Notes under the pieces: model-generated
Database searches by the model: none
Told to the model about the DNA's origin: nothing
The model's input: only the letters and a program-made list of their open reading frames with translations
Shown: piece by piece, positions 1 to 32,269 of the stretch
Layout of the letters: every line of letters begins with the position of its first letter
Position numbering within the stretch: position 1 is the first letter of the stretch
IMG/VR virus record: IMGVR_UViG_3300018906_000005
Span: 1 to 32,269 of that record
DNA length: 32,269 bases
Source of the DNA: a virus
Strand: one strand, 5' to 3'
Translations under genes and position numbers: made by a program

Positions 1-127
1 GACGACAGCGGCTCAAGTAGGGGCTGCGGCTACCAATGATGCACGGTTGAGCGATACCCGAATCCCTACAGATGGCACGGTCACAGATGCCAAAGTAGCC
101 AGCAATGCCGCGATCGGCTGGGCAAAA
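1..127. repeat. Terminal direct overlap (left copy), circular contig
   Basis: Bases 1-127 are identical to 32143-32269. A 127-base exact end overlap is what an assembler with k=127 leaves on a circular or terminally redundant molecule. It lies inside the tail-fibre gene and not at a gene boundary, so it is unlikely to be a natural terminal repeat. Unique length is 32,142 bp. Confidence 0.93.
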
Positions 128-667
128 ATCTCTAAGTCTGGTGCAGTTGCCGCTGATGTGGGGGCTGCGGCTACCAATGACGCACGATTGAGCGATACCC
201 GAATCCCTACAGATGGCACGGTCACAGATGCCAAAGTAGCCAGCAATGCCGCGATCGGCTGGGCAAAAGTTTCTAAGTCTGGTGCTACTGCCGCTGATGT
301 GGGGGCTGCTACGGCTGCACAGGGCACGAACAGCGCGAACCACATCGCCGCTAGTGCCAACGTTCACGGCTTGCCTGCTTCAGTCAGTCCGTTAGGGAGT
401 CGTAACGCGGCGGGTGAGTTCATCCAGCACGGATCAGCAACCGCAACCGGAGCCGCTACACCACTAACCTTAAACAACTTCCGTACGGTCGCCGTCACTT
501 TCCCGGTTGCTTTTTCGGTTACTCCGAAAGTCTTCGCAGGCGGATCGAACACTGGCGCGCCTGTAACGGTTCTCTCAGCTTCTGCGACTGGTTTTACTAT
601 GGTTGCTTGGGGTGATGCGACTATCCCAGCAACCTACGTTGGCAACTATTTAGCACTGGGCACATGA
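1..667 (+). CDS. Tail fibre / receptor-binding protein, 3' part (gene begins at 31820)
   Basis: This is the C-terminal part of a gene that starts at 31820 and crosses the circular join. The frame begins at base 2 and stops at 667; the whole protein is 329 residues. This part holds two near-identical 47-residue modules (key words NDARLSDTRIPTDG and AAIGWAK), a short linker and a C-terminal beta-rich domain of about 65 residues with a V-x-F-x-x-x-F-x-x-x-P-x-V pattern, as in tail-fibre tips with H-type-lectin-like folds. The stop overlaps the next start by 4 bases. A role in host-surface binding is inferred from module style and position after the neck genes. Confidence 0.8.
   Translation, partial: TTAAQVGAAATNDARLSDTRIPTDGTVTDAKVASNAAIGWAKISKSGAVAADVGAAATNDARLSDTRIPTDGTVTDAKVASNAAIGWAKVSKSGATAADVGAATAAQGTNSANHIAASANVHGLPASVSPLGSRNAAGEFIQHGSATATGAATPLTLNNFRTVAVTFPVAFSVTPKVFAGGSNTGAPVTVLSASATGFTMVAWGDATIPATYVGNYLALGT
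20..301 (+). repeat. Tandem 141-bp repeat in the tail-fibre gene (2 units)
   Basis: Two direct units (20-160 and 161-301), in frame, each encoding 47 residues, differ at only a few bases. An exact stretch of roughly 80 bp is shared. The contig ends lie inside the first unit, so the true copy number could be larger than assembled. Confidence 0.85.
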
Positions 668-1320
668 TTAAATCTGAAACTGAACGCGGCGCAATCTACG
701 CGGGTGCTACGCCGTTAGCCTTTACCTGCACCATGGAACAGACCGCGCCTGCTACGCTCTCGCTGAGTGCTGGGTTGCTGACTCTTACGAGTGGCGATAG
801 TTGGGAGATTCCCCCGCTGTCGATCGCTCTCCCCAATGGCACCACAAGCCTTTATCTGGGGTTACTGGCTGGCTCGATCGCCCTTGCGGTTGGATCGCCT
901 ATGGGTCAATTCGATCAGTGGTTTACACCGCTTCAGATGGTTGCAGGCTTTGACTCTGGTATCCAGGTGGTAGAGGGTGAGATTGTCGGGGATGTTTTTT
1001 GCTTGACCGTGTTACCAGGCTTCCCCGATGGCGCGCAACCGTCGCACGCGGCACCGCTCCCCAACTGGCAACAACTCAAGAGCGAGCTACGCGGCTCAGA
1101 TCTTTTTATCACGGCTCTCAATACAGCCAGCGAGAAGGGCTTTACACTCTTCCTGAGTACGTTTGACAGTAATGAACCTGCCGATAGTGTAGGGCGGCTC
1201 AACACGTTTCAGATAGCGATTCAAATGATTCGTGCGGGTCTAAAAACGGACTACACCCCAGAACAGGTGACGCGCTTCAACGGGTTACTGGCGGCGGCTC
1301 ACTTCCCGTTGCAGATATAA
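664..1320 (+). CDS. Hypothetical protein following the tail fibre (tail-associated?)
   Basis: A 218-residue protein whose ATG overlaps the tail-fibre stop by 4 bases, so the two are probably translationally coupled. I do not recognise a family. The N-terminal half is beta-rich and hydrophobic (LTLTSGDSWEIPPLSIALPNG); the C-terminal 90 residues look helical and contain YTPEQVTRFNGLL. Genes directly after a fibre are often fibre chaperones or tail-tip proteins; this is inferred from position only. It is the last gene of the right-facing late block and faces a left-facing operon across a shared terminator. Confidence 0.6.
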   Translation: MIKSETERGAIYAGATPLAFTCTMEQTAPATLSLSAGLLTLTSGDSWEIPPLSIALPNGTTSLYLGLLAGSIALAVGSPMGQFDQWFTPLQMVAGFDSGIQVVEGEIVGDVFCLTVLPGFPDGAQPSHAAPLPNWQQLKSELRGSDLFITALNTASEKGFTLFLSTFDSNEPADSVGRLNTFQIAIQMIRAGLKTDYTPEQVTRFNGLLAAAHFPLQI

Positions 1321-1353
1321 AAAACGACCGCACAAGGGAGGGTGCGATCGTCA
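1318..1353 (-). terminator. Intrinsic terminator between convergent blocks
   Basis: Inverted repeat 1324-1333 / 1342-1351 (10 bp with one G-U pair when read on the minus strand), followed on the minus strand by a T run from the A tract at 1318-1324. It ends the left-facing operon and may also slow plus-strand read-through from the late genes. Confidence 0.8.
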
Positions 1354-1384
1354 AAGTCAGATATTTGATGAGTGTCTGTCTAGT

Positions 1385-1576
1385 CTAGACGTTGGTTGCT
1401 TGTAGAATTTCGGCTTCTACCAGACTGTTAACCAGGCTTGCCGCGCCTGCGATGTAGTAACCAGACCGTTCGCAGATTTGGCGTAGATAAGCTTTGTCGC
1501 CAACTGCCTCCATAATCCGCGCCTGGGCTTTGGTGAGTGTGCCTTGCTTGTAAGGGGTGTAATAAGTGCCTTGCAT
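1385..1576 (-). CDS. Small protein, possible winged-helix fold
   Basis: A 63-residue protein starting MQGTYYTPYKQG, chosen because a clear Shine-Dalgarno (AGGAAG) lies just upstream; the longer reading to 1630 would overlap the preceding gene. The sequence LTKAQARIMEAVGDKAYLRQ and the following helices resemble a small winged-helix DNA-binding fold, but no family is recognised. It is the last gene of the left-facing early block, 8 bp upstream of the terminator region's flank and 4 bp after gene 1581-1856. Confidence 0.6.
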   Translation of the reverse strand: MQGTYYTPYKQGTLTKAQARIMEAVGDKAYLRQICERSGYYIAGAASLVNSLVEAEILQATNV

Positions 1577-1580
1577 TGGT

Positions 1581-1856
1581 TTATCTTCCTGGGTTTGAAC
1601 GGGTGGGGTATTCGTGCATTTGATCGTCAACCTGTGATGAGGTCACATTCCAGCGGGTTGAACTGTCGCTGTCGCTGGGTAAGCTGCCGTCACCAGTGCC
1701 AACAGCATTTGCACCGTTACGCATGGCGTTCTCTTCGCGGTCCTGGGCGGCGCTGTTGTCCATGTGATCGTAGGTGCGCTGATTGTCACGGCCAGAGAAA
1801 CTACCCTGTTCCTCGTCCCGCGCGCGGCTGAATCTCACTACATCTTCGTTAGCCAT
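1581..1856 (-). CDS. Hydrophilic small protein, paralogue of 1914-2201
   Basis: A 91-residue, highly charged protein rich in D, N, R and S with no membrane segment. Its first third (EEQGSFSGRDNQRTYDHMDN) matches that of the neighbouring gene 1914-2201 (EQQGSFSDLESQHTYDNVSD), and both end in a P-G-R tail, so the pair probably arose by tandem duplication. A likely disordered protein; function unknown. A ribosome-binding site (AGAGG) lies upstream of the start. Confidence 0.65.
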   Translation of the reverse strand: MANEDVVRFSRARDEEQGSFSGRDNQRTYDHMDNSAAQDREENAMRNGANAVGTGDGSLPSDSDSSTRWNVTSSQVDDQMHEYPTRSNPGR

Positions 1857-1913
1857 TGTTTTAACCTCTAGAGTTTAGTTTGTGTGGACGTTTGAGCCAA
1901 GTTTGAGCGGGTC

Positions 1914-2201
1914 TTATCTGCCTGGTCTGTACTTGCGAGGGCTTGGGGTTCCCTGGTCGTCTTCCTCGGCGTAGTAAAGGTTGTGCCGTTTGTCTGAACT
2001 GATGCCGCCTGCACGGTCTGAGCCGTCGTAAGGGTCGTCAATGAGCATTACCCGATCGCCGTTGTCCTTTGCGTTATTCACCGCGTCGGCTTTGTTGAGA
2101 TCGCTTACGTTGTCGTAGGTGTGCTGGGATTCAAGGTCTGAAAAACTGCCTTGCTGCTCTGGTTCAGCGTCTTGACCGAATAGCCAGTTGAAAACAGACA
2201 T
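1914..2201 (-). CDS. Hydrophilic small protein with start-associated leader
   Basis: A 95-residue acidic, probably flexible protein starting MSVFNWLFGQD. It shares the Q-GSFS-x-x-x-Q-x-TYD block and the P-G-R C terminus with gene 1581-1856. The start is fixed by a GAGGAC ribosome-binding site and the repeated leader motif CACCCAACCAAG 12 bases upstream. Function is not recognised. Confidence 0.65.
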   Translation of the reverse strand: MSVFNWLFGQDAEPEQQGSFSDLESQHTYDNVSDLNKADAVNNAKDNGDRVMLIDDPYDGSDRAGGISSDKRHNLYYAEEDDQGTPSPRKYRPGR

Positions 2202-2213
2202 AAGTTAAGTCCT

Positions 2214-2225
2214 CTTGGTTGGGTG
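2214..2225 (-). promoter_or_regulatory. Start-associated sequence CACCCAACCAAG
   Basis: Exact 12-mer on the minus strand, 12 bases before the ATG of gene 1914-2201 and flowing into its ribosome-binding site. Confidence 0.75.
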
Positions 2226-2230
2226 TATTG

Positions 2231-2806
2231 CTAAAACTGAAGCGGTGGAACGATACCAGACTCCCGCGCGGCTGCTCTCCGTCGCTGATATTCGGCTTGA
2301 GCGGGATCGACTGTTGCGGATATCGGTTGCACGCTGCCGGGGGGTGCTGGTGGTGGGGTTGGCACAGCTAGCGGCTCTTGTTCTGGGGGTGGTAGGACTG
2401 GCAGACCGTACATGGTTCTAGGTTTTGCCGCTGCGGGTGCAGGTGCTACGGGTGGCATGGGCGTAGCTGCGGGGGCTTCCTCAACCCATTCGCTACCGTT
2501 CCATACGTGAGCGTTTGCGGGGGCTTCGTTGGGTCTGTAGAGTGCTACATCCTTTTTTTTGCGAACGTCATAGTAAGAATCAATGGGTTCGCCTGGTGCT
2601 GGCTCTGCTGGCTTGGCTTGGGTGGCGTTGTGCCAAACACTAGAGAACTGCTGCCCGATTTCCTCGCACTTGAGCGCGGTGGCTTGCTGGGCTGGTCCTA
2701 ACAGTCCTGGTAGTTGTGCCCCTATAACCGCGATCGTTACGATACCGATCGGCTTCATGTAGGTGGAAAACCTGCCGCTGCCGCGATTGTCGTTGTTTAA
2801 AGTCAT
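2231..2806 (-). CDS. Membrane-anchored proline-rich protein (spanin-like candidate)
   Basis: A 191-residue protein with one hydrophobic segment at about residues 18-37 (PIGIVTIAVIGAQLPGLLG), then a predicted external part rich in proline and alanine (residues 100-165). The architecture, an N-terminal anchor plus a proline-rich stalk, is seen in some phage spanins and envelope proteins, but no family motif is visible. A GGAG site precedes the ATG. If the phage has a lysis cassette this is a possible member; equally it could be an exclusion protein. Confidence 0.6.
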   Translation of the reverse strand: MTLNNDNRGSGRFSTYMKPIGIVTIAVIGAQLPGLLGPAQQATALKCEEIGQQFSSVWHNATQAKPAEPAPGEPIDSYYDVRKKKDVALYRPNEAPANAHVWNGSEWVEEAPAATPMPPVAPAPAAAKPRTMYGLPVLPPPEQEPLAVPTPPPAPPGSVQPISATVDPAQAEYQRRRAAARESGIVPPLQF

Positions 2807-2914
2807 GATAGTTTTAGCTCCTGATGGCTGGAGTAGATGCCGGGGCTGTAGATGTCCAGTCGAACAGCCTCGGTTCCACGTTACACGGTCGAATTTCTAG
2901 AATTGCTGGAAGTT

Positions 2915-3529
2915 CTAAGGAAGTTGTCTGTAAGTAACGTCAACGGCTGGCGACAACGAGGGGGCTTCATCGCTTCGGGCTTCGCGGATCGCTTTTGCTG
3001 CCTGTAAGCGTTGTACGAGTTTCCCCATTTTGCGCTGTGGGGCTTCTTCGATAAACGTTGCCAGTTCTTCAATGCGCTGGTTTTCGGTGGCGTCGATCGC
3101 TCGATAGACTCGGCTGATCTCGTCGTCCTCGGTGCGCGCGATGCTTCCAAGCTCCGCTAGCAAGTTGTCTTCGGCTTCTTCGGGCTGGAAATTCTGGAAA
3201 TTCCCGTTTTGCTGGAATTGGGTAAATTCCTGAAAATGTCCCTCGGTTCTAAGCTTCCGCATTTTTTGGACAAACTCGGTGCCGCGTAACCGTCGTTTTT
3301 CGCCTGTTTCAGCGTGGTAGAGGCTGGCTTTTTCTGAGATGTGCTTGCCGCATAGTTTTAGGAGTTCTACGCCATGCTGCGGGTAAGGTCCGTTAACGGG
3401 TAGCATCACCTCGAATGATTGATAGACAAACTCACACCAGTTAGAAATTGTCTTTTCGCTAACTCCCCAAGCCTTTGCAATGTCGGCTATGGGGGTTAGA
3501 CCGTCGCTGATCTGTTTAGCTGCAACCAT
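2915..3529 (-). CDS. Helix-turn-helix DNA-binding protein
   Basis: A 204-residue protein. Residues 11-31 (LTPIADIAKAWGVSEKTISN) form a clear helix-turn-helix; the rest is helical, charged and glutamine-rich, possibly coiled-coil. It is read divergently from the RHH gene at 3635 across a promoter region with a good leftward sigma70 promoter. Likely a transcription or replication regulator controlling the early region; the exact role is not recognisable. An AT-rich tract with repeated GGAAATTC-type words falls inside it near 3184-3240. Confidence 0.65.
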   Translation of the reverse strand: MVAAKQISDGLTPIADIAKAWGVSEKTISNWCEFVYQSFEVMLPVNGPYPQHGVELLKLCGKHISEKASLYHAETGEKRRLRGTEFVQKMRKLRTEGHFQEFTQFQQNGNFQNFQPEEAEDNLLAELGSIARTEDDEISRVYRAIDATENQRIEELATFIEEAPQRKMGKLVQRLQAAKAIREARSDEAPSLSPAVDVTYRQLP

Positions 3530-3557
3530 AATCGTGTCCCGGTAGTGGGTGGTAACA

Positions 3558-3598
3558 TTGACTATAAGGCACTATAGCGTAAACTGCATTAATGTAAA
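3558..3598. promoter_or_regulatory. Divergent overlapping promoters
   Basis: Leftward: -35 TTTACA (complement of 3593-3598), 16-bp spacer, -10 TATAGT (complement of 3571-3576), for gene 2915-3529. Rightward: TTGACT at 3558-3563 with TAAACT at 3580-3585, for the RHH gene at 3635. The two overlap, so one bound regulator could switch between them. Confidence 0.55.
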
Positions 3599-3634
3599 GT
3601 GCTATGCTTTGGTTTTTTACAAAGGGGAACGATC

Positions 3635-3808
3635 ATGGCAATGGCTGGCGAGGGGCGTAGAAGTCAAGTAACGGCGTACGTACGCGACGATGTAAGCGCG
3701 GCTCTGGACCGTGCAGCAGAAAAAGATCAGCGCTCACGATCGCTAATGGCTGCGGTTCTGATTGAAGAGGCTTTAACGGCGCGCGGCTATCTGCCTGCTA
3801 AGAGCTAG
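3635..3808 (+). CDS. Ribbon-helix-helix (CopG/Arc-type) regulator
   Basis: A 57-residue protein beginning MAMAGEGRRSQVTAYV. The N-terminal strand (SQVTAYVRDD) followed by two helices (VSAALDRAAEKD, SRSLMAAVLIEEALTARG) fits an RHH DNA-binding dimer. The ATG at 3635 follows AAAGGGG at a proper distance; an upstream TTG/ATG at 3599 would lie in the promoter. The 3' end overlaps the convergent RHH gene by 4 bases. Probably a repressor acting on the 3530-3634 divergent promoters. Confidence 0.65.
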   Translation: MAMAGEGRRSQVTAYVRDDVSAALDRAAEKDQRSRSLMAAVLIEEALTARGYLPAKS

Positions 3809-4044
3809 TGTCTACGCTGGGGTAAATCGGGGCTAATCCTGGCTAGATTTGACTCTAGAGCGTTCAAACGTCTTTCTACCTCTGTCAGCCTGTCGGTTTC
3901 GTCCGGTGGCTGTAGGAGGTTTTTTAATGCCAATAAAACAACCTGAGATTTAGAGACGCTTAACTCTGCCGCTTTTTCATCCAGATCGGCGGCTAGGTCT
4001 TCGGGTATCCGGACGCTTAGAAGTGGGTTTCCCTTGCTGGTCAT
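3805..4044 (-). CDS. Ribbon-helix-helix regulator with C-terminal coiled coil
   Basis: A 79-residue protein. Residues 8-45 (LLSVRIPEDLAADLDEKAAE, then VSKSQVVLLALKNLL) match the RHH/CopG pattern; residues 50-72 are a short coiled coil (LTEVERRLNALESNLA). Its start is immediately followed upstream by an array of TGATGACA repeats at 4082-4169, which could be its operator. Convergent with, and overlapping by 4 bases, the RHH gene at 3635-3808. Confidence 0.7.
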   Translation of the reverse strand: MTSKGNPLLSVRIPEDLAADLDEKAAELSVSKSQVVLLALKNLLQPPDETDRLTEVERRLNALESNLARISPDLPQRRH

Positions 4045-4081
4045 GTGTGCTGTTTTCTGTATGACAAACCTATTCTATGGG

Positions 4082-4169
4082 TGATGACAGGTGACGTATG
4101 GGTGATGACAAAGGGTGATGACAGATGTGTAAGACAGACTGATGACAAAACACCGATCCGATGATGACA
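4082..4169 (+). repeat. Five TGATGACA direct repeats (operator or iteron array)
   Basis: TGATGACA occurs at 4082, 4103, 4116, 4140 and 4162, with a sixth partial copy (ATGACA) at 4061. Intervals of 21, 13, 24 and 22 bp are near whole helical turns for most copies. The array lies just upstream of an RHH gene, so an autoregulatory operator is the simplest reading; an origin or partition site is the alternative. Confidence 0.7.
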
Positions 4170-4321
4170 TTTGGTAGCTGTGCGGTCTGACCGTTGCCAA
4201 AATTAGCGGGGTAGTTGCCTCTACAGCAACGGACCAAACCGCCGCAAAATGCCGAGTGATTCAGCTTTTCTCTATGAGCGATTTAGTCCAGTTTTGGAAC
4301 TTTGGACTAGATCACAGCTTT
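4170..4321. other. Noncoding stretch with small hairpins
   Basis: No convincing gene. Small inverted repeats are visible: GTTGC/GCAAC near 4208-4226 and TAGTCCA/TGGACTA at about 4284-4310. The second lies just downstream of gene 4322-4627 and could end its transcript, although it lacks a T run. Confidence 0.4.
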
Positions 4322-4627
4322 TTAGGGTTCTCGATCGTCCGGTTCGGGGGATAAAAACTCTGACTCGTAATATTCTCGCGTCACATCATAAGCCTCGTCC
4401 CAACCTTGCGCGATCAGTTCAGCGGCTTCGGGCACGTAATGACAGACAAGATCCGTTAGGTTATCGGCTATTTCTCTGGTCATGGCTGCACTGCTCCCGG
4501 TGTTTCGCGGGTGCCTGAGCGCTAGTTGCAGTTGTGCGATCAACATGAAGGCTCTCGCGGGTGTGGTCGCAACCTCAACGATCGCGGGGTGTGTGCCGAT
4601 TTTGTGCAAAATTTCGTCGGGTGTCAT
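4322..4627 (-). CDS. Hypothetical helical protein, replication operon
   Basis: A 101-residue acidic, mostly helical protein (MTPDEILHKIGTHPAIVEV...). Its ATG overlaps the stop of gene 4624-5049 by 4 bases (ATGA), so it is the third gene of the initiator operon. No family recognised. In lambda the gene after the initiator is a helicase loader, but nothing in this sequence (no Walker motif) supports that role. Confidence 0.6.
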   Translation of the reverse strand: MTPDEILHKIGTHPAIVEVATTPARAFMLIAQLQLALRHPRNTGSSAAMTREIADNLTDLVCHYVPEAAELIAQGWDEAYDVTREYYESEFLSPEPDDREP

Positions 4628-5049
4628 GGCTTCCTTTTGGTGTGGGTGGTTATAAACTCTAAGACCGTAGCAACGTTGGCGCGCGCGTCGATCATCGCGG
4701 TGGTTTCCTTGAGCAAATGCACTTGTAGGTAGTGGCGTTTGATCTTGCCGTCGCTGTCGTAGTGGCAGTAGTAACGAGAGACGGCGGGGTTTTTGCGTTG
4801 CTTGTTACCGATGCGTTCCTCAATCCATCCCGAGGCTTTACCTTTGGGCGATCGCCTGCGCGGTTTGGGTGGCTGCTCTGGCTGGTGGTGCAACGGGTTA
4901 AGGTGCTGACCGTCCACGGTGGCGATCCAACCGCTCGGCGTGATGTGCTTAATTTTGTGGGCTGGAACAGGGTTCTCAAGCCAGTACGCCTCAACCTCTG
5001 GGATTAATGACTGCTGTAGACCACGTAACACGGTGCTAAGTGGCTGCAT
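4624..5049 (-). CDS. Basic hypothetical protein, replication operon
   Basis: About 141 residues, basic. The middle (residues 65-115) contains PKPRRRSPKGKASGW and then YYCHYDSDGKIKRHYLQVH, a beta-hairpin-like pattern found in small DNA-binding modules of cyanobacterial proteins; no family is firmly recognised. The ATG at 5049 has AGGG 8 bases upstream; a GTG at 5058 is the alternative. It overlaps the 3' end of the initiator gene by 14 bases, consistent with coupling. Confidence 0.55.
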   Translation of the reverse strand: MQPLSTVLRGLQQSLIPEVEAYWLENPVPAHKIKHITPSGWIATVDGQHLNPLHHQPEQPPKPRRRSPKGKASGWIEERIGNKQRKNPAVSRYYCHYDSDGKIKRHYLQVHLLKETTAMIDARANVATVLEFITTHTKRKP

Positions 5050-6118
5050 CGCGTACACCCTGGCTAGTGAGTGATAGCTGCCAATCGCGCCTAAACAGGT
5101 GGATCATCTCTTCGATGAGGTCACAAAAGCCGCTATCCCACAGAGTCTGTAGGTATGCGATCGCTGCTCCGCGATTACCCTGCGCGATCGCCTGGTTCAC
5201 AACTCCAGCGGCATAGTTGAGGGCTGGCGGCTGCATGGGTGGGTGGTCGCGTCTTCGTGCTTGCTTGGCTCCGTTAGCGGTAAAGCCTCGCTTTAAGGCT
5301 GCGTTAAGGTAGCCGCCTGGATTTTTGCATTTATTCCGCTGAATCTGCTCTGCCACAGCGCTTATAGCGTTTTCCACAATTTTCCGCGCGGCGGGGGCAT
5401 CGTGCTGTAAACGTAGCTCCGCCATTGTTCGGCTAATTGTTGCGTTGGTTTTGATTCCCGTAACCGTCGCAAGCGTCAACCATTCGATGATCTCTGAGTC
5501 GTACGGGTTGGGGGGCTTTGCCGTTGTACCAAGCTCACCCCTGTTAAGCGGCTCCGCCGCATCCGTTGATGAACCAATTTGATCTTTAAATGTATTAGAT
5601 CTCTTATTGGTACATTCCGCGTTTTTGAAAGTGGCTCTAGGAGCGGGTTCTAGATTTTGACTTTCGCACGATTGCGAGAGATTTTCGCTCTGCTGCGAAT
5701 TTGACTCGCACGATTGCGAGGGTTCTCGCTCTGCTGCGACAGGATTCGCACTAGCGCGAGAGGTTTCGCACGATTGCGAGAGGGCAGACACAGTAAAGCT
5801 TTCAGCGTCTTGTGTGTCGTTTTCAGCGTCGGGGATCTCCATCACAATCCCGTCTGGGGCTTCGATGTTGAGGCGCTTGAGTTGTTTGAGTGAGCCAATG
5901 GCACGGTAGTAGGTTGATTGATGTAGTCCCAACTCCTTGCAATAGGTGGGGACGTTCACTTTGAGGCGTTTGGCATGACAGGCAACGCTGTAGTAGATTA
6001 GTCCTCTGGGTGTCAGTAGACCGTCCTCGTAGTCCTTTTTTGCCTGTTCCCAAGTGAGCCTATACCTGCATGGCATTTGTGCGCTGGGTGTCAGCGGTTC
6101 GCGGGTGTGGTTTGTCAT
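5036..6118 (-). CDS. Replication initiator, lambda O-like, with internal origin
   Basis: A 360-residue protein. Residues 20-90 form a winged-helix domain (RLTWEQAKKDYEDGLLTPRG to STYYRAIGSLKQLKRL), the type that phage and plasmid initiators use to bind iterons. Residues 108-165 are low-complexity with repeated QSCE words because the DNA here is an iteron array (5664-5779). Residues 200-275 form a separate helical domain and the rest is basic. An N-terminal DNA-binding domain, an internal iteron linker, an AT-rich stretch and a C-terminal partner domain parallel lambda O/ori. I infer that it melts its own gene to start replication. First gene of a three-gene operon; a terminator separates it from the RHH gene upstream. 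Confidence 0.7.
   Translation of the reverse strand: MTNHTREPLTPSAQMPCRYRLTWEQAKKDYEDGLLTPRGLIYYSVACHAKRLKVNVPTYCKELGLHQSTYYRAIGSLKQLKRLNIEAPDGIVMEIPDAENDTQDAESFTVSALSQSCETSRASANPVAAEREPSQSCESNSQQSENLSQSCESQNLEPAPRATFKNAECTNKRSNTFKDQIGSSTDAAEPLNRGELGTTAKPPNPYDSEIIEWLTLATVTGIKTNATISRTMAELRLQHDAPAARKIVENAISAVAEQIQRNKCKNPGGYLNAALKRGFTANGAKQARRRDHPPMQPPALNYAAGVVNQAIAQGNRGAAIAYLQTLWDSGFCDLIEEMIHLFRRDWQLSLTSQGVRDAAT
5570..5627. other. AT-rich DNA-unwinding candidate
   Basis: A locally AT-rich stretch inside the initiator gene (for example GATCTTTAAATGTATTAG) standing out against GC-rich surroundings. It lies on the C-terminal side of the iterons, the same order as iterons and AT-rich region in lambda ori. 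Confidence 0.55.
5664..5779. repeat. Six iterons TCGC-N6-GCGA inside the initiator gene (putative origin)
   Basis: Six 14-bp dyads at 5664, 5685, 5706, 5726, 5746 and 5766, spaced 21, 21, 20, 20 and 20 bp. The arms TCGC/GCGA never change. The six-base core is ACGATT in copies 1, 3 and 6, TCTGCT in copies 2 and 4, and ACTAGC in copy 5. Two-turn phasing puts all sites on one helix face. Best origin of replication candidate in the genome. Confidence 0.85.
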
Positions 6119-6143
6119 AATGGTGTTAAGTATTCTTTAGTCA

Positions 6144-6187
6144 AAACAAAACCCCGAGCCTGCTGGTTACAGGTTCGGGGTCTTTTA
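6144..6187 (-). terminator. Intrinsic terminator
   Basis: Stem ACCCCGAGCC (6151-6160) / GGTTCGGGGT (6172-6181) with one G-U pair, followed on the minus strand by TTTTGTTTTG. It ends the RHH transcript (gene 6192-6356) upstream of the replication operon. Confidence 0.85.
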
Positions 6188-6191
6188 TGGG

Positions 6192-6356
6192 CTATGAGGC
6201 AGATTTAACGCTTTTGAGGTAAAGTAACGCCGCCTGCTCTAACACGTCTGACAGGCTGCAATCTTGGCTAGCTGCGAGGACTTTGAGTGCTTTCTTCAAC
6301 TCCGGTCTGATCCGTGTGGTCATGTTCTCGCGGTAGTCGGGTTTGTTCTTGATCAT
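6192..6356 (-). CDS. Ribbon-helix-helix regulator
   Basis: About 54 residues ending NMTTRIRPELKKALKVLAAS, then CSLSDVLEQAALLYLK, a textbook RHH strand plus two helices. The start is uncertain: GTG 6383, ATG 6356 and ATG 6320 are all open and none has a strong ribosome-binding site. It is monocistronic, flanked by a strong terminator on one side and an AT-rich upstream region with an ATAAT/ATTAT dyad near 6397-6412 that could be its operator. Confidence 0.6.
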   Translation of the reverse strand: MIKNKPDYRENMTTRIRPELKKALKVLAASQDCSLSDVLEQAALLYLKSVKSAS

Positions 6357-6543
6357 CTTTCCCGGTGGATGAATAACAATCACCAGAATAACGAATAATC
6401 ACGTAATTATTGCGCCTCTTCACAATCTTTTTTTAGGGGCAAACCTGGGCAGAGTTAGGCGTTTTCTCGAACGTTTCCAGCCACGCATCGGACTAAATCA
6501 CCCCAAAAACAATGCCGCCGCGATCGCCTCGCTTATGATTGTG

Positions 6544-6549
6544 TATAGT
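6544..6549 (+). promoter_or_regulatory. -10 box for the small RNA candidate
   Basis: TATAGT, five of six matches to the sigma70 -10 consensus, about seven bases upstream of the structured transcript at 6551. No good -35 box is seen at 16-18 bp, so an activator or a cyanobacterial group of promoters without -35 would be needed. Confidence 0.4.
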
Positions 6550-6550
6550 A

Positions 6551-6625
6551 GGGACTCGTTAGCAGCTAGGCTCTAGCCGTTGAGCCTATAAGCCCTCGTT
6601 CTTCGGATCGGGGGTTTGTAGTTTT
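6551..6625 (+). ncRNA. Candidate small RNA with two hairpins and its own terminator
   Basis: Hairpin 1: TAGGCTC (6567-6573) pairs perfectly with GAGCCTA (6582-6588). Hairpin 2: 6593-6601 pairs with 6606-6614 (one mismatch, one G-U) around a UUCG tetraloop closed by C-G, and is followed by TTTGTAGTTTT. With the -10 box upstream this makes a ~75-nt self-contained transcription unit without an open reading frame. It does not fold as a tRNA. A regulatory or antisense RNA is inferred. Confidence 0.5.
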
Positions 6626-6736
6626 GAAGCTGCAATGCCGCGCTACAACGTCCCGCGCGCCTTCGCCTGCCGCCGCGTTTCGTCGTTCGCATCACCGCGC
6701 TGGGCAAACTAAGGGCACTATCTGAGGTTTAAGGCT

Positions 6737-6862
6737 ATGTCTAAGAAAGCAAGCGCGATCGTACGGTTGGGTGGCTGGTTGAGTTCGCTATTTTTGAAGG
6801 GTAAGGACAAGAAGACGGCGATCGCTGTCGCTGATCGGGTGGGTGATGTGATCGACCAGTAA
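6737..6862 (+). CDS. Small 41-residue amphipathic protein
   Basis: Encodes MSKKASAIVRLGGWLSSLFL followed by KGKDKKTAIAVADRVGDVID and a final Q. A purine-rich stretch (TGAGG, and AAGG close to the ATG) precedes it. The first 22 residues could form an amphipathic membrane-binding helix and the rest is helical and charged. It is the only plus-strand gene in a minus-strand block, downstream of the small RNA candidate. Function unknown; a membrane-active or inhibitor peptide is possible. Confidence 0.5.
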   Translation: MSKKASAIVRLGGWLSSLFLKGKDKKTAIAVADRVGDVIDQ

Positions 6863-6925
6863 CCCGCGCGGCGCAAACGGGCACGCGGAGCTGGAGAGGT
6901 TGGGCAATAGCGCGGCGTAGGGCAC

Positions 6926-6960
6926 TGAAAAACCGCGTAGCGGGGGACTACGCGGTTTGT
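6926..6960 (-). terminator. Intrinsic terminator
   Basis: Perfect 11-bp inverted repeat AAACCGCGTAG (6930-6940) / CTACGCGGTTT (6948-6958) with a T run on the minus strand, just downstream of gene 6977-7273. It may also act on plus-strand transcripts from the 41-residue gene. Confidence 0.85.
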
Positions 6961-6976
6961 CGTGTGCTCTGGGGTG

Positions 6977-7273
6977 TTAGCCTTCGCTGGCAACCACAAA
7001 CGCGGCGTAGGCTTTCGCTAGGTTGCAGATTGCGTCGTATGCTTCCTCTATGGCTTCACTGTCGCGGATCGCTTTTGGTAGGTCATCTAATAGCTGACCA
7101 GACTCAAAATCATACTGACCATCATCAGCAACTTTTTCGCCTATGCCAGAGAGTCCGATCGCGTCGGCTGCTTCTGGGCTGATTGCTCTAATGGCTTCTA
7201 GATGGGTGTTCCATGCCTCCGATCCAACGAATGAGGCGTACAGGTCGTTTTGTTCGATAAGCTCGTTATACAT
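6977..7273 (-). CDS. Acidic hypothetical protein
   Basis: A 98-residue acidic, helical protein starting MYNELIEQNDLY. The start is chosen for the AGGAAA ribosome-binding site upstream and the diverged leader (CACCCAAACAG) 12 bases before the ATG; the upstream extension to 7513 overlaps another gene and is unlike coding sequence. No family recognised. The last gene before a strong terminator. Confidence 0.6.
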   Translation of the reverse strand: MYNELIEQNDLYASFVGSEAWNTHLEAIRAISPEAADAIGLSGIGEKVADDGQYDFESGQLLDDLPKAIRDSEAIEEAYDAICNLAKAYAAFVVASEG

Positions 7274-7285
7274 GATTGTTGTTTC

Positions 7286-7296
7286 CTGTTTGGGTG
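7286..7296 (-). promoter_or_regulatory. Start-associated sequence, degenerate copy
   Basis: CACCCAAACAG on the minus strand, a diverged copy of CACCCAACCAAG, 12 bases before the ATG at 7273. Confidence 0.45.
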
Positions 7297-7334
7297 AGTT
7301 GTGGTCTGCTACGCGGCTCGTCGGGGGTGGGGTT

Positions 7335-7577
7335 CTAGAGTGTGGGGATCGATGGGCGATCGATCCAATCTGTATGCCAATCTTTGCAAAAATTGCAATA
7401 GCGCCTTGCTGCGTCTTCTGAGTTGTAAGAGCCGTGCCCACAGCAAAGACAGAGGATTGATGCTGACTTGGGACCGAGAATATAGGTAGCGCAACCCGAA
7501 TTTTTAAGCGCATCGCGCCTATAACTTGCGTCTACTAGAAGCTGTGCAAGCTCCTCTTTAGTCATCGAACCGCTCAT
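7335..7577 (-). CDS. Small zinc-ribbon-like protein
   Basis: An 80-residue protein. The second half carries CLCCGHGS and, about 15 residues later, CNFCKDWH, two cysteine pairs plus histidines that could bind one zinc ion. The start at 7577 follows a leader motif CACCCAACCAAG 9 bases upstream and a weak GAGCAAG ribosome-binding site; an in-frame ATG exists 4 codons later. Function unknown; zinc ribbons in small phage proteins often bind DNA or host RNA polymerase. Confidence 0.6.
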   Translation of the reverse strand: MSGSMTKEELAQLLVDASYRRDALKNSGCATYILGPKSASILCLCCGHGSYNSEDAARRYCNFCKDWHTDWIDRPSIPTL

Positions 7578-7586
7578 AGGCTTGCT

Positions 7587-7598
7587 CTTGGTTGGGTG
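7587..7598 (-). promoter_or_regulatory. Start-associated sequence CACCCAACCAAG
   Basis: Exact 12-mer on the minus strand, 9 bases before the ATG at 7577. Confidence 0.75.
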
Positions 7599-7610
7599 AG
7601 TTGATTTTAT

Positions 7611-8039
7611 CTACTTCCGGCGCGAGATAAACACGGTGCAAGCGAGGCTAGCGATCGCCTGCTCCGTCCAGTCGGGTAGTATCGCTGCTAGCTTCCCGGC
7701 GATCGCTCCCATCTCGATAATGTCATTGTCGTTATCGGGTCGGGCTACGCCTGGGGCGGCGGGGGCGGGGGCTGCGGTCGGTGCGCGGCGGCTCTCTAAC
7801 GCTGCCATGAGTTCGGGGGGCTGGCTTTTGGCAATCTTCCATTTACCTTTAACATACTCAACCATGATGCGATCGCCTTTTTGTAACAGGTCACATAAGC
7901 CGCCTGCAACCCAGTAGAGGCGCGTTTTTTCGCCGTCCACTTCTACGGCTACGGTTAACTCTGGCTTTGCGTCGGGGATCTCGCTGGTGGCTTGTTTGGG
8001 GTTGAAGACTAATACTGCCCATTTCGTAACGTTAGTCAT
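7611..8039 (-). CDS. Hypothetical protein, possible beta-barrel (OB-like) nucleic-acid binder
   Basis: A 142-residue protein. The first 75 residues are beta-rich and soluble (KWAVLVFNP, LTVAVEVDGEKTRLYWVAG, GDRIMVEYVKGKWKI), a pattern compatible with an OB-fold or similar barrel. An Ala/Pro linker (86-100) leads to a C-terminal helical tail. A single-stranded DNA-binding role would suit the replication block but is only a guess. Its ATG overlaps the stop of gene 8036-8212 by 4 bases. Confidence 0.6.
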   Translation of the reverse strand: MTNVTKWAVLVFNPKQATSEIPDAKPELTVAVEVDGEKTRLYWVAGGLCDLLQKGDRIMVEYVKGKWKIAKSQPPELMAALESRRAPTAAPAPAAPGVARPDNDNDIIEMGAIAGKLAAILPDWTEQAIASLACTVFISRRK

Positions 8040-8212
8040 GGCTCTAGTTCCTCGCGGTCGGTGCGGATGTGTTTAAAGGGGCTGCGGTTCGTTGGCTCTA
8101 GGGTTCCCGGTCTAACTTCTTTGAGGTCGAATGCCTGGGTCGTTGCATTCCAGTAGTAGTACGTTGCTTTTGACATACAGTAAGCGGCGATCGTGCGTGG
8201 TAAGTGGTTCAC
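8036..8212 (-). CDS. Small hypothetical protein with GTG start
   Basis: A 58-residue protein beginning at a GTG directly after the stop of gene 8214-8492; GGAG sits seven bases upstream, inside the previous gene's end. The next in-frame ATG (8176) has no ribosome-binding site. The C-terminal half has a short beta pattern (KATYYYWNATTQAFDLKEV) and a basic tail. A longer reading to 8464 in this frame overlaps the real gene 8214-8492. Function unknown. Confidence 0.5.
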   Translation of the reverse strand: MNHLPRTIAAYCMSKATYYYWNATTQAFDLKEVRPGTLEPTNRSPFKHIRTDREELEP

Positions 8213-8213
8213 G

Positions 8214-8492
8214 TTAAAACTCCACTTCTTCAACGTAGAAGGGGCACGATTGAGCGTAGGGATCGAATGCTCCGATACGGCTCTCAATGCCTGCGATGGC
8301 TCGTAACGTGCAATACTCCAGCGCTGGGACGGTTGCGCCTGATAGAAGGCTCTCAAACTCTGGGCGGCTGCGGTGGTGCTGGCATTGTCCACAGGTCGGT
8401 AGCGGCGGCGGTGTGGGTTCTTCGTAGGGGATTGAGTCAAGCCATTGCTCAAAGCTTTGGGCATCGGCGGCGGCGGGATCTAGTGATAGCAT
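8214..8492 (-). CDS. Cysteine-rich small protein (putative zinc binding)
   Basis: A 92-residue protein. The motif CGQCQHH in the middle, a later EYCTL and a final QSCPFY give four cysteines and histidines spaced as in a family of small cyanobacterial and phage proteins with C-x-x-C-x-H ... C ... C-P-x-[FY]. Iron or zinc binding is likely; the role is unknown. AAGGAG lies upstream of the start. A start-associated sequence lies 59 bases upstream inside a hairpin loop (8533-8577). Confidence 0.65.
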   Translation of the reverse strand: MLSLDPAAADAQSFEQWLDSIPYEEPTPPPLPTCGQCQHHRSRPEFESLLSGATVPALEYCTLRAIAGIESRIGAFDPYAQSCPFYVEEVEF

Positions 8493-8532
8493 GATGGGGA
8501 TTGCTCCTTATTCTTCAAATGTGCGGGGCATG

Positions 8533-8577
8533 AGCAAAAAGCCGTTTCATTCTTGGTTGGGTGAGCGGCTTTTTGCT
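8533..8577 (-). terminator. Hairpin/terminator enclosing a start-associated sequence
   Basis: Perfect 12-bp inverted repeat AGCAAAAAGCCG (8533-8544) / CGGCTTTTTGCT (8566-8577). The T5 run inside the second arm makes it terminator-like on either strand. The 21-base loop contains CACCCAACCAAG. It lies between gene 8590-9378 and gene 8214-8492 and could attenuate transcription between them. Confidence 0.65.
8552..8563 (-). promoter_or_regulatory. Start-associated sequence CACCCAACCAAG (in loop)
   Basis: Exact 12-mer on the minus strand, one base before an ATG (8550) that opens an 11-codon reading frame (8515-8550), and 59 bases before the main gene start at 8492. Confidence 0.7.
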
Positions 8578-8589
8578 GTGTGGGTGGGG

Positions 8590-9378
8590 TTAGTCGGTTA
8601 GCTCGTCGTCTCGCATCGCGTCGTAGGCTACGTCTCCGTCATCCAGCGGATCATCGTTTTCGGCTTCATCGTCGTCGTTGGCGTTGGCTTCTGCCTGGGC
8701 GATCGCGTTGCGCTCATCGATGGCGGCTCTGCACAGCGCGATGATTTCCCCTTGTTTGATAAAGCGGCTGTTAACCATCTGGAAGTATTCGCCATCAATG
8801 CAGCAGTAGATACTATGCAGATCGAGCGTTTCGGCTTCGCAGAGCATGAACGACTCACCGCCGCCATAATTGCGCCAATTAAGCGGGGGCATACAGCAAA
8901 GCATCTCCATGTACTTTTCTGCTGTGATCGGTGTGGGTAGGCTGATCATGGTGGCATAGGTGATTTTCTGGATCGATGCTACGGCATCATCTAGAGTCCA
9001 GATTTCTACGCCTGGGTAACGCTGCCGTATCTGCTCCAGCGTTTCGCCGCCGATGTATGCCTGCTCTGTGCCTGCGGCGATCGTGTCGATAATGGAGCGA
9101 TTACCGGGGACGTAGAAACATCTCCGCTCTCTGGCGGCTTTCTCTTTCGCTTCCTTCGCCTTATATACTGCGTGTTCGATGGCTCCGCCGCGCGGTACGT
9201 GCCTATTGATGATGTGCGCGGGTAGTTCTTCGTCAAGGTCTAAGCCTTCAGTGTTGGTCTTACCGAGGATTTCAGCGCGTACGGCTTCGCCATAGGGCTT
9301 ATCTGTGCAGTAATGATCGAGTTGCTCTGCTTGAATGGCTAGCGCGGTGCGTAGCGTAAATTTAATATTGCCTTGCAT
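8590..9378 (-). CDS. Hypothetical early protein with acidic tail
   Basis: A 262-residue protein. The start at 9378 (MQGNIKFTL) is set by a GAGGAC ribosome-binding site and the leader motif 7 bases upstream; the ORF extension to 9447 has neither. Residues 50-110 are charged and helical. Around residues 160-210 a cysteine-containing region (MPPLNWRNYGGGESFMLCEA) vaguely resembles DUF1419-type plasmid proteins, which I am not sure of. The last 30 residues are strongly acidic (DDDEAENDDPLDDGD), as in DNA mimics or partner-binding tails. Confidence 0.6.
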   Translation of the reverse strand: MQGNIKFTLRTALAIQAEQLDHYCTDKPYGEAVRAEILGKTNTEGLDLDEELPAHIINRHVPRGGAIEHAVYKAKEAKEKAARERRCFYVPGNRSIIDTIAAGTEQAYIGGETLEQIRQRYPGVEIWTLDDAVASIQKITYATMISLPTPITAEKYMEMLCCMPPLNWRNYGGGESFMLCEAETLDLHSIYCCIDGEYFQMVNSRFIKQGEIIALCRAAIDERNAIAQAEANANDDDEAENDDPLDDGDVAYDAMRDDELTD

Positions 9379-9385
9379 AAGTCCT

Positions 9386-9397
9386 CTTGGTTGGGTG
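9386..9397 (-). promoter_or_regulatory. Start-associated sequence CACCCAACCAAG
   Basis: Exact 12-mer on the minus strand, 7 bases before the ATG at 9378. Confidence 0.75.
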
Positions 9398-9421
9398 AAT
9401 TGCTTTGACTCCTTCATTCTA

Positions 9422-9508
9422 CCATTGCTAGCGATGGCAAGCCACACTACAGCAAGCCTTTATGCAATCTTCATATCCATTGCTAGCGGTCGCTACGAGT
9501 GCTAGACT
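9422..9508. promoter_or_regulatory. Divergent control region with operator repeats
   Basis: CCATTGCTAGCG occurs twice (9422-9433 and 9477-9488); the GCTAGC core is palindromic. A rightward promoter overlaps the second copy: TTGCTA (9480-9485), 17-bp spacer, TAGACT (9503-9508). Binding of the RHH protein encoded at 9533 to these repeats would repress itself and perhaps the leftward gene 8590-9378. Confidence 0.55.
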
Positions 9509-9532
9509 TTAGGGGTAGAGTTTGGTGATTGT

Positions 9533-9715
9533 ATGCGTGATGATCAAGGGCGTTATCGTGAGCGTCCCGATAGCCTGGGCAAGACTTACGGGCTGCGTGT
9601 GCGTAAAGATCTCGATCCGGCGCTGGCAAGCCTAGCAGCAGCAGCACAGATGACCCCTACTGAGTGGTGTCGTCAGGTTGTAGAGGCGGAGATCGAGGGT
9701 GCGCGGCGTGGCTAA
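9533..9715 (+). CDS. Ribbon-helix-helix-type small regulator
   Basis: A 60-residue protein. After a polar N terminus, GLRVRKDLDPALASLAAAAQ and then TPTEWCRQVVEAEIEGA give an RHH-like strand and two helices. It lies right behind a promoter with repeated CCATTGCTAGCG boxes, consistent with autoregulation. Its 3' end overlaps the GIY-YIG gene. Confidence 0.6.
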   Translation: MRDDQGRYRERPDSLGKTYGLRVRKDLDPALASLAAAAQMTPTEWCRQVVEAEIEGARRG

Positions 9716-10196
9716 GAAGCTTAAAATTTATCCGGTAAATCCATTCAGCACGAATCTTGAGCGGTTCTCCTTTCAAGAGCGGTATAGGCTCAAGCATTCC
9801 GGCGTTTACAAGATCACTAGCAAAGCTACAGGGGAGTTCTATATCGGCTCCTCTAAGTCGATTTTTAGGCGCTGGCAGGGTCATCTAAGCGCTTTAGCGA
9901 AGGGTCAGCACTCAAACGCTTTAATGCAGGTTACTTATTCCCTGGCTGACAAGGTCGATCCCTTAGATGTTTTTGAGATCGAAGTGATCGAGGTAACGAC
10001 AGACTTGTTTGAACGTGAGCGGCATTGGATTGAAGTTCTGAAGCCTTCTTTTAATCGCTATAAGCCAGTCAAGCCACAGACGCAGCAGCGAACGCTTGAG
10101 GCTGTAGCGCGGTCGGTCGGTTGCAAAGACACTATGGATCTTTTTGCTCAACTGTGTGATGGTCGGTTGATTGTTACACGGTCAGAGGCAGAATAG
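9699..10196 (+). CDS. GIY-YIG endonuclease
   Basis: A 165-residue protein. GVY at residues 35-37 and YIG at 48-50 define the GIY-YIG core, followed by the arginine of IFRRW and the glutamate-containing helix FERERHWIE (about residues 120-128), then N in FNRYKP. The C-terminal 30 residues could be a small DNA-binding extension. GTG 9699 and GTG 9708 are both plausible starts with upstream GGAG or GAGGG. Probably a free-standing homing-type or early nuclease acting on DNA; no intron structure is evident around it. Overlaps the RHH gene upstream. Confidence 0.8.
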   Translation: MRGVAKKLKIYPVNPFSTNLERFSFQERYRLKHSGVYKITSKATGEFYIGSSKSIFRRWQGHLSALAKGQHSNALMQVTYSLADKVDPLDVFEIEVIEVTTDLFERERHWIEVLKPSFNRYKPVKPQTQQRTLEAVARSVGCKDTMDLFAQLCDGRLIVTRSEAE

Positions 10197-10221
10197 AGGG
10201 AGTTGTTACACGGTTAACCAT

Positions 10222-10554
10222 ATGACGCGTCCGATCAATGCGGGTAATTTTGCTGTTAAGGGTCCGGAGCCTCGCGGTCCTGCGTTGGCGTTGCGGTTGT
10301 CTGCGTCCGTCGATGCGGGGCTGCGTCGTGCGGTCGGCTGGCAGAGCAAGGAGAATAACCCACAGCTACGGGATTTTGTAGAGTCTGCCGTCAAACAAGC
10401 GCTTAACGGCTCTGCGCCTGCTGCGGGTGGCTACGACGCTGAACGCATCCGAACCGCCGCGCGGCGGGTCGCTATGACCATACAACCGAGGGATCGAGCA
10501 AAGATCGTCAAGGCGTTTGATGCCTTGCTGGGTGAGTTGTTAGCGGGTGAGTAG
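10222..10554 (+). CDS. Hypothetical small protein, possible RHH-like
   Basis: A 110-residue basic protein starting MTRPINAGNF. Residues 20-60 (ALALRLSASVDAGLRRAVGW, then LRDFVESAVKQAL) may form a strand and two helices of an RHH-type DNA-binding domain; the C-terminal half is helical. The ATG at 10222 is chosen because the upstream extension overlaps the GIY-YIG gene; the start has no strong ribosome-binding site. Last gene of the plus-strand island. Confidence 0.55.
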   Translation: MTRPINAGNFAVKGPEPRGPALALRLSASVDAGLRRAVGWQSKENNPQLRDFVESAVKQALNGSAPAAGGYDAERIRTAARRVAMTIQPRDRAKIVKAFDALLGELLAGE

Positions 10555-10709
10555 AAGCGTTTGCGGTCGCCTCTCCAGGTTGCCGCCGCTGCCTTTCACT
10601 CCTGGGCGGGGAAGAGGGAGAGCGCGAGAGGGAGAAACCGGGTTATGGGGGTTTCTCAACTCTCGTATAAACAAACGTGCGAAGCACAACTGCTTGAAGC
10701 ACTGGGCTA

Positions 10710-10781
10710 GTGAGCGAGTCCCCCACTAGGAAGGCTGCACGGCTCCGCCGTGCGACAATGCCCCTAGTGTGACTCGCTCAC
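10710..10781. repeat. Long three-part dyad
   Basis: Nested inverted repeats: GTGAGCGAGTC (10710-10720) with GACTCGCTCAC (10771-10781); CACTAGG (10724-10730) with CCTAGTG (10763-10769); GCACGGC (10737-10743) with GCCGTGC (10747-10753). Together they form a 72-base, 25-bp stem with two internal loops. There is no T tract, so it is not a plain terminator. Confidence 0.75.
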
Positions 10782-10974
10782 GAAGTAAGCGACCTGTCAC
10801 GGCTCGCGCCGTTGGTTGCGTAGCGTGTGAGGCGTAGCACTACTGACGGCTGCGAAGGCTGTCACGGCTTGCGCCGTTGCCTGAGTAGACGGAAGGAAAA
10901 GAAACCGCGTAGCGACGTTAGATCCGGACTGGGGCAGGCGCAGCCCGGTTTGGTTGGGCAGTCTGCCCAAGACA

Positions 10975-11008
10975 CAACGAAAGCCCTACCGCGTGGTGCA
11001 GTAGGGCA
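10975..11008 (-). terminator. Intrinsic terminator
   Basis: GCCCTAC (10984-10990) pairs with GTAGGGC (11002-11008); the minus strand continues TTTCGTTG. It lies just downstream of gene 11014-11451. Confidence 0.7.
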
Positions 11009-11013
11009 GTTGC

Positions 11014-11451
11014 CTAGAATAACCAGAGTTGTTTCTTATTCGTGATCTTGCTCTTAAGAATCATGTTCAGGTAGTCTTTACCGCGCCTGTTACAGTTCCG
11101 TTTCCATTTGATAAGCGCGGCTGCACAACCGTACTTGGTGCTGGGTTTGTAGATGCCGATAGTTTTGAAGATTTCAGCGAACTCTTTACCGCTCAACGCT
11201 TCTGACAACTGCATGACTGTGGTAGGGTCGGGTGCGTCCTCTCCGGTGCGGTCGTAGCGTCGTAGTCTGTACTGTAAGGCGGCACAGTAGACAATTCGTT
11301 CTAGCTTACGTTCCTTACTGCCTGTGTAGGGGATGCCGATTAAGCTGCATAGACTAGTAAGCTCTACGCCTGTGAGGGGTGTTAGTGCCTCTCTAGTCCA
11401 TGCGTCTAAGTCACTATGAACAATTTCGCGTAAGAGTGTGTGATTTTTCAT
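11014..11451 (-). CDS. Hypothetical basic protein with SAP-like segment
   Basis: A 145-residue protein. Residues 24-52 (LTGVELTSLCSLIGIPYTGS, then KERKLERIV) look like a SAP-type helix-extended-loop-helix DNA-binding motif; the C-terminal 40 residues are basic. The start at 11451 has the leader motif CACCCAACCAAG 4 bases upstream. Function not recognised; DNA binding is inferred. Confidence 0.55.
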   Translation of the reverse strand: MKNHTLLREIVHSDLDAWTREALTPLTGVELTSLCSLIGIPYTGSKERKLERIVYCAALQYRLRRYDRTGEDAPDPTTVMQLSEALSGKEFAEIFKTIGIYKPSTKYGCAAALIKWKRNCNRRGKDYLNMILKSKITNKKQLWLF

Positions 11452-11455
11452 GGTT

Positions 11456-11467
11456 CTTGGTTGGGTG
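11456..11467 (-). promoter_or_regulatory. Start-associated sequence CACCCAACCAAG
   Basis: Exact 12-mer on the minus strand, 4 bases before the ATG at 11451. Confidence 0.75.
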
Positions 11468-11528
11468 ATTGTGAACTGCCGCCGTTCTGGGGTACGTGGG
11501 GGCGCTACTCCCCGTTAAGCGCTGTGGT

Positions 11529-11828
11529 CTACTGGAAGTAGTGAGCAAAAACGAGGCTTTCAATCGCCGCGTCATTCATGAGCCATTCGAGCGCCTTTGT
11601 GTTGGCTGTGTGCGCCTCTTTCCAGAAGCGATAACCTGCGCCTTGCGGTCGTGACGCATCGCCGGAGTAGTGGCGTAGAGCAACTAGAGCGGTAATGTCT
11701 GCTTGCTTGCTGATGATGAGGTAACAAGCGAATTTAAGGGCGATGAACTGTATGAGATTGATTCGATTGCTGCGCGCAATGTCAGCCAGTGCGCGATCGA
11801 TCATCTGCGGGGTGGGTTGAATGTCCAT
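11529..11828 (-). CDS. Hypothetical small helical protein
   Basis: A 99-residue protein starting MDIQPTPQMIDRAL. The start is set by GAGGAC and the leader motif 11 bases upstream; the ORF extension to 11966 runs back over the neighbouring gene's end. Mostly helical with a hydrophobic middle (INLIQFIALKFACYLIIS) that could be a membrane segment or a buried helix. Function unknown. Confidence 0.6.
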   Translation of the reverse strand: MDIQPTPQMIDRALADIARSNRINLIQFIALKFACYLIISKQADITALVALRHYSGDASRPQGAGYRFWKEAHTANTKALEWLMNDAAIESLVFAHYFQ

Positions 11829-11839
11829 GTCTAAGTCCT

Positions 11840-11851
11840 CTTGGTTGGGTG
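11840..11851 (-). promoter_or_regulatory. Start-associated sequence CACCCAACCAAG
   Basis: Exact 12-mer on the minus strand, 11 bases before the ATG at 11828. Confidence 0.75.
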
Positions 11852-11905
11852 ATTTTGAGCGCCATGAGCAAACTTTTACCGCGCGTGTGACTCCGCGCTG
11901 CCTGT

Positions 11906-12220
11906 CTACGCTGCCGCCGCCGTCAGCCGTGCGATCGCCGTCTCTGGTTTCTTCCAAGCCTGCCAACCGCGTACCTTCAACCTTCTGCCTTCTGCTTTCA
12001 GCGCCTCGATGGTCAGTGTGGTGTAGTCGATAACTTCTAGAATTTCTAGAATTTCCACAACTGCGGGAACTTCTAGAACTTCGGGCATTTCGGGGGCTGC
12101 TGCAACTTCTAGAACTGCTGGAATTTTTACAACTTCGACAACTTCTGCAACCTGGCGGCGTTGTCCAGAGAAAGCAAGCACAGCGATGACTACAGCGATT
12201 TCGAGTACAACTTCAAACAT
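11906..12220 (-). CDS. Membrane-anchored Leu-Glu-Val repeat protein with SAP/Rho-N-like end
   Basis: A 104-residue protein. Start at 12220 follows GGAGC. Residues 3-18 (EVVLEIAVVIAVLAFSG) are a membrane segment. Residues 24-66 are repeats of E-V/I-L/V-E type (VLEVAAAPEMPEVLEVPAVV, then EILEILEV), encoded by repeated TTCTAGAA words. The last 35 residues (LTIEALKAEGRRLKVRGWQA, then WKKPETAIARL) resemble SAP/Rho-N-type nucleic-acid-binding domains. A membrane-tethered DNA- or RNA-binding protein is inferred. Confidence 0.5.
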   Translation of the reverse strand: MFEVVLEIAVVIAVLAFSGQRRQVAEVVEVVKIPAVLEVAAAPEMPEVLEVPAVVEILEILEVIDYTTLTIEALKAEGRRLKVRGWQAWKKPETAIARLTAAAA

Positions 12221-12737
12221 GGTCTTAAGCTCCAAAAATTTGTATGTGCAGAGGCGTGAAGGGATGCTCTCTAACACTTGATAAGAAAAACGACAGCACA
12301 CGCTTTAAGGCTGGCTGTGCGCCGTACGAGTAACGCTGATGCGTTTGGTACTCCAAACGTGCGACCAGATCTATCAGCACAGTCAGGCATCGACCGAAGA
12401 CGACGAAGGAAGTCGGAGGGAGGCGTGTGCTAGCTTACCTGCGGCTGTCAAGTGTGAAGCCCCAGCGGCTTGAGCGGCAGACGATGACAACACCGCCGGA
12501 GGCAAAGACAAACCAACCGCGTAGCGTCGTTAACTCCGTTGTCCGGGTTCCCGCGTTAGGGATAGGAGCGGTATGCAGGGAAGGCTATCGCCTAGAGGCT
12601 GTTAACCTGCCGTGATCGCCGGAGAAGAACGCGGCGGGTTTACAGCGTCTCAGCGATGCCTGACCGGAATTTAGCGGATAGCCCGACCCGTAGGGGAACG
12701 CCCAACCGCTGCTCATGCAAAAAGACCGCAGAAAGAG

Positions 12738-12754
12738 GCTTTAGCTATCCTATA
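12738..12754 (+). promoter_or_regulatory. Repeated promoter/operator box, copy 1
   Basis: GCTTTAGCTATCCTATA; a copy with one difference lies at 13077-13093. Each precedes a plus-strand gene by 70-95 bases. CCTATA/TATCCT could be a -10 region or the site of the RHH protein encoded at 12847. Confidence 0.5.
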
Positions 12755-12769
12755 TCACCTAGAATAAAC

Positions 12770-12805
12770 ACAAAAAAGCCGCTACAAGGAGAGTTAGCGG
12801 CAAAA
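12770..12805 (-). terminator. Terminator-like hairpin
   Basis: GCCGCTA (12778-12784) pairs with TAGCGGC (12795-12801), with a T6 run on the minus strand. No minus-strand gene lies just upstream, so it may block antisense transcription into the noncoding block; on the plus strand only a hairpin in the leader would form. Confidence 0.55.
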
Positions 12806-12846
12806 TCAAGCTTCTGGTTATTCAGTCATCACTACCCCTCTATCTT

Positions 12847-13083
12847 ATGGGCAGACTCGGCAAAAAAAGCCAGCGTAACCACGGTGAACTCTACCCAGAG
12901 ACAAAATCCCTACAAGTCATTCTGAGCATGACTCCAACGGGCAAGAATGCCTTAGATCAACTCGCTGCAAACCTCTCGCTGTCGCGGTCTGAACTCATTG
13001 AGCGGTTGGCACGCAATTTACTAGATCTTCACGCAGTCAGCGCAAATCTAAGCGAAATCAACACCCAAAAAACACAGCTTTAG
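12847..13083 (+). CDS. Ribbon-helix-helix regulator of cyanobacterial plasmid/phage type
   Basis: A 78-residue protein. The opening (GRLGKKSQRNHGELYPETKS) followed by LQVILSMTPTGKNALDQLAA and SLSRSELIERLARNLL is typical of a group of cyanobacterial RHH proteins with a conserved G-E-L-Y segment. The start lacks an obvious ribosome-binding site. A copy of the 17-bp promoter box lies upstream, and another just after the stop in front of the next gene, so it may regulate itself and the 13165-13862 pair. Confidence 0.7.
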   Translation: MGRLGKKSQRNHGELYPETKSLQVILSMTPTGKNALDQLAANLSLSRSELIERLARNLLDLHAVSANLSEINTQKTQL

Positions 13084-13093
13084 GTATCCTATA
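13077..13093 (+). promoter_or_regulatory. Repeated promoter/operator box, copy 2
   Basis: GCTTTAGGTATCCTATA, one base different from 12738-12754, overlapping the stop of the RHH gene and 72 bases upstream of the gene at 13165. Confidence 0.5.
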
Positions 13094-13164
13094 GCGTGTT
13101 CGTCCCAATGCCTGTAAGCCTTTCTCTGCGGATGATAGAGAGATAAAGCTTCTCAGGTATCGCT

Positions 13165-13542
13165 ATGAACGACCAACAAGACTCTCAACTTTTCACCACG
13201 ATCGGACAACTCCAGGCGCGCTTGCAGCAACAGGTTGCCGAATGCCGCGCCGAGCAACGTCAAACAGAGAGTAACTTTCGAGAAATTGGGGCATCTACTA
13301 ACCGTCATCAAGTTGAGGCGGCTCTACTCAAGCAACGGGTAGACCGCTTAGAAATCGACCTATCACAGGGGCTTACTAACATTCGTGAGCAAGCCAAAGC
13401 ATCTCCCGCCGCGTTCCCGGCTGGTCGTCAAATTGCGATGGCGGTTGCCTGCGCGATCGCGATCAGCTTGGCATCGTCTCTACTCACCATCACCTACGAC
13501 AAACCAGACCGCATCGCTGCACCGATCAGCGCTACAAAGTAA
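13165..13542 (+). CDS. Coiled-coil protein with C-terminal membrane anchor
   Basis: A 125-residue protein. Residues 10-75 are a long polar coiled coil (IGQLQARLQQQVAECRAEQR...). Residues 88-108 (QIAMAVACAIAISLASSLL) are a single membrane segment with a short tail. This architecture occurs in phage holin-like or accessory membrane proteins, but the family is not recognised. Its stop overlaps the next start by one base (TAATG). Confidence 0.6.
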   Translation: MNDQQDSQLFTTIGQLQARLQQQVAECRAEQRQTESNFREIGASTNRHQVEAALLKQRVDRLEIDLSQGLTNIREQAKASPAAFPAGRQIAMAVACAIAISLASSLLTITYDKPDRIAAPISATK

Positions 13543-13862
13543 TGCACACTCAAACCGCTCATCAACTGATTGAATTGGACACTGCCACGATCGCCGCTGC
13601 ACAGCACACGATCGTTAAGTTAATGGCAACTCAAACGCTAACGGCATTCTCTCTCACGGAAGCGATCGCCTGGTTAGATGCCCAACTGCCCACGCTCCGC
13701 AATGCCATTGACTTGCTGACTTGGGCAAATGCCATCGAACAAGCCGCCGCGCTGCCTGCCGCCGTAACGCCGTTGTGGAAGCAAGCACTCCAAACAGAAG
13801 GCTATACGCTCCGGCTACGTGCGCGATCGCTGCCAACGCTGGGACATAGTTACGCTGGCTAA
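13542..13862 (+). CDS. Hypothetical alanine-rich helical protein
   Basis: A 106-residue protein, alanine- and leucine-rich and fully helical in appearance, with no clear membrane span. It starts on the TAATG overlap with the coiled-coil membrane gene, so the two are coupled and probably act together. Function not recognised. Confidence 0.55.
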   Translation: MHTQTAHQLIELDTATIAAAQHTIVKLMATQTLTAFSLTEAIAWLDAQLPTLRNAIDLLTWANAIEQAAALPAAVTPLWKQALQTEGYTLRLRARSLPTLGHSYAG

Positions 13863-13894
13863 AAGAAAACGGGCAACTATCGCTAGCTGCCCGT
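13861..13894 (-). terminator. Bidirectional terminator between convergent genes
   Basis: ACGGGCA (13869-13875) pairs with TGCCCGT (13888-13894); on the minus strand it is followed by TTTTCTTTT. It separates the plus-strand gene ending at 13862 from the minus-strand gene ending at 13918. Confidence 0.8.
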
Positions 13895-13917
13895 CTCGCA
13901 TTGAAGTTATTCAGTCT

Positions 13918-14106
13918 CTATTGTGCCAATGCTTTCAATCGTTTAACTTCAGAAACCGCGTAAGGCACACATTCGCCATGAACAGGACAAGGCAGAATTT
14001 CTAGTAAGCGCTGGCGATCGTGCAGCATTCCATCTACTACTTGAACGTATTGCCATTGTTCATTAGGGGTCAGCTTGTCCCATTCATCCTTTTGAATAAC
14101 GTTCAT
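13918..14106 (-). CDS. Small hypothetical protein with C-x5-C pair
   Basis: A 62-residue protein starting MNVIQKDEWDKLTPNEQWQY. It is helical with a CPVHGEC segment near residue 40 that could bind a metal. It lies nine bases after the gene 14116-14955 and shares its operon. Function unknown. Confidence 0.55.
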   Translation of the reverse strand: MNVIQKDEWDKLTPNEQWQYVQVVDGMLHDRQRLLEILPCPVHGECVPYAVSEVKRLKALAQ

Positions 14107-14115
14107 TACTTACCC

Positions 14116-14955
14116 TTATTGTGCGGCTACTTCGATGGCTAGCCCTCTCTCTTCCGCAATCTTGCAGAATCCCTTGTAGAGTTTGTCTGCTGCCCTCGCT
14201 GCATCGGGGTAAGGCTTCGCGGCTCTGGCTAAATGTGCAAGTCCCGTTGGTGTTCTCCCCACAATCTCCTTCAACGCGCGCGCTGCGTCACCACTGGGAT
14301 CGACTGCCTTGAGATACCGCTTACTGCTCTGAGTAAAATTCGATTCTGTGGGGGTATAAATCCCGCGTAGCCGTACCTGTGGCAGTCTTGCGGGTGCGGC
14401 TGCTTCGATCGTAGGGGCTGCTTCAACGGCTGGTGCTGCCACAACGATGGGGGGCTGTTCTGGGGTAAGCGCTGCCTGCTGCCTGTAACCAGCGTTAACC
14501 ATTGGCGCTGATGCTTCAATCTTGGCTAGTGCCCGTAGTGCAATTTCATCCGCTAACTCATTCACAATCTCGCTAATCGATCGCCGCGTTGCCGCCGTTA
14601 CGCCGTTGCTCGTCGCCGCTGTCGTCTCCAGTTCTGCGATTGCCATAGTAGTCTCACTAACGCTATGCCCTAAGCATACATTCCGTATCTGTGTAACGAC
14701 AGCCTTACCACCGACATAGAACGTGACCGCGTTACAGCCAGTCAGCAAGTAAGCAAAGTCATTAAAGGTCTGCCAATCTTCAGCAAGGTCTGCGATCGCT
14801 GCGGTGTCACAGATGATAGTTAGCGTTGCATCGTGGCGCGTGATGAATGCTGCTGCTGCAAGTGCAGGGTAGTAGTGGCGTAGTCGTTCGTGTTGAAAGA
14901 GTGCGATCGCTGAGTAGTCGTCGTCAGTGAGGGGAAGCATGGCAGGGTCAGGCAT
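14116..14955 (-). CDS. Hypothetical protein, two-part with Ala/Pro linker
   Basis: A 279-residue protein. The first ~100 residues form an alpha/beta region (LTIICDTAAIADLAEDWQTF, then VTFYVGGKAVVTQI). Residues 115-150 are helical, 165-195 are an Ala/Pro/Val linker, and the last 75 residues are basic and helical. No family is recognised. It lies back to back with the giant late gene; its start is 24 bases from late element A. ATG 14940 is an alternative start. Confidence 0.55.
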   Translation of the reverse strand: MPDPAMLPLTDDDYSAIALFQHERLRHYYPALAAAAFITRHDATLTIICDTAAIADLAEDWQTFNDFAYLLTGCNAVTFYVGGKAVVTQIRNVCLGHSVSETTMAIAELETTAATSNGVTAATRRSISEIVNELADEIALRALAKIEASAPMVNAGYRQQAALTPEQPPIVVAAPAVEAAPTIEAAAPARLPQVRLRGIYTPTESNFTQSSKRYLKAVDPSGDAARALKEIVGRTPTGLAHLARAAKPYPDAARAADKLYKGFCKIAEERGLAIEVAAQ

Positions 14956-14978
14956 AGAGTGACTTACACAGTCTGCCC

Positions 14979-15045
14979 AAAGGTTTTTTGGGGTGTCTCA
15001 GCAGCAATACGGGAAACATATCGAGAGGTAGCGAATTTTTTGCGG
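14979..15045 (+). promoter_or_regulatory. Late element A (candidate late promoter)
   Basis: Begins AAAGGTTTTTTGGGG, then about 24 variable bases, then ACATATCGAGAGG and GCGAATTTTTTGC. Matches elements B (24124) and C (31733) with the two conserved blocks at the same distance (56-57 bp to the ATTTTT block). It sits directly before the giant virion gene at 15066. Confidence 0.75.
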
Positions 15046-15065
15046 GGCAAATCGGCTCAAAAAGT

Positions 15066-18000
15066 ATGGCAAAGCAACCAAAAGTAGCGCGGATCAACAA
15101 CGCCAACCGGGGCACGTACGGCGGCGGCGCACGTTTTACGCCGGGGGATCAGAAAGCGGCACGATCGCAGAATCAGACGGCACTGAAGAAGCTGATCAGC
15201 CCAACGGCAAACCCTGCGGCGGCTGTGGCTGGTGAAATTGGGAAGATGGTCGAATGGCAGACGCTTTCTGCTCAGGATATGGGGGAAACCTACAGCCCCA
15301 ATAAACAGGGGTCAGGTTTTGGGTCACAGGTTGAACTACCGCGCGGTAACGTCGATCGCTATACGGCGGCTCTGCGTGGTCGGGCAGAAAAGCAGGGTGT
15401 ACGCTTTTTAGAAGATCCGAGCTTACACAAAAAGATAGCAAACCAATTCAGCACTACAGACACAACCGATTTTCTGGGGATGGCTTTAGACCCTGAACAA
15501 AGGCAACAGTATAAAGGGGATATTTATCTTTCACCGCGTTCTAATCTCAGTTCTTATGATCGGCTGAATGTGCTAACGCATGAACTAGGGCACGTTTACG
15601 CGGGTCACGTTAAGCGGGATTCTGACGCTTTTAGCATTGGGTATGGTGCAAAGGAAACCGAAGCCCAAACGATTGCTTATGGTGTGCAGAATCGTATTTA
15701 CCCTTGGCAGAAGCAACCGTTACAACGCGCGGCGGAATACAGTTTAGACAGTCAGAAAGGCGGCGGTGAGATTGGCGGCGCTGTCAGCATGGGGAAAGAC
15801 AACTTTTTTGGTATAGAACTAGGAACGCCGGGGGGCACTGATCCGGCTGCTCACTTATCAGACAAGCAGACACAAGCGCGGATTAATGCGGCTGTTAATA
15901 AAATCGCTCCGAATGCGCGTAAGCCATTTAAGGCGATGATTCCAGAGGTTACGGGGTTGCCTGTGCCTGCTTCGGCTCCGATTCAACCGCCGCCGCCGTT
16001 GCCAGTGCCTACAGTGAAGCAACCGCCTGCGGCTAAAAAGCCACACAACGGTTTGGGCAGCATGGCTGATCCTTTTGGTATGACTGCTTCGGCAAGGCAA
16101 GCGCCTGCGGCTAAACAGGGTCGATTGGGTAGACAGTTGGCGATTGATCCGCCTGATATGGACGATTTTAAGTCCTTCTTCAGTGACGAATTGGGGTTTG
16201 ATCAGCCGATCAGAACATCGCGCGGCTTGGCTATGACGGTGAAAAGTCCTAAGCAACAAACGATCAACGTCACCGCTACTCCAGTGGTTGAGCCGCGCGC
16301 GTACCTGAAAGCCGCCGCTACGCCTGCGCCTGCTCCGTCTACTGACGTTGTGAGTTCTGGCTTCCGGCTCAAGCAGCAGACACTAACGCCGCGTGACGTT
16401 GCCACAGGTGCCCCACGTTCGAGCGCCGTGCTGCGTGATGGGGTCTTTGAAGACTCCTTCAGAGTCAATCAACCCGCGCGTGCTGGTGCTGGCGGCTTCA
16501 GCCTATCGAGCGATCGCAATCTCAACCGACTACTCACCACTACGGGCACCTCTGGCGATAACGCTGGCTTCGGGCTGTCGGGTAAGCTCAAGCAGAATGT
16601 TACACGGTCAGAGTCGCCTGATACGACCGTCGCGGCATACGATCCGAACGCTCCAACGACCAAACCAACCAAGCTCACTCAACAGGCAGGCGATCGCCTC
16701 TTCTCTCCGAGCGAACGTCAACGGCTGAACCAGCGCGGGGAATATGTTGGGCTGGGCAATACCACTACTCCGGTCAAGTCCCAGAATCCGGCAATGGTGA
16801 AGCTCGGCGCGCTGGTCGATAACGTTAAAAAGGGGTTCTGGACTCCCGATCAATTCCGCGCTGAAGTGCAACGGACAGGGCTACAGAGCAAGTTTGAATC
16901 AGTGAAGCAGCTAGGGCAAACACTCTTTGGCTCTCGCGGTGGTGGGGAAGTCTACAGCGGCACCATGCAGCAGTCAGCGCGGCTCTCCGGTAACAATCCC
17001 CAAGCGGTCAAACTGCCACAGTCCACAGAAGTCTTAGGTGAGGCTGGCTTGTCACTCGACAGTTTCCGCATCAATCAGCCGCCGCGTGTGGGTGCGCCTG
17101 CGTCGGCTCCGTCGCGTTCCCTAGAGTTCAATATGGCTCTAAATAAAGCGCCTCTGGGTGGCTTTGCGGGGGATTCTGGCTCTGCCAAACTCTCACCGAT
17201 GACTAAGGCTCTGGGCTATCAAATCAAGGGACCGTCAGAAACGGGGCTACCCTGGAAAGTCGCCGCCGATCCTAAGACTGGTGAGATGCTGACGCTACAG
17301 GGCAAGCCGCTGCCGCCGTTGGTGGGTCCATCCTTCCCGACTAACCCTGATACGCCTGCGCCTGTGAAGCAGTCAGCCGTCAGCGGTCAACCGTCAGTGT
17401 TTAAACAGGGGTTTGAGGCTTCGACGGGGACAGGAACAACCCAGAAGCAGAGCTTTTTCAAACGTACCCCAGAACAAACGGCGGGTATGGGGTTGGGTGA
17501 TCGGCTGAAATTTGCGGCGGGTCGTGCCGCTGGTGATATCGCCTCGGATGCCTCACGTAACCAATACTGGCGTTATAACCATCCGCTAGCGATCGCGGGG
17601 GCTGGCTTTGAGAAGTTAGCCGGGGGGAATAAGTTAGGGGCTGCGGCTGCCAGCTTTGCAGGGATTCAAGCGCTGGGGCAAACCTCCAACCAGTTCGATT
17701 TAACCAATCCTGGGCAAGCGTTCCGACCAAAGGGCATGAGCGCGGCTTATCCGGTATCTGAGGCAGATAAGACCAAGATCGCGCCTGGTGTCGGTGGCTA
17801 TGCCAAAGAGCTACTAGGACGCTACGTTTTTGGTCGTAATGGCAACCTGCTCCCCTTCGATCAATTCAGCAAAGAGCGACCGGACGTTAATCAGGCAGAC
17901 TACAAGCGTTATAGCCAATACCTCAAGGGCGGCGGTGCCAATGGTCCCATGCCTGCGGGGACGATCGACGTGGGGGGCTTCGGTGTCCTCAAGGCTAACG

Positions 18001-19907
18001 CTAACGGGATCAATGGTCCAGAAGCGCGGCTAGCAGGTTTCAGCGTGACACCGCTCGGAGCTGCGGCGGGTACTGCGACAGCCACAGGGGTAGCAAGTCT
18101 CTGGAATAAAGGGCTACGTGGTCCAGCGATGAAAGGCTTGGGCGTAGTGGGCACAGCTTTAGACTTTTCCAACCGTCGCCGCGAGGGCCAAGGGGTAGAG
18201 CAAGCGGCTAAACAAACCGCTGTATCGTCGTCGGCTGCTCTGATGACTGGGCAATATGGCGCGGCTCTCGGTGCGCGGCTTGGTCCCGTTGGGGCTGTCG
18301 CTGGTGCGATCGTCGGGGGTGTGGTCGGGGGTGTGGCTGGCGATAGTGCGGTTAAGGCTGTGGATGCCAAAGCTAACGAAATTCGTGCGGTGCAGGCATC
18401 CGGCAAAGCTGACCCGATTAGTAAATTCCTGGCTGCTACTCCGATTGGTCGGTTAGCAATGCGCGCGCTGCCGGGGCGTAAAGAGGCTGAGAAACCAGCA
18501 GCAGATCAGGCAATGGCTACGGCAACCGATCGCCTGCTCAAGGCTTCCGCTAACTACAAACTGGTGCGGCAACCTGACGGCTCCGTTAAGTCAGTGCCTA
18601 ACGACACAGGCTCAAACGTGCGGGGTGAGGTGGTGAAAGTCTCAGACGGTGACAGCTATGAACTACGGACCTATGACCCAAAAACTAAGCAGTTTCAAAC
18701 GAATAACACTCGACTAGCGGGGGCTGATACCAGAGAGACAGCCGATCATGATAGCGATCCGTCTACTGGCTTCTTCAACAACATGATCAAAAAGCAGATT
18801 AAGGATCAGGGGTTTGCTGATAAGAATGCTGTTTTTGCTCAAGGGGAGAAAGATAAACAAGCTGCCTCTAAGCTCCTACCAGTGGGATCGATGGCGTATC
18901 AAACGGCTACAGGTGACTCTACACACGGTAGACCTGTGGCTGATGTTTCTAGCGAAGGGGGTAAGGATGTGGCGGCAAAATTGACTGAATCGGGCAATGC
19001 TCAGAAGTTCGAGAAGGACAAGAAAGGGGGGGCATCGGACGCTACCCGCGAGAAGATTGCTCAAATGCAGTATGGCAAGGATGGACAGGGCGATCGCAAG
19101 CTCAAAAGTCAGGAGAAGATTGCCACTCAGGGCAACCAGACAAAAATTACTGGCATCAAGTTGCAGAATCAGGGCAAACTCCAGAACACCGATCTACAGG
19201 GGCGTTACAAAATTGCCAATACTCAAGAGCAAAATAAGGGCAAACTCCAGAACACCGATCTACAGGGGCGTTACAAGCTTGCTAACACTGGTTTGCAGAA
19301 TCAGGGCAAGTTACAAGTAGCTGACTTAACCTCTGGGCGGCGGCTGCAAGGTCAAACCTACACGGCTGATCGTAAGCTGCAAGGTACGGTCTACAGTGCT
19401 GACACTAAGCTACAGGGCACAACGTACACCGCTGATCGTCGTCTCCAGGGCACCGCGTACACGGCTGATCGTAAGCTTCAGGGCACCGATTTAAGCTCTG
19501 GGCGCAAGCTGCAAGGTGATGCATACAAAGCCGATCGCGGCTACCAGGGCAAAGTTGACTCAGCCAAAATCACCGGGGGGCTGAAAATTGCCCAAGAAGG
19601 TGTGAAACAGTCCGGCGCTGCCAACGTTGCCACGATTAAAGCCGGGGGGCAAGTCGGCGCGGCTAGAGCCAATGCAGACGGTAAAGCGTACGGCGCTGAT
19701 CGAGTGCTGGAAGGGGCGCGCTATAAAGCTGATGCCACTGTCAAGGTAGCCTCAATCAAATCGGCTGAGGCTGAGACTAAGGCAACCTCTGAGGGGTCTA
19801 AGGCTCTGGCTTCCTACATGAGCAACATGAACCGCGATGAGGCGCGTGCTGAGTCAGAGAGTCAGAAAAATCGGGTAGCAAAATTACGTTTACTGGGAGT
19901 TTATTAA
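15066..19907 (+). CDS. Giant virion protein with zincin-like and SNase-like domains (ejection protein candidate)
   Basis: A 1613-residue protein. ATG 15066 is chosen because the longer frame begins at a TTG inside late element A. HELGH at 172-176 with downstream E197/E199 fits a gluzincin (M78/ImmA-like) metallopeptidase. Residues 260-780 are low-complexity and proline-rich. A Gly-zipper hydrophobic segment at about 1059-1093 could insert into membrane. Residues 1185-1285 look like a staphylococcal-nuclease fold: D1194-G-D1196 and R1216, D1221, E1224 keep the catalytic spacing. Residues 1358-1500 are repeats of YTADRKLQG type. Size, first late position and mixed enzymes suggest an internal protein injected with DNA. 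Confidence 0.75.
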   Translation: MAKQPKVARINNANRGTYGGGARFTPGDQKAARSQNQTALKKLISPTANPAAAVAGEIGKMVEWQTLSAQDMGETYSPNKQGSGFGSQVELPRGNVDRYTAALRGRAEKQGVRFLEDPSLHKKIANQFSTTDTTDFLGMALDPEQRQQYKGDIYLSPRSNLSSYDRLNVLTHELGHVYAGHVKRDSDAFSIGYGAKETEAQTIAYGVQNRIYPWQKQPLQRAAEYSLDSQKGGGEIGGAVSMGKDNFFGIELGTPGGTDPAAHLSDKQTQARINAAVNKIAPNARKPFKAMIPEVTGLPVPASAPIQPPPPLPVPTVKQPPAAKKPHNGLGSMADPFGMTASARQAPAAKQGRLGRQLAIDPPDMDDFKSFFSDELGFDQPIRTSRGLAMTVKSPKQQTINVTATPVVEPRAYLKAAATPAPAPSTDVVSSGFRLKQQTLTPRDVATGAPRSSAVLRDGVFEDSFRVNQPARAGAGGFSLSSDRNLNRLLTTTGTSGDNAGFGLSGKLKQNVTRSESPDTTVAAYDPNAPTTKPTKLTQQAGDRLFSPSERQRLNQRGEYVGLGNTTTPVKSQNPAMVKLGALVDNVKKGFWTPDQFRAEVQRTGLQSKFESVKQLGQTLFGSRGGGEVYSGTMQQSARLSGNNPQAVKLPQSTEVLGEAGLSLDSFRINQPPRVGAPASAPSRSLEFNMALNKAPLGGFAGDSGSAKLSPMTKALGYQIKGPSETGLPWKVAADPKTGEMLTLQGKPLPPLVGPSFPTNPDTPAPVKQSAVSGQPSVFKQGFEASTGTGTTQKQSFFKRTPEQTAGMGLGDRLKFAAGRAAGDIASDASRNQYWRYNHPLAIAGAGFEKLAGGNKLGAAAASFAGIQALGQTSNQFDLTNPGQAFRPKGMSAAYPVSEADKTKIAPGVGGYAKELLGRYVFGRNGNLLPFDQFSKERPDVNQADYKRYSQYLKGGGANGPMPAGTIDVGGFGVLKANANGINGPEARLAGFSVTPLGAAAGTATATGVASLWNKGLRGPAMKGLGVVGTALDFSNRRREGQGVEQAAKQTAVSSSAALMTGQYGAALGARLGPVGAVAGAIVGGVVGGVAGDSAVKAVDAKANEIRAVQASGKADPISKFLAATPIGRLAMRALPGRKEAEKPAADQAMATATDRLLKASANYKLVRQPDGSVKSVPNDTGSNVRGEVVKVSDGDSYELRTYDPKTKQFQTNNTRLAGADTRETADHDSDPSTGFFNNMIKKQIKDQGFADKNAVFAQGEKDKQAASKLLPVGSMAYQTATGDSTHGRPVADVSSEGGKDVAAKLTESGNAQKFEKDKKGGASDATREKIAQMQYGKDGQGDRKLKSQEKIATQGNQTKITGIKLQNQGKLQNTDLQGRYKIANTQEQNKGKLQNTDLQGRYKLANTGLQNQGKLQVADLTSGRRLQGQTYTADRKLQGTVYSADTKLQGTTYTADRRLQGTAYTADRKLQGTDLSSGRKLQGDAYKADRGYQGKVDSAKITGGLKIAQEGVKQSGAANVATIKAGGQVGAARANADGKAYGADRVLEGARYKADATVKVASIKSAEAETKATSEGSKALASYMSNMNRDEARAESESQKNRVAKLRLLGVY

Positions 19908-19908
19908 G

Positions 19909-20598
19909 ATGGCATTTTCTACGCCTGGGCTGATCGGTGGTCCTCGTACCACTACCGTTATGAAGGCATCCGCTCCCAATCAGAGCAAAATGGCTAATAA
20001 CGAGCTATTGAACCAATTGGAGAAGCTGAAACTAGAGCAAGCGATCGCCGCTGCTCAACGGGGTGGTGCTGCGCCTGCGCCTGGCGCGGGTGGTGCTGCT
20101 CCGTCTGCGGGTGCCCAATCACAAGCACAGCTACAGGCGGCGGCTCTGGCGGCTCAAATGCAACGGCAACAAGCGGCGGCGGGATCAACTCAATCGCTTC
20201 AGACTGAGCGGCTGCAATCGTCTGAGCGCATGACAGCGACACAACTAGCGGCTCAAATGCAGCAGCTACAGCAACGGCAGGGGGGCGATCGTACGATGCA
20301 ATCTGATCGACTTCAGGCGGCAACGTCTGACATGATCACACGTATGAACCTGGCACGTAAGGCACAGGGGGACGGCTACGAGTCACAGCGTACGATTCAG
20401 GCAGATCGACTCAATCAGGCTGATCGAGCGCTGGCGGCTAACATTCAGGGCAAGCGAGATCTGCAAACAGATGGCTCTGAACTGGAAGAAAAGCGTAAGA
20501 AAGACTCTGCTGCGCGTGCGTTGGCGTTGTTTAAGTCGGCTCCCGGCAACAGTTTGGGCAAACTAAACGTAGCCGGAGCTAGAGCGGAGTTAGGATAG
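19909..20598 (+). CDS. Second internal-virion-type protein (helical, Gln/Ala-rich)
   Basis: A 229-residue protein following the giant gene after one base. Residues 18-200 are almost continuous polar helix, rich in Q, A and R, with repeated words such as LQTERLQS, MQSDRLQA and IQADRLNQ that recall the YTADRKLQG repeats of the neighbour's C terminus. Probably a coiled-coil partner or a duplicated, truncated relative. Ends on a TAGTG overlap with the next gene. Confidence 0.6.
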   Translation: MAFSTPGLIGGPRTTTVMKASAPNQSKMANNELLNQLEKLKLEQAIAAAQRGGAAPAPGAGGAAPSAGAQSQAQLQAAALAAQMQRQQAAAGSTQSLQTERLQSSERMTATQLAAQMQQLQQRQGGDRTMQSDRLQAATSDMITRMNLARKAQGDGYESQRTIQADRLNQADRALAANIQGKRDLQTDGSELEEKRKKDSAARALALFKSAPGNSLGKLNVAGARAELG

Positions 20599-21170
20599 TG
20601 CCACAGAAATCCCCACAGTTTGACATTGACAAAGCACGGTCACAGATGACCGCTGAAGACCTGGCAGATTTTGATCACCTCTGCCGCTTTAATCCTACCT
20701 ACAGCGATATTCAGGGCAGGTTGAAAGAGTTGGGTTATACAGTCAGTCACTCGGCTGTACAGAGTTGGTTTACTGCTAATTATCCTGTGGGGGAAGAGGC
20801 AAAAGTCATCAATGCCCTTACGCTGTCGTATACGGGTGTTGAACCGTTCCAGGCGTTGCAAATGTCTATGAGTATCGCCGTCAGTTTGACTGATAGCTTG
20901 ATGAAGCATTGCGATGAATCGCGGTTAGCCAGTGCCTCGGCGGGGGATCTGATGATGACGGTGGGGGGCTTGCTCAAGGAAATGCGAACCTGCGCTAAGA
21001 CGTTGCAAGATTGGAAAGTAACGCGCGATCGTAAGGGTTTAGAGCTTGCTGGGGGCTATCGCCTGGTTGAAATCCTTCGCAACCTCTCAGAAGATAGCCC
21101 ACAGGCTACGCACTTGAGAGACTTTTGCGATGCTGCCATAGCTCAACTAGAGCAAGAGGTTAACGGTTAG
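20598..21170 (+). CDS. Small terminase subunit candidate (DUF3486/Mu gp27-like)
   Basis: A 190-residue protein starting at a GTG within the TAGTG overlap. The N-terminal half, with SDIQGRLKELGYTVSHSAVQ and SWF, is a helix-turn-helix like the DNA-binding domain of Mu gp27-type small terminases; the C-terminal half is helical, suited to oligomerisation. Two genes upstream of the large terminase, as expected for a small terminase. Family assignment is from pattern memory, not a search. Confidence 0.6.
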   Translation: MPQKSPQFDIDKARSQMTAEDLADFDHLCRFNPTYSDIQGRLKELGYTVSHSAVQSWFTANYPVGEEAKVINALTLSYTGVEPFQALQMSMSIAVSLTDSLMKHCDESRLASASAGDLMMTVGGLLKEMRTCAKTLQDWKVTRDRKGLELAGGYRLVEILRNLSEDSPQATHLRDFCDAAIAQLEQEVNG

Positions 21171-21958
21171 TGCTTTACTTTGTCGGCTGGCATCAAGCGA
21201 ATAGCGGGGCATCTGGAACACGCAACTTTGAACGCTGCCTTATCTCAATCAATCGCCTTCTGGATCGAGTGGCTGATTTTGTTGTGAACGACTGGATTCT
21301 AGACAGTGGGGCGTTTACCCGCGTGACTCGACAACACAGAAGTAAGGGGCATCTCTCAACCCGTAAATATGCCGCGCTAGCTCGTCGGTGGCAGCGATGC
21401 GGTCGATTGGTCGCCGTTGTCAGTCAAGATTATATGTGTGAGCCGATCGCGCTGGCGGCAACGGGTCTAGATGTCGCTACGCACCAAAGAGTTACACTGC
21501 TTCGCTATGACAATCTTTGCAAGCTGCTTGATGGCTCTGGACTGTATGTGATGCCAATACTACAGGGCTATGAACCGCAAGAATATGTAGACCATTTGCG
21601 GCTGTATGGCGATCGCCTGGTGCCTGGTGCCTGGGTGGGAGTGGGATCGGTCTGCAAGCGTAACGGCTCCCCTGCCAGTCTTCTCACTGTGCTGACCGCT
21701 ATCAAGCTAGAGCGTCCTGATCTACGCCTGCATGGGTTTGGGTTGAAGTTGACCGCGCTGGGCTGTTCTGGGGTAAGCGCTTTGCTGCATTCGTCAGATA
21801 GTCAGGCTCATAGCTTCGCGTGTCGCCAGAATAAATACTCACGTTCTAACAATGATCCACTAGGGGCGCTTGCTTATGTTGAGCGGGTTAACGCCGTCGT
21901 CCGGTTCCCCCACTCGGGGAAGGGTTGGGGATGGGGTGGGGAGCGCTTGCACCACTAG
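21170..21958 (+). CDS. DpdA/TGT-like DNA 7-deazaguanine transglycosylase
   Basis: A 262-residue TIM-barrel-type protein. Motifs line up with tRNA-guanine transglycosylase landmarks: DSGAF at 45-49 (TGT DSGGF, base-acting Asp), SQDYMCEP at 85-92, PILQGY at 129-134 (TGT QGG), GVGSVC at 157-162, RLHGFGLK at 186-193 and SSDSQAHS at 208-215 (candidate nucleophile D210). This matches the small phage DpdA-like group (DUF7221-type) that exchange guanine in DNA for a 7-deazaguanine. No preQ0 synthesis genes are present, so the host would supply the base. It starts at a TAGTG overlap with the small terminase; the last ~20 residues come from a G-rich repeat. Confidence 0.8.
   Translation: MLYFVGWHQANSGASGTRNFERCLISINRLLDRVADFVVNDWILDSGAFTRVTRQHRSKGHLSTRKYAALARRWQRCGRLVAVVSQDYMCEPIALAATGLDVATHQRVTLLRYDNLCKLLDGSGLYVMPILQGYEPQEYVDHLRLYGDRLVPGAWVGVGSVCKRNGSPASLLTVLTAIKLERPDLRLHGFGLKLTALGCSGVSALLHSSDSQAHSFACRQNKYSRSNNDPLGALAYVERVNAVVRFPHSGKGWGWGGERLHH
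21905..21941 (+). repeat. G-rich hairpin and quadruplex-type tract at the end of the DpdA-like gene
   Basis: TTCCCC (21905-21910) pairs with GGGGAA (21916-21921), followed by five G runs (21916-19, 22-24, 27-30, 33-36, 38-41). It resembles a dispersed repeat found between genes in cyanobacterial genomes and seems to have replaced the original C terminus of the gene. Confidence 0.5.
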
Positions 21959-22073
21959 CAGCCGTCATTCCACATGGGCGCGGGAATCGTCTTTGGCTTC
22001 TCCGTACAACATTAAGCCTTCACAAAAAGAACCGTAGAGCAACGGTCGTCTTAACAATGCAGCAAAGGACACG

Positions 22074-22095
22074 CTAGAAATATCAGAATTTCTAG
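22074..22095. promoter_or_regulatory. 8-bp dyad upstream of the large terminase gene
   Basis: CTAGAAAT (22074-22081), six bases, ATTTCTAG (22088-22095). It ends eight bases before the ATG of the large terminase gene, which has no ribosome-binding site, so the dyad could be an operator or a structure that affects initiation. Confidence 0.5.
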
Positions 22096-22103
22096 TATTT
22101 CCC

Positions 22104-23549
22104 ATGCCTGTACGCACTTCTAGCCGCGCCAAGTATCGCGCCAAAAACCGCAAGAATGAGCCTGCTCCCGCTACTCCAGAGGCTCTATTAGCGCGGCAAG
22201 ATTTAGGGGCATTTGGGGCGTATGTGGTGGGTAAGAAACCAGCCGCGCATCACTCTAGCTGGTTCCCTTACTTAGTTACGGGTGAGTCTTCAACGGAGCT
22301 TAATGAAATTGCGGGGGGCAACCTTTCGATCCTGGCTCCGCGTGGCTCCGCTAAATCGACGTGGTTAGCGTTGTACGCCGCGTTCAGCATTGGGCTTAAT
22401 CCCCACATCCAGATTATCTATGTGGGTTACTCCGAATCGGTAGCACTGAAGCAGTCCCGCATGATTAAGCGGATCGTGGCTTCTAAGCAGTATCAGCAAG
22501 TCTTCCCGTCCATCCGTCCCGGTCAACGCTGGAGTGATAGAGACTGGGAAATTGATAAAGAATTTGCAGGCGTTACGTCCCTTGACTCGGACTATACATT
22601 TTACGCGGTGGGCTGTCAGGGGGCAATTACAAGCCGCCGTAGCTCACTCATTATCTGTGATGACCTTATCAAGTCCAGCGCGGCGATCGCTAACCCCGAC
22701 ACGCGCGAGAAGATGCTATGTAACTACTCCGAGGTCTTGGAACCAACGCTCATCCCCGGCGGTCGCGTCGTTAGCATCGGTACGCGGTTCAGACCTGACG
22801 ATATCCATGCAACCGAATTTATCGCTTCTAACGGTTGGGAAGTCGTACAGCAGAGCGCGATCGAGACGGACGAGCGGGGCAACGAACGCTCCTACTGGGC
22901 GGCACGGTTCGGGCTTGAGTCGCTGCAAAAAATCAGAGACAGAAAGCCGCTGATCTTCTGCTTCCAGTATCAAAACAAGCTGCCTGACAATAGCGAAAAC
23001 GCGATCATCCGTCCTGAGTGGATTGTGTATGACGAATGCCCCACAACGTTCGATGAGTTGGTTCTAGGGGTCGATTTGGCTGCGTCTGAGAAGACCAGGG
23101 CAGACTATACGGCTATGGTTCTCGTCGGTCGCAAAGCTGACCTCTTCTATGTCGTGGATGTTATTGAATGGCGCGCGGTCGGCAACGTGGAGAAGATCAA
23201 AAAGATCTGCGAATTGCGTAAGAAGTGGGGCAACTTCAAGGTGATCGTTGAGAAGGTTGCCTATCAGTCCAGCTTCGAGGGTGATTGGAAAGTCGAAATG
23301 CAACGGCGGCGGCTCTCTGGCTTTGGCTGCGAGATGGTGACACCAAAGGGCGATAAGGACAGCAGACTAGAGGGCATTAGCGGGGTGTTCAGCAACAATA
23401 TCGTGCGGTTCTCTCGTACTGCCAAGTGTGGGCGGCTAGTGTCGCAGCTACTTCGCTTAGACTTAGAGCATGATGATTTGAGCGATGGTTGTGAGATGGC
23501 GATCGCACGCTTGCAACGTCGCAGCAGACGACCACTGACAACCGCTTGA
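22104..23549 (+). CDS. Terminase large subunit
   Basis: A 481-residue packaging motor. Walker A APRGSAKST is at residues 78-86; the hydrophobic strand LIICDD with D186 and D187 is Walker B plus catalytic acid region; the C-terminal nuclease begins at VLGVDLAASEKTRADYTAM with D324 as the first metal ligand. It cuts and pumps phage DNA into the prohead through the portal. No ribosome-binding site precedes the ATG; a dyad at 22074-22095 does. The upstream 145 bases hold no gene. Confidence 0.92.
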   Translation: MPVRTSSRAKYRAKNRKNEPAPATPEALLARQDLGAFGAYVVGKKPAAHHSSWFPYLVTGESSTELNEIAGGNLSILAPRGSAKSTWLALYAAFSIGLNPHIQIIYVGYSESVALKQSRMIKRIVASKQYQQVFPSIRPGQRWSDRDWEIDKEFAGVTSLDSDYTFYAVGCQGAITSRRSSLIICDDLIKSSAAIANPDTREKMLCNYSEVLEPTLIPGGRVVSIGTRFRPDDIHATEFIASNGWEVVQQSAIETDERGNERSYWAARFGLESLQKIRDRKPLIFCFQYQNKLPDNSENAIIRPEWIVYDECPTTFDELVLGVDLAASEKTRADYTAMVLVGRKADLFYVVDVIEWRAVGNVEKIKKICELRKKWGNFKVIVEKVAYQSSFEGDWKVEMQRRRLSGFGCEMVTPKGDKDSRLEGISGVFSNNIVRFSRTAKCGRLVSQLLRLDLEHDDLSDGCEMAIARLQRRSRRPLTTA

Positions 23550-23556
23550 GGTTTCT

Positions 23557-23928
23557 ATGAATGACAACCGCGTAACTCAAGAAGAGATTGATGCACTGCT
23601 AGACAGCGCTGAAACTGAGGAGCATACGTTCTGGGGTAAAGAGTTAGTTGTCTCGTATCGCTTCCCTAGTCGCGGCGGGTTTACTGTGTCAGGTCGAGCG
23701 CCTTGTGTTGATCCGGCTAACTTTGATCTTGAGATTGGTCGCAAAGTGGCGCGTGAGAAGGTTGCTGATCAGCTTTGGCAATTAGAAGGCTATCGGTTGC
23801 AGTTGGAGCTTGCAGCACAACCAGACTGGCAACCTGAGAGAATGCCGCCGCTTGAGCATGATCCTGACTGGCTCGACAAGATGCAGGCTGGCACCACATC
23901 GCCGCCGCTGCCGTCAACGTCTGAATAG
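23557..23928 (+). CDS. Phage gp49/gp66-family protein (N4 gp49 / Sf6 gp66)
   Basis: A 123-residue protein. The block GFTVSGRAPCVDPANFDLEI, then GRKVAREKVADQLWQLEGYRLQ is the signature of the N4 gp49/Sf6 gp66 family, a small conserved phage protein of unknown function often encoded near packaging or early genes. The C-terminal 30 residues are a proline-rich tail. It follows the large terminase by seven bases. Confidence 0.8.
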   Translation: MNDNRVTQEEIDALLDSAETEEHTFWGKELVVSYRFPSRGGFTVSGRAPCVDPANFDLEIGRKVAREKVADQLWQLEGYRLQLELAAQPDWQPERMPPLEHDPDWLDKMQAGTTSPPLPSTSE

Positions 23929-23948
23929 TTGCTAATCGAGCGATCGTT

Positions 23949-24125
23949 ATGAGACTCCGTGACCATTGGCTACTCTACGACTCGCAGAAGGACAGAAGGG
24001 AGACGCCGATCGCTCAACGCTTAGAGGAAGAAAACGCCTTCTACGCGGGTGCTGCGGTGATGCTGACCATACTAGAGGCAGACTTAGCCGCCTACCGTCG
24101 CATCATGATGGAGAGGGCACCATAA
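23949..24125 (+). CDS. Small 58-residue helical protein
   Basis: A short gene starting MRLRDHWLLYDSQKDRR and ending MMERAP. It is helical and amphipathic. It follows the gp49-type gene and its stop codon forms the first bases of late element B, an arrangement repeated at element C. It is similar in character to small unassigned proteins near phage packaging genes. Function unknown. Confidence 0.6.
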   Translation: MRLRDHWLLYDSQKDRRETPIAQRLEEENAFYAGAAVMLTILEADLAAYRRIMMERAP

Positions 24126-24193
24126 AGGTTTTTTGGGGGTGTACCCCAGAACAAACAGGACACATATCGACAGGGCGCGGATTTTTCGCAACC
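24124..24193 (+). promoter_or_regulatory. Late element B (candidate late promoter)
   Basis: Starts AAAGGTTTTTTGGGG (one extra G), 24 variable bases, then CACATATCGACAGG and GGATTTTTCGCAACC. Its first bases are shared with the stop codon of the 58-residue gene. It precedes the small-gene and head-gene cluster beginning at 24229. Confidence 0.8.
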
Positions 24194-24209
24194 TTAATTA
24201 ACGCTAAAA

Positions 24210-24221
24210 CACCCAACCAAG
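24210..24221 (+). promoter_or_regulatory. Start-associated sequence CACCCAACCAAG on the plus strand
   Basis: The only plus-strand copy; 7 bases before the ATG at 24229, the same arrangement as on the minus strand. Confidence 0.75.
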
Positions 24222-24228
24222 CAAGACT

Positions 24229-24468
24229 ATGACAGAAGATCAACGGTCAGAAGTAGGTGAAATTCTCCGCCGTCTCGGGCCGCCGCGTCAGTATCCGGAT
24301 CGCCGTCCTGGGGATGTCGTAGAGATGCCACTTCAACGTGTGAAGACGTATCAGAACGATGCTGTTACTGGTTTACCGCTTAGTTTTACTACGAGTGAGG
24401 GAATGAAGGTAAGGCTTCAGATTGCACCACAGGGCGATCGCTTCATTGTTCTGGGGCTAGTGCTATGA
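24229..24468 (+). CDS. Small hypothetical protein
   Basis: A 79-residue protein (MTEDQRSEVGEILRRLGPPR...) with a beta-rich second half (SFTTSEGMKVRLQIAPQGDR, FIVLGLVL). Its start has the start-associated leader; it is the first gene after late element B and overlaps the next gene by 4 bases (ATGA). Unknown function. Confidence 0.6.
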   Translation: MTEDQRSEVGEILRRLGPPRQYPDRRPGDVVEMPLQRVKTYQNDAVTGLPLSFTTSEGMKVRLQIAPQGDRFIVLGLVL

Positions 24469-24779
24469 CTGAACAACCAACAACCGAACGACTCGCCGCC
24501 GCGCTTGAAGCCGCCGCCGCGCCTGCTGCGATGATTGAACGTGCTAGAGCGGGTTATTACGATGACTATAAGAGTGAGCTAGCAACGCCATGCATTCAGC
24601 TAGTACATGACCTGGGGGCTGCTGGCTTAAAGGAGTTGCAAGACCGCGCGATCGATGGGGAATTTGATGGCACACGGGAAGAATCAGACGCATGGTTTCA
24701 GTCTGAGGGCAGGGGGATGTTGTTCGATTCGTTCATTGAGCAACCGAAGCGAGATAAGCCAAAAGGGTTTGGTAAATGA
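24465..24779 (+). CDS. Small hypothetical protein
   Basis: A 104-residue acidic, helical protein (AALEAAAAPAAMIERARAGY...). The C-terminal part reads FDGTREESDAWFQSEGRGML. Its ends overlap both neighbours by 4 bases, so it is part of a tightly coupled trio. Function not recognised. Confidence 0.6.
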   Translation: MTEQPTTERLAAALEAAAAPAAMIERARAGYYDDYKSELATPCIQLVHDLGAAGLKELQDRAIDGEFDGTREESDAWFQSEGRGMLFDSFIEQPKRDKPKGFGK

Positions 24780-24988
24780 CCTTTGAGACGTTGAGCGAAT
24801 CAGAGCTAGAGTTGCTTTTAGTCATCATGTGGAATTTCACAACGTCGCCGTGTACGCTGCCGGACTTTGTTGAGGGTCACGGTCATTTCTACTTTGCCAA
24901 CCGTCTAAGAGCGCTTGATTTTGATGACATCGATCGCCTGTGGTTGCGGGTGTTTGCGATTCTCTACCCTGACACTGCGACCGTGTAA
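24776..24988 (+). CDS. Small hypothetical protein
   Basis: A 70-residue acidic protein (MTFETLSESELELLLVIMWN...) translated from an ATGA overlap. Its stop lies within a copy of the genome-wide motif GTTACACGGTC (read on the minus strand). Unknown function. Confidence 0.55.
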   Translation: MTFETLSESELELLLVIMWNFTTSPCTLPDFVEGHGHFYFANRLRALDFDDIDRLWLRVFAILYPDTATV

Positions 24989-24991
24989 CAA

Positions 24992-25234
24992 CTACTCCAA
25001 CCGATACGCCCCAACGTCGCCGCTACGAATCACGCGAGAGATTGAGCCGCCGTTGCTCCATTCCACATGATCGATCGCCCAATCTTTGAGCATTGCCGCC
25101 GCGTAACCTTCGGCGTGTGGTGGGTGCCATAGAGGGTTAGAGACTGTATGCCATACACGGGTGCCCCGAATCTTCACTAGCAACGTGAACTCATCTGTTC
25201 TGGGGTGTGGGATCGTCTGTGATGGTCTGGGCAT
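24992..25234 (-). CDS. Antisense-oriented small gene (moron candidate)
   Basis: An 80-residue protein on the opposite strand from all its neighbours, between small late genes and the portal gene. The sequence FTLLVKIRGTRVWHTVSNPL, then AAAMLKDWAIDHVEWSNGG and SRVIR looks like a real alpha/beta protein. It starts nine bases from the portal start, head to head. Its own leftward promoter is required. Such single reversed genes are typical of late-acquired morons. Confidence 0.6.
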   Translation of the reverse strand: MPRPSQTIPHPRTDEFTLLVKIRGTRVWHTVSNPLWHPPHAEGYAAAMLKDWAIDHVEWSNGGSISRVIRSGDVGAYRLE

Positions 25235-25243
25235 TCTGGAGAA

Positions 25244-26965
25244 ATGGCAACATTACCAGAAATTCTAGCGGGTCAGGGGGAATCCCTCGTTGTTCACAAT
25301 CATCTGCAACAGATGATCACCTTTGCGCGCGCGGGTGGTGTGGAATTTGTCAGCCAAACCGATCAGGGTGGCGTACGCAAAACCTTTATCGATCGCCTGG
25401 TCCGTAAGAATCGCCTCAAGATTCGCATTAAAGCCATGCTAGTGCGGCTCATCAAAGGCGGCAAAATGTTGTTATACCTCCGCTCGGTCAAGGATGGCTA
25501 TAGAATCCACGATTACGGTAAAGAGAGTTATCGCGCCTATTACAACAGTGATGGCGATCTAGAGTCGGTGGTTATCATCTACAGCTACAAGAAGATGGAT
25601 GGCTCTCAAGAGCGCGATCGCTGGGTCAAGCTGCGGATCACGGCTCAATGGATTGAAAAGCAGGAAGGGGACGCAAAGCCAGAGTTTAACCAGGAATATA
25701 AGAGTACAGAAGTTTTTCCTCCGGTTGAGAATAGTTTGGGCTTTATCCCTTGTGTGGAAGTCCTCAACCCTGTGCCTGCCAGCGATAAAGAGGGTGTAAG
25801 CGATTTTGAAGAATTGGCTGCAAAGATTGAGGCTCACGATGATATGGTCACGGCGATCGTTGATAACGTCGATTTTTTCTGCCATTCGCCGCTGTTGACT
25901 TCGCGCGATGCGAGCGAGGTGTCAGAGTGTACCGGGGGTGATCCGCTCCATCAATCCGGCGTAGCGTTTGCCTCTGGGTTTCGTCCTGCTGGGGCTGCAT
26001 CAACCGCCGCCGCGCCTGGTCGCACTCGTCGCAGCCGCCGCCTCAAGAAAGTGATTGGTGGGATTGATGAAGGGGAGATGTTTTCTCAACTCGACATCAA
26101 CCCTGTGCCTGCTGACTTATTGAACTTTGCCAGTGGTTACGAGTCGCAGCTACGCGAGAGTATGGGCGGGATGCTGGAAAGAAGCATCAACACAGCCACA
26201 GAGACAACGATCGTGTACGGGAAAGTGATGGCAACGGCGGCGGAGAAGCAGAGCGCACTCTATACGCTGGGGCTGTGCGAAATCCTTGAAATGGCTCTGT
26301 ATGCCGAAGAAATGCTTTTTCTAGCCAGTCAGGGAACTATAGGGCTACCAGATTTGGGCGATCGTACCGTCAACTGGAGGGCTGCTCCGGTGTTTGTTGA
26401 GTCCACAAACGATATCAACCTACGGACCATCTCGGCGCGTAACCTCATGAAATTCGTGGGTGTCAGCGCTAAGGAGGCTCTTAAGTACACGTTCCCAGGC
26501 AAGTCAGATTCAGAGCTAGACGTAATGGTGGGTGATGGTGGCTTTCCATCGGATTATCTATCGACGGCGATCGATATGCTCACTAAGCTCAATGCAGCGC
26601 TTGATCCACTGACGCAACTCCCGATCACTGACCCAGCGACAGGTTTACCGCTTTCCTCTCTACTGCTCCCATTCATCGTAAATAACCTCAACTATGGACA
26701 GCAATTCAACCCCGAACCCGACAACGATAGCCCCGGATCAGCAGACCCTAACAGCGCCATCGCCGCCGCTCTCGCAACCGTCGCCAGAATCCAGCAGTCC
26801 CAGCAGCAGCAACAGTTGGACGGCGTGGAGTCAGCAAATGCTAGGGAACCTCTTCAACTCCCAACCGAGGGAAGCACAGTCAACGGCGGCGGCTCCGGTG
26901 GCTTCGGCGGCTTCTTCGACCCCAACCGCTCCCCAATCCTCAACGGACTCAAATCAATCTTCTAG
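25244..26965 (+). CDS. Portal protein
   Basis: A 573-residue portal, the ring through which DNA enters and leaves the head. The N-terminal half has alternating beta and helical segments (KGGKMLLYLRSVKDGYRIHD, FIPCVEVLNPVP), residues 195-225 a helix-rich stem with EAHDDMVTAIVDNV, followed by ESMGGMLERSI and a long helical clip/crown; the last ~80 residues are low-complexity (runs of Q and G). The pattern and position three cistrons before the capsid protein fit SPP1 gp6-type portals. Its 3' end overlaps the scaffold gene in another frame. Confidence 0.75.
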   Translation: MATLPEILAGQGESLVVHNHLQQMITFARAGGVEFVSQTDQGGVRKTFIDRLVRKNRLKIRIKAMLVRLIKGGKMLLYLRSVKDGYRIHDYGKESYRAYYNSDGDLESVVIIYSYKKMDGSQERDRWVKLRITAQWIEKQEGDAKPEFNQEYKSTEVFPPVENSLGFIPCVEVLNPVPASDKEGVSDFEELAAKIEAHDDMVTAIVDNVDFFCHSPLLTSRDASEVSECTGGDPLHQSGVAFASGFRPAGAASTAAAPGRTRRSRRLKKVIGGIDEGEMFSQLDINPVPADLLNFASGYESQLRESMGGMLERSINTATETTIVYGKVMATAAEKQSALYTLGLCEILEMALYAEEMLFLASQGTIGLPDLGDRTVNWRAAPVFVESTNDINLRTISARNLMKFVGVSAKEALKYTFPGKSDSELDVMVGDGGFPSDYLSTAIDMLTKLNAALDPLTQLPITDPATGLPLSSLLLPFIVNNLNYGQQFNPEPDNDSPGSADPNSAIAAALATVARIQQSQQQQQLDGVESANAREPLQLPTEGSTVNGGGSGGFGGFFDPNRSPILNGLKSIF

Positions 26966-27392
26966 TGAGCCAGCAGTAGACGAGAACGGCTTTCCACTTG
27001 ATGAGGGTTATCTACGCGAGCAGGGTTTAGACCTTGTAACGCTTAACCGTGAATATGTCACGCAGCAGGAGCAGATTGCCGCTCTCACTTCCGTTCTGGC
27101 TGATCCGGTGCAACGTGCTGAGTTTTTAGCGGCTCTTGACTCAAATGGGAATAATAACAACGTGAACAACGATCCAAACAATCCAGCGGTACAACGTCAA
27201 TCCTTCCCCGGTGGTGCGCCTGGGCAGACCCAACAAACGCCATCGTTAGAGGACTACTACAACCAACTACAGCAAGTGGTCGCGGCTGGTAATCCAATCG
27301 ACAACATGGGCGCAATCCAAGCCGCTTATGACGCGATTCCTGATGAGGTCTACCGACAACTCGCCGGGACGTTTATCAGAGGCGACTACTAG
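26838..27392 (+). CDS. Scaffolding-like protein overlapping the portal gene
   Basis: A 184-residue hydrophilic protein. The N-terminal 45 residues (PREAQSTAAAPVASAASSTP...) are low-complexity; the rest is helical and acidic (LREQGLDLVTLNREYVTQQE) with a Q-rich, P-rich tail ending YRQLAGTFIRGDY, all typical of scaffolds. ATG 26838 has GGAG seven bases upstream; an earlier ATG at 26694 lacks one. The 128-base overlap with the portal is in a different frame and cannot be avoided with any nearby start. Confidence 0.65.
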   Translation: MLGNLFNSQPREAQSTAAAPVASAASSTPTAPQSSTDSNQSSSEPAVDENGFPLDEGYLREQGLDLVTLNREYVTQQEQIAALTSVLADPVQRAEFLAALDSNGNNNNVNNDPNNPAVQRQSFPGGAPGQTQQTPSLEDYYNQLQQVVAAGNPIDNMGAIQAAYDAIPDEVYRQLAGTFIRGDY

Positions 27393-27458
27393 ACCGTTTC
27401 GACCGTGTAACACTCAACGCTTGCTCAACTACTTACTCTCTCCTACCCGTACAGAAAG

Positions 27459-28520
27459 ATGCCGCTATTTCTCGATGATGCCGTCCCCGGTCTTTTAGGT
27501 CGTAATTTGATGCGTTTCGCTCCGGCGTATAGCGCGATGAAAGTGTTTCAGCCTGCCGTAGTCCATGATTACCAGGCGGCTCGTACCAAACAGGTGCAAT
27601 TAGACAGGTTTAAGCCTTGGGGTGAGAAAGGTCTGACCAAGAATGCGAGACGGCGCGACAAAACGCAAATCGTTGGCACTGGTAACAGTGAGGGGCTAAC
27701 CAAGACAACGAAAACGATCGCGATCCATGAGCATACCGGACCGTCTGACGCTTTCGGCAACCCTTCGACCTTGCATTTGACGAAGGAAGATATGTTGTTT
27801 GCGAGGCAACAGCTATTCCAGTACGGCATGACTAAGTTTCATGAGTCGATCGGGTCTGCTAACCTCGCTGACGACTTCCAACGGTGGTGGGATCGCATCC
27901 ACTATCTAGAAGCAATGTCTACCAGTTACAAGTACAACTCTGGCAATAAGCTCGACGCGGCTACGCTGGTCACAGATAAGTTCACTTCTAACGACCTAAC
28001 CAACATCCGTTACAGATTGGCTGTCACCAATACGCCTCGCTTCCAAGACGGCACCTATCACGGTGCGATTTCTGAGGAAATGTTGACGCATCTTCTGCAA
28101 GATGAAGACTTTAAAAACTTCGCGCGCGCCATCATCCAATCTGGGACGCAACCCGTAACGCAGACCTACCAAAGCTATGGACCGCAAAGCATTGGGCAAC
28201 AGATTACAGGGATGCCGATGCAGGGTGAGCAAGGTCTGCCGCCGATCGTGTACAACGGCTTTACCTTGTACCCTTCCAACAACCTACCGACTCGGACAGT
28301 TAACGGCTTAACGGCACGGCTTGGCATCTTCACAGGTCCAGGCGCGATCGGCATCGGCTCCGGTGGGCGTGGTCCAGTGATCGAAGTGGATAGCCAAACC
28401 GATTTCAACAGACACTATCATTTCATCTGGAGCTGGTGGGGCGATATCGTCTACCTGCTCGATGATGATGATTCTAGTGGTACTTGTGTAGAGGCTCGGA
28501 CCTTCGCGCCGATTCTGTAA
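27459..28520 (+). CDS. Major capsid protein
   Basis: A 353-residue protein directly after the scaffold gene. A helical N-terminal arm, then KTIAIHEHTGPSDAFGNPST, a central helical domain (MLFARQQLFQYGMTKFHESI), and a C-terminal beta-rich domain with VIEVDSQTDFNRHYHFIWSW, a pattern of HK97-fold coat proteins of the N4 gp56/P22 coat type. It forms the icosahedral shell; gene order terminase, portal, scaffold, coat supports the call. A GAAAG site precedes the start. Confidence 0.8.
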   Translation: MPLFLDDAVPGLLGRNLMRFAPAYSAMKVFQPAVVHDYQAARTKQVQLDRFKPWGEKGLTKNARRRDKTQIVGTGNSEGLTKTTKTIAIHEHTGPSDAFGNPSTLHLTKEDMLFARQQLFQYGMTKFHESIGSANLADDFQRWWDRIHYLEAMSTSYKYNSGNKLDAATLVTDKFTSNDLTNIRYRLAVTNTPRFQDGTYHGAISEEMLTHLLQDEDFKNFARAIIQSGTQPVTQTYQSYGPQSIGQQITGMPMQGEQGLPPIVYNGFTLYPSNNLPTRTVNGLTARLGIFTGPGAIGIGSGGRGPVIEVDSQTDFNRHYHFIWSWWGDIVYLLDDDDSSGTCVEARTFAPIL

Positions 28521-28549
28521 TGTCTGCTCTGGGCTAGTCATTAAGCGTA

Positions 28550-29176
28550 ATGGCTAGCTACTCACCCCTCACCCCTCACCTTAGACCTATGGCACTTACA
28601 GGCAATTTTACAGATAATCGCGCGGCTCTCCTGGCTGGGGTGGAAAACCTTGAGCTAGGCTTTACCGCGTGGGCGATCTACGGCTCCGCTGCGATTTCGG
28701 TCGCCGCTGGTACGGCTGTGATCACCGATATTAACGGGCAACCGTTTACCGTCCCCGCTAGCGCTGCCGACCCTAGTTACATCACCTATTGCAGTTTCTA
28801 CCTGCCTGCGGGTGTGGTGGCTGATGCTGCTAACCGTGTGCTTAAATTGGCTCCACTTGCAACGACAGCGGCAGGACCAACGGCGGCTAGTTCGCTGGTA
28901 TCCGGAGCCTCTCCCTTTGCCTATGCGGCTCAAGGTGCGCTGAGTGCATCGGTGCCTGGTGTGGTGTCTGCGATTACTGCCCCTACCACTTTCGCGCTGT
29001 TTTCAACGGATGGGGCTAACGCCGCCGCTGGTACGTTCGCCGCTGTCTCTGGGACAATCTATGCTGACTGTCAGGTGCTTTTCCTCAAGCGTAAACGTGC
29101 GATCGGTCAAGGTGGGGCACTTCGCAGCCGCGAACAAGCTTACAAAGCAGCTGGCGTAGCTGCTGGCTCTATCTAG
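28550..29176 (+). CDS. Hypothetical structural protein (decoration or head-associated)
   Basis: A 208-residue alanine-, serine- and threonine-rich, beta-type protein with a basic C terminus (LKRKRAIGQGGALRSREQAY). It follows the capsid gene, where decoration or head-fibre proteins are common. ATG 28550 and ATG 28589 are both possible; neither has a strong ribosome-binding site. No family recognised. Confidence 0.55.
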   Translation: MASYSPLTPHLRPMALTGNFTDNRAALLAGVENLELGFTAWAIYGSAAISVAAGTAVITDINGQPFTVPASAADPSYITYCSFYLPAGVVADAANRVLKLAPLATTAAGPTAASSLVSGASPFAYAAQGALSASVPGVVSAITAPTTFALFSTDGANAAAGTFAAVSGTIYADCQVLFLKRKRAIGQGGALRSREQAYKAAGVAAGSI

Positions 29177-29184
29177 GTGAACTA

Positions 29185-29385
29185 ATGAAACTAATCTACA
29201 AAGGGCAAGAAGTCGAAGCATCCGAGATTAAAACCCCTAGCGGTGATTCGGTGATCGGCTATGAAGTTGAGGGTGAGATCTTAATGCCTCAACAGGTGCA
29301 ACTTTTGGATGGCGATGCTGCAACGGTAGAGATCGTTGAATCAGTGATTAAGAGCAAGCGCAGTAAGGATACCACTATCATCTAA
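29185..29385 (+). CDS. Small structural or accessory protein
   Basis: A 66-residue protein, beta-rich first half (KLIYKGQEVEASEIKTPSGD) and a basic C terminus. AGGTGA is placed well before the ATG. It overlaps the next start by one base. Unknown function, likely head or neck related by position. Confidence 0.6.
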   Translation: MKLIYKGQEVEASEIKTPSGDSVIGYEVEGEILMPQQVQLLDGDAATVEIVESVIKSKRSKDTTII

Positions 29386-29852
29386 TGTCATCCCTGAGCG
29401 ACTTAGATAAATCTCGCGTCCGTTATCACCTGGGCTATAACGAGAGCGTGCCTACGGGCGATCGTGCATTGTTAGAGCATCGCATGACTCGCATTGCTGA
29501 CAGCTTCACGGTGGGGAAGATTGTCGATAAGCTACTGCGGTGCGATCGGTCGTTGGCAGAAACCGAAACCGATGAACAATCCAGCGGGATTAGCTCTAAG
29601 CGCATCCTGTTAGGGGACGTGAATAGAACCGATGTCCTTTACACTCAAGAACCGCTAGAGAAGCGTATTAGGGCATACAAGCGCGATTGTGATGCGTTGG
29701 CGCGGGATCTGGGTGTGGTGAACTGGAACGATCCGGAGATGGATGGCTACAGAATCTACAGCGATACCATCACCGATCCACAAATCCCCGCGCCTGTGGA
29801 GATCACGATTAATTTAACGCTGGGCACTGACCTCTATTTGTACTTTGCATAA
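29385..29852 (+). CDS. Head-tail connector/adaptor candidate
   Basis: A 155-residue protein with helical N-terminal 110 residues (SDLDKSRVRYHLGYNESVPT...) and a beta-type C-terminal end (VEITINLTLGTDLYLYF). Helical proteins of this length between coat and tail genes are usually adaptors or head completion proteins. The ATG lies in a TAATG overlap with the previous gene. Family not recognised. Confidence 0.55.
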   Translation: MSSLSDLDKSRVRYHLGYNESVPTGDRALLEHRMTRIADSFTVGKIVDKLLRCDRSLAETETDEQSSGISSKRILLGDVNRTDVLYTQEPLEKRIRAYKRDCDALARDLGVVNWNDPEMDGYRIYSDTITDPQIPAPVEITINLTLGTDLYLYFA

Positions 29853-30292
29853 TGGCAGTTAACAAAGCGCCGATCTTCGTTGAAAAACCCGCGCTGTGGA
29901 CCGGGGCACTCACTACCCAAGCATTGAGCCGTGATGGTACTACGGGTAATGGGCTGCTACTGGGGATTGCTTCAGAGTCAGGCTTTTTGCTCTACTCGGT
30001 GTGGGCGATTCCATCGGGCAACTTTACGGCTAATACGCTGCGGCTGTTTCGGCTGGCAACCGGGGCAACCGTCCCTAGCCTCATCCTGGAGACGTCGATC
30101 GCCGCCGTCGCTGGGTCAAGTGAGACTGTAGCGATTCCTCGGACCGCTGTACCACTCCCTGACGTTCTTACCCCTACGGGTAGCTTTGGGCTGCTCCTGA
30201 GTCCCGGCGATCAGTTGTTCGCGGCTCTGGGTGTTGCCTCCGGTGTGGCGCTGCGGGTATCGGCTCACGGTGGACAGTACCAATTCGGCTAA
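29852..30292 (+). CDS. Beta-rich neck or tail protein
   Basis: A 146-residue protein of alternating hydrophobic strands (ESGFLLYSVWAIPSGNFTAN, SFGLLLSPGDQLFAALGVAS), consistent with a beta-sandwich virion protein. Translationally coupled to the preceding gene through TAATG. Possibly a tail completion or tail-tube component; not recognised. Confidence 0.55.
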   Translation: MAVNKAPIFVEKPALWTGALTTQALSRDGTTGNGLLLGIASESGFLLYSVWAIPSGNFTANTLRLFRLATGATVPSLILETSIAAVAGSSETVAIPRTAVPLPDVLTPTGSFGLLLSPGDQLFAALGVASGVALRVSAHGGQYQFG

Positions 30293-30303
30293 GGGGTGAA
30301 TGG

Positions 30304-31734
30304 GTGAATAAGCCTCGCAAGCCTCGCTCTGTTACACGGTCGAATGCTGGCGTTAGGGGTCGTGCGCCTGGGCACTCGCCAGAATATACCCCAGAACAGA
30401 CCGCACGGTATAAGTCGCAAGCGCTGCGCTACTCGAAGGCTGTAGAGTTAGCGGTTGCTGGTCCTAGCTTTGTCCAGACAGGGGACGGCTTGCAGCTATC
30501 GACGGATGTGATCAGGGGGAAGGGGCAAAACGTTTTCGAGCTGAGCGATCGGTTGTTGTTCCGGTACTCCAGTGACCGATCGCCGCGCGACTACTGGACC
30601 GTTCAGCTAGAGGGTGCAAAGTTGACGATCGACGGTGATGTAGTTGTCAGTGGTGATCCGCCTGCGGTGGCTAACTGGGCGTTCGCTCATCCCGATTTCA
30701 TCTTTGCGGCAACGGGTGTGAGGGAGGGTGAGCCGGGGGGCATGATGACACCTCTACCTGCTCCGCCTGTGTTGCCTACTGGTCCCGCGCCGCCTGGTGC
30801 AACTGCTCGGACTTGGGAGATCAACGTCACTCAATACAACGGACCAACTTATCAGTATCAAGATGGTCAGAAAGTGACGTTAGCGGCTCCTTCAGCGGTT
30901 GTCTTTCCGCCGTTCCGCTTCGCTGATTTTCCGTCTGAGGCTGGGTACGATCTCACGATCAACACTATATTCAACGCGGCAACTCAAGAGACTAACTACC
31001 TTTTTGATGTCGATCCGATTCGTAACGGCTTCCGCTCTATTACTTCAGTTGGTGCCTACTTCCCTCCTGGTGACTTGCCGGATGAAGCAATCCCAAAGCC
31101 TACTGGTAACTCGATCGTCTTTACTGAATATCGCTACTTTGCCTACACCCTAAAGCTGATTAGTGGCACGTCTCCTTCACCGACTGACCCGAATCCCACA
31201 TATACCTATGACCCTGGCTTGCCGCCGCTGCCTGGTGCGCTTGCGGGTGGTGAATGGGAGAGCAACATTCTGACCTTCAGCGAACCGCAGACGGTGACGA
31301 TCGCCGCTAGTTACGTGATTGAGTTTGCTAGTGATGTGGCTTCCTCGGTTGAGTGGCAATACAACGGTGAGACGGCGGGAACGTTGCAACTACCTGGGGG
31401 CGCGGCGGGAACGTATCAGGTAGAGACTGAGATCGAGTTACCTGCTAATACAGCGGTGCAATTCTTCATTCATCTGCTGCCTGAGACGCATCTAAATAAC
31501 GCCTTAATCAGCTTGCCTGTGGGCGTGGGGGATGTGGCTTTGCGGTGTGATTGTCCCGACTACTCGCGCGGCGTGGGTGCGCTGCCACGTTCGCGTTGGT
31601 TGAGTGAGGGGGGCGATCGTGATTGGTCCGGTAGTGGTGCAGGTTGCGATCAGGATGAAGGCTGCAAGCACATCATCGCTACACGGCTGCACGTTGGGCT
31701 AGAGCAAGAGGCATACACAGACATACCGCTATAA
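30304..31734 (+). CDS. Large virion-type protein with C-terminal SWIM-like zinc motif
   Basis: A 476-residue protein with GTG start behind AAGGGG. Residues 1-110 are basic then alpha/beta; 120-145 is a proline-rich linker; 150-400 are beta-rich, tail-like segments. Residues 418-460 carry CDCPDYSRG, then ... CDQDEGCKHIIATRL, matching the SWIM pattern C-x-C-x(n)-C-x-H that binds zinc and often nucleic acid or protein. SWIM domains are unusual on a structural protein. The stop codon is shared with late element C. Likely a tail or tail-tip protein; could be a DNA-handling late protein. Confidence 0.55.
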   Translation: MNKPRKPRSVTRSNAGVRGRAPGHSPEYTPEQTARYKSQALRYSKAVELAVAGPSFVQTGDGLQLSTDVIRGKGQNVFELSDRLLFRYSSDRSPRDYWTVQLEGAKLTIDGDVVVSGDPPAVANWAFAHPDFIFAATGVREGEPGGMMTPLPAPPVLPTGPAPPGATARTWEINVTQYNGPTYQYQDGQKVTLAAPSAVVFPPFRFADFPSEAGYDLTINTIFNAATQETNYLFDVDPIRNGFRSITSVGAYFPPGDLPDEAIPKPTGNSIVFTEYRYFAYTLKLISGTSPSPTDPNPTYTYDPGLPPLPGALAGGEWESNILTFSEPQTVTIAASYVIEFASDVASSVEWQYNGETAGTLQLPGGAAGTYQVETEIELPANTAVQFFIHLLPETHLNNALISLPVGVGDVALRCDCPDYSRGVGALPRSRWLSEGGDRDWSGSGAGCDQDEGCKHIIATRLHVGLEQEAYTDIPL

Positions 31735-31801
31735 AGGTTTTTTGGGGTAGGCAGACAGAGACGCGGGAACACTATCGACAGGTCGCTAATTTTTCACAAC
31801 C
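31733..31801 (+). promoter_or_regulatory. Late element C (candidate late promoter)
   Basis: AAAGGTTTTTTGGGG, 24 variable bases, then CTATCGACAGG and TAATTTTTCACAACC. Its first bases include the stop codon of the SWIM-motif gene. It precedes the tail-fibre gene at 31820 by 18 bases. Confidence 0.8.
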
Positions 31802-31819
31802 CTAAATGGCTGCTAAACA

Positions 31820-32269
31820 ATGGTCGCTAATTTTAATCCCTCATGGCGCGGCATCACTAACGCCCTTCGTCTTGCCGTCATTGCTGCCGGGGGGACTCCA
31901 AGCGTGACAACTTATCCCGCTAACTGGGGCGGCACCATACGCGCGATTGATGACCTTAAAGCGGCGATCACTGCGCTCAATCCTGGGGTTGCTCTGGCTG
32001 CCCACGTTGCCGCCGTCGATCCGCATCCGCAATATGCGCTTGATTCGGACCTTGCGCCATACGCTACAAGCGCTAGTTTGTTGGCTTACGCCACAACGAC
32101 AAGCCTTAACAGCCATACCAGCAATACCAGCAACCCACACGCGACGACAGCGGCTCAAGTAGGGGCTGCGGCTACCAATGATGCACGGTTGAGCGATACC
32201 CGAATCCCTACAGATGGCACGGTCACAGATGCCAAAGTAGCCAGCAATGCCGCGATCGGCTGGGCAAAA
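31820..32269 (+). CDS. Tail fibre / receptor-binding protein, 5' part (continues at 1)
   Basis: First 150 codons of the 329-residue fibre gene, MVANFNPSWRGITNALRLAV. The N terminus (about 60 residues, ending near AITALNPGVALAAHV) probably attaches to the tail. PHPQYALDSD and a helical stretch lead into repeated AATNDARLSDTRIPTDG modules. The alternative ATG at 31806 stops quickly. Expression probably depends on late element C just upstream. Confidence 0.8.
   Translation, partial: MVANFNPSWRGITNALRLAVIAAGGTPSVTTYPANWGGTIRAIDDLKAAITALNPGVALAAHVAAVDPHPQYALDSDLAPYATSASLLAYATTTSLNSHTSNTSNPHATTAAQVGAAATNDARLSDTRIPTDGTVTDAKVASNAAIGWAK
32143..32269. repeat. Terminal direct overlap (right copy)
   Basis: Second copy of the 127-base end overlap. 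The tail-fibre reading frame stays open through it and continues in phase at position 2 of the window, which supports a true circular join. Confidence 0.93.

Follow-up and report, generated by a model that had tools for sequence, protein, structure and literature searches.

A conserved two-part element upstream of late gene segments is a candidate late promoter in a family of small cyanophages

The cyanophage sequence IMGVR_UViG_3300018906_000005, analysed over its whole length of 32,269 nt (hereafter the window), has mostly leftward genes between positions 1385 and 14955; rightward genes from 15066 onwards include those for a 1613-amino acid protein, the large terminase, the portal and the tail fibre. 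The ends of the window repeat over 127 bases, and the phage genome is therefore a circle of 32142 unique bp (~32.1 kb). Three copies of a short element, e1, e2 and e3, stand before three blocks of virion genes, one each, and we asked what these copies are and whether they could serve as the late promoters that a first-pass annotation of the sequence had proposed.

The first-pass annotation placed three right-facing copies at 14979, 24124 and 31733, and this agrees both with a search for the exact 15-mer AAAGGTTTTTTGGGG (block 1), which occurs exactly three times in the window and always on the plus strand, and with a position-weight scan in which both blocks combined score ~67-69 bits at these three sites and ~1 bit or less elsewhere in the genome on either strand, except for one-base shifts of the same sites. 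Block 2, TATCGA.AGG..GC..AWWTTT, lies 3' of block 1 and a spacer; the spacer had been put at 24 bases, but we count 25 nt to TATCGA, or strictly 26 in copy 2, where a fifth G is added. The ATTTTT stretch described at 56-57 bp begins at a distance of 57 nt (copies 1 and 2) or 56 nt (copy 3) from where the element starts. No further occurrence of block 1, spacer and block 2 was found in the window phage genome, and three copies of a 15-mer never arose when the window was shuffled 200 times under a Markov model. Within the genome, e1 sits in the divergent gap between a minus-strand gene and the giant late gene, e2 heads a variable cassette that is followed by the portal and head genes, and e3 heads the tail-fibre gene (Table 1). 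The start codon of the giant protein is ATG 15066 rather than a TTG within e1. Copies 2 and 3 do share their first bases with a preceding TAA stop (for copy 2, the stop of an open frame of 66 codons that ends at 24125 and is matched in the sister phage described below; for copy 3, that of ORF 30304-31734), but this position shifts in relatives, where the junction at the element start reads TAAAAGG, TAGAAAGG or TAAAAAGG. Because the junction differs, the overlap is a sign of compactness, and the element itself does not include it.

Table 1. Coordinates of the elements, their leaders and associated features in the window.
Feature	Position	Strand	Remarks
Element e1	14979..15041	+	Block 1 14979-14993, 25-nt spacer, block 2 from TATCGA 15019 to T run
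Leader e1 to ATG 15066	15042..15065	+	Start codon 87 nt from element start, likewise for e3
Giant protein, 1613 aa	15066..19907	+	First gene after e1
Element e2	24124..24186	+	Block 1 24124-24138, extra G in spacer, block 2 from TATCGA 24165
Leader e2 to ATG 24229	24187..24228	+	Contains start-associated repeat CACCCAACCAAG at 24210
Portal, overlapping ORF, likely major head protein	25244..28520	+	Segment after e2
Element e3	31733..31794	+	Block 1 31733-31747, 25-nt spacer, block 2 from TATCGA 31773
Leader e3 to ATG 31820	31795..31819	+	
Tail-fibre gene	31820..32269, through circle to 667	+	After e3
Divergent neighbour of e1	14116..14955	-	Adjoins e1 in relatives too; candidate regulator only
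CACCCAACCAAG copies	2225, 7598, 8563, 9397, 11467, 11851	-	
CACCCAACCAAG copy	24210	+	

Two genes of the window have features of their own. The giant protein contains an HELGH motif, a staphylococcal-nuclease-like stretch recognised by eye and, near its C-terminus, repeats ~11 and ~22 residues long. A queuine tRNA-ribosyltransferase-like gene (21170-21958; phrog_1279, E 6e-47) separates the likely small from the large terminase and has no counterpart at the matching place in the sister phage.

A consensus search in related cyanophages, suggested by the first-pass annotation, recovered the element in three relatives: a sister phage (IMGVR_UViG_3300018894_000013, 32492 bp), whose head protein is 98% identical to that of the window phage; a 16.6-kb partial contig, IMGVR_UViG_3300037851_001213 (L127; head protein 69% identical); and the genome of Stenomitos frigidus ULC18 (Leptolyngbyaceae), which contains a relative with a 77% identical major head protein. 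The Stenomitos relative is probably a prophage because it adjoins a tRNA-Phe gene and an ORF that by eye resembles a tyrosine recombinase (the prophage has an integrase-like ORF beside tRNA-Phe, at L231 8091-9394); no integrase was recognised among the subset of window-phage ORFs scanned. Only one annotated phage, Synechococcus phage S-EIV1, was found to be related, through the portal and likely major head protein (~30-33% identity), and in this and other distant relatives (L125, L128 and loci G280, G302 and G402) the element was not found by pattern. Together, the four phages hold 11 copies, three each in the window phage, sister phage and Stenomitos prophage and two in L127, all in the same orientation. 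The three of the sister phage match the places of those in the window, and in the Stenomitos prophage one lies at the early/late divergence, one behind the terminase and one ahead of the tail fibre. The e1 (early/late junction) and e3 (tail-fibre) positions are thus occupied in 4/4 phages, with e1 at the early/late divergence in the window phage, the sister phage and the Stenomitos prophage, and the e2 (head-gene) position in 3/4; in L127 the terminase is directly followed by the portal and the e2 cassette is absent. Nine of the 11 copies are 85-134 bp upstream of a late-gene ATG and two have no adjoining plus-strand gene start. That each element opens a late segment, as first proposed, holds for the window and sister phages but needs qualifying for e1 of the other two, where minus-strand genes (Stenomitos) or a minus-strand ORF with a hairpin and T run behind it (L127) intervene between e1 and the giant gene and would have to be crossed by transcripts from e1.

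When the 11 copies are aligned on TATCGA (position 0), the invariant positions are TTTTT (-36 to -32), TATCGA (0-5), G9, GC12-13, A16, TTT19-21 and AAA42-44. Mean identity between phages is 0.72 for block 1 and 0.76 for block 2, compared to 0.43 for the spacer and 0.50 for the 23 nt that follow block 2, and the spacer keeps a length of 25 across phages although its sequence is only ~43% identical. A constant length with a free sequence is the pattern expected of a site at which a protein contacts DNA twice. Spacers within one phage are partly alike (those of e1 and e3 in L127 agree at 24/25 positions, and sister e2 and e1 share TCTCAGCAGCAA), which suggests exchange between element copies within a phage.

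We next defined a strict pattern, TTTTTTN{29,31}TATCGASRSGNNGC, which matched 1/386 cyanobacterial genomes; its three matches there all lie within the Stenomitos prophage, it was absent from the other 385 genomes searched, and the 42 genomes of Stenomitos' order gave no other match. Among viral contigs it matched 16 stretches, and the matches outside the element-bearing phages look like chance, having neither a cyanobacterial signature nor a second independent copy in the stretch examined. An exact 14-mer scan of viral contigs, which hit at least 119 stretches, was too unspecific for use. Within the open-access literature, we found no report of the element. Collectively, these data identify a real, conserved, family-specific, two-part element.

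How might such an element act? As is general for late promoters, it is repeated in one orientation 5' of late operons, and relatives have kept it. The conserved blocks contain no pair of TTGACA- and TATAAT-like hexamers at a distance of 16-18 nt, and we rejected a sigma-70/SigA reading of them; no sigma-70-type -10/-35 match occurs in e1 or e2, and a single weak 9/12 match is found at 31793-31821, at the e3 leader. Near the elements, neither sigma-70-type promoters nor terminators exceed the frequency seen in shuffles. As in the first-pass annotation, no phage RNA polymerase was recognised. A PF00940 search gave no match in the phage but was equally silent in its control genomes, so its silence is uninformative; no early ORF, however, exceeds 360 amino acids. 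Our favoured explanation, to which we assign a probability of roughly 0.6, is that this family of phages uses the element as its late promoter, at which host RNA polymerase is redirected by a putative phage factor. This factor would be a protein made or altered after infection. On duplex DNA, and always across 25 bp, it would contact block 1, an A/T tract plus a run of G or C, and block 2 (TATCGA...AWWTTT). It would position the host polymerase such that transcription begins between block 2 and the start codon, and the three copies would together turn on the late segments headed by the giant gene, the head cassette and the tail-fibre gene. Since the conserved blocks are without sigma-70-type hexamers, the factor could equally be a sigma-like protein of the phage or an activator.

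The element could instead work at the RNA level, as a leader transcribed from a promoter further upstream and serving as a signal for mRNA processing, antitermination or translation. Several copies begin immediately 3' of a stop codon and so lie within possible long transcripts, copies just 5' of start codons have no clear Shine-Dalgarno sequence, and the window and sister phages have almost the same leader sequences 3' of block 2, such that the conserved unit extends past block 2. Against this, RNAalifold on six copies gave a two-sided change at 2/17 pairs and an unfavourable covariation term (+2.08), so that a structured RNA leader or riboswitch, for which covarying secondary structure is not supported, was rejected; fixed spacing with a free spacer sequence better suits duplex DNA, and the two copies away from any plus-strand gene start fit a leader poorly. 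We consider an RNA-level role unlikely, and similarly so a role as an operator or structural site at which a phage DNA-binding protein (a repressor, silencer, partition or replication protein) binds to something other than a promoter. The lack of sigma-70-type hexamers would suit such a site, as would the 24 bp that separate e1 from the start codon of the conserved divergent gene and the ribbon-helix-helix proteins that the phage encodes, but a pure operator needs neither the invariant orientation nor the placement of all window and sister copies at the head of a rightward late segment. Very unlikely, in our view, are module-boundary repeats, that is, duplication leftovers serving as homologous recombination points for cassette swapping: the window and sister phages have different genes after e2, L127 lacks the e2 cassette and within-phage spacers look partly homogenised, but neutral leftovers would not retain two blocks and their exact spacing while spacers diverge between phages.

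If the element is a late promoter, which protein might read it? Searches of Pfam, PHROGs and NCBIfam yielded no late activator. Homologues of the 14116-14955 product adjoin e1 in the sister phage and in Stenomitos, with the C-terminal end most conserved, and L127 contains a 47-residue match to the Stenomitos divergent protein near e1. AlphaFold models of two candidate regulators reached mean pLDDT values of 48 and 65, a fold search with both returned no significant structural match, and the model of the 14116-14955 product is too weak for naming its fold. We regard this product as a lead only for the late-transcription factor.

The activator-dependent late promoters of temperate phages, such as those served by P2 Ogr and Mu C, occur several times per genome, each before a late operon, and carry a conserved box 5' of the site where transcription presumably starts, with host polymerase as the presumed enzyme. 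The element resembles them in its multiple copies, one per late operon; it differs in that no Ogr- or C-like protein was recognised here and in that its downstream block is not sigma-70-like. T4-like late promoters depend on the phage sigma factor gp55 (PMC5780444) and likewise combine a short late-specific signal with host core polymerase and a phage factor, whereas the element comprises only three copies with two blocks 25 bp apart and lacks a T4-like TATAAATA, and no sigma region 4 match above cut-off was found in the window phage (PF04545, best match 11.2 bits against 24.1), which leaves room for a divergent sigma factor. In the freshwater cyanophage Ma-LMM01, late genes are preceded by predicted promoters akin to the host SigA site WTNNANN16-22TATTMT (PMC5780444); like the element, these stand before late genes of a cyanophage, but the element is unlike the SigA site.

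Start-associated sequences of cluster K mycobacteriophages are multi-copy short repeats beside gene starts (PMC3203893). The late element differs from them in being longer, bipartite, three-copy and at least 85 bp from the start codon. A second repeat does resemble them (PMC3203893). This is CACCCAACCAAG, often with AGGA after it. It occurs 7 times in the window, 10 times in the sister phage and 8 times in the Stenomitos prophage, against a shuffle mean of 0.12 copies per genome, and for 20/25 copies the start codon of an ORF (30 amino acids or longer) lies 3-12 nt downstream; CACCCAACCAAG marks the start codons of early genes. One copy lies in the loop of a strong minus-strand hairpin (window 8532-8580, L132 8938-8986) whose stems differ between the two phages while pairing is kept, and the Stenomitos prophage has a weaker form of this hairpin. 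The early region also contains a run of ~9-bp, AACTTCTAG-like repeats at 12023-12160, with short forms near 2890 and 22085.

Overall, the retention of both parts and their exact distance in relatives, including the Stenomitos prophage, suggests a kind of late-gene promoter that has not been recorded before, in contrast to the late promoters described for Ma-LMM01, which are close to the host SigA type. More tentatively, small cyanophages related to S-EIV1 may possess a dedicated late-transcription system that pairs a bipartite non-SigA promoter with an undescribed phage specificity factor, possibly the divergent protein beside e1. If the element is a late promoter, it would be a marker for late operons in the genomes of this group and a defined DNA bait for the specificity factor, and the existence of a sequenced strain with a three-copy prophage, S. 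frigidus ULC18, makes a direct test possible.
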